64,000 nucleotides of DNA, from positions 23,529 through 87,528 of the IMG/VR virus record IMGVR_UViG_3300010397_000043; one strand, given 5' to 3'. Numbering within the stretch: the stretch's first letter is position 1; each line of letters opens with the position of its first letter. The notes under the pieces are model-generated. The model did not search any database. It was not told the DNA's origin and was given only the letters and a program-made list of their open reading frames with translations. The stretch is from a virus. The position numbers and the translations under genes were made by a program. Positions 1 through 64,000 of the stretch are shown here, piece after piece.

Positions 1-1100
1 ATGTCCTGAGGCGTCGCAAACTTCTCGGTCGCTGCGGCCAGCTCACCGCGCAGTTCGACAAGCTGGTTCTGCAGTGGCACGAGGTCCACCGGCTCCGGCA
101 GCACGACCGGCGCAGGCGGCTCAGGCAGCGCAGCGATGGCCTTGGCAATGTCCTGGGGCGTCGCGAAGGTCTCGGTCACTGCGGCCAGTTGGTCGCGCAC
201 CTCGGCAATGGCCGCATGCACCGGCGCAAGGTCCACCGGCTCCGGCAGCACGACAGGCTCCGGCAATTCGGGAATAGACGCACCGACCGCCAGAATGCGC
301 GTGTTCAGTTCAGCTTCTACTGCGAGCACATGCTCTGCCAACTGAGCGTGTTCTTTCGCCAGTGCCGCTTGGCCCTCCGACAGCGAGGTCAGGTCCACAG
401 GCTCCGGCAACTCGGGGATCAGCGCCCGCACCTCGGCAATGGCCGCATGCACCGGGGCAAGGTCCACCGGCTCCGGCAGCACGACAGGCTCCGGGATACT
501 GGCGACAACATCGATCAGCTTGGTACGAAACTCCTCGGTGAGGCTTTGGTACTGCGCTTCGGTCAGCTCACTCAGCGACTTGAACAGGTCGTGCAGCTTG
601 GCAAGCTCAGCCTCCAGCGGTGCCAGATTGGCCGGCGCAGGCACCATCTGCCGCAGCGCCGTCACGCTTTCGGTCACAACGCCGATGCGGCTCGCCAGGG
701 TTGTGAAGTTATCAGAGTGGACTACGCTGTCCGCTTCGAGTTGCCCCTTCAGCTCCGCGATCTCGATATGGGCCGCGCGCGTCGCCTCGGCCACACCTTC
801 CGTAGCCGCGTTCGCCTCTTCGATGCGCGTGTTGAGCGTGGTCTCCAGCCCTTCGATGCTGGCCCGCGTGTGATCTAGTTGCTGCTGCAGGTACGTGCGG
901 TCTTGCGTGGCGAGCTTAATCCACTCGTCATGCACAGCCTCGTGTTGCTCTTTGAGCTGAGCGATCTCGGCCGCAGTCGCCTCGCGCGACTTGTTGACCA
1001 TGCCCTGCACAAAGGCGGGGATCGCTTTCAGCTCAGCGGCGTGCTCAGCGATTGCTTCTTGAATCGCAGTGAGCGCAACCTTTAGCAGTTGCCAATTCAT
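1..1100 (-). CDS. Coiled-coil repeat protein following portal (partial, runs off the left edge)
   Basis: ATG at 1098-1100 overlaps the portal stop codon (ATGA), so translation is probably coupled. The frame stays open to base 1, giving about 366 visible residues; the C-terminus lies outside the window. The first half is Ala/Glu/Lys-rich with heptad-like spacing (coiled coil). The second half carries repeats built on LPEPVDLAPVHAAIAEVR. Elongated coiled-coil proteins after head genes are often structural or tail-linked, but I recognise no named family, so a virion role is inferred from position only. Confidence 0.75.
   Translation of the reverse strand, partial: MNWQLLKVALTAIQEAIAEHAAELKAIPAFVQGMVNKSREATAAEIAQLKEQHEAVHDEWIKLATQDRTYLQQQLDHTRASIEGLETTLNTRIEEANAATEGVAEATRAAHIEIAELKGQLEADSVVHSDNFTTLASRIGVVTESVTALRQMVPAPANLAPLEAELAKLHDLFKSLSELTEAQYQSLTEEFRTKLIDVVASIPEPVVLPEPVDLAPVHAAIAEVRALIPELPEPVDLTSLSEGQAALAKEHAQLAEHVLAVEAELNTRILAVGASIPELPEPVVLPEPVDLAPVHAAIAEVRDQLAAVTETFATPQDIAKAIAALPEPPAPVVLPEPVDLVPLQNQLVELRGELAAATEKFATPQD
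197..494. repeat. 67-nt direct repeat pair inside the coiled-coil gene
   Basis: Bases 197-263 and 428-494 are identical except at one position. Both encode the LPEPVVLPEPVDLAPVHAA module. A third, partial copy lies near 71-120. The near identity at DNA level points to recent duplication or gene conversion rather than only protein-level constraint. Confidence 0.85.
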
Positions 1101-2590
1101 TGGGGAACCCCTTCTCGAATTGCGGAAACGCCCGCGTTGGAGGAAGTATTACGAATCAGGTTCGCCAGGAAGTCGTCTGCCTCGGCGTCGATCAGGTCGT
1201 CGCCATCTTTCTTGCTGCCAGCGGGCGCGGGCGCGGCGTTGGGCTCGGGGGCCGGCGCAGCGGGCGGCTTGGCAGCGACAGGCGCGAGCGGGTTCGGAAC
1301 CGGCGTGTCCACTGGCACGTACTGCATCTGCACGCGCGGGATTTCGCCACCCTTCACCGGGGGCAGACCTTCCTTGGCACGCGCTTCGTTGATCGACAGC
1401 ACGCCGGCTTGAATACCCTTCTGGTACGTGTCGTAGCGAACATCCGACTCCATACGGAACAGGGCTTCCAGGTCAAAGGCGCAGTAGACGCCACGACTCA
1501 GGCCCAGGTCCTTGTCAAAACGGCGCTCGGTCGATTCCAGGTGGTACTGCAGGCAACCCTGGAAGTACGCACGCGCCATCTGTTCGCTGTTGCGGAACGT
1601 GGTCTTGCCCAGTTCGGCCAGCATGTAGAGCGGCACGCGAAACACGCGGGCAACGTCTTCGATGGTCCAGCGGAGTTGCTCGATCAGTTGTGCATCGACA
1701 GCGTTGATCGCGAGCGGCTCCCAGGTCAGGCCATCGCCCAGCACCGCAGTCTCGCCCAGCTTGCCACGCTGGCTAAACCGGTTCTGCCATTCCTCTTTCA
1801 GCCGAGTGGCAGTCTCTTTCGCGATGGTGCCCGGCGCGGTCAGGATGCCGCCCGGTCGGCAGTAGTTCGCGAAGAACTCCTCCGACTGCATCATGATGCG
1901 ACCACCAGTCATCGCGCTGTAGGCAGCGGCGGTGATCGGGCTCACGCCCAGCAGGGGGTGCCACAGGCAGTTGATGCGGTCGTTGATGATGAAGCGCGCC
2001 GGGATGACGTTGTTGGGCCCCATCTGGTCTTCGGGGAACAGGTACGAGCCACCCGTCCCGTAGTTGACTTGGTAGAAAATGGCCTTGGTTTCGTTGTCGA
2101 TCAGGGGCAGCACCCGGCCCACCGGCAGCAAGTGCATCTCGCGGCACACGCCGCGCTGGTCCAGCACCATGTAGATGTACGAGTTGCCCGTCATCAACTT
2201 CGCTGCCATGTGCTGTTGCATGAACTCCAGCATCGTCTGGTACGAGTTGGGGTTCTCGAACAGCAGTTGAATCGGGTGCTGCATGGAGACTTCGGGCACG
2301 CCCTTGTCCCCGGTCTTCATCACGTTTAGTGGCAGCTTCGCCACGTCCTCCGAGATGATGGTGACGCAGGCGTACACGGCGCTAAACGCCATGATCACCG
2401 GGTCGTCCTTGCCGCTGCCCGACAGGCCGCGCTGCCACGCTTGCAGGAACGGCTCGCGCACCCCGGGGATGTACGTGCTCACGCTCGACGCGACGGCGAG
2501 GCTCTTCTCCTCCTCGGCACGGAGCGATTGCTCGACCCGCCCGCGAAACGGCGCGCGGACAAAGCCCTTGAGTGCATTAATCAGGTCCAT
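1097..2590 (-). CDS. Phage portal protein
   Basis: 497 residues. The portal dodecamer at the capsid vertex is the channel for DNA entry and exit. The sequence shows the HK97-type portal pattern: a conserved N-terminal third with NPNSYQTMLEFMQQHMAAKL and GNSYIYMV, a central RLKEEWQNRF stretch, and WTIEDVARVFRVPLYML followed by a long helical region. The C-terminus is Pro/Ala-rich. I chose the ATG at 2588-2590 because GAGGTG lies just upstream; a longer frame adds 20 unconvincing residues. It lies downstream of the capsid gene, unlike the usual portal-protease-capsid order. Confidence 0.9.
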   Translation of the reverse strand: MDLINALKGFVRAPFRGRVEQSLRAEEEKSLAVASSVSTYIPGVREPFLQAWQRGLSGSGKDDPVIMAFSAVYACVTIISEDVAKLPLNVMKTGDKGVPEVSMQHPIQLLFENPNSYQTMLEFMQQHMAAKLMTGNSYIYMVLDQRGVCREMHLLPVGRVLPLIDNETKAIFYQVNYGTGGSYLFPEDQMGPNNVIPARFIINDRINCLWHPLLGVSPITAAAYSAMTGGRIMMQSEEFFANYCRPGGILTAPGTIAKETATRLKEEWQNRFSQRGKLGETAVLGDGLTWEPLAINAVDAQLIEQLRWTIEDVARVFRVPLYMLAELGKTTFRNSEQMARAYFQGCLQYHLESTERRFDKDLGLSRGVYCAFDLEALFRMESDVRYDTYQKGIQAGVLSINEARAKEGLPPVKGGEIPRVQMQYVPVDTPVPNPLAPVAAKPPAAPAPEPNAAPAPAGSKKDGDDLIDAEADDFLANLIRNTSSNAGVSAIREGVPQ

Positions 2591-2597
2591 TTGCACC

Positions 2598-2822
2598 TCA
2601 ACGGCGGCTGTGCTTACCTTGATGGTGTTGCTGCTTCGTGACGACCGCACCGACTGCCACCGCTTGCTTTTCCTGCTTCGTGGGCTCGCTACGCGGGGCT
2701 AGCGTACCCATCTGCAGAGCGATGTAGTCTTCGGCGTCTCGGTCGGTCATTTCCACGACTTCGCCACGGGCGTACCAGCGACCACCGTAGTTGAGTCGCT
2801 CGCCAAGTTGGACTGGAGTCAT
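2598..2822 (-). CDS. Small hypothetical protein between capsid and portal
   Basis: 74 residues, start at 2820-2822 behind a good AAAGGAG site, ending 7 bases before the portal start. The middle contains GGRWYARGEVVEMTDRDAEDYIALQMG, a pattern like short phage head proteins of the gpFI or connector neighbourhood. The basic His/Lys/Arg tail is poorly conserved-looking. Function unknown; a minor head role is inferred from its place between capsid and portal. Confidence 0.6.
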   Translation of the reverse strand: MTPVQLGERLNYGGRWYARGEVVEMTDRDAEDYIALQMGTLAPRSEPTKQEKQAVAVGAVVTKQQHHQGKHSRR

Positions 2823-2841
2823 TGCTATTCTCCTTTATGCG

Positions 2842-2872
2842 AAAAAGGCGGCGAGCCTTGCAGCCCGCCGCC
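2842..2872 (-). terminator. Rho-independent terminator after the capsid gene
   Basis: Read leftwards: a GC-rich 7-bp stem (GGCGGCG pairing with CGCCGCC) with extra pairing in the loop, then five T residues. It sits 23 bases past the capsid stop and before the 74-aa gene, so it should reduce transcription into the portal relative to the capsid. Confidence 0.75.
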
Positions 2873-2895
2873 TGCCCTTGTGGTCGGTTGCCCGA

Positions 2896-4263
2896 TCAGT
2901 AGGTCACAGCCGTGATGACAGCGAAGGCCGCATCGCGACGGCGCAGCCAGTGCATGAACCGCTCGGCACGAATACCGATCAGGTTGTTCTGCCAGAGGCT
3001 GGTCAGCGTGCCGGAACCGGTCGAGTCCATCGCCACAGCCGCTTCTTGCGAAGCGTCGAGCATCACCTGACCGTCATCGGCCAGCAGGGTCTCCGGCGCA
3101 CACACGAGGCCAATGTAGGACTCGTTGGTGCCGACGCCCAGGTTGGTCACGATGCCGGTGGAGACGATGACCGGGATGCCACGGAACGTCGGATTCGCGT
3201 TGTCCTGCAGACCCGGGAACGCCCACACGTCTTGCGCCGTGCGAAGCGAGCTGAGGTACAGGAAGGTACGCGGCGACATCACCCAGTACAGGCCGGCGAG
3301 GTCCACGTTGGCGTTGGCAATGTGCGTCATCGCCGCCGTGGTGTCGGTCAGGATCGCCGCAACGGTGGTGCCGGATTGCGGGATGCTGCCACCAGAGGTG
3401 ACGCTGTTCAGCACGGAGGCCGGCGACACGTTCGCAGATGCAGCCACCGACGGATCGATGAACTGGGCATCCGTGAATTGCGCGATGGTCGCGATCAGGT
3501 CCGATTGCACCAGGGCTTCCGCCGACGGATCGCTCAGTCGGGCAAGTTCCTGGGTGATGACCACGATACCCGCGACCTTGGTCAGCGGGATGGTCACCGA
3601 GTCGAACTGCAGCTTCGAGACCGGCTTGCCGCCAGCCTGTCCGACCCAGCCGACCGTCGCACCGGACGTCTGGCGCGGGATGCGCACGTTGAACGGCACG
3701 CGGCGGAAGCCGGCCATCTTGCCGATGATGGTGGCGGGACGCAGCAGGTCGATGAACTCGTTCGCGGCGATCTTGTAGTCCGCAATCGGCTTCGCCCAGT
3801 TGGTGTCCGTCGTGGTACCGGCAGCGACCGCAGACTTGAGGATGTTGTAGACCTCAGGCGTGCTGTCACCCCAGTTGTTCTTCGCCATCTCGGCGGCGGC
3901 GGTCAGGTTGCCCTTGGAGGCAGCGAGCGCCATCGCATAGCGGGTGAAGACGGTGCCCTTCGGCAGATTGCGCTCCACGCTGATGCGGGGATTCGCGCGC
4001 TGGCCCACGACCACGGAAGTGCCGGTGGGTTCCACGACAGGCTTGAGCGTGTCGCTGTTCGCCATCAGCTTCTCGACGCTTTCGGTCGAGGCGATCTGCT
4101 TGTCCAGCGCCTTGATCTCAGCTTCGCAGGTGTCGAACGCGGACTGCTCCGCTTCGGTGAAGACGCGGGCCTCGGCGGCAGCGCCTTCGTGGAGTGCCGC
4201 CATCTTGGCGACGGTTGCCTCGCGTGCCTTACGCAGCTTGGCGAGATGTTCAGCAAAGTTCAT
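2896..4263 (-). CDS. Major capsid protein, HK97 fold
   Basis: 455 residues. The first about 65 residues form a charged helical segment like the delta (scaffold) domain removed by the prohead protease. The rest shows HK97-capsid features: VPFNVRIPRQTSGATVGWVGQAGGKP, a run ending in TQELARLS, YWVMSPRTFLYL, and GIRAERFMHWLRRRD near the C-terminus. The start has an AGGAG site 8 bases upstream. The matching protease lies directly upstream. A leftward terminator follows. Confidence 0.92.
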   Translation of the reverse strand: MNFAEHLAKLRKAREATVAKMAALHEGAAAEARVFTEAEQSAFDTCEAEIKALDKQIASTESVEKLMANSDTLKPVVEPTGTSVVVGQRANPRISVERNLPKGTVFTRYAMALAASKGNLTAAAEMAKNNWGDSTPEVYNILKSAVAAGTTTDTNWAKPIADYKIAANEFIDLLRPATIIGKMAGFRRVPFNVRIPRQTSGATVGWVGQAGGKPVSKLQFDSVTIPLTKVAGIVVITQELARLSDPSAEALVQSDLIATIAQFTDAQFIDPSVAASANVSPASVLNSVTSGGSIPQSGTTVAAILTDTTAAMTHIANANVDLAGLYWVMSPRTFLYLSSLRTAQDVWAFPGLQDNANPTFRGIPVIVSTGIVTNLGVGTNESYIGLVCAPETLLADDGQVMLDASQEAAVAMDSTGSGTLTSLWQNNLIGIRAERFMHWLRRRDAAFAVITAVTY

Positions 4264-4291
4264 GAAAAGCTCCTAAGAGGTGAAAGGAAAG

Positions 4292-4876
4292 TCACTTGCT
4301 GCTCGTACCGCCGAGCTGAAGAATCTTCAGACGCCGTTCCCTTGCAGCCGCTTGGACAATCGCGTCCTGGCTGAAGAGTCGGTGCATCGTCCGATCTGAG
4401 GTGCCCCACGATTTCGCGAGGCTGAGTGCGTTCGGGTTCGAGGGGATCGAAACGATGCTGATTTCCAGCAGTTCCTGCCCGATGAACTCGAAACCCGAGA
4501 ATTGATCTTGCTTGTCCCGGAGGATTTGCGGCTCCTGGGTGACCGCGAAGCCCACGCTGACAGCGCGGACAATCTTTTGGTCGATCAGCTTGCGGAGCGT
4601 GTCGATGAACTCGCTCGTACCGAAGTCGGCCAGCTTGATATCGCTCACAAGCTGCGTGCCCTCGACCATGGTCTTGGGGCTGTACCCGACCGGCAGCTTG
4701 CCGTCGTGGCCGAATAGAACGATGGGGTTCTTCTTGTACCGACGGAGGTCCCAGCCCGAGGCGCGAACAATGTCGCCGTGACCATCGACTGACTCATCGC
4801 TGGCGACAAAGCTCAGCATGCCGTCAGGCGACGCCTTCGTGATCTGGACTTCCTTGAAAACGGTCTGCACTTCCAC
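4292..4876 (-). CDS. Prohead (HK97-type, U35/S78 family) maturation protease
   Basis: 194 residues from a GTG start with GGAG upstream. Family signature is visible: GHGDIVRASGWDL, NPIVLFGHDGKLPVGYS with the putative catalytic His, AVSVGF, and LLEISIVSIPSNPNA, which corresponds to the conserved E.S.V..P.N segment carrying the catalytic Ser. It would cleave the capsid delta domain during head maturation. The length matches the family. Confidence 0.88.
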   Translation of the reverse strand: MEVQTVFKEVQITKASPDGMLSFVASDESVDGHGDIVRASGWDLRRYKKNPIVLFGHDGKLPVGYSPKTMVEGTQLVSDIKLADFGTSEFIDTLRKLIDQKIVRAVSVGFAVTQEPQILRDKQDQFSGFEFIGQELLEISIVSIPSNPNALSLAKSWGTSDRTMHRLFSQDAIVQAAARERRLKILQLGGTSSK

Positions 4877-4956
4877 GGTGTACGGCTCCAGCTATCTGGC
4901 CGGTTCGCCGGTGGCATTGCGCCGCCCGACTTCCACCGTTGCCGTGGGTGTAACTC

Positions 4957-5037
4957 TTACTCAGTCGGAAATTCCCGTTCTTCGCGGTCGCGTTCGCGCT
5001 CACGTTTTCCGGGTCGGTTACGGCTGTAGAGTTCCAT
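4957..5037 (-). CDS. Possible 26-aa leader peptide
   Basis: A short reading frame in the 240-base gap upstream of the protease. It is rich in Arg and Glu (GKRERERDREERE). No clear Shine-Dalgarno site is present, so it may be only untranslated leader. Confidence 0.2.
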   Translation of the reverse strand: MELYSRNRPGKRERERDREEREFPTE

Positions 5038-5087
5038 AGATGGCGGCAATGTACCACAGCCCCCGCGCGCGAGCAAGAGGGCCAGCC

Positions 5088-5102
5088 ATTACCACTGGTA
5101 AT
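5088..5102. promoter_or_regulatory. Palindrome site 1 (ATTACCACTGGTAAT)
   Basis: Exact ATTACC-ACT-GGTAAT copy in the gap between the DUF6527 gene and the protease gene. On its right lies TTGTAAC and then AGGGTTTACCCT, the same arrangement as at 32067. Likely operator controlling the head operon. Confidence 0.7.
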
Positions 5103-5120
5103 TTGTAACTAGGGTTTACC

Positions 5121-5480
5121 CTAATCTCGCCCAGGCATGTCGGGCAAGGGCACGGTCTGCCCTGCGAGGCCATGGGTGCAGTCGCCAAGGAACACGATGT
5201 TCCCGTCGATGATGTACGAGTGGCAGATACGCCGCACCTTCTGCTGAGGCCACGGGTTCTGTTCAAACTCTTTGTAGTTCTCGTAGGTAACTGGCGGCTC
5301 GTAGTTGTAGCTGTCCAGCAACAGGCTGGGCGTGAACGTTGGCTTTTCTTCGTTGCCGTTGAACGCCCAGGCTAGACGACCCTTTGTCCACACTGCATGG
5401 ATTTCGCGGCACCCCGGGCACCAGAACGTATACCCGTCGTTGGAGTCGTCCGGGCTGGCGAAGCGTTTCATGATCGGCAT
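5121..5480 (-). CDS. DUF6527-like protein in the packaging module
   Basis: 119 residues. The sequence has the order CPGC near the N-terminus, WAFNGNEEKPTFTPSLLL, CHSYIIDGNIVFLGDC, and THGLAGQTVPLP. This is the pattern I associate with the DUF6527 phage family, with Cys/His positions that could bind a metal. Lies 8 bases past the large terminase. Molecular function is not known to me. Confidence 0.7.
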   Translation of the reverse strand: MPIMKRFASPDDSNDGYTFWCPGCREIHAVWTKGRLAWAFNGNEEKPTFTPSLLLDSYNYEPPVTYENYKEFEQNPWPQQKVRRICHSYIIDGNIVFLGDCTHGLAGQTVPLPDMPGRD

Positions 5481-5488
5481 AGGTCCTC

Positions 5489-7090
5489 CTACAAAAAGAA
5501 CAGGCTCGATTCGGTGACCGGGGGCTTGCCCTCCTCCGGCTTCTCGTAGAAACCGCCCGTAGCCATCACAGCAGCGACCATGGGGTCGATACGGGCGCTC
5601 GACTTCGCCTTCTCGAGCTTGCGGTTCTTGGCTGGGTCGAGCGCGACGACCGCGTTAGCCGCCGCCATGTTGAGCAGAGGGTTGTCGCCGTGGGCGAGCT
5701 TTTCCTCCAGTAGCAGTGTCTCGAAAAACTCGACGCGCGGCGACATGTCACGAAAGCCCTGGCCCACCGAGTACCACTGGTCTTCGGGCAGGTCCTGCAG
5801 AAAGCCCTCGGCCGCAGCATCCATCTTGAATTGGCTGATGCGCCACCGGTCGAAGTGCAGGCCGGCAATGCGCATGCCAGTCAACTGCATCTTGAGGTAC
5901 TGGCAGACCATGGCGTAGCTGATGATGCGCCCAGGCAGCGCGATCAGGTGGCCTTGCTTCACCCAGGTCTCGTACGGAACCCGGTCTTGCTTGGCCCGCT
6001 CACGCAGGCCCACGATGGGCGTGAATGCAAAGCACTTGAGGTGCATGACGCCAGTGTCGGGGTGCCGGGCCGCAAGCACCGCCGCAGTCAAGTCCCGGTT
6101 CTGCGACAGGTCGAGTCCGATATGCACGTCCACGCCGCTTGTGAACAGGTCCTCGTCCACCTCGCCGGCTGCGGTCTTCCAGACGCTGGGGGCCACGAAC
6201 AGGGTCAACAGCGAAATGCGCTGGTTCAGGTACAGGTTGCGGAACGTCGGCTCGAAGGAGCTGATGCGCCTAGCCCGCTCGGCGGCTTCCTTGAACTCCT
6301 TCTCACTGCGGAACTTGCCCAGTGCGAAGTTCACGGTCTGCCACACCACCGGGTCGAAGATGTCGGAATCTTTCGCCGCTGCGTACAGCCGAAGAACCGT
6401 TTCCGGCGTCGGGTTCATCATCGCGTCGTCGATCAGCACACTCAGCAGGTCTGTATCACTTGCGGCCTGCGTGCTGATGATCAGCGATAGGGGTTCGTGC
6501 TGCGCGCCACCGGCGGTTTCCAGGGCGTCGTACAGTCCATCCACCGGGCCAATCACCTGCCCCAGTTCGTCGTGGATGGTCAAGGCCGGGGACAAGCCGT
6601 GAGCCGTGGTCGCATCCGCGCTCAGCGCCCGGTAGACCGTTCCCATCGCAAGGCCCTTGATGGTCTTGTACGAATCGGTGATCTGTACCAGATTGCCCAG
6701 GTCGTTGCGCAGCCGAAGTGACTTGGCGAGGTAGTTGAAAATCAGCGCCGCTTGGTCCCGACTGCGAGCCGCAGAGTACAACTGAGCGTTGGCCCTGGCT
6801 TCGGGTCCGATCAGGTGCCCCGCCAGAAGGGCCGCAATCAGGCCCGTTTTCCCATTCTTACGGGCAATCGACAGGATGCCCCGCCGAGTAATCAGGGCCC
6901 CGAGCGGGTCCACGTTGTCATATACAGCCTCAACGAAGTCGGTCTGCTCCGGTAGCAGCACCATCGGTTGCCCGACCAGCATGCCGTCTGGCACGAGGAT
7001 GTACTTCTCGATGAACCGCTGCATGCGCGAGGCACGCAGGGAACTGACCAGCGGCTTCTGCGCCGGTAGAGCAGCTTTGCGGCGAGGCAT
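5489..7090 (-). CDS. terL: Terminase large subunit
   Basis: 533 residues. The N-terminal ATPase has a Walker A-like RKNGKT (about 77-82) and a Walker B plus catalytic Glu in LTIHDELG (about 171-177). The C-terminal half has a nuclease-like segment starting GVDVHIGLDLSQNRDLTA with the first acidic residue of the RNase H-like site. It cuts concatemeric DNA and drives it through the portal. ATG at 7088-7090 overlaps the small-subunit stop (TGATG); a GTG one codon earlier is less likely. Confidence 0.92.
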   Translation of the reverse strand: MPRRKAALPAQKPLVSSLRASRMQRFIEKYILVPDGMLVGQPMVLLPEQTDFVEAVYDNVDPLGALITRRGILSIARKNGKTGLIAALLAGHLIGPEARANAQLYSAARSRDQAALIFNYLAKSLRLRNDLGNLVQITDSYKTIKGLAMGTVYRALSADATTAHGLSPALTIHDELGQVIGPVDGLYDALETAGGAQHEPLSLIISTQAASDTDLLSVLIDDAMMNPTPETVLRLYAAAKDSDIFDPVVWQTVNFALGKFRSEKEFKEAAERARRISSFEPTFRNLYLNQRISLLTLFVAPSVWKTAAGEVDEDLFTSGVDVHIGLDLSQNRDLTAAVLAARHPDTGVMHLKCFAFTPIVGLRERAKQDRVPYETWVKQGHLIALPGRIISYAMVCQYLKMQLTGMRIAGLHFDRWRISQFKMDAAAEGFLQDLPEDQWYSVGQGFRDMSPRVEFFETLLLEEKLAHGDNPLLNMAAANAVVALDPAKNRKLEKAKSSARIDPMVAAVMATGGFYEKPEEGKPPVTESSLFFL

Positions 7091-7632
7091 CACTGCACCA
7101 TGCGGGGCGGCAAGCCAGACGCACCGGCCAGCAGGCTATCGTCACCGTCGTCGCCGTCTTCGTTGATCTGTTTGGCGGCGCTCGTGGCGTTTTTCTTCTT
7201 TTGCTGCTGAGCCTTGTCGTTGTCAATGTCAAACCGGGAGGTCGGCTGCGCACGCAGCTTCGTGGACAGCGACATCAGCCGGGTCTCGGCGATGCTGCGC
7301 ACCACGATCTTGGGGTTCACGACCATGTCCCCCTTGGCGTTCTCGATGAGGTCGCCTTCTTCCTGAATCTGCTTGTCCAGCCGGTCGATATCTGCCGCCG
7401 CTCGGCAGTACAACTTCAAAAGCGGGTGGTCGCCCTTGTTGAAGTAGTCGTGCGGCTTGGAATTTACAAGCTCACACCAGTACTTCTTATGTGCTTCGGG
7501 CAGGCCCGGCGGGAACGGGTAGACAGGCACGTCGGGATTGGCCTCGATCTCAAGCGCGGCCTTCAATTCTGTGCCTTTACGATCCCCATAGGTCCCAGCC
7601 TTCTTGGCGGGCGTTTTCTTGGCGGCGGGCAT
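7090..7632 (-). CDS. terS: Terminase small subunit, P27-like
   Basis: 180 residues. The N-terminus is basic (AAKKTPAKKAG), then helical segments with HKKYWCELV, and NPKIVVRSIAETRLMSLSTKLRAQPTSR, the conserved end of the P27 (Terminase_4) family. It recognises the packaging site and recruits the large subunit. The tail is Lys/Asp-rich. Position directly before terL supports the call. Confidence 0.85.
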   Translation of the reverse strand: MPAAKKTPAKKAGTYGDRKGTELKAALEIEANPDVPVYPFPPGLPEAHKKYWCELVNSKPHDYFNKGDHPLLKLYCRAAADIDRLDKQIQEEGDLIENAKGDMVVNPKIVVRSIAETRLMSLSTKLRAQPTSRFDIDNDKAQQQKKKNATSAAKQINEDGDDGDDSLLAGASGLPPRMVQ

Positions 7633-7633
7633 G

Positions 7634-7939
7634 TTAAGAGCCTTTCTCGATATGGATGGGATAGCCGTCTTCGCCAGTAATGACCCAGCGTTCGACAGGA
7701 GCAGCTTGGCGCGAGTCTAGCTTGCCAGTCTTCTGCGAGTGGTGCCTCTTGCACAGGCCGCGAAAGTTGCGCGGGTCGAGCGGGGCACCACCCTTGTTGA
7801 TGGCGATTATGTGGTCCACCTCTGCCGCACGTGTCTGCAGTCGCAGCAGTGTGCAGACCTGGCACCAGGGGTTTAGGCGCAGGTACTTCCCCCGGGCGTC
7901 GCGCCACTGTCGGGAGGTGTAGAACGAATCGTGCGGCAT
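7634..7939 (-). CDS. HNH endonuclease next to terminase
   Basis: 101 residues. Motif in order: FYTSRQWRDARG, NPWCQVC, EVDHIIAINKGG, DPRNFRGLCKRHHSQKT. This is the classic HNH fold with two Cys pairs. Small HNH proteins of this kind lie beside terminase genes of HK97-like phages and take part in cos cleavage with the terminase. Shine-Dalgarno is weak. Confidence 0.88.
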   Translation of the reverse strand: MPHDSFYTSRQWRDARGKYLRLNPWCQVCTLLRLQTRAAEVDHIIAINKGGAPLDPRNFRGLCKRHHSQKTGKLDSRQAAPVERWVITGEDGYPIHIEKGS

Positions 7940-8868
7940 AGGTGGGCCCGGTGTATAGCACAGGTCAGTCTCAGGTCACAAGAATTGCTGGTATGTTCAC
8001 GCGCTGATCGCGATCAGGCGCGCGAGGATCAGCTATACGTCGAAAAACAGGATTGCACATTCAACTAGGGGTATGGAATTAGAGTAGAAGTGGAATAAGA
8101 GACTCTTACGTAGAAAAACAGCATTCGTTTAAAAACGTGGCCGGCGGCGGCAATTTCGGTTTTGTTAAATTTTCTTTTTTACCCGCCCCCCCGCTCTTTT
8201 CTGCAAAATATTCCGCACTCTTTTCTGCACTCTTTACAGCGAATCGAGTGCGAGTGCATCGCGTGCGATAGGTCGGGTGCGTGCCCCTCGTGTGCGAGTG
8301 TGTCGTGTGCGATAGGTGCGGCACTGCACCACACACCAGGGCGGGGGCACCAGGGCGAAGGGCGGGCCCGAGTGCTCGGCTCGTAAGCACGAAACAGCGC
8401 AGCATTACAAGCCCTGTAACCTAGGGGTACAGTGTGGCACGGTATATGCAAAGGCAAGTACCGGTCCACGTTAGTACACACTTCGTAAACGGGGCAGTGC
8501 CGGCGGGCACCCTTGCGAAACGGGCGCAGGCAACGCGAACGGGCATGCGCCAAGGGTGTATGCACACATGCGCCGATGCGCGCCAGGGCGGGCCCGCTAG
8601 GGGCCTTTGCGGGCATGGCCGAAAATGGCTAATCGTTGTGCGGCACAGCATGTGTAACCGATCCCCCTTAAATGCGGGGGGTGGTGCAACACAGGGTTTG
8701 TAATGCCCTGCCCTGTCGCCTAGGGTATGCGTGGGGGCGCCCATTGGGCCCCCTGGGCAGGGGCCCTAAGCCCCACCCCCTCGCAGCTTTAACAACCTAG
8801 TGCCACGCAACCATAGGGGGTTCGCATGGGCCCGCCATTCGCGCACCTAGCACGAAGGCAGGCACACC
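7940..8868. other. Non-coding region between packaging and small plus-strand genes
   Basis: No convincing gene in 929 bases. The left 300 bases are AT-rich for this genome. They hold a perfect 14-bp palindrome CTGATCGCGATCAG (8004-8017), a dyad TAAGAG-A-CTCTTA near 8087, and copies of TTTTCTGCA in inverted orientation to those at 10.3 kb. The right part is GC-rich with TTACAA/TGTAAC half-sites. It lies upstream of the HNH and terminase genes, where a cos or pac site is expected, but no cut site can be assigned by eye. Confidence 0.5.
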
Positions 8869-9321
8869 ATGGCAACCACCAAGCAAACCACGAAGCAAAC
8901 GAACCAAGCGCGCGCCGCACTGGCGCAGCGCGCATCGAAGGCGAAGGCGAAGGCTGCGAAGCCTGCGCCCGTCGAAGTCGAGGCCGACGAAAGCGAAGTC
9001 GAGGCCGACGAAGGCAACGAAGGCGGGTCGCAATGGGCCCGCGAACGCGAGCGCATCGCCGATGGCAAGGGCAGTGGGCAGCGGTTTACCGCACTCGCCG
9101 CCGCGATGCTCGAAGCGCAGCAAGCCGGCAAGTCGCATGCGACCTTTGCCGACATTGCGCAACGCACGGCAGCGCACACGCGCAACGGCAAGGCCCTTAC
9201 CCGCACCAGCGTTGCAAGCTGGCGCACATTGCTGCAGCGCGCGAAGCAAACGCCCCTTGGGCCCGACCTTGCGAATGTGCGTATCGACGAAACCGGCTTT
9301 TCGTTCGCGAAGGCCGAGTAA
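8869..9321 (+). CDS. Basic Ala/Lys-rich hypothetical protein
   Basis: 150 residues. The first 55 are low complexity (TTKQTTKQTNQ, AKAKAAKPAP, acidic EADESEVEADE). The remainder is compact and helical: RFTALAAAMLEAQQAGKSHATFADIAQRTA and TRTSVASWRTLLQRAK, resembling a helix-turn-helix arrangement, so DNA binding is possible but unproven. First of four plus-strand genes sharing a GGCACACC-ATG start context. Confidence 0.6.
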   Translation: MATTKQTTKQTNQARAALAQRASKAKAKAAKPAPVEVEADESEVEADEGNEGGSQWARERERIADGKGSGQRFTALAAAMLEAQQAGKSHATFADIAQRTAAHTRNGKALTRTSVASWRTLLQRAKQTPLGPDLANVRIDETGFSFAKAE

Positions 9322-9488
9322 GCAAACCCCGCTGCGAAGGCCCCTAACGGGCCCGTAGCGGGCCCCGTAGTACCCGAGCAGTACCCCAGGGCCCCACAGG
9401 GCCCGCAACGCCCCAAAACCCGCGCGAATCGATGCGGGCCCATGCGAACCCCTAGTGCGTGGCACACACCCCATACGAAAGGCAAACC

Positions 9489-9629
9489 ATGCGCAACCTA
9501 CGAACCCTCGCAACCGCGCTCGCACTTGTGCTCGCCGCACTCGCGCCCGCGCTACTCGGCGCAATGCTCGCACCCGACACAACGGGCGCACACGCATTCG
9601 CGCTACTGCTACTGCAACCCCCGCACTAG
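9489..9629 (+). CDS. 46-aa membrane or exported peptide
   Basis: MRNLRTLATALALVLAALAP, then more hydrophobic Ala/Leu to the end. One transmembrane helix or an uncleaved signal sequence. Start follows AAAGGCAAACC. No family recognised. Confidence 0.5.
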   Translation: MRNLRTLATALALVLAALAPALLGAMLAPDTTGAHAFALLLLQPPH

Positions 9630-9640
9630 CGAGGCACACC

Positions 9641-9769
9641 ATGGGCACCCACCTTGCAAACTTCGTTGCGTGGCAGTGCTATCGGGCCTTTACCTTCGCC
9701 CGAATCGAGCACGCTGCGTACTGCCCCATTAACCCGCTGCAGCGGCTCGCGCGCTGGCAGCGCCACTAA
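9641..9769 (+). CDS. 42-aa hypothetical protein
   Basis: Starts 12 bases after the previous stop with the same GGCACACC-ATG context. Aromatic and His/Arg-rich, with two Cys. No recognised domain; may be one of a polycistronic set with the genes either side. Confidence 0.45.
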   Translation: MGTHLANFVAWQCYRAFTFARIEHAAYCPINPLQRLARWQRH

Positions 9770-9831
9770 GCCCCCAAGGCCCGCGCAACGCGGGCCGCTA
9801 CGGGCCCACCAGGGCCCACGAAAGGCACACC

Positions 9832-10155
9832 ATGCGCACCCCGTACACACCCTGTGCAGCCGACCCCATGCCCTGCCGACTCGGCGCGCTGCGCACCCCG
9901 CCAGCGCGGCCCACTGCCAAGCAAGTCGAAGCGCACGCGAATTTGCAATTCGAGTTAGCCGACTGGCAATACACCCCGTATACGCTGGCACGCTTCGACA
10001 GCTTCGACTGGCGCGGCGAACTCGAAAGCGAAATCGGCGCCGACGACTGGCCCGCACCCGAAGCGCCACACCAGGGCCGCACACCCCCGCGCTTCGACAA
10101 CGCCGACGAAAGCTTCGCGACATGGGCTGGCATCGATGCCAGCCACGACGAGTAA
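9832..10155 (+). CDS. 107-aa acidic hypothetical protein
   Basis: Start follows GAAAGGCACACC. The second half is acidic and rich in Asp, Trp and Phe (FDSFDWRGELESEIGADDW), as in some DNA-mimic proteins, but no family is recognisable. Last gene before the plus-strand terminator. Confidence 0.55.
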   Translation: MRTPYTPCAADPMPCRLGALRTPPARPTAKQVEAHANLQFELADWQYTPYTLARFDSFDWRGELESEIGADDWPAPEAPHQGRTPPRFDNADESFATWAGIDASHDE

Positions 10156-10175
10156 AGCCCCCACGCACCCCCTTA

Positions 10176-10211
10176 CGCCCCGACAGGCATACCCTGTCGG
10201 GGCGTTTTGCT
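10176..10211 (+). terminator. Strong rho-independent terminator
   Basis: 12-bp perfect stem (CGCCCCGACAGG with its complement), 5-base loop, then TTTTGCTTT. It ends the 8.9-10.2 kb plus-strand set. Confidence 0.9.
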
Positions 10212-10738
10212 TTGTGCTGCAAGTTTTGCCGGTAGAGTTTCGTGCAGAAATCGGTGCAGTAAAGAATTCTTTGCAGAAAATCTTGCAGAAATTGTAGATT
10301 TTGCAGAAAATCTTGCAGAAATTTTTTCTGCAAAGAATTCTTGAAAAAATCTCTGTAAAAATTTCTTGCATGAGTTCTGCTGGGTACCGGGAATTCTGCA
10401 ATCCTCTTAAGAGATTTTCAGAAACTTTTCGTCAGAGATCCCGGCAGACCCTATAGGGCCGACTTTGCGAAACTCTATTTCGCTAAAGGCCAAACCCTGC
10501 AGAAATGGCGCTCGCCCTGGGCGCTTCGCAGGGCCCGATTTGTAACAATCGACCGATTTAAACGCCCTAGGCGCGATTTAAACGGGGTGGGGTGCCACTA
10601 CCCCCTTAGCCATGCCCGAAAAACGCCCATGGGGCCCGATTTAGGGCCTTGGCGCGGCATCGGCCTATGTGCCCGACCCCCTACCCCGCAAATAGGGCCC
10701 AAAACGGCCCTAGGCATGAGGGTTCGCCCGCAGGCATG
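10205..10738. other. Convergent intergenic region with AT-rich repeats; candidate replication origin
   Basis: No gene. 10225-10425 is strongly AT-rich in a GC-rich genome and full of TTGCAGAAA units. Further right are two copies of CGATTTAAACG (near 10553 and 10571) and GC-rich hairpins. The combination of direct repeats, inverted repeats and low melting DNA resembles iteron-type origins. This is inference. Confidence 0.45.
10262..10342. repeat. Direct and inverted repeat cluster
   Basis: A 24-bp direct repeat occurs at 10270-10293 and 10300-10323 (30-bp period). It is bracketed by an 18-bp perfect inverted repeat at 10262-10279 and 10325-10342 containing GAATTC. Confidence 0.9.
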
Positions 10739-10771
10739 AAAAAACCCCTGGTGGCCGAGGCCAGCCAGGGG
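10739..10771 (-). terminator. Terminator of the leftward accessory cluster
   Basis: Read leftwards: stem CCCCTGG with CCAGGGG plus inner GGCC pairing, followed by TTTTTT. It lies 58 bases beyond the last minus-strand gene. Confidence 0.85.
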
Positions 10772-10828
10772 CAAACTCACACGAAAGGTGCCGACACTCC
10801 TGCAGCGGTCGGCGGGCTGCAAACTTCC

Positions 10829-11407
10829 CTATCGGCTGTGTAGAGCCCTATCGCCATTCTGGGGCCCTATCGGCTTCCCATTCTCTTTTCGAGGGCCCCA
10901 TTCCTCGACAAGGTCCCCGCCAAGCACGTAGGGCTTGAGGCCAGACTGCCAAGGCCATGCGACGTAGCTGAAACTGCGTTTGGTGTTGAGCACCCAACCA
11001 TGCACCCGCCAGATGGGACAGGTGACGCAGCGCACGGCACCGCGTGCCACATGAAAGCCACCGAGTGTGAAGTAGCTGAAATTTCGCAGCACCTTAAACT
11101 CCGCCTCGCCGAACTTCAGCGGCTTGCGATTCACCCACAGCCACGCGACACCTTCGTACTCCCATTCGCGGTCGATGAGTATGCGGCCCTGTTCGCACAG
11201 AACGTTGAACTTGTCGAGCGCCTCGCCATGCTCTTGCTCAAGGCGGTGGTGGTACTCGACGTCCTTGTTCAGGCGGGCCACCACACGCTGCATCGCCCGC
11301 AACTCAGGCTTGGTGATGTAGACGAAGTAGTGGGCCGAGCCTTTGTCTGTATTCAAGCAGCGGTCGAACATTTCACGCAGCGGCTTCCCGATCTCGAGCT
11401 TGCTCAT
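10829..11407 (-). CDS. 192-aa hypothetical protein, last gene of leftward cluster
   Basis: AAGGAG site upstream of ATG at 11405-11407. The first 95 residues are helical and charged (LRAMQRVVARLNKDVEYHHR). The C-terminal half is rich in Trp, Tyr and Phe and has a CVTC pair. No recognised family. Confidence 0.65.
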   Translation of the reverse strand: MSKLEIGKPLREMFDRCLNTDKGSAHYFVYITKPELRAMQRVVARLNKDVEYHHRLEQEHGEALDKFNVLCEQGRILIDREWEYEGVAWLWVNRKPLKFGEAEFKVLRNFSYFTLGGFHVARGAVRCVTCPIWRVHGWVLNTKRSFSYVAWPWQSGLKPYVLGGDLVEEWGPRKENGKPIGPQNGDRALHSR

Positions 11408-11419
11408 GGTGGTTGCTCC

Positions 11420-11620
11420 TTACTTGCCGTAGGACACACGAAGCCACACATCCCCGTGGATTTCGGGGTCGGCCTTAAAGACGACGGTGCTGAAACCTGC
11501 GCGCTTGAGGTCACCCGGCATATTGCGGTCACCCCAACGCCGGGCCTGCGCTACCGTCATGCGCACAGGCAGGCAACCCGCCACGCCGACACGCACCTCA
11601 TATTGCGGTTCTTGTTTCAT
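11420..11620 (-). CDS. 66-aa hypothetical protein
   Basis: Start at 11618-11620 preceded by AGGAGCAACCGCC. Sequence KQEPQYEVRVGVAG... ends in GDVWLRVSYGK; predicted small alpha/beta fold. No family recognised. The upstream in-frame extension is rejected because it overlaps the preceding gene. Confidence 0.6.
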   Translation of the reverse strand: MKQEPQYEVRVGVAGCLPVRMTVAQARRWGDRNMPGDLKRAGFSTVVFKADPEIHGDVWLRVSYGK

Positions 11621-11631
11621 GGCGGTTGCTC

Positions 11632-12045
11632 CTACTTGCGAAGTTGGCGCACATTCAGCGCCAGTTGCACACGCACGTCCTGCGCAGCGCGCAGACAACT
11701 CGGGCAGGTTCGCTCCTCGGGGAAAAGCAGGCCGAGCACCTTGCGATTCCACGTAATGCGCTTGCAGCTTGGGCAGGCCAAGACAACATCGGGCAGGTTG
11801 AGCATGGCGAGCACGGGCCGGTCGAGGTCTGCCTCACTGCACTGCGGCAATTCCTTGCCCAGGTTGCACACCATGCCGCCCGCAGGCATGTTGAGGTCCG
11901 TATCGAGCAGCACCTTCACGAAATCGTGCCGGTAGAACTTCGGGTGCCACTGAATGTGGACTTTGGCCCCGGCGACTTCATATGCCGCACGCAGCCAGAA
12001 GTCCCCGCCCGGCTGGTCGCGCTCGAACAGTTCGAGTGCATTCAT
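11632..12045 (-). CDS. 137-aa protein with C-terminal zinc ribbon
   Basis: Start at 12043-12045 after GAGGAG. The C-terminal half has ACPSCKRITWN and later RTCPSCLRAAQ: two CPSC knuckles about 22 residues apart, a four-Cys zinc ribbon. The N-terminal part (ELFERDQPGGDFWLRAAYEV) is unrecognised. Confidence 0.65.
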   Translation of the reverse strand: MNALELFERDQPGGDFWLRAAYEVAGAKVHIQWHPKFYRHDFVKVLLDTDLNMPAGGMVCNLGKELPQCSEADLDRPVLAMLNLPDVVLACPSCKRITWNRKVLGLLFPEERTCPSCLRAAQDVRVQLALNVRQLRK

Positions 12046-12049
12046 GGCG

Positions 12050-12916
12050 TTACTCCTCGCCGGTAACGATAACGCGCATCTCGTAGCTGACTTGCGAAAG
12101 CGCAGCCGCGAGTTCACGGGTTTGGTAGCTCTCCATGCCGTTCGACATGAACCCGCCGTCAATGAACACTTCGTACTCCTCGTACATCGTCTCGATGCGC
12201 TGCCCCGTAATGCTCTTTCGCACGTCGAGCACTGAATGCTTGGCGACGCAAACCACGCACTCCTGCAAGTCTGGGTTCATGACAACCGCACGAACGATGA
12301 CTTCCCGCTTTGGCAGCGCAGCGCCGAACTTCACATCGCAGCGGGCCTTCACCTCGTCGGCGATGCCCTGCGCTATGCCGTCGTCGAAAGCGGCCCAACA
12401 CTCATCGGCGTCGTCGCGGCTGTTGAACTCGTGTGCCGTGAACTCGAATGGCGTGAAGCTGCGGTCGCACTCTTCGCTGGCATTCGCGCTGTCAATTACG
12501 AATTCTTCGACGGCTTCCCTGTCACGCAGATCGTAGGCACTCCCATCGGCGTAGCTGGTGACACATTCGCCGATGACGGGGATGTCCTGCCCCGACGCCA
12601 TGTTGCGACCGCGCGTGTACCCGCGCAGCCGGCACTCTTCGTAGTAGGCCTGCTGTTCAGCAGTGGGCCCACACGGCACCGTCCCCCACCCCCCGCTCTC
12701 GTCGCTGTTCTCGTACGTCCCGTCGTCTGCCAACTCGTCTTCGAAGCGCACGGTCACCTTGTCGTCGAAAATCAGGCCGAACGTCTCAGCGAGTTGCTTG
12801 CGAATGCTTTCAAGGTGGTCGCGGTCTTGGTACTCGAATTCCTCGAAATCAACCGTCGCGCTCAGGGCGTTAATGCCAGTCGTGGGGTCGCCCCGGCCAT
12901 TGATGTAAACCTTCAT
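12050..12916 (-). CDS. 288-aa acidic hypothetical protein
   Basis: Largest gene of the cluster, with GAAGGAG before the ATG. Strongly acidic, with Cys residues and a C-terminal segment YEEYEVFIDGGFMSNGMESY. No named domain; nucleic-acid mimicry or a scaffold role cannot be distinguished. Confidence 0.65.
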   Translation of the reverse strand: MKVYINGRGDPTTGINALSATVDFEEFEYQDRDHLESIRKQLAETFGLIFDDKVTVRFEDELADDGTYENSDESGGWGTVPCGPTAEQQAYYEECRLRGYTRGRNMASGQDIPVIGECVTSYADGSAYDLRDREAVEEFVIDSANASEECDRSFTPFEFTAHEFNSRDDADECWAAFDDGIAQGIADEVKARCDVKFGAALPKREVIVRAVVMNPDLQECVVCVAKHSVLDVRKSITGQRIETMYEEYEVFIDGGFMSNGMESYQTRELAAALSQVSYEMRVIVTGEE

Positions 12917-12949
12917 GGTGTAACTCCTTCGTGTGGTTGTGGGTTGAGC

Positions 12950-13648
12950 TCAGCAGCTACCATCGTCGTACTGAGTCGGGTCGATCTGGCACCGCGCGAA
13001 CTGCGTGGCAAAACTGTCGTGCTCTTCGGGCTTTAAGCTCTCGTGCCACTTCACGAGGTCCTCGCCGTACACCACGACGTACAGCACGTCGCCGTACCCG
13101 GTGAGGTTGCCGTTCTCGGCGAACTTCGCAATCTCGCAGTCACCCGCGAGCGTCGGCGCATCGGTGGGTGCATGCGCGCTTTCGCTACTCAGCAGCCCGT
13201 GCCAGTCGGCGGCGAGCTTCTGGGCCGCAGCCATCGCAGCTTCTGCCGTGTCGAAGTCTTGTTCGTAGGTAACGCCAGTGTCGCCACTCTGCACGTGCCA
13301 CTTGTCGAGCCGCAGCACTTTCGCGCTGGCCGGGTCGTAGAACCAGCCGTTCTGGCGCACCCGCCAGAATTCGTGCGCAACTTGCTCCTTCGTGAGTTCA
13401 AGCTCGGGGCTGTGCTCGAAACCCTTCTGGTCGATAAGCGCCGCGACCGCGTTGCGCAAGTCTTCGAGCGAGTCGGGTGACTTGCAGAACGGCAACAGGT
13501 CCTCGACATACCGTGGGGCCATTTCTTCGAGGTAGTACCGCAACCCCCGCATGTCATACATGAGGTTGGGCTTCACCTTGCCCGAATCGATATCCGCTTG
13601 CAGCTTCGTGCGGGCAGCGCGAATGCTCTCGATTTCGTTTGCGTTCAT
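12950..13648 (-). CDS. 232-aa hypothetical protein
   Basis: Start at 13646-13648 with GAAGGAG upstream. N-terminal helices (NEIESIRAARTKLQADIDSG), then RVRQNGWFYDP and GYGDVLYVVVYGEDLVKWHE. Length and composition resemble the neighbours, but no family is recognised. Confidence 0.62.
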   Translation of the reverse strand: MNANEIESIRAARTKLQADIDSGKVKPNLMYDMRGLRYYLEEMAPRYVEDLLPFCKSPDSLEDLRNAVAALIDQKGFEHSPELELTKEQVAHEFWRVRQNGWFYDPASAKVLRLDKWHVQSGDTGVTYEQDFDTAEAAMAAAQKLAADWHGLLSSESAHAPTDAPTLAGDCEIAKFAENGNLTGYGDVLYVVVYGEDLVKWHESLKPEEHDSFATQFARCQIDPTQYDDGSC

Positions 13649-13698
13649 GGCAATACTCCTTCGTGTGGTTGGGGGGGCCGAAGCCCCCGAGGTTGTTC

Positions 13699-14211
13699 TT
13701 ACGGCTTGGCAATCGTGCAATCGACGCGCGAACCCGGCTCGCCGGCGTAGTAGAGCACGGGCAGGTAATCGCCAATGACGAAGATCGCCGTGTGGTCGAT
13801 GTAGCTGCCGGTCGTGTGCAGAAAGTAGACCGCCCGCCCAGTCTCGTCGCGGCACTGCTCGGCGATGCCACTTACCGGGTTGTCGAAGAAGCCAGACTCG
13901 CACTTGTCGCGGACAACCGTAAACTCCCACTCATTGTCGAATTCCCCTTCGTATGGGGTCTTGTACATACATGCCTGCGGGTCGTCGTGCCGCACGTAGT
14001 ACGCCACTGGGGCTTCATCGAGTTGCATGGCGAGCGCCTCGATGGTTTCGGTTCTGTAGTAGTCGAGTTCTGGCAGCAACTTCTCGGGCTCGTCGATGGC
14101 GCGTTGCTTGTCGCGCTCGAATGCCTCGACAGACTCATAGTCGGCAGCATCGAGCCCGACCATGAGGTCCTGCGCCAACTGGCTGAGCGCGAACTTCGTA
14201 TGTGACTTCAT
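13699..14211 (-). CDS. 170-aa hypothetical protein
   Basis: Acidic. The first 75 residues are helical. The C-terminal part is beta-rich with GRAVYFLHTTGSYIDHTAIF and VIGDYLPVLYYAGEPGSRVD. The GTGGTT-CGAAAGG start context is shared with the gene at 14512. Confidence 0.6.
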   Translation of the reverse strand: MKSHTKFALSQLAQDLMVGLDAADYESVEAFERDKQRAIDEPEKLLPELDYYRTETIEALAMQLDEAPVAYYVRHDDPQACMYKTPYEGEFDNEWEFTVVRDKCESGFFDNPVSGIAEQCRDETGRAVYFLHTTGSYIDHTAIFVIGDYLPVLYYAGEPGSRVDCTIAKP

Positions 14212-14236
14212 GTTCTACCTTTCGTGTGGTTAAGGG

Positions 14237-14512
14237 TTAGCGCGGTATGAAGCTGAACGCTTGGCAGATTGCGTAGTTAGAATTCGGGTCGTGAATTCGG
14301 GTACACGGGACAACCGTGCCGTCGTTGAGCGTGACCTCGATGGCGTCGTACTTGACTGGCATACCAGCCATGTCGTAACCATCGAACACGCCGATGACTT
14401 CCATTTTGCCGAGTGGTGTGTCGGGCGCATCGAAACACGCGACAGTGCCACCCTCGCACTCGAAAGTGAGCGTTGGCAACAGACGTGCCTTCGGGAACGG
14501 TGTTTTGAACAT
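14237..14512 (-). CDS. 91-aa hypothetical protein
   Basis: Starts MFKTPFPKARLLPTLTFEC with GAAAGG upstream. A small beta-rich protein (MEVIGVFDGYDMAGMPVKYD, NDGTVVPCTRIHD). No family recognised. Confidence 0.58.
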   Translation of the reverse strand: MFKTPFPKARLLPTLTFECEGGTVACFDAPDTPLGKMEVIGVFDGYDMAGMPVKYDAIEVTLNDGTVVPCTRIHDPNSNYAICQAFSFIPR

Positions 14513-14577
14513 GACTTCTACCTTTCGTGTGGTTTGCGCCCCCACGCGACCATGCGCAGGGGCACCCGTAATGTGAA

Positions 14578-14934
14578 TTACAAGGCTTCGTTCCCCAGGG
14601 CTTGCCGACGAACGGCGAAGTCCCGCAGCGCCTGGGCGTTGCGCAGCAGCCACTCGATGAAGTCTGGGCTCTCGACCAGCAGCAACGCGAAGTCGATGTC
14701 TACGATTGGCACGACGTCACCTTCGCCGCCCGGGTGGGCCATCGATAGCCAAATGTTCTCGCTTTGGTCTTGCCAGCACTGCACCGGGACGTCATCGATT
14801 TCGGTTTCGAGGTTCAGGTTTGGTGTGCGCTCCCCCGTAGCCGCGTTCACGCGCTCGCCAGTGTCGTCGTCGATCCAGAAGTTGTCGGGGTCGAACGGGT
14901 CAGGCGAGCCAGACCAAGTTTGCTCTGCGTTCAC
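14578..14934 (-). CDS. 118-aa acidic hypothetical protein, GTG start
   Basis: Two GTG codons are possible (14938-14940 and 14932-14934). The second has GGAG at the same 7-base spacing used by the ATG gene starting at 16065, so I prefer it. Contains DPDNFWIDDDTGERVN and PIVDIDFALLLVESPDFIEW. Very acidic. Confidence 0.58.
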   Translation of the reverse strand: MNAEQTWSGSPDPFDPDNFWIDDDTGERVNAATGERTPNLNLETEIDDVPVQCWQDQSENIWLSMAHPGGEGDVVPIVDIDFALLLVESPDFIEWLLRNAQALRDFAVRRQALGNEAL

Positions 14935-14936
14935 GT

Positions 14937-15050
14937 TCACTCTCCTTCGTGTGGTTGGGTCTGCTCGTACAGCTTGGCGAAGTAGTCTGCGACGGGGTCT
15001 GGCACGAGCAGGCCGATTACGAACCCGAGCAGCACGACGATGGCTTTCAT
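14937..15050 (-). CDS. 37-aa membrane peptide
   Basis: MKAIVVLLGFVIGLLVPDP followed by a short soluble tail ending HEGE. One hydrophobic helix. Its ATG overlaps the previous stop (ATGA), and its last codons contain the Shine-Dalgarno site for the next gene, so translation looks coupled. Confidence 0.6.
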   Translation of the reverse strand: MKAIVVLLGFVIGLLVPDPVADYFAKLYEQTQPHEGE

Positions 15051-15691
15051 GCACGACTCCTCTTGTGGGCGGTTTTCTTGGCCGGCGTCGGCGTGTGCAG
15101 TTGGGCACGCACAACCTCAGGCGAGCACACGAAACCCTTGCCGTCGTACCGCCGCCGAATCTTTACCGAATTCTTCGACCGGCCAGGGGCCACACCGACG
15201 ACCTCATACACCTTGTCGTGCAGCACGATTTCTGCGCCGTACCACTCTGGTTCGAGCCCGATGGCCGGCGCCCACCTCTCGAAGTCGTCGCGGGCCTGCG
15301 TCGCCAGCGCGCCAGGGTCGGCCACCTTGACCTGCAACTTGAACGTGGCCTGGAGGTCATCGAACGTCGCACCCCCGCACGAAATGGTCACCTTGTGCTT
15401 GGCCCCAACTGCGGCCAGGGCAGCGTCGATATCTGTACGAAGCTGGCGAAGAACATCGCGGTCGATTCGGTTGGTGGTCATGGTGGTAACTCCGGTTGTC
15501 AGGTCGAGTCGGTAGGTGGTGGTCGGGCGCTGCGCGTTGTTGGCCTTGCTCTTGCAGCAGGGGCCAATGTCTCGCCCGTAGGGGTGCGCGTCGCTAGGCT
15601 CTTCGTACAGCAAGTCCTGTATGCGCACCCAGCCTCTGCAAATGTGGCAGTGCTGCCACTGCACGCCGTTCTCGTCGATTACGCCGCTCAT
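15047..15691 (-). CDS. 214-aa fusion: Cys-rich module joined to a conserved phage hypothetical protein
   Basis: Residues 1-50 hold CHIC and a CC pair (HCHICRGWVRIQDLL...GPCC), probably metal binding. Residues 71-214 look like a complete, widespread phage hypothetical protein: TTNRIDRDVLRQLRTDIDAAL, then a GGATF start of the beta region, GLEPEWYGAEIVL and YEVVGVAPGR. Met71 (15479-15481) has its own CCGGAG site 8 bases upstream, and no stop codon separates the parts. Either a real fusion or an internal start giving a second 144-aa product. Confidence 0.65.
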   Translation of the reverse strand: MSGVIDENGVQWQHCHICRGWVRIQDLLYEEPSDAHPYGRDIGPCCKSKANNAQRPTTTYRLDLTTGVTTMTTNRIDRDVLRQLRTDIDAALAAVGAKHKVTISCGGATFDDLQATFKLQVKVADPGALATQARDDFERWAPAIGLEPEWYGAEIVLHDKVYEVVGVAPGRSKNSVKIRRRYDGKGFVCSPEVVRAQLHTPTPAKKTAHKRSRA

Positions 15692-15703
15692 GGTGGTTGC
15701 TCC

Positions 15704-15760
15704 TTAGTCGTCGTTGTCTACCCATCGGGCGACCGGGCCAAGCTCTTGGCAAAGCTTCAT
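15704..15760 (-). CDS. 18-aa micropeptide
   Basis: MKLCQELGPVARWVDNDD, with AAGGAG seven to eight bases upstream, between two genes of the same operon. Its stop overlaps the next Shine-Dalgarno site. It may be translated mainly to couple the genes on each side. Confidence 0.35.
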   Translation of the reverse strand: MKLCQELGPVARWVDNDD

Positions 15761-15762
15761 AT

Positions 15763-16065
15763 TCACTCTCCTTCGACAGGGCCAAGGTCGATGCCGAGCA
15801 ACGACTTGTGCAGCGGGTCGCTCTTAAACTCCTCGACCGAAGCAAACGGGCCGATGTAGTCGTTCTGCACGTCCCATTCGCCACCGCCCATGTAGCAAAA
15901 GTCCACGGCGACGAACTCCCCTGGTTTCTCTTCGTCGGCGAACAAGATGCCAAACCAGTCTTTGGCCTTGCGCACTGCGAGCGCCTTATCGAGCGTAAAG
16001 TCCTCGCGAAAGCCGTAACCCTCGAACGCATCGCGCACGCCAGCCGGTATGTTCAGCTTTGCCAT
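15763..16065 (-). CDS. 100-aa hypothetical protein
   Basis: ATG at 16063-16065 after AAAGGAG. Sequence includes DAFEGYGFREDFTLDKALAV and GEFVAVDFCYMGGGEWDVQN. Compact alpha/beta. No family recognised. Confidence 0.6.
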   Translation of the reverse strand: MAKLNIPAGVRDAFEGYGFREDFTLDKALAVRKAKDWFGILFADEEKPGEFVAVDFCYMGGGEWDVQNDYIGPFASVEEFKSDPLHKSLLGIDLGPVEGE

Positions 16066-16067
16066 GT

Positions 16068-16265
16068 TCACTCTCCTTTGCAGCACTCAACCTGCGCCAA
16101 ACTCAACGGGTACACCTCTGTTTCTGTACACACCCAATTTGGCGAACAGGTTTCATGCACAAGCCGGCGAGCATAGCCCTGCCGGCGCCAGTGGTTCAGG
16201 CTCTCGACAGCCTGCGCTTTGTCTGCCCAAGTGCTAAGTCGAATCATCTTTTGCCACGACGGCAT
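16068..16265 (-). CDS. 65-aa Trp/Cys-rich hypothetical protein
   Basis: No clear Shine-Dalgarno site. It contains WADKAQAVESLNHWRRQGYARR and four Cys in the second half. The spacing to neighbours suits a gene, but a short frame starting at the ATG near 16282 competes for this DNA. Confidence 0.4.
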   Translation of the reverse strand: MPSWQKMIRLSTWADKAQAVESLNHWRRQGYARRLVHETCSPNWVCTETEVYPLSLAQVECCKGE

Positions 16266-16280
16266 ACACGTAAACGGTTT

Positions 16281-16715
16281 TCATGCTTGGCCTCGCTTCG
16301 CCTTGAGTTGGGGGGCATCGGGCATCGCGCCCGGGGTGGGGCTATGCCGCTCGAAACGCCACGCGGGGCCCGCTTGCGGGGCGTAGGTGGGGGGCAGGGG
16401 TGCCCCGCGCGCTTTGCGGGCCTTGGCAGGGCGCGCAGGGGCCTTGGCAGGGGCAGGGCGGGGGGTGTACCCCTCGCCCCCTGCGCCACGCAATACGCGC
16501 GACGCACGCGAGCGCGGCGCGCACCCTTCGAGGGCCGCAAGGTTCAGCGGGCCGGTGGGGGGTTGCACCTCGCGCTTCTGCACTTCGACCAATTCGCCTT
16601 CGACTTCTTCGACGGCCAAAGTCACGATGGTCGTGCTGGTGTGGTTGTACACAACGCAGGGCCCGCTCTGCTGTTGGGCCTTGCGCCACGACGGGGCAAT
16701 TTTTCTGTTGCTCAT
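16281..16715 (-). CDS. 144-aa protein with Pro/Ala/Lys-rich tail
   Basis: TAAGGAG lies upstream of the ATG. Residues 1-55 look folded (CVVYNHTSTTIVTLAVEEVE). The rest is low complexity, rich in Pro, Ala, Arg and Lys, from very GC-rich DNA (16.3-16.6 kb). The tail may be disordered and nucleic-acid binding. Confidence 0.5.
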   Translation of the reverse strand: MSNRKIAPSWRKAQQQSGPCVVYNHTSTTIVTLAVEEVEGELVEVQKREVQPPTGPLNLAALEGCAPRSRASRVLRGAGGEGYTPRPAPAKAPARPAKARKARGAPLPPTYAPQAGPAWRFERHSPTPGAMPDAPQLKAKRGQA

Positions 16716-16728
16716 TGGTCGGTACTCC

Positions 16729-16986
16729 TTACAGGCACTGCAGCAGGTTGCGGTAAAACTCAGCGAACAAAACCGAGGTCTTCGGCTTCGGGCCTTCGCA
16801 TGCGAACACTTGCGCGTAGTCGTCGGCAGGCATCGCGACGAGTTCTGCTTCGATGGCGTCGAGTTCTCGCCCGGTAAAGCCGACCGTTACGCGCTCGAAT
16901 GCGCCTTGCGCTTCGTTGCGGTCGTAATCGCACTCCACCAGCGTGTCGCCGCACAGTTGCAAAATCTTGGCGTACTTCATGTTCAT
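16729..16986 (-). CDS. 85-aa hypothetical protein
   Basis: TAAGGAG upstream of ATG. Acidic, with KYAKILQLCGDTLVECDYDR and FTGRELDAIEAELVAMPADD. No family recognised. Confidence 0.58.
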   Translation of the reverse strand: MNMKYAKILQLCGDTLVECDYDRNEAQGAFERVTVGFTGRELDAIEAELVAMPADDYAQVFACEGPKPKTSVLFAEFYRNLLQCL

Positions 16987-16997
16987 GGCGATGCTCC

Positions 16998-17327
16998 TTA
17001 GCGGCTAAAGTTCACGACGGCGACCATTTGTGCGCGCCCCTCGGGCGTGCGCCACATGGCAACGATGGCGGCGTAGTCCTCTTGGCTCAGGCCCTGGTAG
17101 CACGCGCCCGACCACGCGGGGTCCATGCGGTCAGCATCGATGCAAAGCTCTGCGATGCCTTCTTGGTCGGGCTCGGCGAGGCCGAGTGCTTCGAGGCCTT
17201 CGTACAGGTCTGGCGCAATGGCGCAGTACACGTGGTATGCCGCCTCGTACCACTTCTCGAGCAAGGTCTGTGGCCTTTCGAGCCGAACCGGCTTCTTGGC
17301 AGGCAGCTTTCGCTTGGCGATGCTCAT
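16998..17327 (-). CDS. 109-aa helical hypothetical protein
   Basis: Start at 17325-17327 behind CAAGGAG. A basic N-terminus (SIAKRKLPAKKPVR) is followed by helices (TLLEKWYEAAYHVYCAIAPD). The longer open frame upstream is rejected because it overlaps the next gene and lacks a site. Confidence 0.58.
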   Translation of the reverse strand: MSIAKRKLPAKKPVRLERPQTLLEKWYEAAYHVYCAIAPDLYEGLEALGLAEPDQEGIAELCIDADRMDPAWSGACYQGLSQEDYAAIVAMWRTPEGRAQMVAVVNFSR

Positions 17328-17329
17328 GG

Positions 17330-17530
17330 TCAGGCTCCTTGCTCTTCGACGATGCGTGCGGCACCCGGGCCGTACACGTCTACGTTGCGGTCGTCCTCTG
17401 CCAGTCTGGCGTCGAGGTATGCCTGGGCTTGCGCACGGGTGTCGAAACGCCGAGCGCCGAAGCGGGGGGTCCGCCACACGCGCCGCGTGCCCGCAGCGTT
17501 GGCGTTGCGAAACTGAATTACGAACTTCAT
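17330..17530 (-). CDS. 66-aa basic hypothetical protein
   Basis: KFVIQFRNANAAGTRRVWRT, then FDTRAQAQAYLDARLAEDDR. Strand-helix pattern typical of small phage proteins. AAGGGG precedes the ATG. Confidence 0.55.
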   Translation of the reverse strand: MKFVIQFRNANAAGTRRVWRTPRFGARRFDTRAQAQAYLDARLAEDDRNVDVYGPGAARIVEEQGA

Positions 17531-17532
17531 GG

Positions 17533-17922
17533 TCAGGCCCCTTCGCGCTTGGTGTAGGTGCCGACTGCACTCGTGGGTTCTTCGGCGGTGGCGGCAGCGG
17601 GTGCCTCAGCCGGCAAGTCGATACGCACGAACCCCGCGCGCAGCATGTCGTGCCACATGCGGCGCGCATCGGCGACAGCGAACACGCCGTTGGGTTCATC
17701 CTCACACCGCCAGTTGGTCGCGCGAATGCGCACCCATTCGGGGTGGCCCTTCACGTGCTCGAAGGTGGCCGACACTGCCCACCACTCGCTCTGGTATTCG
17801 AGCCGCCAAGCGGGCCCGTCGTCGAGTTGCACTTCTGGCGAGTACAAGTTCACCGCCTCGCGCATCGTGTGCGCGTACTGCCGCACTAGCGCGCTGGCCT
17901 TTTGGTGGCCTTCTGTTCTCAT
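17533..17922 (-). CDS. 129-aa hypothetical protein, first gene of the leftward cluster
   Basis: Start at 17920-17922 after GAAAGGCAGG. Contains WRLEYQSEWWAVSATFEHVKGH and WRCEDEPNGVFAVADARRMW. No recognised family. A 55-base leader and operator-like dyads lie upstream. Confidence 0.58.
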   Translation of the reverse strand: MRTEGHQKASALVRQYAHTMREAVNLYSPEVQLDDGPAWRLEYQSEWWAVSATFEHVKGHPEWVRIRATNWRCEDEPNGVFAVADARRMWHDMLRAGFVRIDLPAEAPAAATAEEPTSAVGTYTKREGA

Positions 17923-17974
17923 GTTTGCCTGCCTTTCGTGTGTGCCGTGCGCACCGTGCGCGCGACACTCGAAG

Positions 17975-18002
17975 GGTACAACGGTTGTAATGTGACTAGC
18001 AA
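17975..18002 (-). promoter_or_regulatory. Possible promoter and dyad for the leftward cluster
   Basis: Read leftwards: TTGCTA, 16 bases, TGTACC. The -10 is poor. A 13-bp dyad TACAAC-G-GTTGTA (17977-17989) overlaps it, suggesting repressor control. Confidence 0.35.
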
Positions 18003-18021
18003 CGCCCATGGGCGCGTGTCG

Positions 18022-18036
18022 ATTACCAGTGGTAAT
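18022..18036. promoter_or_regulatory. Palindrome site 2 (ATTACCAGTGGTAAT)
   Basis: Exact arms, about 100 bases upstream of the first gene of the leftward cluster and about 20 bases upstream of its possible -35 element. Confidence 0.7.
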
Positions 18037-18813
18037 TCCCGAACGCGGGTGGTAGCGTGGCCCGTGGCCCAGTGGGCTGTGCTCCGCCGTGGGCAAATTC
18101 AATTGCTCATGCGGCAGCAGCCCGGTGGGGCAGAGTAGGTGTAGGAAGTCAGGCTGCGAGAAGTCCGCCGGGAGGCTGGAGTTCTTGGCAGAGGGGCCGG
18201 CTCGCGCGTATGCGAGCGGGCAGGAGGATGCGTAAAATCCGGCCTCGGCGAAAAGCCTAGGAATGTCTTAAGAGATTTTCTGCGGCTTTGGGGCTTGGGA
18301 GCCACCGGCCTCAGTAGGCCTTTGGCGGGTTGGACGTAGAACGAGCACTCTCAACACACGTTCGACGCCAACCCCGCTACTCAGCTCGTCAGGTACTGCG
18401 CTTCACAACGCAGGGTCCGCCAGTCGTTGCTTGGACGCTTCGTGGACCAACGACTCGGGACGAACCTTGTGGAGCTACCTATCACCGCTGCTGTGGACTG
18501 CCGGGGGCAACCACGCAAACCCCAAATCCACTTGCGGTGACCGGCATGCAGGCTCCACTTACCTGACGCACCCCGCCGTTGAACCCACCGGGGCTTGTCA
18601 CCACAACGACCGGTCAGTCGATGCGATGGGCCGAACTGTGCCACAACCCGCCGGGCTTTGCAAGACGTACCCGGCCCGCCCCGCAAACGGCCCGCCGGGG
18701 CCCTATCGCCATCCTATGCCCTATCGCCATCTTGAGAACCATTTCGATCCGCCCCGCCATTCCCCCGACCAGATGTATTGAATTGGTTAGTGTGGGCAAA
18801 ACCGGGGTGTTGA
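18037..18813. other. Non-coding stretch
   Basis: About 780 bases with no gene I can support: reading frames here lack start sites and protein-like composition. It holds the 15-mer TCTTAAGAGATTTTC (18266-18280, also at 10405-10419), a repeated CCCTATCGCCATC pair near 18700-18730, and several GC-rich hairpins. A structured RNA is possible. Confidence 0.4.
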
Positions 18814-18886
18814 GTGGGTAGGGGTAGTGGGTATGGGGATGGGGGGCCCTTTAGGGGCCCTCCCATACCCACATACCCCTACCCAC
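18814..18886. repeat. Very long hairpin downstream of the primase gene
   Basis: Left arm 18814-18826 pairs with 18874-18886 (13 bp). After a one-base bulge, 18827-18837 pairs with 18862-18872 (11 bp), and an inner GGGCCC pairs around a TTTA loop. It lies just past the primase stop (18924, leftward). No T-run follows, so it may protect RNA ends or cause factor-assisted termination. Confidence 0.85.
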
Positions 18887-18923
18887 CTACAACACTACAT
18901 CCCGGCGCGGAGAAATATGGAGC

Positions 18924-21026
18924 TTATGATTCGAGGGGTGGCGCATACCGGAACCGATTCGCCTTACCCCCTTCGTGCTTGAATCGTTCAATACGCAATT
19001 TGCCTTCGTCCACTGCCTGTTGCAAATGGACGCGCAAACCCATGGCGTTCGTGAGCCCAGCGTTCAAGATATCGGGGTGGTTTTGGATCGAACCCAGCAC
19101 TCCACTTGCACTCGCAATGGTCCAGTGCCCCTGTGCGTATTTTTCCAGCACCGTGCGGACCACCAGCGACTGCTGAAATTCCTGTTGCCCGGTGCCAGTC
19201 GGTGCCGCGCCGATCTCGTCACCCATCGCCAAAATGCCTGCATTAACATTCCACAACCAGCGCCCGCCATGCGACGTTGCACCGTAGTTATTCTTCTCCA
19301 CAATAAGTTCCGTATTGCCGCGTTCGTCGCGCTTTAGACTCCATCGAGCCCGAGCCGAATTGTGCCATTGAGTAGAACCGCTATACCCATCCCCCGCCTT
19401 GCTATCGTGACCCAGCAAAAGCACGGCAAGGTCGTGCTCAATCGCAAGTGCCGCCAGTCCCGAAACGAACTCGTCCACCATCGCCCGGGCGTTCTCGTTC
19501 GCCATGTAAAACTTGGACAGGTTGTCGAGGCATACGTAGGAGTAATTGCCCTCCTCGATGATCTCCTTCAAGCGGTCGAACTGCACGGTAAATTCGCCGT
19601 CTCGAAAGTCCTCGCCGATGTAGAGCGCCTTTCTCGTAATGTGGGCCAGTCCCTTCACGTCGAGCCACTTGCGCAGCCGCTTGATCGAGATTCCATAGTG
19701 CTGGCATATTCCCCAAAGTCGATGCGAAACTTCGTTCAGCTCGTCTTCGGCACCGATGTAGAGCACACGCCCCCTAGTAACCGGCGCTCCAAACCAGTCG
19801 AGCCCCATCGCCACCCGGGCGCAAAACGTCAGCGTGGAGTACGTTTTACCCGCACCGCCATTGGACGAAAACAGCACCACGGTCTTGCGGTACATCCAGT
19901 TCTTGACCAACGGTTCGGCCCCGGGCGGGCGCTCGGTCGCCTGCTCCATCATGTTCCAGTCAATGTCCTGCCACGGCAACGCTTCAACTTCGGCGTCCTC
20001 GTCGTCAACACCCGTCGAGCGCACTTTCGACCGCTTCAAGCCCCAAGCCTTCATGGTCTTGTCGGACACCTTGCAACCGTTGTCAAGGGCCTTGTAGACC
20101 AGCGACTTCATGGTTGTCAGGTCGTCCCGGCCATGATCGTGCGAAAAGCCGGCCTCCCAACGCTTCCGGTTATTCTCGTAGTCATACCCTTCCCGGGTCG
20201 CTGACCACTCATCGAGCACCTCCCACGCAGCCTCCGCCCCATCGAACTGCATGTGCAGCGCAGCCGCCGCGCGATACCATGTGCCCTCCCCCGGTGCGCC
20301 CCACTCGGCGGGCAGTCGCTTCAACACCGCACGGGCCTGTGCGAGCGTAAAGTTGGGCAGTCCCACCGCGTTCAACGACACGAGCCCTTCCACGGGCTTG
20401 CCCCCTGCCGTCGATGCCTTTCCACTACCGACCGAGCCCATGGCCTCGGTCAACTCGCGCTTGATGCCAAACGGCATGCGGCGCACCTTGCCCACGTTGT
20501 CGAGCAGGTCCTTGATCGCGTTGCCCGTGAACGTGGTGTACGCCGCGCCGCAGTACACCTCTACCCGCTCGCCATTCGAGATATGGAAGTTGCGCTTTTG
20601 TCCCGGGATCAGCGCCTCGCGGTACACCGCGCGCAGGCCACGCCCCGACGGTGACCGCTCGGCGTACACGCCCGAGTCCACAATGTCGTTGGCGAATTCG
20701 CTCAGCTCGCCGTTCTCGTCGATGCAGTTGTCCAGGTCGATGATTGTAAGGTTTTGCTCGGGCAGCACGGCCAGCCCGACGCCATCAAACTTGCGCTTGC
20801 GGGCGTAGGCCAGCGCGGCGTCAAAGGGGGCAAGCTGTTCAACATCCTTTTCCGACCCCAGCACGCCGTACCGCTTTCGCCCGTTGACGTAGTACGGCAC
20901 CTTGAGTTGCTTTTTGGCGGGGTCGGGATTGTCCTCGTAGCGCCACACGACCCAGTGATCGAGTTCGCGCAGCAGTGCAGGGATGTTCTCTTCGTTAACC
21001 TGGGTAGTGGCGGTTTGCTTCGACAT
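18924..21026 (-). CDS. Primase/RecA-fold helicase fusion
   Basis: 700 residues. The N-terminal domain looks like a phage prim-pol/archaeo-eukaryotic primase: PYYVNGRKRYGV, FDGVGLAVLP, an acidic motif TIIDLDNC (95-101), and AERSPSGRGLRAVY. The C-terminal domain is a RepA-like ATPase with Walker A NGGAGKT (about 389-395), YSYVCLDNL as Walker B near 480, and LAVLLLGHDSKAGDGYSGST. It should prime and unwind DNA for the polymerase at 38.5 kb. ATG at 21024-21026 is preceded by palindrome site 3. It is the only replication gene on the minus strand. Confidence 0.85.
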   Translation of the reverse strand: MSKQTATTQVNEENIPALLRELDHWVVWRYEDNPDPAKKQLKVPYYVNGRKRYGVLGSEKDVEQLAPFDAALAYARKRKFDGVGLAVLPEQNLTIIDLDNCIDENGELSEFANDIVDSGVYAERSPSGRGLRAVYREALIPGQKRNFHISNGERVEVYCGAAYTTFTGNAIKDLLDNVGKVRRMPFGIKRELTEAMGSVGSGKASTAGGKPVEGLVSLNAVGLPNFTLAQARAVLKRLPAEWGAPGEGTWYRAAAALHMQFDGAEAAWEVLDEWSATREGYDYENNRKRWEAGFSHDHGRDDLTTMKSLVYKALDNGCKVSDKTMKAWGLKRSKVRSTGVDDEDAEVEALPWQDIDWNMMEQATERPPGAEPLVKNWMYRKTVVLFSSNGGAGKTYSTLTFCARVAMGLDWFGAPVTRGRVLYIGAEDELNEVSHRLWGICQHYGISIKRLRKWLDVKGLAHITRKALYIGEDFRDGEFTVQFDRLKEIIEEGNYSYVCLDNLSKFYMANENARAMVDEFVSGLAALAIEHDLAVLLLGHDSKAGDGYSGSTQWHNSARARWSLKRDERGNTELIVEKNNYGATSHGGRWLWNVNAGILAMGDEIGAAPTGTGQQEFQQSLVVRTVLEKYAQGHWTIASASGVLGSIQNHPDILNAGLTNAMGLRVHLQQAVDEGKLRIERFKHEGGKANRFRYAPPLES

Positions 21027-21041
21027 AGTAGAACCTGATGA

Positions 21042-21056
21042 ATTACCGGTGGTAAT
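21042..21056. promoter_or_regulatory. Palindrome site 3 (ATTACCGGTGGTAAT)
   Basis: Exact arms, 16 bases upstream of the primase start codon, where a bound protein would block transcription or ribosome access. Confidence 0.7.
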
Positions 21057-21136
21057 GGGGGCGGGTTTGTTACTTGCTAGTCCGGGCCCGGCGGCGTACC
21101 ATGGGCGCATCGCTTCGTTGCCTGCCTAGCGACTTC

Positions 21137-21172
21137 GCCCCCAGTGCCTAACCGCACCGGGGGCTTTTCTTT
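21137..21172 (+). terminator. Rightward terminator with no gene before it
   Basis: GCCCCC pairs with GGGGGC, inner GTGC pairs with GCAC, then TTTTCTTT. It points to the right but the only gene to its left is the divergent primase, so it may end a small RNA starting near 21060 or guard the array from upstream transcription. Confidence 0.65.
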
Positions 21173-21332
21173 GCCCGCAGTGGAACACTCCACCGAGGGG
21201 GACGCAAATGCTAAGGGCGTGCAAGCCCTGGGCGCAAGTCGTTTCCGCGGGCCCCCGTAGGGGGCCCGAAATCCCCCCGCACGCACCCATGCGTACACGC
21301 GCGCCTGCCTGGATTAGCAGGGTCGGCTCGAC

Positions 21333-21362
21333 TTGCAGTCCGGTTACAGCCTTTGTTAAAGT
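21333..21362 (+). promoter_or_regulatory. Promoter of the paralogue array
   Basis: TTGCAG, 18 bases, TAAAGT, followed by AGGGG, about 40 bases before the first array gene. The -10 and following G-run match other promoters in this genome (34086, 51530, 61026). Confidence 0.55.
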
Positions 21363-21403
21363 AGGGGCACCCACCACCCCCGACTTGTAACTGGAGGCAC
21401 CCC

Positions 21404-21799
21404 ATGGATATCGAGCGGCTTCAAGAACTGCGGCGCGTCATCGTCGAAACGCCCGACGAGCGTGTTGACCTCAATGGCTGGGCGCGGTCGTGCGGCACCA
21501 TCGCCTGCGTGCTCGGCTGGGCCTGCAAACACCCGCCGTTCGTGGCCGAGGGACTGCACCTGTTCGAGGACGAGGGCGCGTACACGCCTTGCTTCGGCAA
21601 TTTCATCAACTACGAAGCGGGCGGGGAGTTCTTCCGCCTGTCGTACCCCGACGCCGAATTCCTGTTTGGGCCGCGTTCGTGGGGCGACGCCACGGGCCGC
21701 GCCGACATCACCGACAAGCAATTGGCCCTGCAGCGCATCGATGAACTGCTGGGCACGCGCCGCAGCCCGTACACCGATTGCTTTCCCTGCGACGACTGA
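21404..21799 (+). CDS. Tandem paralogue 1 (CGTIACxLGWAC family)
   Basis: 131 residues, CTGGAGG before ATG. Family plan seen in all eight genes: an N-terminal ERL..LR.VI..TPDE..D helix, a central CGTIACVLGWAC with invariant Cys and GW, then G..F....G..FF.L....A..LF and a C-terminal D.DKQ.AL.R.D.LL helix. The C..C spacing could bind metal. Resembles phage hypothetical proteins with a CGTxACxxGW motif; function unknown. This copy is the most divergent (KHPPFVAEGL instead of xVPEFQAAGL) and ends in a CFPCDD tail. Confidence 0.75.
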   Translation: MDIERLQELRRVIVETPDERVDLNGWARSCGTIACVLGWACKHPPFVAEGLHLFEDEGAYTPCFGNFINYEAGGEFFRLSYPDAEFLFGPRSWGDATGRADITDKQLALQRIDELLGTRRSPYTDCFPCDD

Positions 21800-21804
21800 A
21801 CCCC

Positions 21805-21819
21805 ATTACCACTGGTAAT
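21805..21819. promoter_or_regulatory. Palindrome site 4 (ATTACCACTGGTAAT)
   Basis: Exact copy, six bases after the stop of paralogue 1, within the context GAACCCC-ATTACC shared with sites 5 and 6. Confidence 0.75.
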
Positions 21820-21839
21820 TCACAATCTGGAGCACAACC

Positions 21840-22274
21840 ATGCACCTCGACCGACTCAAGACCCTGCGCGACCTGATGGCGGCGACGCCCGACGACAAGA
21901 TCGACATGAACTACTGGCGGCGCGAACCCGGCGCCATCTTCGACCCCAACACTCTCAATGCACCCACGTGCGGCACCGTGGCCTGCATGCTGGGCTGGGC
22001 GTGCATGAACCCTGAGTTCCAGACCTTGGGCCTGCACTTTGAGCACGACAGCGTTTCGTTGTACCCGGAGTACAACGGCAGGTCTTCTGCCGGGGCCGGT
22101 GCTGAGTTCTTCGATCTAGAACCCAAGATCAGTCGTCTGCTGTTCGACGCGGCTTCTCGTCAGGAACTGGCGGAGCGCGGCTCGCACAAGGCTGTCGCAC
22201 TGGCCCGGCTCGACGAACTGCTCGAAACGGGCACGCTCCACGACCCCGACTACTACGATCCCAGTGGCGACTGA
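21840..22274 (+). CDS. Tandem paralogue 2
   Basis: 144 residues. HLDRLKTLRDLMAATPDD start, TCGTVACMLGWACMNPEF centre, GAEFFDLEPKISRLLF, then KAVALARLDELLETG. It has an insertion before the CGT motif (FDPNTLNAP) and lacks the D.TDKQ segment of other copies. Confidence 0.75.
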   Translation: MHLDRLKTLRDLMAATPDDKIDMNYWRREPGAIFDPNTLNAPTCGTVACMLGWACMNPEFQTLGLHFEHDSVSLYPEYNGRSSAGAGAEFFDLEPKISRLLFDAASRQELAERGSHKAVALARLDELLETGTLHDPDYYDPSGD

Positions 22275-22279
22275 ACCCC

Positions 22280-22294
22280 ATTACCACTGGTAAT
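22280..22294. promoter_or_regulatory. Palindrome site 5 (ATTACCACTGGTAAT)
   Basis: Same placement as site 4: directly after the stop of paralogue 2 and before the start of paralogue 3. Confidence 0.75.
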
Positions 22295-22319
22295 CGCACT
22301 CCTAAACCACGAGGCACCC

Positions 22320-22757
22320 ATGAACATCGAACGACTCAAGACCCTGCGCGACGTGCTGGCCGCGACGCCCGACAAGATGGTCAACCTGGACGGCTGGCGA
22401 TACGACGAAGGGGAAATCTTTTGCGCAACTGGCGACCCCTCCAAGCCCGCGTGCGGCACCATCGCCTGCGTGCTCGGCTGGGCCTGCATGGTGCCTGAAT
22501 TTCAGGCAGCAGGACTCAAGCTGATCATCCACGACGGCGAGTTCATCCCGACGTACCAGAAGTACTACCTTCGCTTTCGTGCCGGCGAGGAGTTCTTTGA
22601 ACTGGAGACTGACACCGCACGCAAGCTGTTCCGCGCCTCGGCGACGTGCGTCGAGCCAAAGCTCCACAAGCAGATCGCTCTGGCCCGGCTCGACTGGCTG
22701 ATCGAGCACGGCGATTTCGACGGGTACAACGAACTCAACCTGGAGCTGCAATCATGA
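22320..22757 (+). CDS. Tandem paralogue 3
   Basis: 145 residues. NIERLKTLRDVLAATPDK, CGTIACVLGWACMVPEFQAA, GEEFFELETDTARKLF, KQIALARLDWLIEHG. Its stop overlaps the start of paralogue 4 (ATGA), so the two are translationally coupled. Confidence 0.75.
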   Translation: MNIERLKTLRDVLAATPDKMVNLDGWRYDEGEIFCATGDPSKPACGTIACVLGWACMVPEFQAAGLKLIIHDGEFIPTYQKYYLRFRAGEEFFELETDTARKLFRASATCVEPKLHKQIALARLDWLIEHGDFDGYNELNLELQS

Positions 22758-23191
22758 ACATCGAACGACTGCAAACCCTGCGCGACGTGATCGCAGCCAC
22801 ACCCGACGAAGCCGTGGAGCTCGACCGCTGGCAGCGAGAAAGCCCTATGTGCGGCACCATCGCCTGCGTTCTCGGCTGGGCCTGCGCGGTGCCCGAGTTC
22901 AAGGCCGAGGGCCTGCACTTGGCCCCCACCAGCACCTTTGACAAAGCGCCGTGGTACGACGGGGCGTGCGAGTACCTCGCGGGCGCCAAGTTCTTCGACA
23001 TGGAGTACTACGACGCGAGGAAGCTGTTCTCGTACCGTGGCGTGCTGTGGGACGATGACGGCGAGGGGTACGGGCATGCCGACGACCGAACGGACAAGCA
23101 AGTCGCGCTTGACCGGCTTGACCACATGCTCAAGCACGGCACCATGGCCGGGTGGGATCAAGATTCTGAATGCTACGTGCCCCAGGAGTAA
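22754..23191 (+). CDS. Tandem paralogue 4
   Basis: 145 residues. NIERLQTLRDVIAATPDEAV, MCGTIACVLGWACAVPEFKA, AKFFDMEYYDARKLF, DDRTDKQVALDRLDHMLKHG. A typical member. Confidence 0.75.
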   Translation: MNIERLQTLRDVIAATPDEAVELDRWQRESPMCGTIACVLGWACAVPEFKAEGLHLAPTSTFDKAPWYDGACEYLAGAKFFDMEYYDARKLFSYRGVLWDDDGEGYGHADDRTDKQVALDRLDHMLKHGTMAGWDQDSECYVPQE

Positions 23192-23194
23192 ACC

Positions 23195-23668
23195 ATGCAC
23201 ATCGAACGACTCAAGACTCTGCGCGACGTGATTGCAGCGACGCCCGACGAAGCCGTCAACATGGGCACGTGGCGGTGCGACCCTGGCGGCTGGGCTAAGG
23301 ACCCTGCCAAGCCCGAGTGCGGGACCATCGCCTGCATGCTCGGCTGGGCCTGCATGGTGCCTGAGTTTCAGGCAGCGGGGCTTAAGTTCCTGGCGTTCGC
23401 GAACGTGCCAGAAGGCTTTCGGCACCTGGACTTTATTCCGTCGTATGAAGATGATATTTCCTACAGTGCGGGCGAAGCGTTCTTCGAGCTTGACCCTGGC
23501 GTCGGGTACGCACTGTTCAAGACCGCTGAAGCCGGGCTCAACCAAAAGGCCGTCGCCTTGGGCCGGCTCGACTACCTGTTGAAGGAAGGACACCTCGGCG
23601 GGTACTTCGACCCGCAGCCGCCGGCTGACCCCGACGATGACCAGACCTGGATCGACGACTGGAGCTGA
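23195..23668 (+). CDS. Tandem paralogue 5
   Basis: 157 residues, the longest copy. HIERLKTLRDVIAATPDEAV, CGTIACMLGWACMVPEFQAA, GEAFFELDPGVGYALF, KAVALGRLDYLLKEG. It has an acidic C-terminal extension (ADPDDDQTWIDDWS). Confidence 0.75.
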   Translation: MHIERLKTLRDVIAATPDEAVNMGTWRCDPGGWAKDPAKPECGTIACMLGWACMVPEFQAAGLKFLAFANVPEGFRHLDFIPSYEDDISYSAGEAFFELDPGVGYALFKTAEAGLNQKAVALGRLDYLLKEGHLGGYFDPQPPADPDDDQTWIDDWS

Positions 23669-23702
23669 ACTCGCCAACCCAACGGACGACTTGGAGCCGA
23701 CC

Positions 23703-24104
23703 ATGAACATCGAACGACTCAAGACCCTGCGCGACGTGATCGCCACTACGCCAAACGAGAACATCGACCTATCGTATTTCATCAAACCGCACGTCTGTGG
23801 CACGATCTGCTGCACGCTCGGCTGGGCCTGCGAAGTGCCTGAATTTCAGGCAGAAGGTTTGCGCATGGGCGTGGACCCTGAGTATACAGTCCTATCCCCT
23901 GTGTACGAGGGCCACGTCGGCTTTGAAGCTGCTGTTGCCTTTTTCGAGTTGAGCGGCCTGCACGACGCGTATCGCCTGTTCGACGCTGCCGCGCCGCACA
24001 CCGGCAATAACCACAAGGCGCTCGCCCTGGCGCGGCTCGATTACGCCATCGCGCACGGCTCGATGAACGGGTACACGAACTCCGAAGACTGGGCTGTGGA
24101 GTAA
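23703..24104 (+). CDS. Tandem paralogue 6
   Basis: 133 residues. NIERLKTLRDVIATTPNENI, VCGTICCTLGWACEVPEFQA (A to C change inside the motif, adding a third Cys), AVAFFELSGLHDAYRLF, KALALARLDYAIAHG. Confidence 0.75.
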   Translation: MNIERLKTLRDVIATTPNENIDLSYFIKPHVCGTICCTLGWACEVPEFQAEGLRMGVDPEYTVLSPVYEGHVGFEAAVAFFELSGLHDAYRLFDAAAPHTGNNHKALALARLDYAIAHGSMNGYTNSEDWAVE

Positions 24105-24108
24105 TACC

Positions 24109-24543
24109 ATGAATACCGAACGACTCAAGACCCTGCGCGACGTGATTGCCGCAACACCAGATGACTACGTGGACCTCTCGTGGTGGCAGCAGTCCGGCGA
24201 CTGCGGCACCATCGCCTGCATGCTCGGCTGGGCCTGCGAAGTGCCTGAATTTCAGGCAGCGGGTTTGCGCATGGAGCACTACCCGGGCTACGGCGACGCA
24301 TTCCCTACGCTCGACCAGAAATTCGGCTACGAGGCCGGCGCGGCGTTCTTTGGGCTGGACTACGCAGACTCGGCGATGCTGTTTTGCGGGCGGGGCTGCA
24401 GGTTCAGCACCGAGAATGACGACCGCACGGACAAACAAGTCGCGCTCGACCGGCTCGACCATTTGCTCACGTATGGCAACTTCACTGCCATGCGGTTCGC
24501 CAGTCGTCCCACCACCAAGCCCCGTTACTGGAGCCAGCCATGA
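24109..24543 (+). CDS. Tandem paralogue 7
   Basis: 144 residues. NTERLKTLRDVIAATPDDYV, DCGTIACMLGWACEVPEFQA, GAAFFGLDYADSAMLF, DDRTDKQVALDRLDHLLTYG. Stop overlaps the start of paralogue 8. Confidence 0.75.
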   Translation: MNTERLKTLRDVIAATPDDYVDLSWWQQSGDCGTIACMLGWACEVPEFQAAGLRMEHYPGYGDAFPTLDQKFGYEAGAAFFGLDYADSAMLFCGRGCRFSTENDDRTDKQVALDRLDHLLTYGNFTAMRFASRPTTKPRYWSQP

Positions 24544-24965
24544 ACATCGAACGACTCAAGACCCTGCGCGACGTCATCGCAGCGACACCCGACGAGGTGG
24601 TGGACCTGGACCGCTGGCAGTTGACCAAAGACTGCGGCACCATCGCCTGCATTCTTGGCTGGGCCTGCGAAGTGCCTGAGTTTCAGGCAGCAGGGCTCAA
24701 GCTGGTCCCCCACCAAGGCAACCCAGCGCGTTGGGTGCCCGAGTATGACCTGATGTACCGTGAGTTCCGGGCGGGTGCCAAGTTTTTCGGCCTGTCGTCG
24801 GACACTGCACGTCTGCTATTCGGCCAGCGGGCGGCGGACCTCGATACCGAAAACAAAAGGACTGGCGACGTGCGCACAGATCGGGAAGTTGCATTGGACC
24901 GGCTCGACCATTTGATCAAGCACGGCAACTTCAACGCGCTGTTGCCGGAGTGGCTGCACGAGTAA
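24540..24965 (+). CDS. Tandem paralogue 8
   Basis: 141 residues. NIERLKTLRDVIAATPDEVV, DCGTIACILGWACEVPEFQA, GAKFFGLSSDTARLLF, VRTDREVALDRLDHLIKHG. Closest to paralogue 7 over the central motif. End of the array. Confidence 0.75.
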   Translation: MNIERLKTLRDVIAATPDEVVDLDRWQLTKDCGTIACILGWACEVPEFQAAGLKLVPHQGNPARWVPEYDLMYREFRAGAKFFGLSSDTARLLFGQRAADLDTENKRTGDVRTDREVALDRLDHLIKHGNFNALLPEWLHE

Positions 24966-24981
24966 CCCAGGAGACACAACC

Positions 24982-25224
24982 ATGTCTACCGCCATCGTGT
25001 ATCGCAAGCGCACCCTCGTGAACACAGACCCACAGCGGCGCTGCTACAACGGGTGCTACTTCAGTGCTGAGCTACGTTGGACTCCCTGGGAGGTGCTGGA
25101 AAGCATGTGCTTTCTGAAGCCCGGTACAGACCCCGAGGGGCGGCTGAAGTTCTGGCGCGAGCTGAACGACTACGCAGTAAGCCAGCGTGGCGAGAGTGCC
25201 CGCTGTGAGTTCAAGCTGTCTTGA
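24982..25224 (+). CDS. 80-aa hypothetical protein
   Basis: CAGGAG upstream. Cys- and Trp-containing (RRCYNGCYFSAELRWTPWEV), then a helical second half. Possibly a small metal-binding protein. No relation to the paralogue array is visible. Confidence 0.6.
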   Translation: MSTAIVYRKRTLVNTDPQRRCYNGCYFSAELRWTPWEVLESMCFLKPGTDPEGRLKFWRELNDYAVSQRGESARCEFKLS

Positions 25225-25245
25225 CCCCCACCAGGAGACACGACC

Positions 25246-25431
25246 ATGCACCCGCTTGCGTTCACGTTCCTTTGCATCTTCCTGATCTTGATCATGCTCG
25301 GCAGCGTCGTGGCCGGCGCGTGGCTAATCGGCCACGAGCAGGACACGTGCGTGCAGCGCGGCGGGGTGCCCGTCGTAATCAAGGGCAGGTTGCTGTGCCT
25401 CGACCCCACCTCGCTCAAGAAGCTCGCCTAA
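25246..25431 (+). CDS. 61-aa single-pass membrane protein
   Basis: PLAFTFLCIFLILIMLGSVV is a strong N-terminal transmembrane helix. The remaining 35 residues contain two Cys that could form a disulfide if periplasmic. AGGAG before ATG. Confidence 0.65.
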   Translation: MHPLAFTFLCIFLILIMLGSVVAGAWLIGHEQDTCVQRGGVPVVIKGRLLCLDPTSLKKLA

Positions 25432-25445
25432 CCGGAGACAACACC

Positions 25446-25826
25446 GTGAGCAACTACACCGTTCTTTTCATCGGCACGTTCGTCATCGTGCTGCCAGTGC
25501 TCTATGTCGTGCATTCGATCTTCGGCGAAAAGACGCTCGTCAAGATGCTGAGCGCCGAAGTCGAAACGCTCGCCAAGCGCAACGGCGAGCTGATCAAGGA
25601 CAACATTCGCCTGCGCCGCGAGCACGCCGAAATGAAGGCCCGCCTGCCTTCGCACGAGCGGCCCGTGAGCCCCGGCCCCAAGTCGGTAATCACCGACCTG
25701 TGGGATAAGCGGCGCGAAAAGGAGACCAAAGCAGACAGTTGCTACGTGGAGCCGCCCGCCCCCTGGCCCCGCACGCCCGCACCAGACTACGTGCCGGGCA
25801 AGCCCAGCACCGACCCGTGGGAGTAA
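25446..25826 (+). CDS. 126-aa membrane-anchored coiled-coil protein, GTG start
   Basis: TVLFIGTFVIVLPVLYVVHS forms an N-terminal membrane helix, then a coiled coil (LSAEVETLAKRNGELIKDNI) and a Pro-rich tail. The topology is reminiscent of i-spanins, but no matching o-spanin is nested nearby, so lysis function is only a possibility. CGGAGA lies before the GTG. Confidence 0.6.
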   Translation: MSNYTVLFIGTFVIVLPVLYVVHSIFGEKTLVKMLSAEVETLAKRNGELIKDNIRLRREHAEMKARLPSHERPVSPGPKSVITDLWDKRREKETKADSCYVEPPAPWPRTPAPDYVPGKPSTDPWE

Positions 25827-25829
25827 GCC

Positions 25830-26294
25830 ATGGCTGAGGATGTATTCCTGGACCGGCTTGTCGAATACGCCAACGAGCGGTCCTTCTGGTGGGGGCGTGC
25901 GCAGGCGATGGGCTTCAAGCTCGGGCCCGTATCGATGGACTACTGGGAGGGCTACGGTGACTACGCTATGCGTGGTGTGTTCACGTGCGTATGCGGCAGG
26001 CAGGAGCAATATCTCTTCGTACTCGAGAACGCGCTGCGTGTGACCGAACTGCCACAGGAGTTTTTGATCGACCTGTGCGACCCGGCGCTACGGCTCCACA
26101 ACTCCGGCTCGTTCAGCCGTGCGCACTTGCTCGAAGACGGCTACACCGAAGCACAGGTCCAGGAGATCATCGCGAAGGGCACCGTTTACGACCTGGAGCA
26201 CGACCGACTGCCCTTCGAGCCCGAAGAGCGTAGGGCTTACCTTCAACAAACGTATGGAGATCCCTATGGGTGCGCGACACAACTACGCCGCTAA
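25830..26294 (+). CDS. 154-aa hypothetical protein
   Basis: FLDRLVEYANERSFWWGRAQ, GVFTCVCGRQEQYLFVLENA, and C-terminal helices. The CVC pair plus one further Cys is too few for a classic zinc ribbon. The 3' end overlaps the next gene by 29 bases. Confidence 0.6.
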   Translation: MAEDVFLDRLVEYANERSFWWGRAQAMGFKLGPVSMDYWEGYGDYAMRGVFTCVCGRQEQYLFVLENALRVTELPQEFLIDLCDPALRLHNSGSFSRAHLLEDGYTEAQVQEIIAKGTVYDLEHDRLPFEPEERRAYLQQTYGDPYGCATQLRR

Positions 26295-26571
26295 GGTCAA
26301 CCGCAGTGCGCAGCCCTGCCATGTGGCATGCCAGGGCGACGCCGAAGCCGCTGCCAAGTGGCGCAGCGTGCGCGAGCCCGACACGCTCGTAACGTGTTAC
26401 GAGGGCGACGCCCTTTACTGGGTGCGCGCCGAGCCCGACCCGCCACCCGAGCAGGAGCATGTGATATTGAGCCAGTGGCGCAACGGTGTGCAATTGCTCG
26501 AAGCGCCGACCGCACCACGCAAGACCACCGAAGCTGACCGCCACGAAACCGACACCGACGAGTGGTGGTAG
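26266..26571 (+). CDS. 101-aa hypothetical protein
   Basis: ATG at 26266 is preceded by GGAGATCCCT. GARHNYAAKVNRSAQPCHVA start; TLVTCYEGDALYWVRAEPDP middle. Alternative ATG at 26254 lacks a site. Function unknown. Confidence 0.58.
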   Translation: MGARHNYAAKVNRSAQPCHVACQGDAEAAAKWRSVREPDTLVTCYEGDALYWVRAEPDPPPEQEHVILSQWRNGVQLLEAPTAPRKTTEADRHETDTDEWW

Positions 26572-26577
26572 AACCCC

Positions 26578-26592
26578 ATTACCACCGGTAAT
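26578..26592. promoter_or_regulatory. Palindrome site 6 (ATTACCACCGGTAAT)
   Basis: Exact arms, directly after a stop codon, 21 bases before the next start; same GAACCCC left flank as sites 4 and 5. Confidence 0.75.
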
Positions 26593-26613
26593 TCAAAAAA
26601 CGAGGTATCAATT

Positions 26614-26898
26614 ATGAAACACAAACTCCCTAACCTTAGTTTCGACGCGCCAATTGATTGGCCTTTCGTGGGCATGTTCTTGGCTGTAGTAGTGGGCTTG
26701 GTAGTCGTTGTCTGGGTAGGCGCTGCCTCTAGCAAAGCCAGCTTTGCGGAGCACGAGCGCGCCTATCAAGCCCAGGTCGCCGCGTTCAAGGGTGCCATGT
26801 GGGACCAAGACTGCAAGGTAACTTCCTTCGTGGCGACACGGAGCCAACCCCGCGCCGTGTGGACTTGTCCCGACGGCCACGTTGAACTGGAGCCCTAA
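26614..26898 (+). CDS. 94-aa single-pass membrane protein
   Basis: A 20-residue N-terminal segment, then WPFVGMFLAVVVGLVVVVWV (transmembrane) and a soluble C-terminal domain with CKVTSFVATRSQPRAVWTCP, two Cys suited to a disulfide. Likely envelope protein. Confidence 0.65.
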   Translation: MKHKLPNLSFDAPIDWPFVGMFLAVVVGLVVVVWVGAASSKASFAEHERAYQAQVAAFKGAMWDQDCKVTSFVATRSQPRAVWTCPDGHVELEP

Positions 26899-26900
26899 TC

Positions 26901-27089
26901 ATGATGCGCAACTTGGCCGAGGCCATGTACCAACGTCAGCAGGCAATCGAAGACGCGTTCTGGCTGTGCGCGATAAACGTCGTGGCCTGGGTCGCCGGCA
27001 CGACCTTGCTCAGCATCGAGTTCGGTTGGAAGATCGGGTGTGGCGTGGCACTGCTCGTGCTATTCCACAAGCAACCGGATCGCGTTTAA
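26901..27089 (+). CDS. 62-aa membrane protein
   Basis: Short amphipathic N-terminus, then two closely spaced hydrophobic segments (FWLCAINVVAWVAGTTLL and GVALLVLFH). Two start codons in tandem. Confidence 0.58.
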   Translation: MMRNLAEAMYQRQQAIEDAFWLCAINVVAWVAGTTLLSIEFGWKIGCGVALLVLFHKQPDRV

Positions 27090-27104
27090 ACAGGAGCAGC
27101 AACC

Positions 27105-27647
27105 ATGCAAACCATTCTTCTCTACGCGGATATCGTACTGTCCGCCATCCTCGCCTTCGTGGCGTATCGCGAACACGTGAAGGGCCGGCGCTACCTGGAC
27201 GCCCTGAACCACGAAGCACTAGAGAACGAAGAACTGCGCGACACCATCGCCCGGCTCAGGCGGCGGCTGAGCGAAAAGCCAGATATCAACGTTTCGACTT
27301 CCGGCTACAAGCGTGCCGAGTCCACCTCGAATCGACTCGTTCAGCGCGACGATGCACCGCCGTCCACGTTCGTGGCGAGCGCCCCGCTCGCACCGATTGC
27401 TGATTCAAGCTGGGTGTTCCCACCGCCAGCACCAGTGCAGGCCTCGTTCACCTCGGGTGGTGGAGGTGACTTTGGCGGCGGGGGTGCGAGCGCAACCTGG
27501 GATGCACCGGCCCCATCACCAGCGCCCGAGCCGCCTGCACCAGCCCCGAGCTACAGCAGCAGTGATTCGTGCTCGTCGTCTTCGTCGAGCTACGATTCAT
27601 CGTCGTCCAGCAGCGATTCGTCCTGCTCGTCTTCGTCGTTCGACTGA
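27105..27647 (+). CDS. 180-aa membrane-anchored protein with Ser-rich tail
   Basis: N-terminal membrane helix (ILLYADIVLSAILAFVAY), a coiled coil (ALENEELRDTIARLRRRL), a Pro/Ala linker, a GGGGDFGGGGAS turn, and a tail that is almost only Ser with Asp and Cys. Likely disordered outside the membrane. Similar Ser/Gly tails occur in TPM-domain-like membrane proteins, but no enzyme domain is present. Confidence 0.62.
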   Translation: MQTILLYADIVLSAILAFVAYREHVKGRRYLDALNHEALENEELRDTIARLRRRLSEKPDINVSTSGYKRAESTSNRLVQRDDAPPSTFVASAPLAPIADSSWVFPPPAPVQASFTSGGGGDFGGGGASATWDAPAPSPAPEPPAPAPSYSSSDSCSSSSSSYDSSSSSSDSSCSSSSFD

Positions 27648-27658
27648 GGAGTACCAAC

Positions 27659-27997
27659 ATGCCCTGCAACGACTGGATCGAAACGTCCACCCGCACCGTC
27701 GCGGTGCAAGTGGAAAGCCCGTTCATGAAAGCCGCCCTGTGCGCCGCGCTGCGCTACTTGGTCCACATCAACCACTACACGCACTTCATCGCATGGGTGC
27801 GCAAGGACAAGGAAGCCGGCGTCAAGGCCAGCGCAGTGCAAACGTGGTGGAGCGACCACATGAAGGCGGACGAGGCACGCCGTGAAGCCGAGCGCGAAGC
27901 TGAAGCCAACAAGCTCAAGCGCAAAAAGCTGGCCATGCTTCTCAAACAGCACGGCTACTCGACGTCAGCCGCCAAGCGTCTCTTGAACGAGGAGTAA
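27659..27997 (+). CDS. 112-aa basic helical protein
   Basis: GAGGAG before ATG at 27659. PCNDWIETSTRTVAVQVESP start, then a long charged helix (ADEARREAEREAEANKLKRK) ending in a short KQHGYSTSAAKRLLNEE segment. No family recognised. Confidence 0.6.
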   Translation: MPCNDWIETSTRTVAVQVESPFMKAALCAALRYLVHINHYTHFIAWVRKDKEAGVKASAVQTWWSDHMKADEARREAEREAEANKLKRKKLAMLLKQHGYSTSAAKRLLNEE

Positions 27998-28000
27998 GCC

Positions 28001-28078
28001 ATGCACCGCTTTCGCATCACGCTTATCGCGCTGGCCCTGCTGTTGCTCGCAACGCACGTAATGGAGGTATCGAAATGA
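28001..28078 (+). CDS. 25-aa membrane peptide A
   Basis: MHRFRITLIALALLLLATHV then a short tail. Its stop overlaps the start of peptide B (ATGA). GGAG site 8 bases upstream. Confidence 0.5.
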   Translation: MHRFRITLIALALLLLATHVMEVSK

Positions 28079-28152
28079 AATGGGTCGTGGCCGCGATACC
28101 CGTCGTGGCTCTCTTGATTTATGCCCTGTGGGGCTGGGGGGTACTGCTGTGA
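28075..28152 (+). CDS. 25-aa membrane peptide B
   Basis: MKWVVAAIPVVALLIYALWG, almost entirely hydrophobic. GGAGGT precedes it inside peptide A, and its stop overlaps the GTG of the next gene. The chained overlaps suggest coupled translation. Confidence 0.5.
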   Translation: MKWVVAAIPVVALLIYALWGWGVLL

Positions 28153-28442
28153 GCCCACAAGAGCGAAAGCTGCGGGAGCTACTGGCGATCCGTATCGCAG
28201 GGGCTGCGCTTTACCGGGACGACGGCGAGCTACAGGACAACTCGGTCCGGCCGTTCATCGACTTTCTACGCGACACGCCCGAGGTGATCGAGGCCAAGGT
28301 GATCGACCGGGCCATGCGGGCGTTGGAAACGCGCGAGCGAAGACTGCAGGACGCCATCGAGGGCGAGTGCTTCGGCCTTGCAATCACCGAAGCGCAGGCC
28401 ACGAAGATTCTGAAGTACCTCGACAAAGGGGACAAGTCGTGA
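28149..28442 (+). CDS. 97-aa helical hypothetical protein, GTG start
   Basis: SPQERKLRELLAIRIAGAAL and DAIEGECFGLAITEAQATKI. All-helical charged protein. Start codon overlaps the upstream stop. Confidence 0.58.
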   Translation: MSPQERKLRELLAIRIAGAALYRDDGELQDNSVRPFIDFLRDTPEVIEAKVIDRAMRALETRERRLQDAIEGECFGLAITEAQATKILKYLDKGDKS

Positions 28443-28645
28443 GCACCCCGCCACCCGTCCAGTGCGCCGTATGCAAGAAGGACCCGGCGCGTCGCAACAA
28501 CACACTCGCTGAGTGTTCGCACGTCGAGTGCCCGCACCGCTCGTCCTCGTGGTTCGACGCGATCCCCGACGCACTGGAAGACGATGACGACTTCGACCCG
28601 CTTGACGGCATGTTCGATTCGCTAAAAGGAGAGAAGGATGAGTGA
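28439..28645 (+). CDS. 68-aa Cys-rich acidic protein, GTG start
   Basis: CAVCKKDPAR, then ECSHVECPH: four Cys plus His suit a zinc-binding knuckle. The second half is Asp-rich (EDDDDFDPLDGM). Overlaps both neighbours by a few bases. Confidence 0.58.
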   Translation: MSTPPPVQCAVCKKDPARRNNTLAECSHVECPHRSSSWFDAIPDALEDDDDFDPLDGMFDSLKGEKDE

Positions 28646-29012
28646 CCACTACTGCTGCAAGTCCTGCGGTCAGCGGTACGACAAGTGCCGGTGTGGCGGG
28701 AATGCCGAGAAGAAGCTGCCCGTGAACCCAATCCAGAAAGCGCACAAGCTGCCTGCCCGCAAATCGTCTTTGCGAGAAATGCTCGATGCAGCGAATCTGA
28801 AACCGTACAAGCCCGGCCGCGATGTCGTTGAATCCGCTGTGCCCACTGACGAAGAAATTCTAGAGCTGGCACGGCTGTTCGATATCAACGTACCCGCCGG
28901 TCGCCTGCTGACGTTCGCGCGCTGCCTACTCCCCGCACAGCCCCGGGCCGACATTGCCAGGGCGTACCGAACCATGAAGGCCGAAGGGCCTGGGTCTGGG
29001 GGCATACTATGA
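28638..29012 (+). CDS. 124-aa protein with N-terminal zinc knuckle
   Basis: YCCKSCGQRYDKCRCGG, then a helical body (DEEILELARLFDINVPAGRL). GGAGAGAAGG before ATG, inside the preceding gene. Confidence 0.6.
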   Translation: MSDHYCCKSCGQRYDKCRCGGNAEKKLPVNPIQKAHKLPARKSSLREMLDAANLKPYKPGRDVVESAVPTDEEILELARLFDINVPAGRLLTFARCLLPAQPRADIARAYRTMKAEGPGSGGIL

Positions 29013-29443
29013 GAGTCTACCGCAAAGTTCCGCTACCGCAGGCAGCTATGCGTGCAGCGCCTACGGGTAAAGAGAAGTGGCCTTTCCCGAAGACTGACTA
29101 CTTCACAGAAGAGCAGTTGCGCGCTTACGCCCGCGATTGTGTCGAAGCCATTGGACCCATCGACATGGTGCTGCACTGCCCGAAGTGCGGGAAGCAGCAC
29201 ATCGACGCGCCGGAATGGGTGGACGACCCGCACGATATCGAGCAAGGGCAGATGCGCGTATGGGACAACCCGCCGCACCGCTCGCACCTGTGCCACGGCT
29301 GCGGTCACGTGTGGCGACCGGCTGACGTACCGACCAATGGCGTCGCAGCGGTGAAGACCAGGGGCAAGGCCGACAGCCCAATCAGCGAGGCGGGTGGCCT
29401 ACAGGGCGCTTTTGTCAAGTGGCTAGCGGGGGGTTCCAAATGA
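29009..29443 (+). CDS. 144-aa zinc-ribbon phage protein
   Basis: LHCPKCGKQHIDAPEW and later RSHLCHGCGHVWRPADVPTN: two Cys pairs of a treble-clef or ribbon fold. This ordered motif set is common in phage hypothetical proteins. Overlaps the upstream stop (ATGA) and the downstream start. Biochemical role not known. Confidence 0.7.
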   Translation: MRVYRKVPLPQAAMRAAPTGKEKWPFPKTDYFTEEQLRAYARDCVEAIGPIDMVLHCPKCGKQHIDAPEWVDDPHDIEQGQMRVWDNPPHRSHLCHGCGHVWRPADVPTNGVAAVKTRGKADSPISEAGGLQGAFVKWLAGGSK

Positions 29444-29763
29444 GAGTCTACCTCAACGGCACCAACACCGTGACCGGCAACCGCGCCGGCATGGCGACAC
29501 TGGTGGACATCATCGTGTGCGGCGAGCCACTCGACATGGCGCGCGCCCTGAAATACTATGGCGACTTCGATGGTCCGAAGGTCGCACGAAAGCTTCAGCG
29601 GTACACGCGCCTTGTGTTCAAGCGTGACAGTGGGGGCTATGTGGTGGTGCCAGAGATTCCGCGAAACCGGGGCTATTGGGTAGTCGTTCACGAAGACGAC
29701 AACGCGCAGGAGTCGCAGTCATGCAATACCCTCACCCAGCCAGCGAAGAACCCAAGAGTATAG
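29440..29763 (+). CDS. 107-aa hypothetical protein
   Basis: RVYLNGTNTVTGNRAGMATL then KLQRYTRLVFKRDSGGYVVV. The C-terminal 14 codons overlap the next gene in another frame. Confidence 0.58.
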   Translation: MRVYLNGTNTVTGNRAGMATLVDIIVCGEPLDMARALKYYGDFDGPKVARKLQRYTRLVFKRDSGGYVVVPEIPRNRGYWVVVHEDDNAQESQSCNTLTQPAKNPRV

Positions 29764-29954
29764 CGCAGCTCAACGCCATGCGCTTGGCTATGCTCCGACA
29801 GACGGGTTACACCATCTCGCCGCACTGCCTACTTCAACTGATCGTACTGATCGAAGCCGATCTACACGTGGCCTACATCACAGGCTTGGAGCACAACGAT
29901 GCAACGCGACCCGAAGACCCTGTACCTCCAGTCGTACCTGGTCCTGGACTATGA
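29721..29954 (+). CDS. 77-aa hypothetical protein
   Basis: CAGGAG before ATG at 29721. Contains LNAMRLAMLRQTGYTISPHC and LIVLIEADLHVAYITGLEHN, helical. Overlaps both neighbouring genes by about 50 bases. Confidence 0.5.
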   Translation: MQYPHPASEEPKSIAQLNAMRLAMLRQTGYTISPHCLLQLIVLIEADLHVAYITGLEHNDATRPEDPVPPVVPGPGL

Positions 29955-30135
29955 ACTCGACCGCTGGGGCTACGCATATTTCAACGTGCTCGGGTCGGTG
30001 TACGCCGCCACCCCCGCACACGCCATTCGAGAGGCCAAGCAACATGGATTCCGCTGTCCGATTGTCCAAGAGCAGCGAACGTTTCAGCGCCAGCATCGGC
30101 CACCCCAACACGTGCAACCTGCCACGCAACCGTAA
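29899..30135 (+). CDS. 78-aa hypothetical protein
   Basis: TLYLQSYLVLDYELDRWGYA then an AIREAKQHGF helix. The Gln/His/Pro-rich tail overlaps the next gene and may be only constrained by that frame. Confidence 0.45.
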   Translation: MQRDPKTLYLQSYLVLDYELDRWGYAYFNVLGSVYAATPAHAIREAKQHGFRCPIVQEQRTFQRQHRPPQHVQPATQP

Positions 30136-30475
30136 GAAGCGGGTTTGCATCAATGCGTCATCACTTGCCAAGCTGGTCTGGGCCCTCGCAACCGGCCAGC
30201 ACACGGCAAGCGAACTCGTCCACCACACGGGCCTGGGACTAACTACCGTGAAGCGATACGTCCACCGCATGCACGAAGAGCAAGCCGTGCGCATCGCCGA
30301 CTGGGAGACCGATGGCCGGGGTGCTTTCACGGTCCCGGTGTTCGCGATGGTCTACCCGAATGGCCCAACGGACGACAAGCGCAGGCCCAAGCCGCTGGCT
30401 GCAAACGAACGGTCAAGGCGTTACCGCGCCCGCAAGAAGGCAGCTAAGAACGCAACGCACCTGTACTGGGGGTAG
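30044..30475 (+). CDS. Winged helix-turn-helix protein, possible phage regulator
   Basis: 143 residues. Central segment SLAKLVWALATGQHTASELV followed by HHTGLGLTTVKRYVHRMHEE reads as a winged HTH (helix, turn, recognition helix TTVKRYVHRM, then the wing). The tail is basic (NERSRRYRARKKAAKNA). GAGGCC before ATG at 30044. A candidate for the protein that binds one of the genome's dyads; no direct evidence. Confidence 0.62.
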   Translation: MDSAVRLSKSSERFSASIGHPNTCNLPRNRKKRVCINASSLAKLVWALATGQHTASELVHHTGLGLTTVKRYVHRMHEEQAVRIADWETDGRGAFTVPVFAMVYPNGPTDDKRRPKPLAANERSRRYRARKKAAKNATHLYWG

Positions 30476-30479
30476 CGCC

Positions 30480-30707
30480 ATGATCCTGATCGACCCGGCC
30501 ACCGGCCAAAAGTTCAAGACCTGCGGCACGTGGCACAGCACGCGCGGCGGGCACGGCGACTGCTGGATCGATGTTGGCCGCGTCGAGGACCAAGCCACCG
30601 GCATGCAATACCCGCTGCACAGGCTGGGCAGCGCCGTTCAGTACCGCGCCATAGATATCGCGGGTCCGTACCACGCCTACTACATCAACCTGGAGAAAGT
30701 GTCATGA
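30480..30707 (+). CDS. 75-aa hypothetical protein
   Basis: ILIDPATGQKFKTCGTWHST, with C, H and G residues. Start shares the GCGCC-ATG context. Beta-rich prediction. Unknown. Confidence 0.55.
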   Translation: MILIDPATGQKFKTCGTWHSTRGGHGDCWIDVGRVEDQATGMQYPLHRLGSAVQYRAIDIAGPYHAYYINLEKVS

Positions 30708-30886
30708 TCACCTACGTCGTGTGTTTCGTCGCCGGCTACATCGCCCGCGCTGTGGCCCCTGAGCCTGCCGCTGCCTTGCAGTTTTTGAAACTCATGGGCA
30801 AGGAGTACCCGAGGGCCCGCGTACTGCTGGGTCCGCTGCGCGCCCTGTGGGCCGCATTCCAATACGCACGTACTGGAGGCAAGTGA
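30704..30886 (+). CDS. 60-aa membrane-associated peptide
   Basis: ITYVVCFVAGYIARAVAPEP N-terminal hydrophobic helix, amphipathic basic C-terminus. ATG overlaps the previous stop. Confidence 0.55.
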   Translation: MITYVVCFVAGYIARAVAPEPAAALQFLKLMGKEYPRARVLLGPLRALWAAFQYARTGGK

Positions 30887-30887
30887 A

Positions 30888-31172
30888 ATGGGTGATCGGA
30901 GTAAGGACCTGCGCAACGCCAAGTACGGCGTTACCATCGCCAATGACGACGGCGGCGTCAAGCGCAAGATGACGCTGGTGCGATTTGCCGAAGATGGCGG
31001 TTACGGCGTCATTTTGGAAACTGACTGGTGCGACGGCACGCCGCCTGTACGGACCAAGTTCCTGCTCGGGCAAGTCGGCTTCACAATGCTGACTGAGCTG
31101 ATGAGCTTGGCGCACGACCTGCACAGGTACAAGATTACGGACGAGGCCGACGGGCCGAACGACCTGGAATAA
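30888..31172 (+). CDS. 94-aa hypothetical protein
   Basis: Begins GDRSKDLRNAKYGVTIANDD and contains VRFAEDGGYGVILETDW and VRTKFLLGQVGFTMLTEL. Alpha/beta. GGAGGC upstream. Last gene before the structured RNA. Confidence 0.58.
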   Translation: MGDRSKDLRNAKYGVTIANDDGGVKRKMTLVRFAEDGGYGVILETDWCDGTPPVRTKFLLGQVGFTMLTELMSLAHDLHRYKITDEADGPNDLE

Positions 31173-31192
31173 CCCGATGTGAACAGGTTTAT

Positions 31193-31264
31193 GGGGCGGC
31201 TGAGGGCGTGACCCTCTGCGGACCTGCTGGGCAGCAACAGGCTAATAGCTGCACCGCCCCACCA
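31193..31264 (+). ncRNA. tRNA-like structured RNA with encoded ACCA end
   Basis: GGGGCGG (31193-31199) pairs with CCGCCCC (31254-31260), followed by ACCA exactly as in a tRNA acceptor. Inside are a hairpin GAGGG/CCCTC (31202-31216) and an H-type pseudoknot: CCTG (31223-31226) with CAGG (31238-31241), crossing GCAGC (31231-31235) with GCTGC (31248-31252). There is no T-arm TTC loop and no canonical D-arm, so it is not a standard tRNA. It lies 21 bases upstream of an HNH gene and may regulate it. Confidence 0.55.
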
Positions 31265-31284
31265 GATAGATGGAGAGGCACGCC

Positions 31285-31896
31285 ATGATCACGATCCCAC
31301 TCAACCACGGCAAGCTGGCGCTTATCGACGACGAGGACTACGATTTGGTGTGTCACTACAAATGGCTAACGCGACCGCTGCTTTACAAGGGCGTTCATGA
31401 GTACTGGTACGCCGAGGCGAAAGACCCCCTCAATAGGAAACGAACCGTCTCACTCCACCGTGTGGTCATCGGTGCCCAGCCCCACCAAGCCGTTAGCTTC
31501 TTCGACGGCAACACACTCAACTGCCAAAAAGCCAATCTGACCCTGGGCACGTCCCACAAGCACCTTCGCCGGACGCGGGACCTAGACTGCATACAGCTAC
31601 GCCACCAAGTACGAGGCGACGTCTACTGGACACGGGTCATGTTTCGTGGCAAGTTCTACACGAAAACATTCAAGACCGCCGAAGATGCAAAGCAATGGCG
31701 TGACGCGACGAGGGCCCGCCTGTGGGGGCATGAAAAAGGGGCGACTGAAGCCGCCCCTACATTGGTTGAAGTGCCTACCGGCTTAGAAGCCGAGCATGGC
31801 CGCGATGACGTGGGCGAACCCGAACACTGGGGGACCACGATAGCCGGTGCCGCCGCTGTCCACCCCGCCAGCGAGGGCGACGATGCACGCGACTGA
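31285..31896 (+). CDS. HNH endonuclease with AP2-like domain
   Basis: 203 residues from ATG at 31285 (GGAGAG site). N-terminal IPLNHGKLALIDDEDYDLVC, HNH core SLHRVVIGAQPHQAVSFFDG followed by NTLNCQKANL, and an AP2-type DNA-binding segment YWTRVMFRGKFYTKTFKTAE. This is the usual free-standing homing endonuclease layout. The last 38 codons overlap an oppositely oriented gene and its terminator. Confidence 0.82.
   Translation: MITIPLNHGKLALIDDEDYDLVCHYKWLTRPLLYKGVHEYWYAEAKDPLNRKRTVSLHRVVIGAQPHQAVSFFDGNTLNCQKANLTLGTSHKHLRRTRDLDCIQLRHQVRGDVYWTRVMFRGKFYTKTFKTAEDAKQWRDATRARLWGHEKGATEAAPTLVEVPTGLEAEHGRDDVGEPEHWGTTIAGAAAVHPASEGDDARD
31733..31758 (-). terminator. Leftward terminator of the secreted-peptide unit
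   Basis: Read leftwards: AGGGGCG pairs with CGCCCCT around an 8-base loop, then TTTTT. It lies inside the 3' end of the HNH gene on the other strand. Confidence 0.75.
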
Positions 31897-31926
31897 CAAC
31901 GCAGCGGCAACAACAGTTCTCTTCAT
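31783..31926 (-). CDS. 47-aa exported peptide, autonomous minus-strand unit
   Basis: MKRTVVAAALSVACIVALAGG is a typical signal sequence; the Cys is not in a good lipobox. The mature part is Gly-rich and ends HVIAAMLGF. CTGGAG lies 8 bases before ATG. It has its own promoter (31965-31993) and terminator (31733-31758) and runs against all neighbours, like a phage moron. Confidence 0.65.
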   Translation of the reverse strand: MKRTVVAAALSVACIVALAGGVDSGGTGYRGPPVFGFAHVIAAMLGF

Positions 31927-31964
31927 GCTGCATACTCCAGAATAAACCCGAATCGGGCCGGGCC

Positions 31965-31993
31965 AGTATGCGAGAGTATTCCACACTCGGCAA
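31965..31993 (-). promoter_or_regulatory. Leftward sigma-70-type promoter
   Basis: TTGCCG, 17 bases, CATACT on the minus strand, about 40 bases upstream of the 47-aa gene. Confidence 0.6.
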
Positions 31994-32066
31994 CCGATCC
32001 GCCTGGGTTTTGTGCTATGCAGCAAGCCCGCCCCCTATGTAGCAGCACGCCAGCCCTGAGCGGACC

Positions 32067-32081
32067 ATTACCACTGGTAAT
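32067..32081. promoter_or_regulatory. Palindrome site 7 (ATTACCACTGGTAAT)
   Basis: Exact copy upstream of the ParB-like gene, followed by TTGTAAC...GGGTTTACCC...GTTACAA, a 7-bp inverted repeat, and then TGTATACT near 32126, a plausible -10 without a clear -35. It shares its right flank with site 1. Confidence 0.75.
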
Positions 32082-32211
32082 TGTAACAGTGGGTTTACCC
32101 TGCCCAATTCACGTTACAAAGGGTGTATACTGGCGGGGCCCAACGGGTTTGGATTGGGTAGTACGGGCCGACCCTTGGGTGGACGAACCACACACTTTAG
32201 GAGCACTCAAC

Positions 32212-33402
32212 ATGTCAACGAAGCAAACAACCAAGAAGGCTGCCAAGGCCCAAGAGACATCAGGCAGGTTGGAGCGACACCCCCTTTCGGAGCGCTTCGC
32301 CCTGCCGACGACCGACGAAGAACGATTGGCGCTCGCGACCGACATGGCGACGAACGGCCAGCATCAGGAAATTCTGCTGTACGAGGGCAAGGTCCTCGAC
32401 GGGTGGGAACGCTACATGGGGTGCATGCAAAAGGGCATCACCCCCAAGTTCAAGGAATACACCGGCATTGACCCCGCTGCCACGGCATTCGGGGTCAATG
32501 TCATTCGACGGAAGCTTTCGACCGTCCAGAAGGCGTACTTCGGCGCCGTCTACTACAAGTACGTGCTGGAAACGCAGGGCCCGAAGGTGACGCAGGCCCA
32601 GATCGCCAAGATGGTGTGCGTGGGTCTCACGAAGCTGAACCTCATGTCGCAACTGCTGCAGTCGCGGCACCCGGCTGCAGCCGGCCATATCGAGACGCTG
32701 GGCACCGACAGCGAGGTCACGAATGCGCAGTGGCTGGCGATGTTGGTCGAGTGCGGCATTCAGGAGGAAAAGCCCAAGGGCAAGCCCAGCAACTTGCAGA
32801 TCGGCGGTGTGGACGACATGCTCATCGACGACGCCGATGCCGAAGCCGACGAGCACGACCACGATGCCGCTGTGGACGACCTGACCGGCGGCACCATCGA
32901 CGACCTGCTCGACGAAGACGACGACATGCCCCTGCCCAAGCGTGCGGGCGGCGGGGGTGGTGAAGCTGGCGGCAGCGACAACGTGGTGGAAATTTCGTCG
33001 CGTGGCGGTCGCATCGGCCACAACCACCGCAGCACCGAGACCCCGGCCAGTGCCTGTGCCAAGAACTTCAAGGGGCTGGCCGAACCCGAACGCCTCGACT
33101 TCGTGAAGTTCGCGTGGGCCACCCTGCGCCCCGCCATCGAGCGCGCTATGCACGAAGGCCGCATCGACTGGCCCAACCTGGGCGAACTCGTGACCGAGGC
33201 CACCAGTGACCCCGGCAAGGCCGCGCTCGCCGATGCTGCCTTGGCGCTCGCCGGCAAGCCTGCCAAGGGCCCCGCCAAGCCCACCGCTGCCCCCGCCAAG
33301 CCCGCGAAGGCCCCCGCCAAGGGCAAGCCCCCTGCCAAGCCCGCCAAGGCCCCCACCACGAAGGCCCCCGCCAAGCCCGCCAGGGCCCGCAAAGCCGCCT
33401 AG
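32212..33402 (+). CDS. ParB-like protein with histone-H1-like tail
   Basis: 396 residues, TAGGAG before ATG. N-terminal ParB/sulfiredoxin-like pattern: HPLSERFALPTTDEERLALA and LYEGKVLDGWERYMGCMQKG. Next a HTH-like stretch (VTQAQIAKMVCVGLTKLNLM), an acidic linker, a helical domain (NFKGLAEPERLDFVKFAWAT) and an AKPAKAPAK-type basic tail. Family knowledge suggests DNA binding or segregation or transcription roles. Site 7 in its own leader makes it my preferred candidate to bind the palindrome. Confidence 0.68.
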   Translation: MSTKQTTKKAAKAQETSGRLERHPLSERFALPTTDEERLALATDMATNGQHQEILLYEGKVLDGWERYMGCMQKGITPKFKEYTGIDPAATAFGVNVIRRKLSTVQKAYFGAVYYKYVLETQGPKVTQAQIAKMVCVGLTKLNLMSQLLQSRHPAAAGHIETLGTDSEVTNAQWLAMLVECGIQEEKPKGKPSNLQIGGVDDMLIDDADAEADEHDHDAAVDDLTGGTIDDLLDEDDDMPLPKRAGGGGGEAGGSDNVVEISSRGGRIGHNHRSTETPASACAKNFKGLAEPERLDFVKFAWATLRPAIERAMHEGRIDWPNLGELVTEATSDPGKAALADAALALAGKPAKGPAKPTAAPAKPAKAPAKGKPPAKPAKAPTTKAPAKPARARKAA

Positions 33403-33441
33403 TGCGTACCAGGGCCCACCCGGGCCCGTTTGCGCGCCTGT

Positions 33442-33474
33442 AGGCCCCGCCTAGCCCCTTGGCGGGGCCTTTTT
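33442..33474 (+). terminator. Terminator after ParB-like gene
   Basis: AGGCCCCGCC pairs with GGCGGGGCCT (10 bp), 9-base loop, run of five T. Confidence 0.9.
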
Positions 33475-33597
33475 GCTGGCCCCTGTACCGCCTACCCCCT
33501 GTTACACCCATCCGCGAGCCCGAAAATGCCCCCACCAAAGCCGCCGCGTATGTCTGCCAACCCGCCCCGCCAACCGCCCCATAACCAGGGCAACGTC

Positions 33598-34083
33598 ATG
33601 TACCGCGACACGTTCGCGCATCGTGAGTATCGCTCGTCCATCGACTTGGTGAACGAAGTGCTGCGAGCGAACTCCATGGCGGTGCATGTGCTGCAGTTCC
33701 CCATGCCGCCGAGGTTCATGGTTCCGTACCTGCGCGACCAGTACCTTCAGCGCGACTTGGCAGGCGCGACCAGATTCAAGCGGGTTACGCTCATTAGCGA
33801 ACTCGACACCGAACGCATCCACCCCGACACGCTCATCCACAAGCACTTCCATGCGAGGCTGCACTTCTCGTGTACGATTCCGCAGAACGTAACGTACCTG
33901 TACGGCGTTTCGCGCCTGCTGCCCCCCGACTCGACCGCATCGCCTTGCTGGGACGTATCCGTCTACGAGAGCTATCGCGAAGGCGTGTGGGCCAAGGGGA
34001 CTTACTACTTGCTGCGCATCGAGTCCGACCACGTGTTCGCCCAGGACGTGGACCTGCTTTACTTGTTCAAGGCCCTGCCCTAA
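33598..34083 (+). CDS. 161-aa hypothetical protein
   Basis: I place the start at ATG 33598 (AGGG upstream). An in-frame ATG at 33526 would add 24 Pro-rich residues. Contains YRDTFAHREYRSSIDLVNEV and FHARLHFSCTIPQNVTYLYG. The 3' end contains the -35 box of the next promoter. Function unknown. Confidence 0.58.
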   Translation: MYRDTFAHREYRSSIDLVNEVLRANSMAVHVLQFPMPPRFMVPYLRDQYLQRDLAGATRFKRVTLISELDTERIHPDTLIHKHFHARLHFSCTIPQNVTYLYGVSRLLPPDSTASPCWDVSVYESYREGVWAKGTYYLLRIESDHVFAQDVDLLYLFKALP

Positions 34084-34091
34084 GTTAAAGT
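34063..34091 (+). promoter_or_regulatory. Promoter inside the 3' end of the previous gene
   Basis: TTGTTC, 17 bases, TAAAGT. The same -35 hexamer and spacing occur at 51507. Confidence 0.65.
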
Positions 34092-34114
34092 AGGCTTCCC
34101 TACCCCGAAACGGT

Positions 34115-34141
34115 TGCCGGGTCCGATACCCGGCATTTTTT
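34115..34141 (+). terminator. Leader terminator (possible attenuator)
   Basis: TGCCGGGT pairs with ACCCGGCA, then six T. It begins about 17 bases after the expected transcription start and 20 bases before the next start codon, so it acts on its own promoter's transcript. Confidence 0.75.
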
Positions 34142-34160
34142 ATCCCCGGAGAGTAAGAAT

Positions 34161-34925
34161 ATGAAGGCATCGACACTCGCCAAACTCGACGCTGTGGTTG
34201 AGGCGCTCGAAGAACTGACGGAGGCCCTCAAGAATGAGGGCAACAAAAGCGGAGGTGACCCTGATGATGAGGGTGCTGGCGAAGTACCCCGATCCTCAGG
34301 CAAGGCTGGCGTGGCCCGGAAAGCTCTACCTGCTAAGGGGAAAAAACCGGCTGCAGCCGACCCCGACGACGAAGACGACGACCCGCCCGCCAAGCCGGCG
34401 AAAAAGGCCAGGGCTGTAGACCCCGACGACGAGGACGATGACCCCCCGGCCAAGCCCAAGGCAAAGGCGAAGGCCAAGCCCGCCGACGAGGATGAGGACG
34501 AAGACGACGACCCGCCCGCCAAGCCGGCGAAAAAGGCACGGGCTGTGGACGCCGACGACGATGATGACGACGTGCCCCCGCCCAAGAAGTCGGCCGCGAA
34601 GCCCGCCGCCAAGGCGAAGGCCAAGCCCGCCGCCGACGAGGATGAGGACGAAGACGAGCCCAAGCCGAAGAAGGGCAAGAAGGACACCGACCCCCGCGAC
34701 GAAATCCGCGAGATGATGGTGGCCTACATCGACCCGAAGCGCAAGACGTTCAATGCCGATCTCAAGAAGGCCATCCAGTCGGCGCTCAAGAAGGCCGGCG
34801 TTGCCGCCGTCGCCGAGCTTGAGGACGAGGACGTGCCCGCGTTCAAGAAGAAGGTCGCGCGGCTGATCGAGCAGTACGTCGATGCCGACGAGACCGAGTC
34901 CGAGGACCCTGACGAAGACGAGTGA
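34161..34925 (+). CDS. 254-aa protein of alternating acidic and Lys/Ala/Pro blocks
   Basis: Residues 1-30 are helical (LAKLDAVVEALEELTEALKN). About 130 residues follow of blocks such as DPDDEDDDPPAKPAKKARAV, repeated three times. The C-terminal 75 residues form a folded helical domain (REMMVAYIDPKRKTFNADLK). It may organise DNA or act as a polyampholyte scaffold. GGAGAG before ATG. Confidence 0.6.
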   Translation: MKASTLAKLDAVVEALEELTEALKNEGNKSGGDPDDEGAGEVPRSSGKAGVARKALPAKGKKPAAADPDDEDDDPPAKPAKKARAVDPDDEDDDPPAKPKAKAKAKPADEDEDEDDDPPAKPAKKARAVDADDDDDDVPPPKKSAAKPAAKAKAKPAADEDEDEDEPKPKKGKKDTDPRDEIREMMVAYIDPKRKTFNADLKKAIQSALKKAGVAAVAELEDEDVPAFKKKVARLIEQYVDADETESEDPDEDE

Positions 34926-34962
34926 TAATCGCCCTGCCATCAACCTAACTAGGAGTTACGAA

Positions 34963-35247
34963 ATGTCTTTCTCTTTTCAAGTTCGCGTAAAGACCAAGGA
35001 CGAGGCCAAGGCCTCTTGCGCGTCGCAAATGGCGACCATCGTCGCCGGCCAGCCGCCCCATGCCATCGATGAGCAACTCGTCGTCACCCTGTGCGGCGCG
35101 TACATCGATCTGCTTGCCGACAACCCCGACAAGGAGATTCAGATGTACGTCTCCGGCTCGCTGGGCGGAACGTGGCTCGACGGCAACCTGACCGACGTGA
35201 GCACTGCGACCGTGAACGTGCAGGCCTCGCTGCAAGACCCGATCTAA
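34963..35247 (+). CDS. 94-aa hypothetical protein
   Basis: AGGAG before ATG. VRVKTKDEAKASCASQMATI, then QLVVTLCGAYIDLLADNPDK and a beta-rich end. Unknown; compact and probably abundant because of its strong ribosome site. Confidence 0.58.
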   Translation: MSFSFQVRVKTKDEAKASCASQMATIVAGQPPHAIDEQLVVTLCGAYIDLLADNPDKEIQMYVSGSLGGTWLDGNLTDVSTATVNVQASLQDPI

Positions 35248-35289
35248 AACGTTCAATGGGTGTGACCGGGCACGCGCTCGGGCCTTATT

Positions 35290-35355
35290 GGGGGCTGCGT
35301 AACCACACTGCCCCCTGCCCGCCAACTTGGAACCCGGCCAAGCGCCGGGTTTTCT
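35290..35355 (+). terminator. Double hairpin and terminator before the DUF2800 gene
   Basis: First hairpin GGGGGC/GCCCCC (35290-35315); second AACCCGGC/GCCGGGTT (35331-35351) followed by TTTTCT. The next ATG (35359) starts eight bases later, without a Shine-Dalgarno site. Confidence 0.75.
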
Positions 35356-35358
35356 AAT

Positions 35359-36579
35359 ATGGCCGAAGAAAAAACTCACGCCGTACTTTCCCCAAGCGGG
35401 AGCGCCCGCTGGTTGCAGTGCCCCGGCAGCGTCGCGGCTGAGGCTGCGGCCAAGTCCCAGGGCGAGGACGATAGCAACCCCGCCAGCCGGCTAGGCACCG
35501 TGGCGCATGCCCTGCTCGAAGAGGCGTTGATCTGGGGCTACCCGCCGGAACTGTTTATCGGGTGCTACCTGCTGCCCGAGCCCCACCCGCCAGTGGACGA
35601 AGCCATGTGCAACGCGGTGCAGGTTGCCATCGACTATGTTGAGGAATACCGCGAGACCTACGGGCGCAACAACATCAAGATTCGCATCGAGTACAAGCTG
35701 GAGAAGATTGGCTCGACGTTTCTCGACCCGGACGACGCCGATGCCTGCTCGGGCACGACCGACATACTGCTCATGCACAACGACATGTCCATGTGCAACG
35801 TGGCGGACTACAAACACGGCTCGGGCGTGATGGTCGAGGCGCGCGAGAACCCACAGCTCATGCTGTACGCGGCAGGCGCGTTTGCTGAATTCGGCAAGTT
35901 CAAGAAGTACCGGGGCACGGTCATCCAGCCGCGCGTCGCCAAGCGTCGGCCCATTGACGAGTGGGAGTTCACGCACGCCACGCTGCTCAAGTTCATCAAC
36001 AACACGGTGCGCCCCGCCGCCGTCGCTGCCCTGCTGCCCAACGCCCCGCGCAATGCGGGGGAGCATTGCCGCTGGTGCCGTGCCGCGCCTTCGTGCAAGA
36101 CCTACCGGGCCAAGGCACGGGCCATCGCTGGCAGTGAGTTCGACCCCATCGAAACGGATGCCGACCTGCTGGACCCCGACTCGTTCGGCCCCGAGGACTA
36201 CGCCCGCTTGCTACTGGAACTGCCCATACTCAAAGCCTGGATCAAGACCGTCGAGGCCCGCGCCCTGCGCATGGCACAAGCCGGCACGAAGATCGAAGGC
36301 TTCAAGCTGGGGTGGGGCAAGCGCACCCGCCAATGGGACAGCGAAGCCGCCGTGGTCGCGTGGTGCAAGCGCAAGAAGCTAAACCCCGAGGACTACAGCC
36401 CGCGTGGCCTGCTGTCGCCATCCGAGCTGACCAAGTTGATCAAGAAAAAGAAGATCGTCGAAACCAAGCGGGGCGAGGAATTTGTAAACCCCCTGGACGC
36501 CTTTATCAAATACAGCATCCCCGCCCCCAAGGTTGTGCCGGTGGGCGGCAGCGAGTTTGACGAGATAGACGACGAATAA
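35359..36579 (+). CDS. DUF2800 family RecB-like nuclease
   Basis: 406 residues. LSPSGSARWLQCPGS, LGTVAHALLEEA, CSGTTDILL, NVADYKHGSGVMVEARENPQ, and QLMLYAAGA are the PD-(D/E)XK motifs of the DUF2800/Cas4-like exonuclease family. A Cys cluster (HCRWCRAAPSC) could bind an Fe-S cluster. It acts in phage replication or recombination, beside the DUF2815 protein and polymerase as in many phages. The start lies directly on the hairpin, with no visible ribosome site. Confidence 0.88.
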   Translation: MAEEKTHAVLSPSGSARWLQCPGSVAAEAAAKSQGEDDSNPASRLGTVAHALLEEALIWGYPPELFIGCYLLPEPHPPVDEAMCNAVQVAIDYVEEYRETYGRNNIKIRIEYKLEKIGSTFLDPDDADACSGTTDILLMHNDMSMCNVADYKHGSGVMVEARENPQLMLYAAGAFAEFGKFKKYRGTVIQPRVAKRRPIDEWEFTHATLLKFINNTVRPAAVAALLPNAPRNAGEHCRWCRAAPSCKTYRAKARAIAGSEFDPIETDADLLDPDSFGPEDYARLLLELPILKAWIKTVEARALRMAQAGTKIEGFKLGWGKRTRQWDSEAAVVAWCKRKKLNPEDYSPRGLLSPSELTKLIKKKKIVETKRGEEFVNPLDAFIKYSIPAPKVVPVGGSEFDEIDDE

Positions 36580-36592
36580 CGGGCATGCCTCC

Positions 36593-36621
36593 TTGCGGAT
36601 TCCGCGAGTGCGTGCTAAATT
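36593..36621 (+). promoter_or_regulatory. Promoter before the ssDNA-binding protein gene
   Basis: TTGCGG, 17 bases, TAAATT. The spacer starts with a small dyad GCGG-ATT-CCGC. Confidence 0.55.
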
Positions 36622-36659
36622 TTCCACGCCTACCCCCAGCCACCAAATAGGAGCCATAA

Positions 36660-37253
36660 ATGGCAACCAAAAAGGAACGAGTTTCCCTGCAGACCCCGGT
36701 CGGCATTGCGACCTTTGTTCACGTGTTTGAACCACACGCCCACGACAACGACGACGGCGAGAAGAAGCAACCGATGTACTCGGTGATGCTGGTGTTCACG
36801 CCCGAGCAGAAGGACGACCTCAAGGAGCTTCGCCAGCAGTGCATCCGCGCCGCGAAGGCCTTCTTCGGCGAGCGGTACGAGAAGCTGAAGGAAAAGGGCA
36901 AGATGCGCTTCCCCTGGCGCGATGCCGGCGAGTACGAGGAGTATGGCGAGCCCTTCGTCGAGGGCAACACAATGATCAACTTCAAGTCGAAGGACGAGCC
37001 GGGCGTGGTTGATGCGCGCGCCAAGCCGGTCATGGATCGCAAGGTGATCTTCCCGGGTATGGCCGCACGTGTGTCCTACGGAGTGTGGCCTTACGAGACG
37101 AAGGGCAACACCGGCGTGACCTTGTTCCTCAACAACTTGCAGAAGGCAGGAGATGGTATGGGCCGACTCGCGGGCCGTGCCGCTGCTGAAGACGAATTCG
37201 ACGCTATCGAAGGTGCGGACGGTAGCGACGATGGAGATGACGACGAGATCTAA
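36660..37253 (+). CDS. DUF2815 ssDNA-binding protein
   Basis: 197 residues. RVSLQTPVGIATFVHVFEPH, MYSVMLVFTPEQKDDLKELR, PVMDRKVIFPGMAARVSYGV, GVTLFLNNLQKAGDG, and an acidic tail (DGSDDGDDDEI) typical of single-stranded DNA-binding proteins that recruit partners through the C-terminus. Own promoter immediately upstream; AGGAG site. Confidence 0.87.
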   Translation: MATKKERVSLQTPVGIATFVHVFEPHAHDNDDGEKKQPMYSVMLVFTPEQKDDLKELRQQCIRAAKAFFGERYEKLKEKGKMRFPWRDAGEYEEYGEPFVEGNTMINFKSKDEPGVVDARAKPVMDRKVIFPGMAARVSYGVWPYETKGNTGVTLFLNNLQKAGDGMGRLAGRAAAEDEFDAIEGADGSDDGDDDEI

Positions 37254-37304
37254 AGTCGCTCAGTGCCGCCCACAACTCAACTTATCCCTTACCTGGAGAA
37301 CATC

Positions 37305-37763
37305 ATGGCAAAGAAGAATGCCCCTGCCGCCGAAAACAACGTGGACGATCTGCTCGCCGGTGGCGATGCCGAAGCGGCCCCCGCCGCGAAGCCCAAGGCC
37401 AAGAAGGCTGTGAAGGTCGAAGGCACCGACGAGGTCAAGCCCAAGGCGAAGGCCAAGCCCGAAGCCGCCGCCAAGCCGGCGAAGAAGGCCAGCAAGCCCA
37501 AGGCCGAGCCGGAAGCGAAGCCCGCCGCCAAGCCCAAGGCAAAGGCCAAGGGTGGCAAGCCCCGTGGCGAGCGTGCCGAGTCGCGCGTCGAGGACATCAC
37601 GGCGGCGCTGCTGAAGGTCAAGAAGTCCACGAGCTATGAGGACCTCGCGGCCAAGGGTGGTTTCGACATCCGCGCTGTGCGTCGCACCGCCCGCAAGCTG
37701 CGTGACGACGGGCAGATCGGCCTCGAGAAGGAAGGCACCAAGGTCTACGTGACCGCTGCCTGA
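37305..37763 (+). CDS. Histone-H1-like tail fused to a winged-helix domain
   Basis: 152 residues, TGGAGA before ATG. Residues 15-85 are Lys/Ala/Pro-rich repeats (AKPKAKAKPEAAAKPAKKAS). The C-terminal 60 residues, SRVEDITAALLKVKKSTSYE then DLAAKGGFDIRAVRRTARKL, form a winged helix. Reads as a nucleoid-associated or regulatory DNA-binding protein. Confidence 0.65.
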   Translation: MAKKNAPAAENNVDDLLAGGDAEAAPAAKPKAKKAVKVEGTDEVKPKAKAKPEAAAKPAKKASKPKAEPEAKPAAKPKAKAKGGKPRGERAESRVEDITAALLKVKKSTSYEDLAAKGGFDIRAVRRTARKLRDDGQIGLEKEGTKVYVTAA

Positions 37764-37785
37764 CCGCAACACCAAGGCAAGTATC

Positions 37786-38124
37786 GTGGAACTCAAACTT
37801 GGCTTGGTTCTTTCCAAGAGGGACAAGAGGAAACTCGAAGCCCTCGTTCACAGCTTCAATGAAAGGTTCGATTCGATGTCCACTCAACTCGAAGCACTCG
37901 TCGCCCAGGTCCAAGCCACCAACGGCGTCATGGAATCGGCGGTCACGCTCATCAATGGCCTGCAGGCCCAACTGGCACAGGTGCAGGCCGATCTGGCTGC
38001 ACAGGGCGTGACCAACGCCCAACTGGACGCGCTGACCACTCAGCTCAACCAGGGCGACGACGCGCTGCAGGCCCTGCTCGCGGCGAACAGCCCGGCCCCC
38101 GCGCCGCCGCCGGCCCAGCCGTGA
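37786..38124 (+). CDS. 112-aa coiled-coil protein, GTG start
   Basis: ELKLGLVLSKRDKRKLEALV then TQLEALVAQVQATNGVMESA and repeated QAQLAQVQADLAAQ heptads, ending in a PAPAPPPAQP tail. An ATG at 37876 is an alternative start. Probably oligomeric; role unknown. Confidence 0.58.
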   Translation: MELKLGLVLSKRDKRKLEALVHSFNERFDSMSTQLEALVAQVQATNGVMESAVTLINGLQAQLAQVQADLAAQGVTNAQLDALTTQLNQGDDALQALLAANSPAPAPPPAQP

Positions 38125-38130
38125 AAGACC

Positions 38131-38210
38131 AACGGCCACATAGCTCAATCTGGTAGAGCGTCGGTCTCCAAAACCGAAGGTTGGGGGTTCAAGTCCCTCT
38201 GTGGTCGCCA
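38131..38210 (+). tRNA. tRNA-Trp (anticodon CCA)
   Basis: Acceptor GGCCACA pairs with TGTGGTC (one G-U), TA, D-stem GCTC/GAGC, anticodon arm TCGGT-CTCCAAA-ACCGA, T-arm with TTCAAGT loop, discriminator G and an encoded CCA. There are four bases rather than one between the D-stem and anticodon stem (GTCG), giving 80 nt, which is odd and may be a 3-base duplication. Confidence 0.85.
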
Positions 38211-38229
38211 AGTTAGGAGGGTTCTTTGT

Positions 38230-38416
38230 TGGGCAGTAGCTCAGGGGTCTGTGGAGGTACGGTGGAGGGAACGCCATCGGTGACCACAGAGGCAGGCGGA
38301 AAGGTGTAGTCGGTGATCGGGCAAGGACCACCCACGATGCCGGCATCGCCGAGTAGCATGCCTAGAGCGGCTGGTATATAACCAGAGGGTCGTTGGTTCG
38401 ATTCCAACCTGCCCCA
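38230..38416 (+). tRNA. Interrupted tRNA-like gene, anticodon UAU
   Basis: TGGGCAG-TA-GCTC (38230-38242) looks like a tRNA 5' end. GAGC, an anticodon arm with loop TATATAA, a T-arm with TTCGATT loop, and CTGCCCC-A (38365-38416) look like its 3' part, and the acceptor halves pair at 6 of 7 positions. About 113 nt separate them inside the D-loop. Position 33 is A instead of the near-universal U. It may be an intron-containing, broken or chimeric tRNA. No CCA is encoded. Confidence 0.5.
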
Positions 38417-38441
38417 CAAAGAATCCTCCTTAAAGCCGAAG

Positions 38442-38472
38442 CCGGCTGGCAACCCCAGCCGGTTTTTCTTTT
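38442..38472 (+). terminator. Terminator between tRNAs and DNA polymerase gene
   Basis: CCGGCTGG pairs with CCAGCCGG, 5-base loop, then TTTTTCTTTT. Confidence 0.85.
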
Positions 38473-38489
38473 GTACCTGCGAATCCATC

Positions 38490-41414
38490 ATGGCCCTGGA
38501 CCTCGACTTCGAGACTTTCTGCGAGCTGAACGTCCGCACGGTGGGCGCGTACCGGTACGCCAGCCACCCAAGCTGTGAAGTGCTGGTGTTGTGCTACTCC
38601 ATTGACAACGGGCCGGTGCGCCGCTGGGTGCCCTACGCCGATGGCCCGGACGCACCCCCGCGCCCGCTGCCCAGGGCCCTGCGCCGCTACATCGAGGACA
38701 CCGATGGTGAGCTGATCGCGCACAACAGCCAGTTTGAAATGTGCATCTGGCATTACGTGATGGAGCGGCTGCACGATGCCCCGCCCATCGCGCCGCATCG
38801 ATGGGTATGCACTGCGGCCATGGCGGCGGCATGCGGCTTGCCCCGTAGCCTGGACGGTGCAGCGATGGCGATGCAGTTGCAGCACCAGAAGAACAAGGAA
38901 GGCGCACGACTGCTCAACATCTTCGCCAAGCCGCGCAAGCCCACGAAGCTGAACAAGGCGACCCGCACCTACCCCTGGGACCGGCCCGACGAATTCGAGA
39001 AGCTGTGCGAGTACTGCGAGGACGACGTTCGTGCCGAGGCCGAGCTTTATGAGCGCCTGCCGAAGCTGTCCAAGTACGAGCGCCGGGTGTTCGCCAAAGA
39101 TATTGAGATGAACAGCCGTGGCCTGCCGCTGGACGTGCGGGCCGTGAAGACCGGGTTTCGCCTGCTGACCGAACTGGAGCGGCGGAACAAGAACCGTGTC
39201 GAGCAGTTGACCGGCGGTATACGTGCCACGCAGCGCGACAAGATGCTGGAGCATTTCAAGTCGCTGGGCGTCGAACTGGAAAACCTGCAGGCCAAGACGA
39301 TCCGCGACCTGATTACGGCCCAGAAGGAAATACTGCCTGACGCGGCGGTCGAGCTACTGCTGCTGCGGATCGAGGGCGGCAAGGCTTCGACCAAGAAGCT
39401 GAAGAAGATGCTGGAGGTCATGCTCAAAGACGGGCGTGTCCGAGGTGCCTTCCTGTACTGGGGTGCGCACTGTGTACCCGGGGATACCGAAGTGCTGACC
39501 CGTAGCGGCTGGGTGCCTATCAAAGACTGGGATGGCAAGAGTGAGATCGCGCAAGTAAACGAGCAACTCGAAACACAGTTCTTGCCCGGCAAGAAATTTG
39601 TCGGCCCAGTAGCAGATCGCTGGCTTCAAGTACGAACGGAGATGTTTACGGGGGACTTTACGCTCGGGCACACGATGCCATACTTCCATAAACACAACGG
39701 TTCCTTCCAGTATGAAAAAGCTGGTGTGTTCGCCACTCGGGCCCGTCGCAGTGTCCCCGTATCTACTGTTATGCCTAGCACCGGTGCGTTGAACGCAGTG
39801 CAGATGCGTGTGCTAACAATGGTCCAGGCCGATGGGCACTTCGCCAAAGGCAAGAACCAGGGCATGCTCCTCTTTACGTTCAAAAAAGAACGGAAGATCG
39901 AACGCTGTCAGAAACTTCTTGCGGAAGCTGGTATACCGTGTCGGGTGCGTGGCCCATACGCGAGCGGCAACGTGGCTGTGAAGATAAGCCGAAAAGACGT
40001 TCCGCATTGGCTAACCGAAGAACGTAAATCGTTTGGCCCATGGGTACTTGATAGTACCCCTGCGGCTCGACTTGCATTGATCGAAGAGGCAGCGTTCTGG
40101 GATGGATGTACCGACCCGCGCAACGAGTTCTTTTCGTACAGCTATTCAACTACGGACCCTGTAAGTGCCGAGTGGCTGCAGACGGTAGCGCATTTGACTG
40201 GGTACAGGTCTTCAATTACGATGCGTGATCGCGGACGCGAAGGCTGGAAGGATTCCTATCGAGTACATGTCTGGCAAGGTAATAGTGCTGACGTCCGTGA
40301 ACATCACATGGCTGTTGTTACCGAAAGGCGTAAGACGTACTGCGCAGAAACGCAGACTGGGTATTGGCTTGCTAGACACAACGGTCATATATTCGTTACT
40401 GGGAATACGGGCCGGTACGCCGGCAAGCTAATCCAGCCGCAGAACTTCACGCGCGGCGAGTACACGCCGTATCAGCAGTGGCTGCTGTTCCAGCACCTGA
40501 TGTCGGGCGATGCCGACGTGATGCAGTGGGCGTACCGCTGGCCCATTGACGCCATCGCTCAGGCCATGCGCGGCTTCGTACGCGCACCCCGGGGCAAGAA
40601 GTTTGTCGTGGTGGACTTTAGCGCCATCGAGGCGCGAGTCCTAGCGTGGATCGCGGGCGAAGAGAAGACGCTCAACCTGTACCGCCTGGGTGCGGACCTA
40701 TACAAGCGATTGGCTGTGAAGCTGTATAAGCTGAACAGCGAGGCCGAGGTGCAGGACTGGCAGCGCAAGTTCGCGAAGGACCTGTTCCTCGGCGCGGGCT
40801 ATCAGCTCGGGTGGGCCGGCTTCGTCAAGCAATGCTTCATGCGTGGCATCGTGGTCGATCCCGAAGAGGCCAAGGCGGCTATCAAAACTTACCGCGACGA
40901 CAATCCCAATATCGTGCGGCTTTGGTATGACGTGGAGCGCGCTGCCGTGCGTGCAGTCGAGATTAGCGCGACACGCACAAGGCCTGTAAAATTGTGCAAA
41001 TTGCACTTTTACTGCGACGACGTATGGTTCTGCATCCGCCTGCCCAGTGGTCGCGTGCTTCGGTACGTGTACCCGCGAATCGAGCATGGCGAGCGATTCG
41101 GCAAGCCGGTCAAGAAGCTTACATACCGTAGCGAGTTTAAGGGCAAGTGGATTCGAGAATCGACGTATGGCGGTAAGCTGGTCGAAAACCTTGTCCAGGC
41201 TATCGCACGCGATTTGATGGTTAACGCATGGTTTAACGCAGAGGACGAAGGTTACGAAGTGATTGGGACGGTACACGACGAGCTGATTACCGAGGTAGAC
41301 CGGGACTTCGGTAGCCCGCACGAGCTTGAGGAAATTCTTCGGCGCAAACCCGACTGGGCCGACGATGCTCCGATCAATGCCGAGGGGTGGGAAGGTGTTC
41401 GATACCGCAAGTAG
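38490..41414 (+). CDS. Family A DNA polymerase containing an intein
   Basis: 974 residues as translated; 662 after removal of a 312-residue intein (residues 328-639). The N-terminal 3'-5' exonuclease has LDFET (5-9), IAHNSQFE and YCEDDVRAE. The polymerase domain has the TGRYAGKLIQPQN primer-binding motif right after the intein, motif A VVVDFSAIEAR (Asp709), motif B AKDLFLGAGYQLGW, and motif C TVHDELI (His929-Asp930-Glu931). All catalytic residues are present. No obvious Shine-Dalgarno precedes the ATG. Confidence 0.93.
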   Translation: MALDLDFETFCELNVRTVGAYRYASHPSCEVLVLCYSIDNGPVRRWVPYADGPDAPPRPLPRALRRYIEDTDGELIAHNSQFEMCIWHYVMERLHDAPPIAPHRWVCTAAMAAACGLPRSLDGAAMAMQLQHQKNKEGARLLNIFAKPRKPTKLNKATRTYPWDRPDEFEKLCEYCEDDVRAEAELYERLPKLSKYERRVFAKDIEMNSRGLPLDVRAVKTGFRLLTELERRNKNRVEQLTGGIRATQRDKMLEHFKSLGVELENLQAKTIRDLITAQKEILPDAAVELLLLRIEGGKASTKKLKKMLEVMLKDGRVRGAFLYWGAHCVPGDTEVLTRSGWVPIKDWDGKSEIAQVNEQLETQFLPGKKFVGPVADRWLQVRTEMFTGDFTLGHTMPYFHKHNGSFQYEKAGVFATRARRSVPVSTVMPSTGALNAVQMRVLTMVQADGHFAKGKNQGMLLFTFKKERKIERCQKLLAEAGIPCRVRGPYASGNVAVKISRKDVPHWLTEERKSFGPWVLDSTPAARLALIEEAAFWDGCTDPRNEFFSYSYSTTDPVSAEWLQTVAHLTGYRSSITMRDRGREGWKDSYRVHVWQGNSADVREHHMAVVTERRKTYCAETQTGYWLARHNGHIFVTGNTGRYAGKLIQPQNFTRGEYTPYQQWLLFQHLMSGDADVMQWAYRWPIDAIAQAMRGFVRAPRGKKFVVVDFSAIEARVLAWIAGEEKTLNLYRLGADLYKRLAVKLYKLNSEAEVQDWQRKFAKDLFLGAGYQLGWAGFVKQCFMRGIVVDPEEAKAAIKTYRDDNPNIVRLWYDVERAAVRAVEISATRTRPVKLCKLHFYCDDVWFCIRLPSGRVLRYVYPRIEHGERFGKPVKKLTYRSEFKGKWIRESTYGGKLVENLVQAIARDLMVNAWFNAEDEGYEVIGTVHDELITEVDRDFGSPHELEEILRRKPDWADDAPINAEGWEGVRYRK
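39471..40406 (+). mobile_element. Intein with LAGLIDADG-type endonuclease, in the polymerase TGR motif
   Basis: Starts at Cys328 (CVPGDTEVLTRSGWVPIKDW, splicing block A) and ends GYWLARHNGHIFVTGN before Thr640 (+1). Removing it joins GAH to TGRYAG, the conserved family A motif. The middle contains MVQADGHFAKG and EEAAFWDGCTDP, two dodecapeptide-like motifs of a homing endonuclease. The penultimate residue is Gly, not His, a known variant. The insert is visibly less GC-rich than the flanks. Confidence 0.93.
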
Positions 41415-41432
41415 ATTGACTGGAGTAGCATC

Positions 41433-41741
41433 ATGAGCAAAAAGCGTAAAGGCATCGAAGAGTTTCTGGAAAGCATCGGCGCGGTGGCCCCCAAGCCCGC
41501 GCTGGAGAAGGAGCTGAACAAGAAGCTCGTAAGCTGGCCGGTGGTCCATGCGTACCTCGCCGACCTGGAACCGACGACCACCAGCCTGAAGATGATGGCG
41601 CACCTGCTGTATATGGAGTACCACGGTGCGTGCCGGTACTACGTGATGGGCCGGCTCTACAGCCGGTACAACAACTTCCGGCGCATCGTGGAACTCGACA
41701 TGCTGGGTGACGTGGTACTGCCACACAACACCGAGGAGTAA
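41433..41741 (+). CDS. 102-aa hypothetical protein
   Basis: RKGIEEFLESIGAVAPKPAL then MMAHLLYMEYHGACRYYVMG. All-helical. Lies between the polymerase and nuclease genes; GGAG precedes the ATG by 8 bases. Confidence 0.6.
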   Translation: MSKKRKGIEEFLESIGAVAPKPALEKELNKKLVSWPVVHAYLADLEPTTTSLKMMAHLLYMEYHGACRYYVMGRLYSRYNNFRRIVELDMLGDVVLPHNTEE

Positions 41742-41745
41742 CGCC

Positions 41746-42018
41746 ATGATGACGCGATACAAAGTCGCACGGGAAATGTACGAGCGCGTGCCCTTCGAGG
41801 TGAAGGAAGACCTAGCCCTCGCATTGGCCTGGGCCACAGAGCAGTTGACCGCCAAAGAAGGGGCGGGCTGGCAATTCCAAATTCACCCGAATTGTGACTC
41901 GCTTTGCAGTTGCACGTTTTCAAAACTCGAATGGTCAGGCGAGCACTACGGCAGTGACATGGCGACCGGCTCGGAGGCAATTGTGATGGCGGTGTGCGAG
42001 TACCTCACCGGGAACTAA
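41746..42018 (+). CDS. 90-aa hypothetical protein
   Basis: MTRYKVAREMYERVPFEVKE, then WQFQIHPNCDSLCSCTFSKL and a helical end. The CDSLCSC cluster could bind metal. Two ATG codons in tandem at the start. Confidence 0.58.
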   Translation: MMTRYKVAREMYERVPFEVKEDLALALAWATEQLTAKEGAGWQFQIHPNCDSLCSCTFSKLEWSGEHYGSDMATGSEAIVMAVCEYLTGN

Positions 42019-42019
42019 C

Positions 42020-42349
42020 GTGCTTGAAGCCACACTCGAACGCCGACTAAAGTTCGGCGTTGAGCGCCTGGGGGGTCGGGCACGCAAGCTGCCCGCCCAC
42101 CTATACAAAGGCATCCCGGACCGAGGGTTGTTCTACCCCACGGCCCTGCTGCATTTTGTCGAGCTGAAAAAGCCCCGGGGTTCGCGCTTCGAGCACAACC
42201 AGGAAACAAAGCACGCCCAATTGCGGGCCATGGGGTTTCGCGTGTTCGTGCTGTACACCCCCGAGCAAGTGGACGACTACCTAGCACAAACTGCGCGTGT
42301 GATCGAGGCCCGCCGCTCGGTGTGGCAACACCTGGAAAAGCTGCAGTAG
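42020..42349 (+). CDS. VRR-NUC domain nuclease
   Basis: 109 residues, GTG start. LERRLKFGVERLGGRARKLP, GIPDRGLFYP, LHFVELKKPRGSRFEHNQET, and LRAMGFRVFVLYTPEQVDDY. These are the G.PDR, E.K and Q residues of the stand-alone VRR-NUC family, structure-specific nucleases of phage replication, next to the SNF2 helicase as in many phages. Confidence 0.88.
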   Translation: MLEATLERRLKFGVERLGGRARKLPAHLYKGIPDRGLFYPTALLHFVELKKPRGSRFEHNQETKHAQLRAMGFRVFVLYTPEQVDDYLAQTARVIEARRSVWQHLEKLQ

Positions 42350-42350
42350 T

Positions 42351-42379
42351 TTTACACTCTGTGTAAAGCGAGCCATAAT
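42351..42379 (+). promoter_or_regulatory. Promoter with overlapping dyad
   Basis: TTTACA, 17 bases, CATAAT, identical hexamers to the promoter at 56719. A dyad TTTACAC-TCT-GTGTAAA (42351-42367) overlaps the -35. A GC hairpin and palindrome site 8 follow in the leader. Confidence 0.65.
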
Positions 42380-42409
42380 GGTGCATCGGCTCGGGGTCGA
42401 GGGACCCCG

Positions 42410-42424
42410 ATTACCGGTGGTAAT
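42410..42424. promoter_or_regulatory. Palindrome site 8 (ATTACCGGTGGTAAT)
   Basis: Exact arms, in the untranslated leader about 25 bases past the expected transcription start and 25 bases before the next start codon. Confidence 0.72.
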
Positions 42425-42449
42425 TCACACACCCCCCGAGGAGTTTTTA

Positions 42450-42731
42450 ATGTGCAACCCTGCCGCTGATGCGGACATTGTCGGTCTTTCTACAACGTTT
42501 GGCTCGCTGCTCGAAAGCGAGTTTCTACTGCACAACGTCGCGCACACCCCCGACACGCGCCGCCTGTTCGCCATGGGCGTGATCGCGGGCATCGAGTACG
42601 CGAACGCCCTGGCCGAGATGTCGGCGGCGAACGTGCTGTTGAACGACGAGGAGTCATTGGACGAGGTGGTCATCAACGTCAACCGGTTCTTCGACGACGC
42701 CACTGCGGCCCGCGACGGCATCGGCCAGTAA
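42450..42731 (+). CDS. 93-aa helical hypothetical protein
   Basis: Strong GAGGAG before ATG. CNPAADADIVGLSTTFGSLL, then a long helix pair (MGVIAGIEYANALAEMSAAN). Acidic. First gene of the transcript starting near 42386. Confidence 0.6.
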   Translation: MCNPAADADIVGLSTTFGSLLESEFLLHNVAHTPDTRRLFAMGVIAGIEYANALAEMSAANVLLNDEESLDEVVINVNRFFDDATAARDGIGQ

Positions 42732-42736
42732 ACGCC

Positions 42737-42931
42737 ATGGCAAAGACCACCCTGTCCCTCGATCTGGCTGTACTGCGGCTTAAGATCAAGCGCGTCGTTG
42801 ACGCCGAGGTTGAAATGTCATGGCGAGGCAGCAAGCTGCCTGCCGAGCACGCCGAGATAGAATTGGAACTGCACAACGCCAAAGCCGATCTCGACTTTTA
42901 CCTGGGTGCAGCCAAGGTCTACAGGGAGTAG
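42737..42931 (+). CDS. 64-aa helical hypothetical protein
   Basis: KTTLSLDLAVLRLKIKRVVD and AEIELELHNAKADLDFYLGA. Predicted helical hairpin. Follows the previous gene by five bases. Confidence 0.55.
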   Translation: MAKTTLSLDLAVLRLKIKRVVDAEVEMSWRGSKLPAEHAEIELELHNAKADLDFYLGAAKVYRE

Positions 42932-42932
42932 C

Positions 42933-44339
42933 ATGCGGACCAGGGCAGACCTGCGGGGCTACCAGAACCGGGTAGTCAAGTTTGTCAAGCGGCGACGCTT
43001 CGCCGCGCTTCTGATCGACATGGGCCTGGGCAAGACGGCTTCGGTCTTGACTGCCATTGTTGACATGATTCGGTCGGCGGAAGTCGAGACTGTCCTGGTC
43101 GTGGCCCCGGTGCGTGTCGTCTACGGCGTGTGGCGGCAGGAGGCAAAGCTGTGGGCCCATACCCGCAAGCTGCGATTTAGCGTCGTGCATGGCACAGCAC
43201 GCGAGCGCGCCGAGGCACTGCACAAGCCAGCCCACGTATACCTAATCAACCCGGAAGGCCTCAAGTGGTTGCGCGAGTATTACAAGGGCAAGGCTTGGCC
43301 GTTCGACATGCTGGTCGTGGACGAGTCGAGCATGTTCAAGAAGCCGAACACCGCTCGCTTCAAGGCCCTGCGGTACGGACTACGCCATTTCAAGCGCCGC
43401 GTAATCATGACTGGCACGCCGACGCCCAACAGCCTGTTGGAACTTTGGCCGCAGATGTTCATCGTCGATTGCGGCATGGCGCTCGGCACGCGGTACACGG
43501 ACTACAAGCAACAGCACTTCAAGAAGACCGGGTACATGGGCTACAAACTGGAAGCCTTGCCCGGGGCTCGCGAGGTGATCACCGAGGCCATTGGCCCGCG
43601 TGTCGTGTCGTTGCGCAGCGAGGATTGGCTTACGCTGCCCAAGTTCGTGGACGTGCCAGTGTGGGTCGATTTGCCGCTGGAAGCGCGCCGCCTGTACGAG
43701 CAACTGGAGACGAGCTACTTCGCCGCCTTCGAGGAGGGCGAGGTGGATATCGAAAATGCTGCGGGTTTGAGCAACCGCACCAGTCAGCTCGCCAGCGGGG
43801 CCCTGTGGCTCAAGCACCCGGAGACGGGGCAAAAGGTATGGCGACCGATCCACGACGCCAAGCTCAACGCGCTGGGCGAGATCATCGACGAGTTGCACGG
43901 CGAGCCGCCGTTCATCGGCTACCGGTTTCAGCACGACCGGGAACGCATCCAGGCGATGTATCCCAAGTTCGTTGCCATCGGCAAAGGCACCCCTGCAAAG
44001 GCCATCGTGCGTATCGAGGCCCGCTGGAATGCGGGTCGCATACCTGGGCTAATCGCGCACCCCGCCAGCGCGGGGCATGGCCTAAACTTGCAGCAAGGGG
44101 GCAGGCACATCATCTGGTTTTCGCCCACGTGGTCGTTGGAGCAGTACCTGCAATTCGTAAAGCGCATCCATCGAAGCGGCGTGCGTGGGCGAGTGTTCAA
44201 TTACCTGATCCTGGCCCGTGGCACGACCGACGAGGCGGTGATGGAAGCGATTCAGCATAAGGACGACGGCCAGGAAGCCGTTAAGAACGCTTTGTACGAA
44301 TACTACGAGGCTTTTCGCAGAAGGAGGTTAGCAGCATGA
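42933..44339 (+). CDS. SNF2-family DNA helicase/translocase
   Basis: 468 residues. LRGYQNRVVKFV (Q-like motif), Walker A IDMGLGKT (about 28-35), VLVVAPVRVV (Ia), VVDESS (II, DExx), MTGTPTPN (III), GHGLNLQQGG (V) and QFVKRIHRSGV (VI). This is the phage SNF2-type helicase found beside VRR-NUC and DUF2800 genes, probably acting in replication or recombination. GGGAG site upstream of ATG. Confidence 0.9.
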   Translation: MRTRADLRGYQNRVVKFVKRRRFAALLIDMGLGKTASVLTAIVDMIRSAEVETVLVVAPVRVVYGVWRQEAKLWAHTRKLRFSVVHGTARERAEALHKPAHVYLINPEGLKWLREYYKGKAWPFDMLVVDESSMFKKPNTARFKALRYGLRHFKRRVIMTGTPTPNSLLELWPQMFIVDCGMALGTRYTDYKQQHFKKTGYMGYKLEALPGAREVITEAIGPRVVSLRSEDWLTLPKFVDVPVWVDLPLEARRLYEQLETSYFAAFEEGEVDIENAAGLSNRTSQLASGALWLKHPETGQKVWRPIHDAKLNALGEIIDELHGEPPFIGYRFQHDRERIQAMYPKFVAIGKGTPAKAIVRIEARWNAGRIPGLIAHPASAGHGLNLQQGGRHIIWFSPTWSLEQYLQFVKRIHRSGVRGRVFNYLILARGTTDEAVMEAIQHKDDGQEAVKNALYEYYEAFRRRRLAA

Positions 44340-44557
44340 ATATCGAGCTCCGGTCCGTTTTGGTTATTGAACACTATTGGTACGAGGACGGGACACAGCA
44401 CCAAACGGAACACGCACAGCAGTTGCAATATAGGACCTGTGAGGTATACCCGCATTGGAGCGAGTGGTGGGACGTACCTACGGTAGTGCAGCACCACCAC
44501 AAAGGCGCGATACCGGTGGACTACAAGAAAGCTGAAAAGCGTGTGGTGCCAGTATGA
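44336..44557 (+). CDS. 73-aa hypothetical protein
   Basis: NIELRSVLVIEHYWYEDGTQ, then a His/Gln/Trp-rich body. ATG overlaps the helicase stop, with GGAGG upstream. Confidence 0.55.
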   Translation: MNIELRSVLVIEHYWYEDGTQHQTEHAQQLQYRTCEVYPHWSEWWDVPTVVQHHHKGAIPVDYKKAEKRVVPV

Positions 44558-44597
44558 GCCTGTGTCTTAACCAACAAGCTACAAATGGAGAAGCGTA

Positions 44598-44819
44598 ATG
44601 AAGTTCCGCGAGTTGGCAATCGGTCAGATGTTTAAGTTCCACGCCGCCGGCGCGTTGCTGACGAAGTCCGGCATGTGGGACTACGACGCACCCCAGTGGG
44701 ACCAGCGTGGCTTGACGGTTAGTGACCTGGACCAGGGGGTGTTGCCAGAATCGCCGCAGATGCTCGGGGCTGTGCAGGAGCAGGCCCCGTGGCCCTGGCC
44801 GAAGTCGCCGGAGGTGTAG
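44598..44819 (+). CDS. 73-aa conserved-type phage protein
   Basis: KFRELAIGQMFKFHAAGALL TKSG: the F.EL..G..F pattern is frequent in small phage proteins with a beta-barrel-like core. Pro/Trp-rich tail. GGAG before ATG. Confidence 0.58.
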   Translation: MKFRELAIGQMFKFHAAGALLTKSGMWDYDAPQWDQRGLTVSDLDQGVLPESPQMLGAVQEQAPWPWPKSPEV

Positions 44820-44820
44820 C

Positions 44821-45219
44821 GTGTTCAACAGCGGCAGCTACACCGGCACTGCGCTGAATAACAGTTTGCTAACCGGCGGAACGGCGGGCTTCCAGGCTCG
44901 CATAATTCGCGTGGTCAGGTACACGAACTTCGCCTCGCTTGATGTTGAAACGTGCCTCTACTATTACGACGAGGTTCCTTACGGAAACCAAACCCCGTAT
45001 GCGACCGGCCTGGGCTGGCATGACTTCTACAGGGAAAAGCCGCGTGACCGGCGGTACGACTGGTTCCGCGACTTCGAGCACCGGGTCGAGGCGGAGTTGC
45101 TGGCGGAACCCCCGGCGCTTTGCCGGCGCATGTGGCGGGCCCGCGAGCGCATGGACGTGGTGCAGTCGAGGCGGCACAAGCGAAAGAAGTTCTTGCAGCA
45201 GATAGGAGCAAGCATATGA
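44821..45219 (+). CDS. 132-aa hypothetical protein, GTG start
   Basis: GFQARIIRVVRYTNFASLDV, GLGWHDFYREKPRDRRYDWF and a basic helical end (RARERMDVVQSRRHKRKKFL). Function unknown; GGAGG lies 8 bases before the GTG. Confidence 0.55.
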   Translation: MFNSGSYTGTALNNSLLTGGTAGFQARIIRVVRYTNFASLDVETCLYYYDEVPYGNQTPYATGLGWHDFYREKPRDRRYDWFRDFEHRVEAELLAEPPALCRRMWRARERMDVVQSRRHKRKKFLQQIGASI

Positions 45220-45383
45220 AGAAAGCAAAGCCATGGGCAGGGCAGAAGGCCGAGGGTGCGGCCTACTGCAAGAACTGCCATAGCTCGTCGTTCAAGTTGA
45301 CGAAGACCGGCTGTGCGTTCTGCGACCAGTCGAGCGCCACGAAGCAAGCCAAGACCCGCCAACCAGCACGGAGGACAAAGTGA
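45216..45383 (+). CDS. 55-aa zinc-ribbon protein
   Basis: AYCKNCHSSSFKLTKTGCAF CDQ: two CxxC knuckles 13 residues apart in a basic protein. ATG overlaps the upstream stop. Confidence 0.6.
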   Translation: MKKAKPWAGQKAEGAAYCKNCHSSSFKLTKTGCAFCDQSSATKQAKTRQPARRTK

Positions 45384-45730
45384 ACGAGCGTTTCCAATTG
45401 GCGACCACCAGTGTCGCCTTCATGCTCCAGTTGTCGCGTCGGCAATCCAACGCGCTGTTGCGGGTGTTCGAGGCCAGCGACACAGTTGACGGCAGGCACG
45501 ACATACTGTGGATCGTCGGCCCTGATGGCCTGCGCGGTCTCGAACGCAAGGGGCTTGTCTTCTGGAAATACGACGCCGCAGGGGACGCTCAGGGGTTTGG
45601 CGGGCTCACCAAGGCAGGCACGCTCACAGCCATGCTGCTGCGCGAGGCCGGCTTGACGGTGGAGAACACCATGACCAACATAGTCGCCAAGCGTGTTGAA
45701 CGACATGGCGAACGGCAGCAGAAGGTTTGA
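45380..45730 (+). CDS. 116-aa hypothetical protein, GTG start
   Basis: MLQLSRRQSNALLRVFEASD, ILWIVGPDGLRGLERKGLVF, then a helical end. The arrangement (helix-helix then RKGLV.W) resembles a small winged-helix fold. Confidence 0.58.
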   Translation: MNERFQLATTSVAFMLQLSRRQSNALLRVFEASDTVDGRHDILWIVGPDGLRGLERKGLVFWKYDAAGDAQGFGGLTKAGTLTAMLLREAGLTVENTMTNIVAKRVERHGERQQKV

Positions 45731-45732
45731 CC

Positions 45733-45954
45733 ATGAACACTTACCTGCCGTGGTTGCTGTCGGCCATCACGATCTGGCAAACGTGGCTCACGGGCAATCG
45801 CCACACAGCGGCATGGTTTGTCGGGCTGGTGAATCAGGCCCTGTGGCTTGGCTGGATCGTGCAAACCGAAATGTGGGGCTTCCTGCCCATGAACATCGCG
45901 CTGTGGATCGTCTTTGCCCGTAACCATTTCAAGTGGAACAAGGAGCAGCCATGA
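45733..45954 (+). CDS. 73-aa membrane protein
   Basis: Three hydrophobic stretches with Trp-rich edges (PWLLSAITIWQTWL, AAWFVGLVNQALWLGWIV, MNIALWIVFARNHF). Likely inner-membrane. Role unknown. Confidence 0.6.
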   Translation: MNTYLPWLLSAITIWQTWLTGNRHTAAWFVGLVNQALWLGWIVQTEMWGFLPMNIALWIVFARNHFKWNKEQP

Positions 45955-46265
45955 GCACCACACTCCAGACGCTACCAAACAACCAGCAGGAAATGCTGCG
46001 CCTATGTGCGCTGATTGAAGACAAGGCCAAAGCCGAGGCAAGGCGGCGCAACGGCGCTTCCGACTGGTATGGCGACGGCAATACGCCCGAGAGCGTTGCG
46101 CCTGCAGAGATGGCGCTCGTGAAGCTGGTGCGCGCTACGATGACGAACACGTTGTTCCAATACGAGGCATGCGAGAAGCACAGGCACTTGCCAATCACGC
46201 TTCGGGTAACCTGCGTGCCGCCCATAAACGTGGTGTGTCCGCACTGTCTGGAGGGAAAGCCATGA
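45951..46265 (+). CDS. 104-aa hypothetical protein
   Basis: Helical start (EMLRLCALIEDKAKAEARRR), then CEKH and CPHC near the C-terminus, which could form one zinc site. Overlaps both neighbours by four bases. Confidence 0.58.
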   Translation: MSTTLQTLPNNQQEMLRLCALIEDKAKAEARRRNGASDWYGDGNTPESVAPAEMALVKLVRATMTNTLFQYEACEKHRHLPITLRVTCVPPINVVCPHCLEGKP

Positions 46266-47179
46266 GCACGCTCGACCTGGGGCCCTTCGTGCCCGAGCGC
46301 ATCGACGAGTGGGCGTACTGGTGCAAGGCCCGCGAGCAAATCCGGCGTCGCCGCGAAGCCGGCAAGCCTCCGCCCTGGCACAGCGACCCAGTGATGGCAA
46401 CGACCCGCTGGTGTAACTGCAAACGCATGAACGATAAGGTGAGCGTTTGGCTCATGCAGAACTGGTACACGCCCGGGTCCATGAACCGACGCGACGCGCT
46501 GATCGCAGCGTTGATGGCGCGCATGATCAACAGAACGGACACGCTGGCGTACATGAACAGCGGCGACCCTTACGCTAGGTGGGACTACGATAAGTTCTAC
46601 AAGCGCATGTATGAGTTGAAGAACGAAGGCTTCGTTGTGTTCACGAACGCATACATCATCAACGGCGCGAGCGGCGGGCCCAAGATTGACCAAGTGCTCG
46701 GGGCCATCGACAAGGCAGCGAAGATGATGGGCAACGACCGCAACGCATCGCGCTTCGTGGACCCCGACAGCCTGCAAATTACCGCTGGTAATCTGCACGT
46801 GCTTCCCGGGGTCGGCAGCTTCATCAGTGGGCAAGTCGTGGCGGACCTGCGCTGGGTGATTGATACCGACCGCTGGGCCGACCGCATGACCTGGGCCCCG
46901 CCTGGGCCGGGTTCGTCGCGGGGCATGAAGTACCTGCTGGGCCAAGTGAGCGCCGAGGGCACCGTCGGGCGTGGAAAGGACATGGGCGAGCGCGAGTTTC
47001 TGAAGCACCTGCGCTTGCTTGTCCGCATCGCCGAGCGGCACAATGTGGTGGGGCCGATTTTTGCCGAGCGGCAACTCGAAGCGCACGACATTCAAAATAC
47101 GTTGTGCGAGCTGAGTAAATACATTCGGGTGAGCTATGGCCTGGGTCGGCCCAAGAACTTCTACCATGCCAAGGAATAG
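46262..47179 (+). CDS. Hypermodified-thymine pathway protein (aGPT-pyrophosphorylase / 5-hmdU kinase helical family)
   Basis: 305 residues. The N-terminal pattern ERIDEWAYWCKAREQIRRRR then EAGKPPPWHSDPVMATTRWC NCKR matches the F..F...R..IR.RR..G.P.PWT.DP.....RFCN..R signature I associate with this phage family (Pfam names HMUDK_hel / aGPT-Pplase). Later NAYIINGASGGPKIDQVLGA and PGVGSFISGQVVADLRW continue the all-helical, glycosylase-like domain. These proteins act on 5-hydroxymethyluracil in DNA. It contains palindrome site 9 in its coding sequence. Confidence 0.72.
   Translation: MSTLDLGPFVPERIDEWAYWCKAREQIRRRREAGKPPPWHSDPVMATTRWCNCKRMNDKVSVWLMQNWYTPGSMNRRDALIAALMARMINRTDTLAYMNSGDPYARWDYDKFYKRMYELKNEGFVVFTNAYIINGASGGPKIDQVLGAIDKAAKMMGNDRNASRFVDPDSLQITAGNLHVLPGVGSFISGQVVADLRWVIDTDRWADRMTWAPPGPGSSRGMKYLLGQVSAEGTVGRGKDMGEREFLKHLRLLVRIAERHNVVGPIFAERQLEAHDIQNTLCELSKYIRVSYGLGRPKNFYHAKE
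46778..46792. promoter_or_regulatory. Palindrome site 9 (ATTACCGCTGGTAAT), intragenic
   Basis: Exact arms within codons for LQITAGNLHV. The only copy inside a gene; it could act as a roadblock or partition-type site rather than a classical operator. Confidence 0.6.
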
Positions 47180-47183
47180 ACCA

Positions 47184-47330
47184 ATGGAACGCGACGATGA
47201 CGCCTACTTTGCCGGGCGCGCTGCCTGGGAGGACGGGCTGGACGAAAGCGCAAACCCGTACCCAGAGCGGTCGGACAAGTTCCTCGACTGGAACGACGGG
47301 TACAACGACGCAGCCGACGAAGAGGAGTAA
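47184..47330 (+). CDS. 48-aa RMF-like small protein
   Basis: DDDAYFAGRAAWEDGLDESA NPYP then FLDWNDGYNDA. The A...G..AW..G...NPYP...W..GY layout resembles ribosome modulation factor-type peptides. ATG at 47166 is an alternative start. Acidic, unlike true RMF, so function is uncertain. Confidence 0.55.
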   Translation: MERDDDAYFAGRAAWEDGLDESANPYPERSDKFLDWNDGYNDAADEEE

Positions 47331-47333
47331 CCG

Positions 47334-47600
47334 ATGTCCATCTGTACCATTTGCCACACCAACACGATCCCGGGTGGCCGGTCGCGCTACTGTGCCACGT
47401 GCGCTTCGGACGACCAGGACAAGTTTGACACACGGGTCATGGAGAAGGCCACTGCCGCCCCGCCCCTGGACCTGCCCGACGACAACCTGGACGACTTGAT
47501 TACGGCACACACCACAGCGCACGGCCACGCGCCGACCGGGGATGCCGAGCTTCGGGCCTTCGCCCGCGCTGCCATCAACGCTGACCGTACACGGGGGTAA
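47334..47600 (+). CDS. 88-aa zinc-ribbon protein
   Basis: ICTICHTNTIPGGRSRYCAT CAS: two CxxC pairs. The rest is acidic and helical. Unknown role. Confidence 0.58.
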   Translation: MSICTICHTNTIPGGRSRYCATCASDDQDKFDTRVMEKATAAPPLDLPDDNLDDLITAHTTAHGHAPTGDAELRAFARAAINADRTRG

Positions 47601-47602
47601 TC

Positions 47603-47875
47603 ATGTGGTGGAGCACCAACGCGAAGACCCCCGTGCCGGGAATGCGTGCTCGGACGAACGTGGAACTGTTGCCCCCGCCTGTGAACATCCCGCCGATGCC
47701 CGGTGTACGCGAGGCGATCCCACAGCTTCTCGAAGCTGGCAAGGCGATTGGGCGAGGGATTGATGCGTGGAACCCAGCGCAGGTTGAAGACGCCATTCGA
47801 TCCGCGCGGTTTTTCATGGAACGAGCTGAGCGCGCCCTCGAAGTGGGCCGACCCAAGACCGAACCCAAGGAGTAA
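47603..47875 (+). CDS. 90-aa hypothetical protein
   Basis: Pro-rich N-terminus (VELLPPPVNIPPMPG), then helices (REAIPQLLEAGKAIGRGIDA). Unknown. Confidence 0.52.
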   Translation: MWWSTNAKTPVPGMRARTNVELLPPPVNIPPMPGVREAIPQLLEAGKAIGRGIDAWNPAQVEDAIRSARFFMERAERALEVGRPKTEPKE

Positions 47876-47877
47876 TC

Positions 47878-48498
47878 ATGATCGACGACTTTTTCCCGCT
47901 GGGTGTGCCGACCAACCGACTGGCCGCAGACCCGAACGAAATCCCTGCCTGGGTCAAGCCCGAATTGCGGGCCCGCATCCTCGCCGCCCGCAAGGACCGC
48001 GAGCCCATGCGCTACACACCGCCGTGCGCCTTGGAGGCAGAAGCCGCGAGTGTGAAGGCGGCGATGACTGCACTCATTGACTATGCGCTCAGGGGGCTCG
48101 GGCCTGTGACGCTCGAAGAGACAACGGCGATCATAAAGGCCAAAGAAAAGTCGGCAGTAGAGTCCTTCACTGCCCTCAACGGTGGGCCCAAGAGCTTTGC
48201 TACTGGTGGGGTGGTAACGATCAGGGCATTCGGGACTATAGCCGAAGAGCCCAAAGCGGGGCGCGGCTTCACCCAGGTGACCGGGCGTGCCAGATACGCA
48301 GCACCTTTAGTCCGCCGCGTCGGCTGGTGGCAGACCTCGCCCAATTACATGCGCTATTGGGATGGGGAGACATTCTCCTTTCCGCGCGAGATCGATGACT
48401 ATGGCGCGTGTTTGTCCGCGGCTACGGTAGAAAGCACGTGCAGTGTCCCCCGCGTTGAGAACATGGTCCATCAGTACGAGAACTTCATCGGGGAATGA
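47878..48498 (+). CDS. 206-aa hypothetical protein
   Basis: IDDFFPLGVPTNRLAADPNE, then a long helix (AEAASVKAAMTALIDYALRG) and a C-terminal part with GWWQTSPNYMRYWDGETFSF. No recognised family; lies inside the base-modification region but without evident enzyme motifs. Confidence 0.55.
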   Translation: MIDDFFPLGVPTNRLAADPNEIPAWVKPELRARILAARKDREPMRYTPPCALEAEAASVKAAMTALIDYALRGLGPVTLEETTAIIKAKEKSAVESFTALNGGPKSFATGGVVTIRAFGTIAEEPKAGRGFTQVTGRARYAAPLVRRVGWWQTSPNYMRYWDGETFSFPREIDDYGACLSAATVESTCSVPRVENMVHQYENFIGE

Positions 48499-48501
48499 GC
48501 C

Positions 48502-48762
48502 ATGGCGACCAAAGAAGACGTGCGCCACGCACTCACGCTCGTTGCCGACAGTCGCCAGCGATTCATCGCGGCTGTCGGGTACGCGATCAGTAAAGCCAAG
48601 ACCGAATTCGAGGCAGAGACCGGGCTTGTGATTACTGACGTGGACGTTGTCATCAGCTCGTACCAGTATGTTAGGGATTACACAGCCAGCTCAATCCTGT
48701 CGAACGTCGCCATTCGTACCAACATCGAAAGGGCCAGTCATGGCACGCCACAAAGCACCTGA
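48502..48762 (+). CDS. 86-aa hypothetical protein
   Basis: TKEDVRHALTLVADSRQRFI, then FEAETGLVITDVDVVISSYQ. Helix-helix-strand. The 3' end overlaps the next gene by 23 bases. Confidence 0.55.
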   Translation: MATKEDVRHALTLVADSRQRFIAAVGYAISKAKTEFEAETGLVITDVDVVISSYQYVRDYTASSILSNVAIRTNIERASHGTPQST

Positions 48763-49570
48763 CCCCGATACGCTCGACTCGTGGCAGAAGTTCACGGCCA
48801 ATCTGTTTCCGAGCTACGACGCGGACCCGGGGTACTACGCCATTCAACTGGCCGAAATAACCGAGGCGCAGAAGCGCCGACTGGCGGTGGCGTGGACTTC
48901 GTTTTACCAGCTAGGTCACGCGGCCAAGGCCAGCGAGTATGAAGGGGCGCAGTTCTACCACTACCTGCATTCCGTGTACCCCACGGCGCAGCGGGGCAGC
49001 GAACGACGGCACTTCCGTGGCGAGCAGGGGTTGCGGGCGCTGACAGAATGGCAGGCCAAGTTTAATCATCCGGAAAAGATGGCGTGGTACATCTGTGAGA
49101 ACTCGCACTCGTACTCCGATGTACGCAAGAAGACAGACACCATCCGCTCATACGGCGACTATTTCGCATGGAAGTGGTGCGACTTGGCCGAGGTGCTGTA
49201 CGGTACGACTATCGACTTCACGGGCGCTGAGGACAGGTCGCCCAAGGTGCCACAGCAAGGCGCGAAGCTGATCGCGCCCGATTTCACGGTGGCACAGACA
49301 TACGACATGATCGCCAAGCGTGCCCGAGCAAAGGGCGTGCGCTCGCCGGCCAATCTTGGTCGCGAGTTTGGCATTGGCGAGGCGGAGACGGTGTGCTGCG
49401 TCTACAAGCAATACCGGTCCGGCTCATATGTGTACGGTTCGCGGCTGGCAAAGGCAGTCGCGCGCCTGGAAAGCGTGCCCAGCAAGACCGGGCGCAAGCT
49501 GACCGAAGCACTTCTAGGAGTATCACCGTGGACGAGAGACGAGCTAAAGGGAATACTCGCAAGCCTTTAA
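48740..49570 (+). CDS. Second hypermodified-thymine pathway protein (ADDT / aGPT-pyrophosphorylase clade 2-like)
   Basis: 276 residues. LAVAWTSFYQLGHAAKASEY followed by EGAQFYHYLHSVYPTAQRGS and ERRHFRGEQGLRALTEWQAK: the tA..SEY.G..F...L....P....ERR.FRG pattern resembles the amino acid:DNA transferase clade of this superfamily. The C-terminal half has HTH-like helices. It would add the side group to activated hydroxymethyl-thymine. The assignment is by motif memory only. Confidence 0.58.
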   Translation: MARHKAPDPDTLDSWQKFTANLFPSYDADPGYYAIQLAEITEAQKRRLAVAWTSFYQLGHAAKASEYEGAQFYHYLHSVYPTAQRGSERRHFRGEQGLRALTEWQAKFNHPEKMAWYICENSHSYSDVRKKTDTIRSYGDYFAWKWCDLAEVLYGTTIDFTGAEDRSPKVPQQGAKLIAPDFTVAQTYDMIAKRARAKGVRSPANLGREFGIGEAETVCCVYKQYRSGSYVYGSRLAKAVARLESVPSKTGRKLTEALLGVSPWTRDELKGILASL

Positions 49571-49782
49571 TCAACGTCGCCATCTTCTTGCGAAAGGCGC
49601 TGGCTCACGGTCACAAAGCAGAAGTCAAGCACTTGGTGTTGCCAGTAAAGGTGCTCGATCACGCCATGCTGGTGCTAAACGCCGCTGAGCAACTTGTCGC
49701 TATGCGTGCGGACGGCAACTGGTCGGACAAGCAGATCGTTGATTACATGGCCGGCGTACTGCTCGAAGACATGGAGGACTAG
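49528..49782 (+). CDS. 84-aa hypothetical protein, GTG start
   Basis: TAGGAG before GTG at 49528, inside the previous gene. KPLINVAIFLRKALAHGHKA and DHAMLVLNAAEQLVAMRADG; all helical. Confidence 0.52.
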   Translation: MDERRAKGNTRKPLINVAIFLRKALAHGHKAEVKHLVLPVKVLDHAMLVLNAAEQLVAMRADGNWSDKQIVDYMAGVLLEDMED

Positions 49783-49783
49783 C

Positions 49784-50053
49784 ATGGTCACGAAGAAAAC
49801 GCCTGATGTGTCGCGCCAAGACAAGGTGCTCGATGTACTGCGGGGCTCGGGGCGCAAGCCGCCCAAGCGTGCCGGTACACAGATCGATTGCTACGTTTAC
49901 GAGGAAGGCACGTACACGATCCAGATAAACCGTCGGGTCATCGCGCAGGGCACGGGTGGCATGGTGCGAGCACGCAATCACGTGCAGAGCATCGTGAACA
50001 ACCTGCGACCCCCGCAGTCGAATAACTACACAGTCACGTACTACGAGGTGTGA
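49784..50053 (+). CDS. 89-aa hypothetical protein
   Basis: KKTPDVSRQDKVLDVLRGSG then CYVYEEGTYTIQINRRVIAQ. Basic; alpha plus beta. Unknown. Confidence 0.53.
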   Translation: MVTKKTPDVSRQDKVLDVLRGSGRKPPKRAGTQIDCYVYEEGTYTIQINRRVIAQGTGGMVRARNHVQSIVNNLRPPQSNNYTVTYYEV

Positions 50054-50055
50054 CC

Positions 50056-50271
50056 ATGGGTATCATCGTCGGCAATGAACCGCCGATTACGCACGAGGAG
50101 ATAATGCTCCTTGCTGACGCATTCGAGCGTTCTGCGAATTGGCTTGAACACGGAGTTCTAGCCGGGCCAGCCAGAACGCACCCGCTGGTTGGGTTGGCCG
50201 ACTACCGCAGGGCTTGCCTGATACTGCGCACTGCCGCCTGGGTGTGGGCATCGTCGAACACCGAAGGGTAG
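50056..50271 (+). CDS. 71-aa hypothetical protein
   Basis: GIIVGNEPPITHEEIMLLAD, then AFERSANWLEHGVLAG and DYRRACLILRTAAWVWASS. Helical; unknown. Confidence 0.53.
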   Translation: MGIIVGNEPPITHEEIMLLADAFERSANWLEHGVLAGPARTHPLVGLADYRRACLILRTAAWVWASSNTEG

Positions 50272-50277
50272 ATGCCC

Positions 50278-50325
50278 ATTACCGCTGGTAATTTGTAACC
50301 GGCGCAGGCCATTACCGCTGGTAAT
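50278..50325. promoter_or_regulatory. Palindrome sites 10 and 11 in tandem (ATTACCGCTGGTAAT)
   Basis: Two identical exact copies at 50278-50292 and 50311-50325, 33 bases apart (about three helical turns), so dimers could bind the same DNA face. TTGTAAC follows the first copy as at site 1. They lie just upstream of the HNH gene. Confidence 0.78.
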
Positions 50326-50351
50326 CTGGTTCAACATTCAGGGAGACGAGT

Positions 50352-50906
50352 GTGACCGAAGTGTGGCGAGAAGTGCCGGGCGACCGCCTGGGGCTCGAAG
50401 TGAGTTCACTGGGCCGACTACGCAGGCCGGCGACAACTAGTGCGGCGGGCAGTAGGCTAAAGGCGCGGGAACTCGCACAGACCATTGATGGTGAAGGGTA
50501 CGTGCGAACTTCCGCGTCTGCGACTTGCGGGGTCGTATACGTTCACAGGCTTATCGCACTGGTTTTTATCGGCCCACCACCGACACCAGCACACACCGAC
50601 GTCAACCATAAGAATGGTATAAAAACCGACAACCGGTGGCAAAATCTAGAATGGGCTACGAGAAAGCAGAACATGCAGCACGCAGTTAGTATGGGGTTGG
50701 CCCCTCGTGGTGAACAAAATGGCCGGGCGAAGATGTCAGCGTACACAGCGATGACGGTCTACTGGCACTATCACGTCGGGGGTGCGACTCAAGCTGCTCT
50801 GGCGCGGGATTTCGAGCTGACGAGAAACCAAGTTCGTGGGTTAATCCACGGCAAAACTTGGAAACACGTCACAGATAAATTTCCTGAATGGGGGTACGTG
50901 TCATGA
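50352..50906 (+). CDS. HNH homing endonuclease with NUMOD4-like start
   Basis: 184 residues, GTG start, GGGAG upstream. VWREVPGDRLGLEVSSLGRL (NUMOD4-like), VYVHRLIALVFIGPPP, DVNHKNGIKTDNRWQNLEWA (HNH core with H-N), then a C-terminal HTH (TQAALARDFELTRNQVRGLI). Free-standing homing nuclease. Sits directly upstream of, and overlaps by four bases, the P-loop kinase gene. Confidence 0.88.
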   Translation: MTEVWREVPGDRLGLEVSSLGRLRRPATTSAAGSRLKARELAQTIDGEGYVRTSASATCGVVYVHRLIALVFIGPPPTPAHTDVNHKNGIKTDNRWQNLEWATRKQNMQHAVSMGLAPRGEQNGRAKMSAYTAMTVYWHYHVGGATQAALARDFELTRNQVRGLIHGKTWKHVTDKFPEWGYVS

Positions 50907-51502
50907 TCTTTCAACTCAGAGGGACCAGTGGTAGCGGCAAGAGTACTGTCGCCCGCCACCTATTTAACTGCTTTGACTGTCAACCGGTGCGCTACGTAGA
51001 CGACAAGCGCAAGAAGGTTCTTGTCTACAAAGGGTACGTGGATGACGTGCCATTCTTCATGCTGGGGGACTACGCGCCCACGCGCAGCGCCCCGGGGTGT
51101 GACACGATACCCAAGATCAGCACACTGACCGACTTGGCAATACAGTACGCCAACAAGAACGATGGCCGCAGCATCGTGTTCTTGGAAGGGCTTTTGGCCG
51201 GGCATTCCTGGGGTGAGCTTGGCGAGCGGCTGCACCCGGCTTTCGGGCACCGTTACGTGAACGCATTTCTCGACACGCCCGTGGAGCGCTGTCTCCGGCG
51301 CGTGCTAAAGCGGCGCGAAAGCAAGGGGACCGAAACCCCGCCTGAACGCCTTGCGAAGATTTCGCAAAACGTGCAGGACGACTACCATCGTGTCGAGCTT
51401 TGCTATGACCGCGTAATCGCACGCGGCGGGTTTCGCATAGATGTGCCGTGGCGCGGTGCCCCCGAGTTTTGCGAGCGGTACATTTCGGGTAACGCTCCAT
51501 AG
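50903..51502 (+). CDS. P-loop kinase, candidate 5-hydroxymethyl-deoxyuridine DNA kinase
   Basis: 199 residues. Walker A GTSGSGKST (7-15), then RSIVFLEGLLAGHSWGEL and AFLDTPVERCLRRVLKRRES, a LID-like Arg cluster, as in small-molecule and nucleic-acid kinases. In hypermodified-thymine phages a P-loop kinase phosphorylates hydroxymethyluracil in DNA. Placement between the two pathway proteins and the thymidylate-synthase-like gene supports that role, which is inference. Confidence 0.65.
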   Translation: MIFQLRGTSGSGKSTVARHLFNCFDCQPVRYVDDKRKKVLVYKGYVDDVPFFMLGDYAPTRSAPGCDTIPKISTLTDLAIQYANKNDGRSIVFLEGLLAGHSWGELGERLHPAFGHRYVNAFLDTPVERCLRRVLKRRESKGTETPPERLAKISQNVQDDYHRVELCYDRVIARGGFRIDVPWRGAPEFCERYISGNAP

Positions 51503-51506
51503 CAGT

Positions 51507-51535
51507 TTGTTCTTAGCCGGACGTCCGGCTAAAAT
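51507..51535 (+). promoter_or_regulatory. Promoter with 20-bp palindromic operator in the spacer
   Basis: TTGTTC, 17 bases, TAAAAT. A perfect palindrome TTAGCCGGACGTCCGGCTAA (51513-51532) fills the spacer and enters the -10, an ideal repressor or MerR-like activator site for the following gene. Confidence 0.75.
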
Positions 51536-51571
51536 GGGGGCTCCACCTACCCCACACGGAGCCCCTACAAA

Positions 51572-52633
51572 ATGCACACGATCTATGCAAAAGACGTGGA
51601 CAATGCCCTGGCCCAAGGCATCAACCTGCTATACAACGTCGGCACCACGCAGGACACCCGCAACGGCCCCGCCGTTGTTTGCCCCACCCCCGTCGCCACC
51701 ATTTACCTGAGCCCGCGCCATCGTGTGCTGCTCAACCCGGTACGCGACGCCAACCCGTTCTTCCACCTGATGGAGTCCTTCTGGATCATCGCAGGCCGGT
51801 CGGACGTTGCCTTCCTCTCGCAGTTCGTCAAGCGCATGGCCGAGTTCAGCGACGACGGCAAAGTGTTCCACGCACCTTACGGGCATCGCCTGCGCTACGC
51901 TCAGGGGTTCGATCAGCTCAGCTCGGTCGTTGCCCACCTGTCACGCGACAAGCACAACCGGCAGGCTGTGCTGCAAATCTGGGATGCCACGATGGACCTC
52001 GACGCCCAGACGAAGGACAAGCCCTGCAACGACCTGATCTTCTGCCGCACGGATCGCGGCGTGCTCGACATCACGGTCTGCAACCGCAGCAACGACATCA
52101 TCTGGGGTGCCTACGGGGCCAACGCCGTGCAGTTCAGCGTGCTGCAAGAGTACCTCGCCGCGCGCATCGGCATTCCCATGGGCGAGTACACCCAGTTCAG
52201 CTTCAACTATCACGCCTACGAATCGAATGCCTACTGGAAGCAGGCCCGCGAGGTGATCGAGCACGACCCGAAAGCCCACTGGCGCAACGGCTATTCCTAC
52301 CAGGGTGTGCAGCCGACCCCGCTGTTCACGCCCCACACGGTCGATGCTGTGGAAGCCGACATCATGGTCATGCTGCAAGTCTTCGACGCTTACACCGGCA
52401 TCACGCCTTTCGGCTGGATCGACCGGCTGCTCAGCGTGCAATGGCACAGCGATCTGTTCGACCGGTTCGTCGTGCGCTACCTCGCGGCATACGCGGAATA
52501 CAAGCACGGCGATCTGCAGGCTGCGATGGGCCTGCTGCGCACGATCAACGACGCGACCGGCTTCGAGTGTGACTGGGCCAAGGCCGCGACCATCTGGATT
52601 GCCAACCGGGAGACGACTCGTGCAGCGGCTTAA
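51572..52633 (+). CDS. Thymidylate-synthase-family enzyme, probably dUMP hydroxymethylase
   Basis: 353 residues. NPFFHLMESFWIIAGRSDVA, RQAVLQIWDATMDLD, catalytic Cys152 in DKPCNDLIF, CNRSNDIIWGAYGANAVQFS (phosphate-binding Arg172-Ser173 and Asn184 in the position that selects uracil over cytosine) and FNYHAYESN. Canonical enzymes make dTMP; the phage base-modification branch makes hydroxymethyl-dUMP. The context of kinase and pyrophosphorylase-like genes favours hydroxymethylation. Own regulated promoter upstream. Confidence 0.82.
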   Translation: MHTIYAKDVDNALAQGINLLYNVGTTQDTRNGPAVVCPTPVATIYLSPRHRVLLNPVRDANPFFHLMESFWIIAGRSDVAFLSQFVKRMAEFSDDGKVFHAPYGHRLRYAQGFDQLSSVVAHLSRDKHNRQAVLQIWDATMDLDAQTKDKPCNDLIFCRTDRGVLDITVCNRSNDIIWGAYGANAVQFSVLQEYLAARIGIPMGEYTQFSFNYHAYESNAYWKQAREVIEHDPKAHWRNGYSYQGVQPTPLFTPHTVDAVEADIMVMLQVFDAYTGITPFGWIDRLLSVQWHSDLFDRFVVRYLAAYAEYKHGDLQAAMGLLRTINDATGFECDWAKAATIWIANRETTRAAA

Positions 52634-53150
52634 ACTCCTTCGCCTCGGCGGGCAAGTGCGCCGCTGGCACACGTGGCCCATGCACCGCCAGCAGACGGTG
52701 GCCGAGCATTCGCATGGGGTCGCCGTGCTCGTGACCATCGTCGAGCCCAATGCGAGCGCGGAGCTTTTGCAGGCTGCGCTATTCCACGACATCAGCGAGG
52801 CCGTGACTGGCGACGTACCCTCCACCGCCAAGTGGGCATACCCCGAGGTGCGGGCGGCGCTGAACGCGGCCAGCATGGATATCGAGCAGAAGGCTTGCCT
52901 GCGCATGACGCTTACCGTTCACGAGCAGAACGTGCTGCGCTGGTGCGACATGGCTGAGCTTGTGCTGTTCGCCCTGGAGGAGTGGTACGGCGGCAACTAC
53001 AACGCTCGCAAGGTCGTTGAGAATGGCATGGGCTGGCTGCGTGAACACGAAGCCCCGACCATCGCCGCCGAAGAGTTGCGCGCATTCATGTGGCAAACGC
53101 AAAGTAATTTCCACGATGGAGTATTTGAGTATGCAGACCAAGGCGAATGA
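52620..53150 (+). CDS. HD-domain 5'-nucleotidase (YfbR-like)
   Basis: 176 residues, GTG start overlapping the previous gene by 14 bases (GGGAG site). RRWHTWPMHRQQTVAEHSHG (metal His30), LFHDISEAVTGDVPSTAKWA (His56-Asp57) and CDMAEL (final Asp) are the HD metal ligands. Such enzymes dephosphorylate deoxynucleoside monophosphates. Next to the hydroxymethylase it may remove host dTMP so that modified precursor is used. Confidence 0.8.
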   Translation: MQRLKLLRLGGQVRRWHTWPMHRQQTVAEHSHGVAVLVTIVEPNASAELLQAALFHDISEAVTGDVPSTAKWAYPEVRAALNAASMDIEQKACLRMTLTVHEQNVLRWCDMAELVLFALEEWYGGNYNARKVVENGMGWLREHEAPTIAAEELRAFMWQTQSNFHDGVFEYADQGE

Positions 53151-53730
53151 CATTCAGCACGGCGGCTCGCACTACAAGAGCAAGCTGCAGCACTGGGACT
53201 GGCTGGTGGAACTGGGCTACGGCTGGGAGTACTTTTGCGCGGCGTCGAGCAAGTACCTTGTGCGGCATCGCCAGAAGAATGGCCTGCAGGACGTGCAGAA
53301 GGCGCGGCACTATCTGGAAAAACTGCTGGAGCTTGTGCAGGCCGGCAAGGTGCGACTGCCCAACGCCATGATGAACCGTGGGCAGGCCGAGCTGACCGAC
53401 GAGTTCTTCGATGCGAACCCCAGCATCGGCGCACAGGAGCGGGTCGCCATTGTGTTCATGCGCTACCCGACCGACTGCCACGAGTTGAAGGCGGCGATTG
53501 GCATCATCAAGGCCATCGAGGCGACCTACCCCGAGCCAACCCAGGGCCTGACCGCACTCGACTTCGTGAGTGAAGGGCATACCGCCCACACCGATCACTG
53601 GCAGTGCAGGCGTTGCCGGGCGCACCTGGACGTGCCCGCGAACACTGACCCCTCGCAGCACCACAAGTGCCTGACCCGTGACTCGGGCGTGCCGGGCGGT
53701 GGGTACGTCGATCAAGCCAAGGACATCTGA
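53131..53730 (+). CDS. DUF3310 (T7 gp1.7-like) nucleotide kinase with C-terminal zinc-like motif
   Basis: 199 residues. GGSHYKSKLQHWDWLVELGY, GWEYFCAASSKYLVRHRQKN, and GLQDVQKARHYLEKLLELV give the HY...Q..D......KYL.R...K.G..D..KA..YL pattern of DUF3310, the family of T7 gp1.7. Residues 160-185 hold CRRCRAHLD and HHKC, a possible zinc site. It could phosphorylate modified dUMP. Confidence 0.75.
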   Translation: MQTKANDIQHGGSHYKSKLQHWDWLVELGYGWEYFCAASSKYLVRHRQKNGLQDVQKARHYLEKLLELVQAGKVRLPNAMMNRGQAELTDEFFDANPSIGAQERVAIVFMRYPTDCHELKAAIGIIKAIEATYPEPTQGLTALDFVSEGHTAHTDHWQCRRCRAHLDVPANTDPSQHHKCLTRDSGVPGGGYVDQAKDI

Positions 53731-53732
53731 CC

Positions 53733-53936
53733 ATGTACGTGCTTTGCATAAAGGGCAAGAGTGGACGCGGGCTGCGTGCCGTACACAGGTTCAGCTCGCT
53801 GACCGAAGCCCAGTACGCGAGGCAGTACAGCCTCCGGCACCCGCCTGAGACAACTGCAATATACGAGTACATCTGGGGCGAAGTGCCCAAGTTCATCGAA
53901 GGCACCAAGCTATTTGACGAGGAACAACCATGCTGA
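53733..53936 (+). CDS. 67-aa hypothetical protein
   Basis: YVLCIKGKSGRGLRAVHRFS, LTEAQYARQYSLRHPPETTA. Small alpha/beta. Unknown. Overlaps the next start by seven bases. Confidence 0.53.
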   Translation: MYVLCIKGKSGRGLRAVHRFSSLTEAQYARQYSLRHPPETTAIYEYIWGEVPKFIEGTKLFDEEQPC

Positions 53937-54124
53937 ACATGGAACCCTATAGCTACACGTGCTGCCCGCACACGGTGACCGTGCAGATCGATGGTAGAGA
54001 GGAGCTTCGCCCGCTGGACTACATCGACACGACCGAATCCCCATACAGACGGGTGCCAGTGCTGTACGAAGGTGAACACATCGAGTGGGCCCTGACCGGC
54101 CCGATCATTCTTCGCGTTAAGTAA
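53930..54124 (+). CDS. 64-aa hypothetical protein
   Basis: NMEPYSYTCCPHTVTVQIDG then beta-rich sequence. CCPH could hold one metal with no second pair. GAGGAA site upstream. Confidence 0.53.
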   Translation: MLNMEPYSYTCCPHTVTVQIDGREELRPLDYIDTTESPYRRVPVLYEGEHIEWALTGPIILRVK

Positions 54125-54135
54125 GGAGAGCAACC

Positions 54136-54528
54136 ATGTGGACCCCACCGGGCAGCACCCCGAAAATCCAAGCGCAGTATGACGTCTTCACCGACGAGGT
54201 TGCACTGCGCGGTGTATTCGTCATGGCAGATGGCAGCTTGAACATTTGGCAGCCAGTCATGTGCTACTCCGCGCCGATTGGGACCTCGCCAATCGTCAAC
54301 CCGTTCATCTCGCTACGAAAGCGCGCCGCCGTGGAGCTGATGGACGAGCTATGGCGGTGCGGCATTCGGCCCTCGTTCGATAAGCCGGCTGAGCCAGTCG
54401 AGCCCGTGGCGTCGGACGGTTCCGCGCTTGCGGCGACGCAGGCACACATCGAAAGCCTGCGCACTTTGCTTTTCCACGAGGTAGGCATTACAACACCAGT
54501 GCGCACAAGGGTTGCGCGAAAGAGGTAA
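54136..54528 (+). CDS. 130-aa hypothetical protein
   Basis: IQAQYDVFTDEVALRGVFVM and RKRAAVELMDELWRCGIRPS. AAGGAG before ATG. Unknown. Confidence 0.55.
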   Translation: MWTPPGSTPKIQAQYDVFTDEVALRGVFVMADGSLNIWQPVMCYSAPIGTSPIVNPFISLRKRAAVELMDELWRCGIRPSFDKPAEPVEPVASDGSALAATQAHIESLRTLLFHEVGITTPVRTRVARKR

Positions 54529-54532
54529 TGCC

Positions 54533-54808
54533 ATGCTGCGCGATCTGCTCCAAACTATCGGCTTTCTTTGCGGGGCCTTCGGCCTACTGGCCGCGCTCGT
54601 ACTCGCCAGCCTTGCCGGCTGTGGCGGGGGCAGCGGTGACGAGGTTGGCGAGTCATTCATCGTTTCGAGTTCGGACGAAAAGCCTTTTATCTGGACTCGC
54701 AATTGTGTGGCAGTCCAGGGCCCGACCACTGTCAACGTGATCTGTACTGGCTCGGTTACGGGCGAGGATGAGCTACTGGCACGTTGGAGTAACGGGGTGC
54801 AGCCATGA
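54533..54808 (+). CDS. Lipoprotein A (91 aa)
   Basis: N-terminal hydrophobic segment ending LVLASLAGCGGGSGDE: lipobox LAGC. The mature part is small, beta-rich, with two further Cys (RNCVAVQGPTTVNVIC). Overlaps lipoprotein B start. Confidence 0.65.
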   Translation: MLRDLLQTIGFLCGAFGLLAALVLASLAGCGGGSGDEVGESFIVSSSDEKPFIWTRNCVAVQGPTTVNVICTGSVTGEDELLARWSNGVQP

Positions 54809-55002
54809 TTCGCCGCCTGCTGTTAGTCGCAGTCGTCATGTTGCTGGTGACCGCCTGTGGCGGGGGCGGCGACGAAGCCCCTGTGCCGGTGGCCGAGCAG
54901 GAGTGCATGCACCTCAAAGGCGCATCGCCCTACGTTTGCCAGCCGCGCAAGAACTGTGTCGAGATCATGGGCGAGGGCGGGGCCCAACTTGTGTGTAGCT
55001 GA
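54805..55002 (+). CDS. Lipoprotein B (65 aa)
   Basis: IRRLLLVAVVMLLVTACGGG GDE: lipobox VTAC. The mature part has four more Cys (QECMHLKG, YVCQPRKNCVE, LVCS), suggesting two disulfides in the periplasm or at the surface. Confidence 0.65.
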   Translation: MIRRLLLVAVVMLLVTACGGGGDEAPVPVAEQECMHLKGASPYVCQPRKNCVEIMGEGGAQLVCS

Positions 55003-55016
55003 AACAGCCCTATATA
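54989..55016 (+). promoter_or_regulatory. Promoter of the secreted Gly-rich protein gene
   Basis: TTGTGT, 16 bases, TATACT, starting inside the end of lipoprotein B; a 35-base leader follows. Confidence 0.55.
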
Positions 55017-55050
55017 CTAACTACCCTTTCAACCTGGGGACATTCCAAAC

Positions 55051-55728
55051 ATGAAGCGTTCGATTCTCACCATCGCCATGCTCGCCGCCTGCGGCATGGC
55101 ATTCGCTACCAATGACAACAACGAGCACCCGACCAAGCCCCCGAAGAACAACAATCACAGTCAAAGCAACGCCGCGAACTCAAGCTCCACTGCGGTGGGT
55201 GTGGGCGTCGGCGTTGGCATGGGTGGCCGGGGTGGGCAAGGTGGTCAGGGGGGCAAGGGTGGTAACGCCACGGCAACTGCGCAGGGCGGAGCGGGTGGCA
55301 AGGGCGGAAACGCTTCGGCGGCTGGCGGGGCAGGGGGCACGGCAAGCGCCAACAACTCCACCAGCAATGCCAACAGTGCAGACAACGCCAGCGGGGCAAG
55401 CGTCAACTACCAGAACAAGTATGCAGCCTCCTCGGCAACGTCGAGTGCGCTGGCCGTGAGTAACGGCACTTGCATGGGCTCGACTTCTGGTGGTGCGCAG
55501 GGCCTGTCCTTTGGCGTGTCCATCGGCTCGACCTGGAACGACGAGGCCTGCAACCGCCGCTACAACGCTGGCGTGCTCATGGCCCTGGGGCAGGACAAGG
55601 CCGCGATTGCCCTGCTCTGCCAGGACGACACGATTCGCCTCGCCATGGAAGCCACTGGCACCGCCTGCCCGCCCAAGAAGGTCGCGCCGGCCCCGGTCGC
55701 TGTGTACCCGGCGACTTCCAACAACTGA
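55051..55728 (+). CDS. 225-aa exported Gly-rich protein
   Basis: Signal peptide KRSILTIAMLAACGMAFATN, an Asn/Lys/Pro-rich part, a Gly-rich region (GMGGRGGQGGQGGKGGNATA), an Asn/Ser/Ala region, then a compact C-terminal domain with four Cys: GTCMGSTSGGAQGLSFGVSI, NDEACNRRYNAGVLMALGQD, IALLCQDDTIRLAMEATGTA and a last Cys. Layout resembles secreted phage proteins of unknown role seen with virion or envelope genes. Own promoter and terminator. Confidence 0.7.
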   Translation: MKRSILTIAMLAACGMAFATNDNNEHPTKPPKNNNHSQSNAANSSSTAVGVGVGVGMGGRGGQGGQGGKGGNATATAQGGAGGKGGNASAAGGAGGTASANNSTSNANSADNASGASVNYQNKYAASSATSSALAVSNGTCMGSTSGGAQGLSFGVSIGSTWNDEACNRRYNAGVLMALGQDKAAIALLCQDDTIRLAMEATGTACPPKKVAPAPVAVYPATSNN

Positions 55729-55737
55729 ATAAGGTAA

Positions 55738-55767
55738 GACGGACACCTTTTTCAAGTCCGTTTGTTT
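55738..55767 (+). terminator. Weak terminator after the Gly-rich protein gene
   Basis: ACGGAC pairs with GTCCGT around an 11-base loop, then TTGTTT. Confidence 0.55.
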
Positions 55768-55783
55768 AGTGGAGCTAAAACCC

Positions 55784-55933
55784 ATGACACCCGAAATTGA
55801 AGCTGCAATCAAGTTGCTCGCACAGGCAATCACCACGGGTACAACGCCTCTTGAAGCGATGCAACTCACACAAGCCGCGTTGAACCTTGCGCACACGGCA
55901 CAGGTTCTCGTTCAAACCGAACACCACAACTAG
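55784..55933 (+). CDS. 49-aa helical protein
   Basis: TPEIEAAIKLLAQAITTGTT then helices rich in Ala, Leu and Gln. GGAG upstream. Possibly a small oligomeric protein. Unknown. Confidence 0.52.
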   Translation: MTPEIEAAIKLLAQAITTGTTPLEAMQLTQAALNLAHTAQVLVQTEHHN

Positions 55934-56025
55934 GAAAGGAGGGCACCATGAAGTGAGTGCATAAGCCACCGTAGACCGTACATCGCGTTCTTTGGTCTAT
56001 GTGTTAACCCAACTGGAGAATCGTT

Positions 56026-56373
56026 ATGTACGCGAAAGACAAAGTTGCAATCGTTGACCGTCGTGAAATGCTGCGTGTCAAGGTCAAGTCCCTTGCCGAA
56101 GAGGCCAGGATCATTCGTCGCGAAGAGCAACGGTCGTGGGGCCCGCTCCGCAACGAACTGCATGCCCACCGGGTCCGCGCGCTTCGGCAAGCCGCCCGGC
56201 AGGCGCACCTCGCCTATGGCCTGATTCGTGGCCGTACCATCGGCCAGATGGAAAACCGTCGCTGGATCGACCTGCCGTCAGTGGATCGCGAAGCCATCAT
56301 CAAGATGCTCAAGAAGTACGGTCCTGCGACTGGCGTGGTCTACGACGTGCTTGAGCCGTTGAAAGCGGCATAA
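56026..56373 (+). CDS. 115-aa basic hypothetical protein
   Basis: TGGAG before ATG. VRVKVKSLAEEARIIRREEQ style basic helices, then QAHLAYGLIRGRTIGQMENR and IIKMLKKYGPATG. Nucleic-acid binding possible. Lies ten bases before the UCA tRNA. Confidence 0.57.
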   Translation: MYAKDKVAIVDRREMLRVKVKSLAEEARIIRREEQRSWGPLRNELHAHRVRALRQAARQAHLAYGLIRGRTIGQMENRRWIDLPSVDREAIIKMLKKYGPATGVVYDVLEPLKAA

Positions 56374-56382
56374 GATCGGCGC

Positions 56383-56458
56383 GCCCCTGTAGCTCAATTG
56401 GCAGAGCAGCGGATTTCAAATCCGAGGGTTGCAGGTTCGAGACCTGTCGGGGGCGCCA
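56383..56458 (+). tRNA. tRNA with UCA anticodon (UGA decoding, Trp- or suppressor-type)
   Basis: Complete 76-nt cloverleaf: acceptor GCCCCTG with CGGGGGC, D-stem GCTC/GAGC, anticodon arm GCGGA-TTTCAAA-TCCGA, T-loop TTCGAGA, discriminator G, encoded CCA. Bases 34-36 are TCA (56416-56418), which reads UGA. The G discriminator fits tryptophanyl-tRNA synthetase. Position 33 is the normal U. The G27-A43 pair is a mismatch, as in the interrupted tRNA at 38.2 kb. Confidence 0.88.
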
Positions 56459-56469
56459 AGGAGTTCAAG

Positions 56470-56676
56470 ATGCTAAAGCAACTAGTCAAGCACTTGCGCG
56501 CGAACAAAGAAAAGATCGTGCGCACGGAACGGACCAACATAGTCCGCAAAACTGTTGGGTACAGCGAGATGACCCAGTGGGATACCACCATCTCGTTCGA
56601 TGAAGTCGAAGTGGTCGATTTTGAAAAGCTACTCGAAGAGATCGATGCCTTCGCCAAAACGTTTAAGGGCAAGTGA
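56470..56676 (+). CDS. 68-aa charged protein directly after the tRNA
   Basis: AAGGAG overlaps the tRNA 3' end, so tRNA processing and translation of this gene may compete. KQLVKHLRANKEKIVRTERT, then an acidic helix (VVDFEKLLEEIDAFAKTFKG). Unknown. Confidence 0.55.
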   Translation: MLKQLVKHLRANKEKIVRTERTNIVRKTVGYSEMTQWDTTISFDEVEVVDFEKLLEEIDAFAKTFKGK

Positions 56677-56718
56677 CGATACCCCCACGAATTAGGGGGT
56701 AGAACGATCAGCGCCCCG

Positions 56719-56747
56719 TTTACATTCTTTGTGCGCTTGCCCATAAT
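56719..56747 (+). promoter_or_regulatory. Promoter of the DUF932 gene
   Basis: TTTACA, 17 bases, CATAAT, then AGGGGC. Same hexamers and spacing as at 42351. Confidence 0.65.
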
Positions 56748-56806
56748 AGGGGCACTGGGCCGAACAGTCGGTCTAGTGCCCTTAACTCTTTATGGAGCAA
56801 GCAACC

Positions 56807-57739
56807 ATGGCACCCACCCACGTTGATCATGCCGTGCGGCAAATGACCATCGGCAACACCGCCGTTCTGCGCAACCCGGCGCTGGACCCCATCGACGACA
56901 AGCAACTCAAGGCCTTCGCCCCGACGATCTTCGCGAAGGGCGGCATTCCCGGGGTCAGCGAGAAGTACGGCTTCGTGAACACGAAGCTGGTCATCGATGC
57001 GATGCGCGATTCGGGCTTCGAGGTTGTGGAAGTTCGCCAGTCGAGCAAGCGTGGCGAAGACGCCGCCGAGCGGATGAAGTTCACGAAGCACATGATCAAG
57101 TTCCGGCAGGCCGGCAAGCTCAAGAAGGTCGGCGACGTGGTGCAGCAGATCGTCATGCTCAACTCGCACGACAGGTCGAGTGGCTTCCAGTTGTATGGCG
57201 CGCTCTTCCGGCTGCTCTGCGAGAACGGTCTTCTGGTCAGCGAGTCCGAACTGGTCGAGCCCATTCGCGTGCCCCACACCATTCGGCTGGCGGCGGACGT
57301 GATCGAGCGGTCGAAAGAACTTGTTCGCGGGGCCGACGGTGTGTTCCGGCTGCGTGACGAGATGCTGGGCATCGAACTCTCGCCCCGCCAGCAAACGGCG
57401 TTCGCCACGCACGCGCTGGAGTTCCGCCCGCCGCGTCGCTCCGGCATTCTCGAGCCGGCCCAACTGCTCGAACCGCGTCGCCCGCAGGACGACAAGCCCG
57501 ATCTGTGGCACGTGTTCAACCGCGTGCAGGAAAACATGCTGCGCGGTGGCAACAGCACGGTCACTGCCGAGGGCCGCACGGTACAGACCCGGGGCATCGG
57601 GCGAATCGAGCGCGACGTGGAGGTCAACACGCGCCTGTGGTCGCTGGCCGTGCAGACCATCGCCAAGGCTGCGAAGTCGAGCAAGGCGGCGGTCAAGGCC
57701 AAGAAGCCCAACACGGTCGATTCCCTGCTCGATGCGTAA
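56807..57739 (+). CDS. DUF932 family phage/plasmid protein
   Basis: 310 residues. EKYGFVNTKLVIDAMRDSGF, KRGEDAAERMKFTKHMIKFR, VQQIVMLNSHDRSSGFQLYG and LFRLLCENGLLVS, then a helical second half ending NTVDSLLDA. This matches the DUF932/DUF945 proteins of phages and plasmids. Exact function not known to me. Its own promoter suggests early expression. Confidence 0.8.
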   Translation: MAPTHVDHAVRQMTIGNTAVLRNPALDPIDDKQLKAFAPTIFAKGGIPGVSEKYGFVNTKLVIDAMRDSGFEVVEVRQSSKRGEDAAERMKFTKHMIKFRQAGKLKKVGDVVQQIVMLNSHDRSSGFQLYGALFRLLCENGLLVSESELVEPIRVPHTIRLAADVIERSKELVRGADGVFRLRDEMLGIELSPRQQTAFATHALEFRPPRRSGILEPAQLLEPRRPQDDKPDLWHVFNRVQENMLRGGNSTVTAEGRTVQTRGIGRIERDVEVNTRLWSLAVQTIAKAAKSSKAAVKAKKPNTVDSLLDA

Positions 57740-57748
57740 GGGTGCGCC

Positions 57749-57907
57749 ATGGCCCGTGCGTTCCTTAGCCTGTGGTTGCTAATCTTGGCGACCAACTGGG
57801 CAACCCTGCCCCAGCCCGGCCTCTTTACCTTGGGGATGGCTGGGGTGTTCTATGTGTTCTCGCTGGTGGCTTGGTTAGCGCCAGACCAAAAGCCTGAAGA
57901 GGAGTAA
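57749..57907 (+). CDS. 52-aa membrane protein
   Basis: ARAFLSLWLLILATNWATLP, then GMAGVFYVFSLVAWLAP: two membrane helices and a short acidic tail. Confidence 0.57.
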   Translation: MARAFLSLWLLILATNWATLPQPGLFTLGMAGVFYVFSLVAWLAPDQKPEEE

Positions 57908-57909
57908 CC

Positions 57910-58332
57910 ATGCCGTGTTACGAATCGCCCGAAGAACGCAATGCCTATGGAAAAAGGAGAACTGAAATGCCCTGCTATGACTACGAGCACGAAGGCACGC
58001 GCCAAGCCGAGTCACGAGCACTAGCCTTGCAAGACCGGCTGGTCGAACGCACGGCGATGCTGTGTGCGGCGATGACCGCTGCCGAAGACGTGCTGCGTGA
58101 ATTCGGCGGCAAGCCGTTGAGCGCGAAGGCACTCGCGACAAAGATCGTCGGGTACTCCCCTGACTGCGGTGTAGACCCGGCGGACCTCGCCCGCTGGTGG
58201 AAGGCGCACAAGAAAGCTGACCAAGAACGTCGCGAACGTGAAGAGGCCGAGCACGAGATTGCGGAGGCCCGCAAGACCGCACTCGGCAAGCTATCGAAGG
58301 CGGAGCGAAAGCTCCTCGGCGTTAAGGAGTAG
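57910..58332 (+). CDS. 140-aa helical hypothetical protein
   Basis: Starts PCYESPEERNAYGKRRTEMP; a second ATG at 57967 has AAGGAG and may be the true start (120 aa from MPCYDYEHEGT). Helical body with DERL-type pattern, then a charged coiled coil (QERREREEAEHEIAEARKTA). Function unknown. Confidence 0.55.
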   Translation: MPCYESPEERNAYGKRRTEMPCYDYEHEGTRQAESRALALQDRLVERTAMLCAAMTAAEDVLREFGGKPLSAKALATKIVGYSPDCGVDPADLARWWKAHKKADQERREREEAEHEIAEARKTALGKLSKAERKLLGVKE

Positions 58333-58335
58333 CCA

Positions 58336-58563
58336 ATGAACAAGCAAGGGCGAGCCATCGTCGGCGAGGCCAAGGCGCTGATTGAAGAGGCCAAGGCCCT
58401 ATTGGAACCACTGGCTGAAGAAGAGCGCGAAAAGTTCGACAACATGCCGGAGGGCTTGCAAGGCAGTGAACGTGGGGGCCAGCTGGAAGAAGCCGCCGAC
58501 GCGCTCGAAAACGCTGTGAGCGGGCTCGACGACGTTATCAGCGAACTGGAAAACATTCAGTAA
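58336..58563 (+). CDS. 75-aa acidic coiled-coil protein
   Basis: IVGEAKALIEEAKALLEPLA, then ALENAVSGLDDVISELENIQ. The pattern AIE.A...LE.A...L..A resembles small phage coiled-coil proteins. Confidence 0.57.
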   Translation: MNKQGRAIVGEAKALIEEAKALLEPLAEEEREKFDNMPEGLQGSERGGQLEEAADALENAVSGLDDVISELENIQ

Positions 58564-58572
58564 GGAGTAAGC

Positions 58573-59460
58573 ATGTCACGTTCATTCAAGAAGTGGTCCC
58601 CAGCCGAATGGGATCAAGTGGTCGCCAACGGTGCCCGCCTGTACGTCGAGGGCAAGGCCACAAGTCAAACCGAAGCCCTGCGCATGGCAGATTCGGTGCT
58701 ACCGGCTGATCGCCGCCGTGACGAAGCCAAACTGCGCGAGGCCTACCCGTCGAACTACTCTGAGTGGGTCAAGCGGTGGGACCTCGCCTTGGAGTCGGCC
58801 CGGCAAGCACACGCCGAAAGGGTGCATGAGATTGCAGTGCAGAACACCCAGACGCTGGTCGCGGTCGCCCAGCACGCCGCGAAGCCGGTGGCACATGACT
58901 TCGGCGCAGACAGCGACATGACCGGCGTCGCGCCCGTCCGCGAGCCGGCCTTCGACGACTTGGCGAGTGAGCCGCTGGTCGATGACGCCTACCTGCCCCC
59001 GCGCTCGCCGGTCGAGACGCTAGCGGTCGCGCTGGGCGAGGTGATCGGTGCGCTGGTGCTCGACGCGCTGCAGCACCCGCTACTGGAACGCACGCTGCAG
59101 GAGAAGATGCAGCCCATCATGCCCAACTACCGCCCCCGAATGCCGCGCAGTGAGCGCGTGCGCAAGCCGCGCATACTCATCATCGGCCTGCTCGGTTCGC
59201 AGCGCGAGATCATCGACAAGGAGTTTGGCGACCGCTTCGATATCCGCCACAAGTTCCAGGACGACTCGCTCGGCCAGATCGAGGAGCACGCCAAGACCTG
59301 TGAGGCGACATTCGCGATGGTTGGCAAGTCGGGCCACGATATCGAATCGATAAAGAAGTACAGCCCGCACTACCAGCGTGTCAACGGCATGATCGGTGAG
59401 CTTCGCCGCGTGCTGAATATGTACTTCTTGGTCAAGCACAGCCAAGGAGTTACGCCATGA
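58573..59460 (+). CDS. 295-aa protein with C-terminal DUF2325-like domain
   Basis: N-terminal helical part with KKWSPAEWDQVVANGARLYV. The C-terminal 85 residues, RKPRILIIGLLGSQREIIDK through MVGKSGHDIESIKKYSPHYQ and INGELRRVL-type ending, resemble DUF2325, a Rossmann-like alpha/beta domain. AAGGAG before ATG. Partner unknown; it may be a regulatory or binding protein. Confidence 0.62.
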   Translation: MSRSFKKWSPAEWDQVVANGARLYVEGKATSQTEALRMADSVLPADRRRDEAKLREAYPSNYSEWVKRWDLALESARQAHAERVHEIAVQNTQTLVAVAQHAAKPVAHDFGADSDMTGVAPVREPAFDDLASEPLVDDAYLPPRSPVETLAVALGEVIGALVLDALQHPLLERTLQEKMQPIMPNYRPRMPRSERVRKPRILIIGLLGSQREIIDKEFGDRFDIRHKFQDDSLGQIEEHAKTCEATFAMVGKSGHDIESIKKYSPHYQRVNGMIGELRRVLNMYFLVKHSQGVTP

Positions 59461-59645
59461 CCTCGCCCGAAGAAGCCCAGTACATCGACACGCTCGCAAA
59501 GCGCATCGAGTTTTTGGAAAAGAACCTCGCGAAGCTGGAAAAGAACTTCAATAGTCTTTTCGGCGTCGTGAAGCTGTTGTCGAAGCAGAACGAAAATACG
59601 ACCGGCATTCTGGTCACAATGACTGGCATGCTGACCAAGGAGTGA
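59457..59645 (+). CDS. 62-aa coiled-coil protein
   Basis: EEAQYIDTLAKRIEFLEKNL AKLEKN with clear heptads, then a helical tail. ATG overlaps the upstream stop. Confidence 0.57.
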   Translation: MTSPEEAQYIDTLAKRIEFLEKNLAKLEKNFNSLFGVVKLLSKQNENTTGILVTMTGMLTKE

Positions 59646-59649
59646 CGTC

Positions 59650-60120
59650 ATGAAGTCCCTGCTAGTCCTGGCTGCTGTACTCGCCGGGTGTTCGACCACG
59701 CCACTAACAACGAGCGAGGTGATCGGCAAGACGGAAATCCAGCATGACCCTGCTACTTCGGTAACGAGCTACACAGGGCCGGCCTGTGATGGGGTGGTAC
59801 TGCGGGCATGGAAGTCTGAGGGCAGAGATGTTTCGTACATGCTCTTAGTTACCACGAGTAGTTCCAGCCCTGTTTCGTACACCCGAGCGACAGACCACGA
59901 TGGCGTGGACCTGCCAATCGAGTACACGAACGTGAACGTGGACTGCAGTAGCTCGACATGCAAGTACACCGAGCAGATCGGGCTGGGGGTGAGTCGGCAG
60001 TACCTGGAAAACAGTACGCGCTTCGGTGTGAACTTTCGCCTGTACGGCGGGGGCCACGACGAACTGTTCTATTTCCTAGGCGACTACGTGACTGGCATGC
60101 TGAAAGCAACCAAGGAGTAA
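59650..60120 (+). CDS. Lipoprotein C (156 aa)
   Basis: KSLLVLAAVLAGCSTTPLTT: signal peptide with lipobox LAGC. The mature beta-rich domain has a Cys pair (VDCSSSTC) and one single Cys. Third lipoprotein of the right half; possible surface-exclusion factor, not proven. Confidence 0.65.
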   Translation: MKSLLVLAAVLAGCSTTPLTTSEVIGKTEIQHDPATSVTSYTGPACDGVVLRAWKSEGRDVSYMLLVTTSSSSPVSYTRATDHDGVDLPIEYTNVNVDCSSSTCKYTEQIGLGVSRQYLENSTRFGVNFRLYGGGHDELFYFLGDYVTGMLKATKE

Positions 60121-60124
60121 CACC

Positions 60125-60403
60125 ATGGCTAAGACAATCTGGAAGTACCCGCTGGTGGCCAAAGATAGGCAAACCCTCGGTATACCGGCAAACGCGAAAC
60201 TGCTGACCGTGCAGGTTCAAGAACCAGAGTTCGGAGGGATGCCGAGCCCCATGCTCTGGGCGCTCGTAGACACGGACGAGCACACGGAACCGGTGGAACT
60301 CGCGATCTACGGCACTGGCTTCAATTTGCCTGATGACCCCGGCCAGTACATCGCAACGTACCAGATGGGCCCGTTCGTTTGGCATGTGTTCCACGTAGCA
60401 TAA
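60125..60403 (+). CDS. DUF7352-like phage protein
   Basis: 92 residues. WKYPLVAKDRQTLGIPANAK, LLTVQVQEPEFG, LWALVDTDEHTEPVELAIYG, and TYQMGPFVWHVFHV match the KYPL...Q.I..P..A..L.VQ.Q....LWA.VD...G...WHVF pattern of this small phage family. AAGGAG before ATG. Confidence 0.75.
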   Translation: MAKTIWKYPLVAKDRQTLGIPANAKLLTVQVQEPEFGGMPSPMLWALVDTDEHTEPVELAIYGTGFNLPDDPGQYIATYQMGPFVWHVFHVA

Positions 60404-60414
60404 GGAGTAACACC

Positions 60415-60588
60415 ATGGTTGCACCCGGCCACATTGACATGCTCGAAAGGCGCATCGCGACACTGGAGAGGGACCTCGGTCGCCTTCTGAGCATCGTGGA
60501 ACTACTGGCTATGCAAGTCCAGAAGATCGTCGCGCCACTAAAGCCGAAGGAGGACGAGCCGAAGGAAAGGGAGCCGGAGGACGGGTAG
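60415..60588 (+). CDS. 57-aa coiled-coil protein
   Basis: MLERRIATLERDLGRLLSIV, then a Lys/Glu/Pro tail. Same size class as the coiled-coil gene at 59457. Confidence 0.55.
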   Translation: MVAPGHIDMLERRIATLERDLGRLLSIVELLAMQVQKIVAPLKPKEDEPKEREPEDG

Positions 60589-60598
60589 TAACACCTAG

Positions 60599-60627
60599 TT
60601 GCACTCGGGCCGTCATAGGAGTATGCT
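60599..60627 (+). promoter_or_regulatory. Promoter before the 94-aa gene
   Basis: TTGCAC, 17 bases, TATGCT, followed by GACATACG and the next ATG 28 bases later. Confidence 0.5.
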
Positions 60628-60655
60628 GACATACGCCGACCGAAAGGGGGAGCGT

Positions 60656-60940
60656 ATGTCATGCCGAACGAAAGTGAAGTTCACACATAGCGGGTGGTAC
60701 GGACTGTGCCCGATTCTCATTGGCGACGTTAGTTCAGCGAGCCCAGCCGTACTGGAACGCTACCCCTTCACCATGTGGCTACTCGACATCTCGGAAATGG
60801 TGTTCTGCATGATGGAGTTCGTGCTGTCGCTTACCGACCCCGACCACGCCCCGCTGGCGACCATTACCATCACGAGCGAGTTGAAGACCCCGATCACGAT
60901 GCAGTTCGAGTACGACGAGGAGGACGAGCTTACCCGTTGA
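60656..60940 (+). CDS. 94-aa conserved-type phage protein
   Basis: SGWYGLCPILIGDVSSASPA, MWLLDISEMVFCMMEFVLSL, then FEYDEEDELTR. The W..L.PI.IGD...P......E..F pattern recurs in phage hypothetical proteins. GGGGGAG before ATG. Confidence 0.6.
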   Translation: MSCRTKVKFTHSGWYGLCPILIGDVSSASPAVLERYPFTMWLLDISEMVFCMMEFVLSLTDPDHAPLATITITSELKTPITMQFEYDEEDELTR

Positions 60941-60961
60941 GCTTACTGCGCCCCACACCCC

Positions 60962-61005
60962 AAGGCCCCGTTACCAGTGGTAATCTACTGTGTAACGGGG
61001 CCTTT
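60962..61005 (+). terminator. Terminator with palindrome site 12 in its arm and loop
   Basis: AAGGCCCCGTTAC pairs with GTAACGGGGCCTT (13 bp), then T-rich GCTTT. The loop contains the right part of a GTTACC-AGT-GGTAAT palindrome (60970-60984), so a bound protein would compete with the hairpin. Confidence 0.85.
60970..60984. promoter_or_regulatory. Palindrome site 12 (GTTACCAGTGGTAAT)
   Basis: One mismatch from the consensus arms (first base G). Confidence 0.6.
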
Positions 61006-61031
61006 GCTTTCCATTACGCCTGTTGTAAAAT
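61004..61031 (+). promoter_or_regulatory. Promoter directly after the terminator
   Basis: TTGCTT, 16 bases, TAAAAT, then AGGGG, about 25 bases before the next start codon. Its -35 overlaps the terminator T-run. Confidence 0.6.
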
Positions 61032-61056
61032 AGGGGTGTAACCCGTGGAGGCATCT

Positions 61057-61359
61057 ATGCAAGTAGGGGTGTATCTCAACCAACACCGTAATACGGCGAT
61101 AGTCGTTAAGGTGGCGGGCCAGAAGTGCGCGTACCTGACCATCATGTCGGGCCGCATCACGGTCGAGCGTTCGGGCACCGAGCGTTTCGAGACCGACTGG
61201 CCGATTCACCTGTCTGACTACGACGTGATGGCAGCGATCAAGAAGTACAGCAAGAGCGGGCTGTACGCCAGCGATGAGGCAGTCGAACTCATCAAGCAAA
61301 TCTACGCCGCCCAAAAGGCCCGCAAGGCGGCGACAACCACGAAGCCAAGGAGCAAGTAA
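61057..61359 (+). CDS. 100-aa hypothetical protein
   Basis: TGGAGG before ATG. QVGVYLNQHRNTAIVVKVAG then LSDYDVMAAIKKYSKSGLYA; basic tail. Unknown. Confidence 0.58.
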   Translation: MQVGVYLNQHRNTAIVVKVAGQKCAYLTIMSGRITVERSGTERFETDWPIHLSDYDVMAAIKKYSKSGLYASDEAVELIKQIYAAQKARKAATTTKPRSK

Positions 61360-61361
61360 TC

Positions 61362-61496
61362 ATGAGCGCAAAGCAACAGGCCGACAAGCAAGTCCCCGGC
61401 TACCCCTGGACCGCCCGCCAAAAGCGCCAGCAGAAAAGCCGGCGGCTCGGACGCAAGCAAGCCCGCAAGGCCCTTCGCAACATCGGGAGGAAGTAA
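61362..61496 (+). CDS. 44-aa very basic peptide
   Basis: QVPGYPWTARQKRQQKSRRL then GRKQARKALRNIGRK. AAGGAG site. Probably binds nucleic acid. Confidence 0.52.
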   Translation: MSAKQQADKQVPGYPWTARQKRQQKSRRLGRKQARKALRNIGRK

Positions 61497-61498
61497 TC

Positions 61499-61966
61499 AT
61501 GCCCACCAACCAGCAAGTCTTCGACGCCGCGCTCTGGGGCATTCGCATGCAGGGGTACAAGCGGAGTTTGCGTTCGCGCAAGTCATATAACTTCAGCGGT
61601 GGTGATGGCACCCACTGCGCGTACCGCGGCGACAACGGGCTGAAGTGCGGGGTCGGCCATGCCGTGCCCGATGAGCTTTACCTGCTTGGCGATGGCCTGA
61701 CCATGGACACTGTCGCGTCCATTAAGGGTGCGGGTACTGAAACCGCCATCGGCTCGCTGCTGGATCGGTTCCCGAAGATCGCCGAATACTTCAAAGGCGT
61801 TTCGAGTTCACTACTCATCGACCTGCAAAGCGCACACGACTCGGACTTGGCGAACGGCCCCGACGCCTGGGAAGAGCAGATGCGCTACCTCGCCGGCGAG
61901 TACGGCCTCAACTACATCCCGCCGGCGGAAATGCCGACACAACTCGACCAAGGAGCACAAACGTGA
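61499..61966 (+). CDS. 155-aa hypothetical protein with C-rich GH centre
   Basis: QQVFDAALWGIRMQGYKRSL, HCAYRGDNGLKCGVGHAVPD, AEYFKGVSSSLLIDLQSAHD. The CAY-C-G.GH core recalls the CGTIAC..GW core of the array at 21-25 kb, but overall similarity is low. AGGAAG site. Confidence 0.6.
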   Translation: MPTNQQVFDAALWGIRMQGYKRSLRSRKSYNFSGGDGTHCAYRGDNGLKCGVGHAVPDELYLLGDGLTMDTVASIKGAGTETAIGSLLDRFPKIAEYFKGVSSSLLIDLQSAHDSDLANGPDAWEEQMRYLAGEYGLNYIPPAEMPTQLDQGAQT

Positions 61967-62544
61967 ACATTACCCCCGCAGCCATCATCGCTCTTGCGCA
62001 GGGCGACCTTGAGAACTTCGTCGCGGCCAGCACGCCCGGCGGCATCGAAGCGCAGGAATCCGCCGGCCAGCAAAAGCTCATCGAGCAGTGCCAGTTGCCG
62101 GTCGAAGTACACGGCGGCGGCTTGTCGCTCACGGCCCTGGCGACCCACTGGCCCGGCTTTGCCGTCGCGCCCGAGGACAGTGGCGACATCCTGCAGCCGG
62201 TCACGCTGCCGCCCGGCTGGCAACTGCGCGCCACCAGCCACAGCATGTGGTCCGACTTGCTCGACGACCAGAACCGGGTGCGAGCGCGTGTGTTCTACAA
62301 AGCTGCCTTCTACGACCGCAGGGCCTCGATGGACATCGTGCCCCGGTACAACGTCGAAGTGGACTATGCCGAGGACCCCGTCCAGTACTCCGTGCTTGAC
62401 TGCGCGACCGGCGAACACCTCTACGTCGAGCCGAAGTGCGGGTGCGTGGACTGGGACGCCCGCGAGGCCGCGAACAAACGGTGCGATGAGTACCTGCTCA
62501 AGCACTACCCCGACCACCGCGACCCGTTCGCTTACTGGAACTAA
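61963..62544 (+). CDS. 193-aa widespread phage hypothetical protein, GTG start
   Basis: NITPAAIIALAQGDLENFVA then ASTPGGIEAQE, LPPGWQLRATSHSMWSDLLD, and VFYKAAFYDRRASMDIVPRY. These blocks recur together in many phage genomes. Function unknown. Cys/His content in the C-terminal part (EPKCGCVDWD). Confidence 0.72.
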   Translation: MNITPAAIIALAQGDLENFVAASTPGGIEAQESAGQQKLIEQCQLPVEVHGGGLSLTALATHWPGFAVAPEDSGDILQPVTLPPGWQLRATSHSMWSDLLDDQNRVRARVFYKAAFYDRRASMDIVPRYNVEVDYAEDPVQYSVLDCATGEHLYVEPKCGCVDWDAREAANKRCDEYLLKHYPDHRDPFAYWN

Positions 62545-62555
62545 GGAGCACAACC

Positions 62556-63542
62556 ATGAAGCACCTGCGATTCGACGACCCGATCCCCTTCAAGCTGGGC
62601 GCGCTCGCGCACTCGGCACAGCCGGCCAACGATTCCGCGGCCATCGCCGCAGCCGAGAAGCGTAGGGCGATCCTGCGATTCGAGCGTGAGAGCTACGACA
62701 TCATCGGGACGGAAAACCTCCCCAAGCCGAAGAAGCAGAAGGCCAACCTTAGCGGTGACCTCGCCTACGGCGGCGGCGAAAACTCCGCGACTTGCAAGCT
62801 GGAAACCGGCGATGTTGTTGCAGTCACGTTCGGAAACTGCTCGCGATTCGGCGAGCACGGCGTCGTCTCAGTGGTGCCTTACGAGTTCAACGAGGCACGC
62901 ATTCTTTACACGGTGGTCTTCGACAACGGCGACATGACGTTCAGCGAGCGTTCGAGCCTGCGACTCGTGCAGCGCGCGGCGAAGCCCGAAAACAAGATGA
63001 CCTGCGAGCTGAAGATCGGCGACACCGTGCGTGTGGTCTACCCGCACAGCAAGTTCTACGGCAAGACCGGTATTCTCGTACCGCGCTTCGACGGCAACAA
63101 GGACAAATGGCAAGTCGCCTTCTCCGAGAAAGCCGGTGCCTTCGACACCTTCGGCATGCGGTCCAGCCTCGAACTGGTCGAGCGCAAGGTCAATGGGTTC
63201 AAGCCCTCGCAGTTCGCCGACAACACCCGGCCGAAGGAGATTGTAATACTGCATGACGGCGATGCAGTCTGCATCCGAGCCGAAGGCAATGTCTACAATG
63301 GTCTCCGTGGCCGGGTCGAGACCACGGGCGGGTCTTGGTTCAAGGTGTGGTTGCCCGGGATTGCGTTACCCATCGCTGTGTCGAATCGCAACGACTTGGA
63401 GTTCCTGGAAAAGACCGACGGCACCCCGGGCCCGTGGTCCAAGACCACCGCGAACAGGGCGCCCGTGATGATGTCCGCCGACACCACCGGCAAGACGAAC
63501 GCCGGCGACACCTCATATTTCTCCAACCGGTATATGAAGTAA
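62556..63542 (+). CDS. 328-aa protein with three KOW/SH3-like repeats
   Basis: After a helical N-terminus there are three similar modules of about 65 residues: GDVVAVTFGNCSRFGEHGVV, GDTVRVVYPHSKFYGKTGIL and GDAVCIRAEGNVYNGLRGRV, each followed by a strand and an ending such as SSLRLV, SSLELV or NDLEFL. This is the KOW-type small beta barrel, used for RNA polymerase, ribosome or RNA contact. AAGGAG site. Confidence 0.65.
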   Translation: MKHLRFDDPIPFKLGALAHSAQPANDSAAIAAAEKRRAILRFERESYDIIGTENLPKPKKQKANLSGDLAYGGGENSATCKLETGDVVAVTFGNCSRFGEHGVVSVVPYEFNEARILYTVVFDNGDMTFSERSSLRLVQRAAKPENKMTCELKIGDTVRVVYPHSKFYGKTGILVPRFDGNKDKWQVAFSEKAGAFDTFGMRSSLELVERKVNGFKPSQFADNTRPKEIVILHDGDAVCIRAEGNVYNGLRGRVETTGGSWFKVWLPGIALPIAVSNRNDLEFLEKTDGTPGPWSKTTANRAPVMMSADTTGKTNAGDTSYFSNRYMK

Positions 63543-63546
63543 CGCC

Positions 63547-63921
63547 ATGGCCCGCGAGCGCCGCTCGGGGGGTGCGTCGTCGCAATGGCGGCGCACACCC
63601 ACAAGCCGCACGATGCCCGCTAAGGCTGTCGAGGCCATCGGCAGGCGTCGTCGCCAAATGCTCGTGCATTGCGCGATCTACTACGAATTCAACGAAAGCG
63701 TTATCGACGATCACACATGGCAAAAGTGGGCCGACCAACTGGCGAAGCTGCAAGTGAAGTTCGGCCACAAGGTCGGCTTCTACGACGAGGCCTTCGCCGA
63801 CTGGGATGGCTCGACCGGCTATCACCTGCCGTACCGCGAGCGCGAAGTCATGGACGTTGCCAAGCGGGTACTGCGAATTCACAACCAGCATGCCAGCGAG
63901 GCACAGGAGATATTGCGATGA
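63547..63921 (+). CDS. 124-aa conserved-type phage protein
   Basis: Basic N-terminus, then CAIYYEFNESVIDDHTWQKW, ADQLAKLQVKFGHKVGFYDE and AFADWDGSTGYHLPYREREV. A recurrent phage block; function unknown. Confidence 0.68.
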   Translation: MARERRSGGASSQWRRTPTSRTMPAKAVEAIGRRRRQMLVHCAIYYEFNESVIDDHTWQKWADQLAKLQVKFGHKVGFYDEAFADWDGSTGYHLPYREREVMDVAKRVLRIHNQHASEAQEILR

Positions 63922-64000
63922 TTGAAACGTGGATTGCCAAGCACACCCGCCATGAGGCGCGCTTGCAGGAAATCGAGGCCCAGTTGACTAAGTGCCAGGA
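63918..64000 (+). CDS. Partial gene cut by the right window edge
   Basis: Star ATG overlaps the previous stop. 27 residues visible: IETWIAKHTRHEARLQEIEA and on. Helical; too short to identify. Confidence 0.5.
   Translation, partial: MIETWIAKHTRHEARLQEIEAQLTKCQ

Follow-up and report, generated by a model that had tools for sequence, protein, structure and literature searches.

Dispersed palindromes in a phage genome and its relatives: probable sites for an orphan ParB/Noc-type protein

A 15-bp palindrome, ATTACC-N3-GGTAAT, is repeated across a phage genome far above chance; its sites are conserved in related phages, shift in sequence with the lineage of a ParB-type protein, and are under selection at the level of DNA. 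ParB normally serves chromosome sorting, and ParA is its usual partner. The palindromes are probably sites of the phage's own orphan ParB, acting as a global regulator in the manner of KorB or Noc. Judged from sequence comparison, the ParB-type protein encoded at 32212–33402 very probably binds them; for the KorB/Noc-like regulatory step taken separately, the chances appear about even.

Distribution of the palindromes

The window analysed here is a stretch of 64,000 nucleotides, positions 23529–87528 of an 87,528 bp virus record (G000). All twelve palindrome positions reported in the window by an earlier, sequence-only reading were correct, eleven being exact and one carrying a single mismatch, and the centre is RSY at every copy as that reading had it. 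The features are listed below in window coordinates; no strand is assigned to the palindromes or to the second motif.

5088–5102: palindrome ATTACC-ACT-GGTAAT, between terminase and prohead-protease-like genes
5112–5121: second motif, (TA)GGGTTTACCC(TA), 21.5 bp centre to centre from the palindrome at 5088
18022–18036: palindrome ATTACC-AGT-GGTAAT
18924–21026, minus strand: primase/helicase-like replication gene (AAA_25 + PriCT_2)
21042–21056: palindrome ATTACC-GGT-GGTAAT; the minus-strand primase-helicase gene starts 15 bp downstream of it, at 21026
21805–21819: palindrome ATTACC-ACT-GGTAAT, followed after 20 bp by the start at 21840
22280–22294: palindrome ATTACC-ACT-GGTAAT, followed after 25 bp by the start at 22320
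26578–26592: palindrome ATTACC-ACC-GGTAAT, followed after 21 bp by the start at 26614
32067–32081: palindrome ATTACC-ACT-GGTAAT, parB upstream region; counterpart in relative G003 at 60995
32091–32100: second motif, GGGTTTACCC, parB upstream region; 21.5 bp centre distance, same in G003
32212–33402, plus strand: orphan ParB/Noc-type protein, 396 aa, predicted palindrome binder
42410–42424: palindrome ATTACC-GGT-GGTAAT, upstream of SNF2-type helicase; syntenic G003 site at 49944
46778–46792: palindrome ATTACC-GCT-GGTAAT, within 5-hmdU-kinase-like gene
50278–50292: palindrome ATTACC-GCT-GGTAAT, first of a pair
50311–50325: palindrome ATTACC-GCT-GGTAAT, second of the pair, 33 bp from the first and followed after 26 bp by the start at 50352
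60970–60984: near-exact palindrome GTTACC-AGT-GGTAAT

The whole 87.5-kb record holds 14 copies (13 exact and one near-exact), and the two lying beyond the window have the centres GGG and AAC. With an order-3 Markov null, 0.01 occurrences of the 10-base core are expected in the record and 14 were observed; the reversed control pattern gave no match there. TTACC-N3-GGTAA also came out as the genome's commonest spaced palindrome when these were scanned without bias. The 14 copies are dispersed over the record and do not cluster at one or a few loci, and in evenness of spacing the gaps between sites could not be distinguished from random placement. The palindrome ends 15–26 bp 5′ of a start codon at six sites. 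Other sites are found in late regions and inside genes, some with no obvious promoter association. Eleven of the twelve window sites had been described as intergenic; here about 10–11 are, a count that is approximate because a home-made caller set the gene ends. The site at 21042 is intergenic only if the primase-helicase gene starts at 21026 and not at 21110. At three places the second motif, GGGTTTACCC, stands 21.5 bp from the centre of a palindrome.

The ParB-type protein and other candidate binders

The protein at 32212–33402 consists of a ParB NTP-binding fold followed by a helix-turn-helix (HTH), the arrangement of the ParB/Noc/KorB family, and continues through an acidic linker into C-terminal helices, which are conserved in the alignment and lie in a part where structure prediction is of low confidence; they may correspond to the dimerisation domain that the family has at its C-terminus. 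A fold search with its predicted model returned Spo0J, Noc, ParB and KorB as the nearest solved structures. When the alignment was searched against PDB, two sequences gave no match and thirteen were needed; with thirteen, HMMER matched Noc chains (1.5e-5) across the NTP fold and HTH. TIGR00180 was found in 11 of the 13 family members; the window protein searched alone had no Pfam or NCBIfam match. The NTP motifs are kept in position but are non-canonical (GW[E/H]RY for GERR, VN..RRKL for EN..R), and CTP-clamp behaviour is therefore uncertain. The HTH of the window and G003 proteins aligns poorly with that of the podovirus proteins, which limits a residue-by-base reading.

This protein had been put forward by the sequence-only reading as a candidate binder, and the assignment gains from its ParB fold and HTH and from the co-occurrence of its orthologue with the sites. 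Among the proteins common to the site-bearing phages, it is the only one with a recognisable sequence-specific DNA-binding domain. The other candidate of that reading, the winged-helix-like protein near 30044 (29951–30475), lacked a detectable homologue in all the site-bearing relatives that were tested, the closest included, and is thus not the binder. Another winged-helix protein, at 37305–37763, was rejected as well: its blast homologue is in G003 only, and blast matched nothing in the window to the gene that occupies this slot in the podoviruses.

Sites and ParB in related phages

Enrichment of the motif in related phages, on which the sequence-only reading had staked its proposal, was found. 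A 61-kb relative, G003, encodes an orthologous ParB (55% identity) and has seven core sites of the same palindrome, most of them ATTACC...GGTAAC. In podoviruses whose ParB is 33% identical and whose genomes are otherwise different, the palindrome is shifted to GMTACC-RNY-GGTAKC. The half-site thus follows lineage, ATTACC in the clade of the window and G003 and GMTACC in the podovirus clade. Between two and seven sites were present in 12 of 14 ParB-clade records as against none of the 16 records whose ParB-like proteins are of other kinds (Fisher 1e-6), and at least two in 9 of 11 ParB-positive exonuclease-anchored loci as against 1 of 61 ParB-negative ones (Fisher 6e-9), p-values that overstate independence because the loci are related by descent. 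The distinct sites number 58 in 327 kb for the ParB clade and 0 in 288 kb for the other ParB-like records; the reversed control pattern again gave 0. In most members the density is roughly one site per 6 kb.

In a variant phage (G012) the ParB recognition helix is altered and two degenerate sites remain, flanking RepA; its sites are degraded, not lost. Two phages with more distant ParBs, Acidovorax phage AP1 and the myovirus ctsTn925, have no dominant palindrome of the ATTACC/GMTACC type, and initial scans of IMG/VR returned nothing beyond G003, whether the query was the single ParB, the alignment of two ParBs or polA. A weaker palindrome family that likewise has the core ACC-RNY-GGT, GGGACC-RNY-GGTCCC, is present in marine phages in which no ParB could be detected, and this counts against the assignment. 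The copies of GGGACC-RNY-GGTCCC that were examined fall inside long open frames and occupy corresponding places in two marine phages.

Conserved positions are upstream of RepA, at parB, at the helicase/ADDT junction, at the early/late junction, and near TerL and coat. Both clades have sites at the primase/RepA upstream regions and at parB; a podovirus site about 80–110 bp upstream of RepA is the equivalent of window site 21042, and the arrangement of palindrome and GGGTTTACCC at 21.5-bp spacing upstream of parB is kept in the window and in G003. The 5-hmdU-kinase-like gene carries a site in relatives G003 and G001 too, at a different codon. At the exonuclease gene site, RYxRYR is encoded by AGA or CGA, CGG and TAT (joint frequency about 9e-4), and at the parB site DTDG is encoded GAT-ACC-GAY-GGT; in the parB of L073 the D is replaced by A (GCT), exactly where the half-site tolerates A or C. 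Since intragenic sites are maintained with rare codons, selection acts on the DNA.

Mode of action and alternative readings

ParA (PF13614) was found in none of G000 and ten relatives, 11 records of which most may be fragments, the two from GenBank being described as complete genomes; 14 of 14 control genomes were positive. The ParA-binding motif [LFI]G[KR]G[LFI], as defined in PMC12704722, was absent from the aligned ParBs on inspection of the alignment. These absences weigh against centromere-like sites of a plasmid-prophage ParABS system, the N15 SopB-type partition of the earlier suggestion. Such a system would be suited by palindromic sites and by a protein of ParB type whose HTH is central, but the sites are dispersed and unclustered and a relative, the podovirus P26218, which infects Rhodoferax sp. 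IMCC26218 and whose ParB has the accession AKA60307.1, is described as lytic (PMC4657236), so that partition of this kind is set aside as extremely unlikely. Much the same fate befell the suggestion of L5-type stoperators, at which an intergenic phage repressor stops transcription elongation. The sites are indeed dispersed, many of them where a short gap separates a stop from the following ribosome site, and L5 likewise has many phage-protein sites genome-wide, often intergenic; the L5 sites, however, are asymmetric 13-mers oriented with transcription and bound by a monomeric immunity repressor (PMC9283540), whereas those described here are symmetric and their candidate binder is a ParB and no immunity repressor. 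Together with the lytic relative and the lack of an integrase (PF00589) match in G000, a record that may be incomplete, this makes the stoperator reading highly improbable. We give hardly any weight to an RNA element in which every copy forms a 6-bp hairpin in leader RNA: the inverted repeat has a 3-base loop and frequently lies just 5′ of a ribosome site, but the hairpin was rejected on its outer pairs, which are freely mismatched (GA and GC half-sites are combined in 26 of 58 podovirus sites, and most G003 sites pair ATTACC with GGTAAC). Half-sites vary independently. The centre, moreover, is held to R-N-Y in 54 of the 58, and sites also occur in genes and late regions.

ParB may instead bind the sites and spread from them to do physical work, with little direct influence on gene expression: it would compact, organise or anchor replicating phage DNA, or shield that DNA against host defence. 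The spread of sites over early, late and intragenic regions, the random-like gaps and the known capacity of the ParB/Noc fold to spread and organise DNA (PMC8429893) agree with this, but gene control is favoured by the conserved placement upstream of RepA and parB, by sites ending shortly before start codons and by the second motif that keeps a fixed distance in the parB upstream region, and we consider a mainly physical role unlikely.

The other earlier suggestion, dispersed operators, fits the phage-encoded binder and the dispersed sites enriched in relatives. According to the regulator reading, the palindromes would be nucleation sites at which a ParB dimer, through its HTH, reads two inverted half-sites (ATTACC, or GMTACC in podoviruses) across the R-N-Y centre. 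With about fourteen sites genome-wide, ParB could regulate transcription and replication globally, with control points at its own promoter, the replicative primase/helicase promoter, transcription-unit borders, and genes of the DNA-hypermodification and capsid modules. Its mode of action would resemble KorB of plasmid RK2 or Noc, and not partition; nucleotide-dependent clamp loading or spreading, like the regulatory effect itself, is put forward as a presumption.

KorB and its operator OB (PMC11790492) offer a ParB-fold protein with a central HTH and a role in repression, which the phage protein would share. KorB silencer sites are about 16 bp and lie near or far from target promoters (PMC11790492); its dispersed palindromes stand near promoters of replication and maintenance genes, as they do here at primase/RepA and parB, and GGGTTTACCC at a fixed distance recalls KorA/OA. 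The phage protein differs in that identity between model and structure is only about 16%, it is phage-encoded, its NTP motifs are divergent and no KorA homologue was identified; its site is a 15-mer palindrome, ATTACC or GMTACC. Noc and its NBS sites (PMC7383237, PMC8429893) provide the best sequence match among solved structures, and Noc too is an orphan ParB paralogue with several palindromic sites, whose recognition-region residues tune specificity (PMC7383237, PMC8429893), but Noc is a chromosomal protein of Firmicutes and acts at the membrane, where it blocks cell division. Phage-encoded ParB-CTPase fold proteins with no ParA partner are also described in PMC12704722, which is centred on fold, fusions and nucleotide binding and in which a keyword look-up found no mention of palindromes.

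To our knowledge, ParB-fold proteins are frequent in phages and their function is mostly not known. Here a phage ParB family has been matched to DNA sites from sequence alone, and a specificity series is at hand: the ATTACC type, the GMTACC type, and a variant whose recognition helix is altered and whose sites are degraded. Because the usual partner, ParA, was not found, these phages seem to have made ParB a genome-wide regulator. More tentatively, a ParA-less ParB family might use its dispersed cognate palindromes to load as nucleotide-switched clamps and organise transcription and replication globally, with a second regulator binding GGGTTTACCC, and might travel with a replication and thymidine-hypermodification module among otherwise unrelated phages. 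If true, such a ParA-less clamp regulon would be the first in a phage known to us. The isolated lytic Rhodoferax phage P26218 opens the question of a ParB switch that serves gene control or genome organisation, and not segregation.

Palindromic sites in the phage genome and its close relatives

A pattern search of the window confirmed the twelve palindromes of the sequence-only reading: eleven are exact copies of ATTACC-N3-GGTAAT and one carries a single mismatch. The whole record (G000, 87,528 bp), of which the window is bases 23529-87528, adds two copies outside the window, at 6039 and 13953, and a reversed control pattern has no copy in it. When all spaced palindromes with 5-base arms were scanned, TTACC-N3-GGTAA was the commonest in G000 (14 copies against 0.01 expected from an order-3 Markov model). 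The intergenic placement described earlier holds for most window sites, which follow a stop codon and precede the next ribosome site; for six, the distance from the end of the palindrome to a start codon downstream is 15-26 bp. The site at 21042 is upstream of the primase/helicase gene, and that at 32067 is at parB, beginning 145 bp before the start codon of gene 32212-33402. The palindromes at 50278-50325, 33 bp apart, are the sole close pair in the genome. Those at 21805 and 22280 fall between the first three of several paralogous small genes in a row (21404-24965; MNIERLKTLRDVIAATPD...).

The phage encodes an HK97-type terminase and a major head protein, a replication module and the following genes of thymidine hypermodification.

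46262-47179, 5-hmdU kinase-like gene
48740-49570, amino acid:DNA transferase
51572-52633, thymidylate-synthase-like hydroxymethylase

ARAGORN detected tRNA-Trp(cca) at 38134-38210 and a 76-nt tRNA with anticodon tca, labelled SeC, at 56383-56458; the latter may be a suppressor, as TGA still serves as stop in many called genes. The DNA polymerase I gene (38490-41414) carries a long insert at about residues 330-620, where profile matches to PhoH-like and ribonucleotide reductase families suggest an intein.

The motif is also enriched in related phages, namely G003 and G001 and, in a shifted version, the podovirus ParB clade described below. G003 (IMG/VR contig IMGVR_UViG_3300009085_000030, 61 kb) encodes a ParB ortholog of 55% identity; its top palindrome, too, is TTACC-N3-GGTAA, with seven sites. 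The 7.2-kb relative G001 has three, and the eight relatives found through terminase alone have none or one each. The site upstream of parB is at the same place in G003 as in the window, and site 42410 has a syntenic counterpart there. Both also have a site within the 5-hmdU kinase gene, but not at the same codon, suggesting a need for a site thereabouts rather than for a peptide.

A ParB-type protein and its co-occurrence with the sites

Judged by sequence and predicted structure, the product of gene 32212-33402 is a ParB-type protein. Its best phage matches include genes annotated parB. A profile of the thirteen-member family matched Noc structures at 1.5e-5 across the NTP fold and helix-turn-helix, TIGR00180 was matched in 11 of the 13 members, and the aligned family has the layout of ParB (NTP fold, HTH, acidic linker, C-terminal helices). 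The AlphaFold2 model is confident at about residues 21-190 (mean pLDDT 60.5 overall, lowered by low-confidence linkers); its top structural matches were Spo0J, ParB, Noc and KorB.

The podoviruses ctfPj964 (MW202557) and Rhodoferax phage P26218 (KP792623) have little in common with the window beyond ParB and the replication/modification module. GATACC-N3-GGTATC is among the top palindromes of both, with four copies each at corresponding places. An IMG/VR scan with an alignment of four ParB proteins gave 57 loci. KMTACC-N3-GGTAKM occurs in 2-7 copies in 12 of 14 whole records of the podovirus ParB clade and in none of 16 with other ParB-like proteins; the control pattern was absent from both groups. 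The core TACC-N3-GGTA has 58 distinct sites in 327 kb of the former, 54 of them with an R-N-Y centre, as against none in 288 kb of the latter. By an independent approach through a nearby exonuclease gene (72 loci), at least two sites were present in 9 of 11 loci with the ParB clade and in 1 of 61 without it, the exception (L151) being a contig fragment whose exonuclease gene lies close to one end. The p-values, 1e-6 for whole records and 6e-9 for exonuclease loci, are descriptive only because the loci share ancestry.

Other dispersed palindromes were seen. In G040 (IMGVR_UViG_3300046096_000342), with a more distant ParB-like protein, TGCAC-N3-GTGCA has 11 copies in 42 kb, eight extended to GTGCAC-N3-GTGCAC (for example at 11637, 19404 and 30060). 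GGACC-RNY-GGTCC has ten copies, every centre R-N-Y, in four phage records of the exonuclease scan (G042-G045), where a search for ParB found none; seven of these copies, in G043 and G045, were examined, and all fall within long open frames.

Conserved positions and selection on the DNA

The sequences themselves show that the sites are conserved, that they shift with the lineage of ParB and that selection acts on them as DNA. Three positions are common to five podovirus-clade genomes: parB and the exonuclease gene each contain a site, and another precedes RepA by about 80-110 bp. Most of the five also have sites at four further positions, namely from helicase to ADDT, where early and late regions join, close to the start of the terminase gene and ahead of the coat operon.

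The site in the podovirus exonuclease gene encodes R-Y-x-R-Y-R via AGA (2%) or CGA (7%), CGG (9%) and TAT (14%), a joint codon frequency of about 9e-4, and the same DNA is reached in different lineages through different arginine codons. Within parB the site encodes DTDG, inside an acidic linker that is otherwise variable. Its codons are always GAT-ACC-GAY-GGT, bar two changes, to A (GCT) in locus L073, permitted by half-site degeneracy, and to E (GAA) in locus L097. Phage G012 has the recognition helix SNTVLSMVLK, in place of SNEV[VIL][TN]L[VL][LI][KR]. Its linker is without DTDG, its exonuclease keeps the peptide KYRRYR with the site destroyed by codon choice, and only two degenerate sites are left, either side of RepA.

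Probable binding by ParB, a second motif and the possible role of the sites

No account of these phage sites was found in the open-licence literature. An RNA hairpin is unlikely, since the outer pairs mismatch freely. The L5-type stoperators proposed earlier were not borne out: those of L5 are asymmetric and oriented (PMC9283540), and the sites here are palindromes. Partition in the N15 sense, the other early proposal, is unsupported because a search for ParA (PF13614) found none in G000 or in ten relatives, with all 14 control genomes positive, and the ParA-binding motif is missing from ParB in the family alignment. As to the binder, no homologue of the candidate near 30044 turned up in the site-bearing relatives tested; the candidate at 32212 is supported by its ParB identity and by the co-occurrence of the sites with its ParB family. 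From these sequence comparisons we strongly infer that ParB binds the palindromes.

A second motif, GGGTTTACCC, has three copies in G000, all of them within 30 bp of a palindrome.

Window 5112-5121, GGGTTTACCC
Window 32091-32100, GGGTTTACCC
G000 6024, GGGTTTACCC
G003 34534, GGGTTTACCC
G003 34549, GGGTTTACCC

At window 5088, window 32067 and G003 parB, the centres of motif and palindrome lie exactly 21.5 bp apart, two helical turns, and the nine bases separating the two elements differ among the three places. G003 also has a tandem pair not adjoining a palindrome. The arrangement resembles that of the KorA and KorB operators, which occur paired (PMC11790492); no partner protein for GGGTTTACCC was identified.

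A clamp step is no more than possible, because the NTP motifs of the phage ParB family depart from canonical ParB and nucleotide specificity is not reliably predictable from sequence (PMC12704722). ParB would nucleate at the sites, perhaps spread, and thereby may regulate parB, replication and operon borders.

Follow-up and report, generated by a model that had tools for sequence, protein, structure and literature searches.

Eight tandem genes and their genomic setting

The window analyzed here is a stretch of 64,000 nucleotides belonging to an 87,528-base virus record that carries portal, DNA polymerase, helicase and thymidylate synthase genes. Between positions 21404 and 24965, eight open reading frames lie in tandem on the plus strand, each encoding 131-157 amino acids:

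21404..21799, plus strand: copy 1, 131 aa, the most diverged copy
21840..22274, plus strand: copy 2, 144 aa, phrog_889 profile match at E=1.3e-4
22320..22757, plus strand: copy 3, 145 aa, ATGA overlap with copy 4, phrog_889 match at E=1.6e-5
22754..23191, plus strand: copy 4, 145 aa
23195..23668, plus strand: copy 5, 157 aa, phrog_889 match at E=2e-4
23703..24104, plus strand: copy 6, 133 aa, core reading CGTICC
24109..24543, plus strand: copy 7, 144 aa, ATGA overlap with copy 8, phrog_889 match at E=8.7e-4
24540..24965, plus strand: copy 8, 141 aa, used for structure prediction

All frames are intact and a purine-rich ribosome-binding site lies just 5' of every one (8/8). Pairs 3/4 and 7/8, described as overlapping in the initial annotation, do so through a 4-nt ATGA at both junctions. 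That annotation had also reported eight consecutive genes with common start, core and end motifs, and this was borne out by the alignment of the eight proteins, in which the invariant columns span the whole length: M1, R5, L6, T16, P17, C45-G46-T47, C50 and L52-G53-W54-A55-C56 (copy-3 numbering) are identical in 8/8, as are, among others, F92-F93, L103-F104, A120-L121, R123 and D125. A C-G-T-x-x-C core followed by a GWA-like motif is present in the array copies, whose amino acid identity to copy 3 is 45-58%. The eight genes are genuine paralogues; the possibility of an assembly artefact, which had been raised beforehand, is refuted because the C-terminal halves are only about 49% identical in DNA.

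The array, which may be expressed early, opens a run of small plus-strand genes just past a divergent gene whose product we take, from reading its sequence, to be a primase-helicase. A promoter of its own had been ascribed to the array; this is unsupported, as a consensus scan found no sigma-70-like promoter for it. In viral_contigs, the divergent upstream gene has distant relatives only and a gene downstream of the array has none. Elsewhere in the window, a tRNA-Trp lies at 38134-38210 and a tRNA with anticodon TCA at 56383-56458; the latter, which was called tRNA-SeC by ARAGORN and at 76 nt is short for a tRNA-SeC, may read UGA.

Palindromes had been noted after copies 1 and 2. Both are present; they are not specific to the array. 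The 15-bp palindrome ATTACCNNNGGTAAT has 13 exact sites across the 87.5-kb record, whereas its reversed control pattern has none, and these two are among the 13:

21805..21819: palindrome ATTACCACTGGTAAT after copy 1, exact site
22280..22294: palindrome ATTACCACTGGTAAT after copy 2, exact site
5088, 18022, 21042, 21805, 22280, 26578, 32067, 42410, 46778, 50278, 50311: sites of the 15-bp palindrome in the window
60970: the 15-bp palindrome with one mismatch

The sites are mostly intergenic, and the palindrome looks like a putative operator, or a site bound by some other protein, in a regulon that spans the genome.

A widespread family in an unusually large array

The family of the array proteins is not new: it is PHROG 889, which is widespread in phages of many hosts and listed with unknown function, in agreement with the earlier statement that no function had been described. 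Copies 2, 3, 5, 7 and 8 matched the phrog_889 profile below E=0.001 and copies 1 (E=0.29), 4 (E=0.0048) and 6 (E=0.19) did so more weakly, while a wider family profile recovered all eight copies at E of about 1e-31 or lower; PHROG 889 was matched by 59/98 aligned family members. No significant match to the array or the family was found in Pfam, NCBIfam or PADLOC, the last of which holds defence systems, and literature searches on the family name or motif returned nothing relevant.

Family members were collected from at least 122 loci through a DNA-pattern scan of viral contigs and other searches. In the family alignment the Cys motif is seemingly universal, but the search pattern that supplied most members requires it; those recovered without the pattern, among them Henry, Firecracker and several second copies, keep a C-x-x-x-x-C core with small variations. 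Neighbor clustering across the family loci revealed no recurrent partner beyond PHROG 18067 and none pointing to defence or counter-defence.

In Acinetobacter phage Ac42 (L009:3001-3711), a PHROG 889-like region is fused to a NUDIX domain. The N-terminal region of this NUDIX hydrolase fusion, Ac42p217, belongs to the same family as the array, whereas the array copies are without the NUDIX domain (no Pfam NUDIX match in any copy). Relatives at L010:4983-6032 and L238:2483-2998 were deposited as 'putative ADP-ribose pyrophosphatase'. Two Acinetobacter homologues bearing this name, both from phage fJoAci01, were tested and had no NUDIX match, and the annotation was probably carried over from the Ac42 fusion. 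The BFVD name 'RDF protein' for a matching protein of phage Henry was given no weight, the matching Henry gene being hypothetical in GenBank.

Whole-record searches of 99 other records gave one match in 76, two in 15, three in seven and four in one, counts that are lower bounds in a selected set, as a motif was used to choose the sample and many of the records may be fragmentary; in two of the multi-match records (G051 and G069) the matches occupy fewer ORFs than the matches counted. With eight, the window record exceeds all others of this sample, and its array is firmly an outlier in copy number. In the tree, copies 2-8 formed one clade (support 0.85) and copy 1 grouped weakly with a protein of a phage-like Cupriavidus plasmid (support 0.79). 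Because copy 1 is nearest to this plasmid and the DNA polymerase of the phage has its nearest relative in a Rhodoferax phage, a host among the Burkholderiales is suggested. The tandem sets of several other phages likewise clustered by genome, and expansion has therefore happened repeatedly.

A conserved scaffold with variable loops

The AlphaFold2 model of copy 8, built with 97 relatives, reached a pLDDT of 85.9 and a pTM of 0.82. With this model, no Foldseek hit in the PDB improved on E=5.6 and VIA-align found no chain with a Z of 2 or more, and the convincing structural matches were to uncharacterised phage proteins only. A PDB sequence search also returned diaminopimelate epimerase, a weak match (E=0.11) local to the Cys motif that was rejected.

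Mean pairwise identity among the eight reached 0.88 for the CGT core and 0.78 for helix 1. It fell to 0.12-0.37, with length differences, in the hairpin, in the tail and in the two loops that follow helix 1 and precede the last helix. The array proteins thus have a conserved scaffold with loops of variable length. Furthermore, they are acidic, with net charges of -5 to -14, and more so than the products of other window genes (P=0.0007). Acidity is not shared by the whole family, in which a considerable minority of proteins are neutral or basic (75th percentile +2.9 per 140 aa).

Selection and shared DNA tracts within the array

Near-identical DNA had been described at the 5' ends and around the VPEFQA codons, and exact stretches of 37-39 nt were indeed found in these regions and in the core. 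Copies 6 and 7 share an exact 38 nt across the core and VPEFQA, and two further stretches are candidate recombination tracts:

22318..22355, plus strand: 38-nt 5' tract of copy 3, exact in copy 6, with 37 nt also in copy 8
21489..21527, plus strand: 39-nt core tract of copy 1, exact in copy 3

At identical residues, the same codon was used in the 5' block at a frequency of 0.68, where the codon usage of the phage would give 0.42, and in the CGT core at 0.84, where it would give 0.48. Synonymous identity was concentrated in codons 2-13 and the core, a clustering that was significant by permutation on a sum-of-squares statistic (P=0.0004) and not significant by maximum run length among the window copies (P=0.13). 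The conserved tracts could reflect selection on DNA or mRNA instead of recombination. Judged from pairwise dN/dS values of 0.18-0.75 (NG86), purifying selection acts on the N-terminal half. For the C-terminal half, the median was about 0.8 for dN and about 1.0 for dS (NG86), and positive selection is not demonstrable because synonymous sites are near saturation.

Recombination between neighboring copies in other phages

At the same Acinetobacter phage locus, TCUP2199 has two diverged copies and Mystique has one. The Mystique gene combines the upstream region and 5' end of TCUP2199 copy 1 with the body of copy 2, and the switch lies inside 31 identical nt. Mycobacteriophage Ukulele also has two copies, gp90 and gp91; compared with it, the single gene of Henry has the start of gp90 joined to the body of gp91 inside 27 identical nt, and that of Pumpkin has the body of gp90 and the last part of gp91, joined in 15 identical nt near the C-terminus. 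Goku (L239:316-894) carries gp90 with a 40-codon remnant of gp91, left by a 321-nt in-frame deletion whose join has no shared tract. As read from these genomes, neighboring diverged copies recombine to chimeras in two unrelated phage groups, and copy number is altered in the process. The two copies have diverged by about half, so the simplest order of events would make the pair the older state and the single copy a deletion product. Megablast with the Ukulele locus matched 144 mycobacteriophage records, a few of which were read in detail, and at least 80% of the two-copy query is present in 72/144.

Across 18 neighboring pairs from other phages, same-codon use was not raised at the 5' end (81/157 in the first 16 codons versus 440/879 in the rest, P=0.73). 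The 5' DNA homogeneity of the window array is not general in the family.

Origin and possible role of the array

The explanation that we favor, with a probability of about 40% as a whole, is that a common small acidic phage protein underwent a tandem expansion of exceptional size to form the array, and that its copies act on the host. That the expansion was driven by recombination is very probable, and the window array would have been built by the same process as in other phages; as its engine, recombination is well supported there and only indirectly in the window. Homologous recombination between short conserved tracts (5' end, core) would add, remove and reassort copies, and the phage would keep a constant scaffold while varying the loops and C-terminal segments. 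Each copy could bind a host target as an accessory protein, most likely in counter-defence or host takeover, and the set of variants would then cover a set of targets. A host-directed role such as counter-defence is our best guess, a tentative one that we would still rank above its rivals. It is more doubtful that the tandem paralogues, with their constant scaffold and recombining loops, form a variable repertoire that jointly counters a range of host targets, with turnover between close relatives. The earlier proposal that the expansion was selected for diversity fits these data, as the family is usually single-copy, 8/8 frames are intact, the N-terminal half shows purifying selection and the variation sits in loops. 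Inhibition of variable host defences, suggested there as an example, is plausible.

Other readings were considered. The copies might be subunits of a hetero-oligomer, or a multi-part factor of phage metabolism (e.g. redox- or nucleotide-linked), specialised as partners of one another. The family-wide conservation of the C-x-T-x-x-C motif, which is kept in several copies outside the pattern selection, and the NUDIX fusion of Ac42 are in line with this reading, which is unlikely, however, given that most phages manage with one copy and that the fusion is known from one phage only and its NUDIX domain is absent from the window copies. Still less probable are near-neutral duplicates with little function that are kept by recombination: several close relatives of two-copy phages do have a single copy, but the eight intact frames, the invariant motifs and an N-terminal dN/dS below 1 argue against this reading.

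Dosage, in which extra copies would raise the amount of one protein activity, had been offered as an alternative to diversity. In its favor, every array copy retains its ribosome-binding site and reading frame, and the amplification of tifA in T4 is a case of dosage (PMC9391042). However, dosage alone would favor near-identical copies and fits poorly with paralogues that have divergent loops and have diverged to about half identity (some 45-58% to copy 3), so that we hold it to be improbable to a greater degree than neutral retention. The least probable reading, a special case of the host-directed one, is that the proteins are acidic DNA mimics which block host DNA-binding proteins such as restriction enzymes; their net charge, exceeding in acidity that of other window genes, would agree with mimicry, whereas the neutral or basic members of the family and the lack of a structural match to any solved protein speak against it.

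PHROG 889 is common and has no assigned function, and the eight-copy array together with its natural one- and two-copy relatives provides a ready comparison for finding its role. Moreover, the chimeras indicate that phages reassort diverged neighboring genes via tracts as short as 15-31 nt, and small unknown genes can therefore be shuffled in the manner of a repertoire.

Comparison with known systems

A second tandem family, PHROG 18067 (WVxALRSGxYxQ...GFCCLGVxCD, unknown function), resembles PHROG 889 in several respects: its members are small proteins of phages whose Cys motif lies where helix 2 begins, their tandem arrays reach eight copies within about 8 kb, and in some phages they lie in mixed arrays with PHROG 889; one such array, at L012:5422-8258, has five PHROG 18067 and two PHROG 889 genes, and another is at L154. 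The Cys motif of PHROG 18067 is, however, unlike that of PHROG 889, and profile-profile comparison of the two families (hhalign) gave no significant match (probability 3% and 0.9%). The two AlphaFold2 models appear to arrange their helices and hairpin in a similar order, and their common Foldseek hits are weak.

In phage T4, the counter-defence gene tifA is segmentally amplified by recombination between short homologous tracts (PMC9391042), and in T6 the homing endonuclease SegB drives the amplification of anti-defence loci (PMC13096335). The array resembles the tifA case in having tandem copies via recombination at short homologous tracts (PMC9391042), if the same route made it. The T4 and T6 precedents are fresh repeats that act through dosage, whereas the near-identical head-to-tail copies of a fresh amplification were not found here: the copies of T4 are fresh and selected for dosage, while those of the array, at 45-58% identity to copy 3, are old and diverged. 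PHROG 889 elsewhere is usually present in one copy per record, in contrast to eight in this phage. If the array did arise by the T4 route, its copies, being diverged, would therefore have been kept as variants and not for their amount.

Follow-up and report, generated by a model that had tools for sequence, protein, structure and literature searches.

A predicted thymine hypermodification locus in a tailed phage

The window analysed here is a 64,000-nucleotide stretch of DNA that corresponds to bases 23529-87528 of IMG/VR IMGVR_UViG_3300010397_000043, a virus record of 87.5 kb, and derives from a tailed phage whose capsid protein is of the HK97 type. Its replication block comprises a nuclease, an Enc34-type ssDNA-binding protein, DNA polymerase A, a VRR-NUC endonuclease and an SNF2 helicase. 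On the plus strand, between positions 46262 and 52633 of the window, are four recognisable enzymes with complete reading frames: a helical HMUDK_hel protein, an amino acid:DNA transferase (ADDT), a P-loop 5hmdU DNA kinase and a predicted hydroxymethylase of the thymidylate synthase (TS) family. Known phages use these four core enzymes to replace some of their thymine with an amino-acid-decorated base, as a protection system. A sequence-only reading of the window had placed four genes of this type at these positions, and matches above the Pfam profile cut-off for all four core families bear this out. By the four features tested, the locus belongs to the 5hmdU-derived thymine hypermodification pathway.

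The HMUDK_hel and ADDT genes are paired within 3.4 kb. Neither profile gave a match above cut-off in any of 14 cellular control genomes, so the pairing is not a matter of chance. The module continues 3′ of the hydroxymethylase gene with an HD-domain, YfbR-like 5′-deoxynucleotidase (52620-53150, plus strand; PF12917, 7.9e-13; 32% identical to PaMx11 gp52), whose GTG start codon at 52620, inspected in the sequence, overlaps the hydroxymethylase stop codon. It is followed by a gene for a DUF3310 protein (53140-53730, plus strand; the C-terminal part of the ORF at 52960-53730), which lies just above the cut-off of PF11753 and matches PaMx11 gp53, M6 gp61 and P26218 gp18, making it the conserved last gene of the module.

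Sequence and predicted structure of the core enzymes

The first gene of the set (46262-47179, plus strand) encodes a 305-residue HMUDK_hel protein, also termed aGPT-Pplase1 (PF18723, 9e-42, 143.8 bits against a cut-off of 25 bits), with 29% identity to PaMx11 gp50. A relative, L010, starts at the equivalent position (GPFVPER), which backs the start at 46262. The sequence contains a HhH motif, LPGVGSFISGQVV. The best VIA match of the predicted model (pLDDT 87.6) was PaMx11 PUGT (Z 10.7, rmsd 4.4, 230 residues), followed by Ogg from M. jannaschii (Z 9.7, rmsd 3.9, 179 residues), with which the queuine salvage protein DUF2419 was tied; DUF2419 and the 8-oxoG glycosylases together spanned Z 9.6-9.8. 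The model thus resembles HhH DNA glycosylases, and we take the protein for the helical partner of the 5hmdU DNA kinase. As these Z values are middling for a helical protein, base flipping is something that we infer for it.

The ADDT (aGPT-Pplase2; 276 residues, 48740-49570, plus strand) matches PF18724 (5.3e-20, 72.6 bits; cut-off 26.2 bits) and phrog_6364 (2e-54); profile matches are therefore present for both the 46262 and the 48740 genes, which the sequence-only reading had assigned by resemblance. Its predicted model (pLDDT 89.3) matches 8z2n, the solved structure of gp46 of PaMx11, a 5-phosphomethyl-dU glycinyltransferase (PDB 8z2m has the same sequence as this gp46), with a Foldseek E-value of 1.5e-10 and a VIA Z-score of 28.1 (rmsd 2.3 Å over 253 residues), as against only 8.0 for the next unrelated match. 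This fold match supports the type of reaction, namely attack by an amine on a phosphorylated hydroxymethyl base in DNA. The protein is intact and retains the residues that are invariant across its clade.

A tree of ADDT sequences placed the window enzyme with those of three IMG/VR relatives (L012, L014 and L019) and of phage P26218, apart both from the M6, PaMx11 and Pam3 enzymes, which we take to be a clade of glycine transferases, and from that of PhiW-14. An insert before the RGxERRH motif is common to the M6, PaMx11 and Pam3 proteins and absent from the window's clade and from PhiW-14. An ADDT match was also looked for in phiNIT1 and Grass, and none was found. Since its clade stands apart, glycine is not established as the substrate of the window ADDT; since the relative with a solved structure transfers glycine, glycine is nonetheless our leading guess by analogy, the single likeliest amino acid yet not likelier than all others together. 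The amino acids used by individual phages were taken in part from PDB titles, PMC5977210 and PMC6449724.

The predicted kinase (204 residues, 50888-51502, plus strand) is only just above the cut-off of PF18748 (HMUDK_HMUD1; 5.1e-7, 29.8 bits against 27 bits). It carries a Walker A motif, GTSGSGKST, and is 35% identical to PaMx11 gp49 and 26% to M6 gp54, sharing with both the P-loop, GxY, D and EG motifs; M6 gp54 itself reaches 65 bits with the PF18748 profile. GenBank and PHROG label this family "terminase small subunit". We rejected that assignment and so correct a common mislabel: the true terminase subunits are both encoded on the minus strand, at 5489-7093 and 7090-7632.

The fourth enzyme (353 residues, 51572-52633, plus strand) belongs to the TS family (PF00303, 4.5e-16, 59.2 bits, cut-off 24.3 bits; phrog_5131, 346 bits) and is 41% identical to PaMx11 gp51 and 38% to M6 gp58. 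When it is aligned with E. coli ThyA, Cys152 corresponds to C146 and Asn184 to N177, the residue of uracil selection, which agrees with the uracil-selecting Asn noted earlier; Glu68, Arg172, Ser173, Asp175, His214 and Tyr216 are also retained. The position of ThyA Leu143 is taken by Asp149, three residues before the catalytic Cys, and the IWDEW motif of the E. coli enzyme is lost. An Asp at Cys-3, where TS has Leu, activates water for hydroxymethylation and forms part of the hydroxymethylase signature (PMC6400193). The same Asp occurs in M6, PaMx11, Pam3, P26218 and all aligned relatives. From Asp149, Asn184 and the loss of IWDEW, the protein is predicted to be a dUMP 5-hydroxymethylase rather than a plain TS. 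The Ser of the Ser-x-Tyr signature of the T4 hydroxymethylase is Ala in the window enzyme; because it is also replaced, by Gly, in M6 and PaMx11, this part of the signature seems not to apply to the dU branch.

Conservation of the module and its insertions

Relatives of the ADDT were recovered from IMG/VR with an alignment query, a single-sequence query having returned no matches. The alignment query found 25 loci, and in nearly all of them the genes run in one conserved order: helicase, ADDT, kinase, in some cases the helical protein, then hydroxymethylase, HD and DUF3310. The nearest relative, L012, is a 61-kb contig in which the same core is arranged almost back to back: the helical protein ends at 10921 and the ADDT starts at 11140, the kinase at 12222 and the hydroxymethylase at about 13281.

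In the window, further genes separate the core. Five small plus-strand ORFs (starts at 47136, 47334, 47603, 47878 and 48502) fill the interval 47136-48762 between HMUDK_hel and ADDT; none has a Pfam family above cut-off or a match in related clusters, and the product of 47878-48498 (206 residues) is unmatched among 50,697 phage records. Between ADDT and kinase, a free-standing, homing-type NUMOD4/HNH endonuclease gene (50352-50906, plus strand; PF13392, 1.7e-13; phrog_59, 2.8e-39) is inserted and is outside the pathway. Further HNH genes sit near the polymerase genes of relatives. In relatives, none of the intervening ORFs turned up next to the core genes; their only matches were a weak one between the ORF at 49784 and a small gene elsewhere in one contig (L024) and general HNH similarity. 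The most plausible reading of the intervening genes is that they were added in this lineage or are mobile, and we rejected them as pathway genes, as they have no families and are not conserved with the core. The suggestion that they define a new modification was not borne out: they lack profile matches, they are absent from relatives, one is an HNH gene, and L012 lacks them while possessing HMUDK_hel, ADDT and kinase.

Search for tailoring enzymes

A six-frame tblastn search with the PLP, radical-SAM, Nmad5, FAD and acetyltransferase proteins encoded by M6, PaMx11 and Pam3 detected no counterpart in the full 87.5-kb record, in complete P26218 and MW202557 or in 28 related loci; as positive controls, the proteins matched their home clusters. 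In Pfam searches, PALP (PF00291), Pyridoxal_deC and DAO (PF01266) were absent from the record, and radical-SAM, PALP and DAO were absent from the relatives tested, PF01266 matching PaMx11 as a control. The sole radical-SAM signal in the record, at a sub-threshold 15.6 bits, falls inside the SNF2 helicase and was rejected as a radical-SAM enzyme. M6's real radical-SAM enzyme is also below the Pfam cut-off, and the negative for this family therefore rests mainly on tblastn with the M6 and Pam3 proteins. Most plus-strand proteins in the surroundings of the cluster were also scanned with Pfam, and no other tailoring candidate emerged. These searches cover known enzyme types, and the record may be a fragment, such that a tailoring gene could lie outside it. 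By this tested absence, the locus is outside the M6 and PaMx11 tailoring subtypes. A putrescinyl base, one of the products that the sequence-only reading had in view, is unsupported, as a PLP decarboxylase was looked for in the record and none was found.

A candidate minimal pathway

The 5hmdU-dependent pathway proposed from the letters alone is supported by profile, by synteny and, for the ADDT, by fold. The enzyme families, the arrangement of their genes and the lack of known tailoring genes can be seen directly at the locus; the individual reactions and the protective role are modelled on the homologous systems of M6, PaMx11, ViI and PhiW-14. In phages with 5hmdU-derived bases, resistance to restriction is found chiefly at TG/TC sites (PMC6449724). 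On that model, the TS-family enzyme would produce 5-hydroxymethyl-dUMP, which, once converted to the triphosphate, would be incorporated instead of T. When replication is complete, the helical protein would flip 5hmdU out of the DNA, the P-loop kinase would phosphorylate its hydroxymethyl group, and the ADDT would replace the phosphate by a free amino acid joined through its amino group, yielding an N-alpha-aminoacyl-methyl uracil. With no phage radical-SAM, PLP, FAD or acetyltransferase enzyme to act next, this adduct may itself be the end product, shielding the DNA from nucleases. We consider it likely that the locus encodes such a minimal, tailoring-free thymine hypermodification pathway with an unprocessed N-alpha-aminoacyl thymine as its product; judged from its genes, the phage DNA probably carries the bare amino-acid adduct. 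It is possible, with the balance somewhat against it, that the ADDTs of the window's clade use an amino acid other than glycine that is then left unprocessed, which would give a thymine adduct not yet described.

The adduct could also be processed further, by a host enzyme or by an unrecognised phage enzyme encoded in the ORFs at 47136-48762 or 49483-50271 or elsewhere in the genome, to give a novel base. Several intervening ORFs have no profile, and that at 47878-48498 is of enzyme size and unmatched among phages; these ORFs are, however, not conserved beside the core in relatives, and L012 and the P26218-like phages keep the core without them, so that we regard further processing as unlikely. 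The pathway might instead halt early, leaving 5hmdU or its phosphate in DNA with the ADDT inactive or accessory. Two loci (L010 and L011) do hold helical protein, kinase and hydroxymethylase together with no ADDT in the contig, but these contigs are fragments of 7.2 and 4.8 kb, and an intact ADDT that retains its clade-invariant residues and whose model fits the PaMx11 enzyme at Z 28 makes an early halt distinctly improbable. Least credible, and to our minds very nearly dismissible, is ordinary nucleotide metabolism, in which a plain TS would lie beside unrelated genes and the kinase would be the terminase small subunit that PHROG and GenBank name it. The true terminase subunits on the opposite strand and the 65-bit score of M6 gp54 tell against the latter, while Asp149, the lost IWDEW motif and the linkage to ADDT and HMUDK_hel speak against a plain TS. 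The minimal pathway ending in an aminoacyl thymine is the reading that we retain.

Relationship to characterised phages

The PaMx11 cluster (gp46-gp53) and the window both have homologues of the ADDT, kinase, HMUDK_hel, hydroxymethylase, HD and DUF3310 genes, in differing order. In PaMx11, which represents the 5-NmdU subtype with an FAD-dependent lyase and an acetyltransferase, an FAD enzyme (gp47) and an acetyltransferase (gp48) adjoin the ADDT, whereas neither has a match in the window phage. The M6/YuA cluster (gp51-gp61), of the 5-NedU type, likewise has the core enzyme set and the downstream HD and DUF3310 genes in common with the window, but adds a PLP enzyme (gp52), a radical-SAM enzyme (gp53) and Nmad5, none of which was found in the window phage. 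The Delftia phage PhiW-14, which contains alpha-putrescinylthymine, also has HMUDK_hel, and its ADDT, on a branch separate from the window's, is 26% identical. The putrescinyl base of PhiW-14 is labelled from ornithine C5, not C1 (PMC5977210).

The closer counterparts are P26218, a cultured freshwater isolate whose host is Rhodoferax IMCC26218, MW202557, from Manatee Spring, and the IMG/VR loci L012-L037, whose ADDTs are 37-48% identical to the window's and in which no tailoring genes were found. All of them have the window's replication module, with polymerase, endonuclease and SNF2 helicase genes alongside those for ADDT, kinase, hydroxymethylase, HD and DUF3310. In P26218 and MW202557, the entire replication block, nuclease and Enc34-type ssDNA-binding protein included, agrees with the window in gene order; HMUDK_hel is not detectable in these two phages, but is present in L012, L014 and L019 as in the window. 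The tailoring-free order is conserved in these three contigs and in complete P26218 and MW202557. The pathway is of a known kind, in a simple form that recurs among the relatives of its clade. A stripped-down version with hydroxymethylase, kinase and ADDT and no known tailoring enzyme is present in several contigs as well as in two complete genomes, and the amino-acid choice of the ADDT should therefore be directly readable from virion DNA, for which a cultured phage with the ADDT-kinase-hydroxymethylase set, P26218, already exists.

Distribution of HMUDK_hel and ADDT

The complete genomes NC_029061 and MW202557 both encode the amino acid:DNA transferase (ADDT), the kinase and the hydroxymethylase, yet searches throughout both genomes returned no match to HMUDK_hel, the helical partner of 5hmdU DNA kinase. 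The helical partner may therefore be dispensable or replaced. In two related contigs, L010 (1-7207) and L011 (1-4782), the genes for the helical protein, kinase and hydroxymethylase adjoin, and ADDT was not found in either of these short fragments; the position lacking it corresponds to the site of ADDT in the window and in its nearest relative, L012.

A putative intein in DNA polymerase A

The DNA polymerase A ORF (38490-41414) carries an in-frame insert of 312 aa (~39471-40406), which is absent from the polymerases of phages P26218 and MW202557. The insert begins with CVPGDTEV, contains a LAGLIDADG_3 match and ends with HIFVTGN, followed by Thr. We consider it a putative intein whose penultimate residue, Gly, is non-canonical.

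Other features of the window

Four similar ORFs of 131-144 aa (21404-21799, 21840-22274, 24109-24543 and 24540-24965) have related N-termini with the pattern RLxxLRxxxxxTPDxxxDLxxW, and form an apparent tandem paralogue family. ARAGORN predicted a tRNA with a TCA anticodon (SeC type) at 56383-56458, which could either read UGA or be a false positive. The best conserved neighbour of the modification module is a DUF932 protein encoded directly downstream (56792-57739), with 64-67% identity in L010 and L012. A further ORF (32017-33402) matches P26218 gp04 and the ParB-like protein of MW202557; other phage DNA-modification clusters are likewise accompanied by ParB-like proteins (PMC11955845, PMC12783734).
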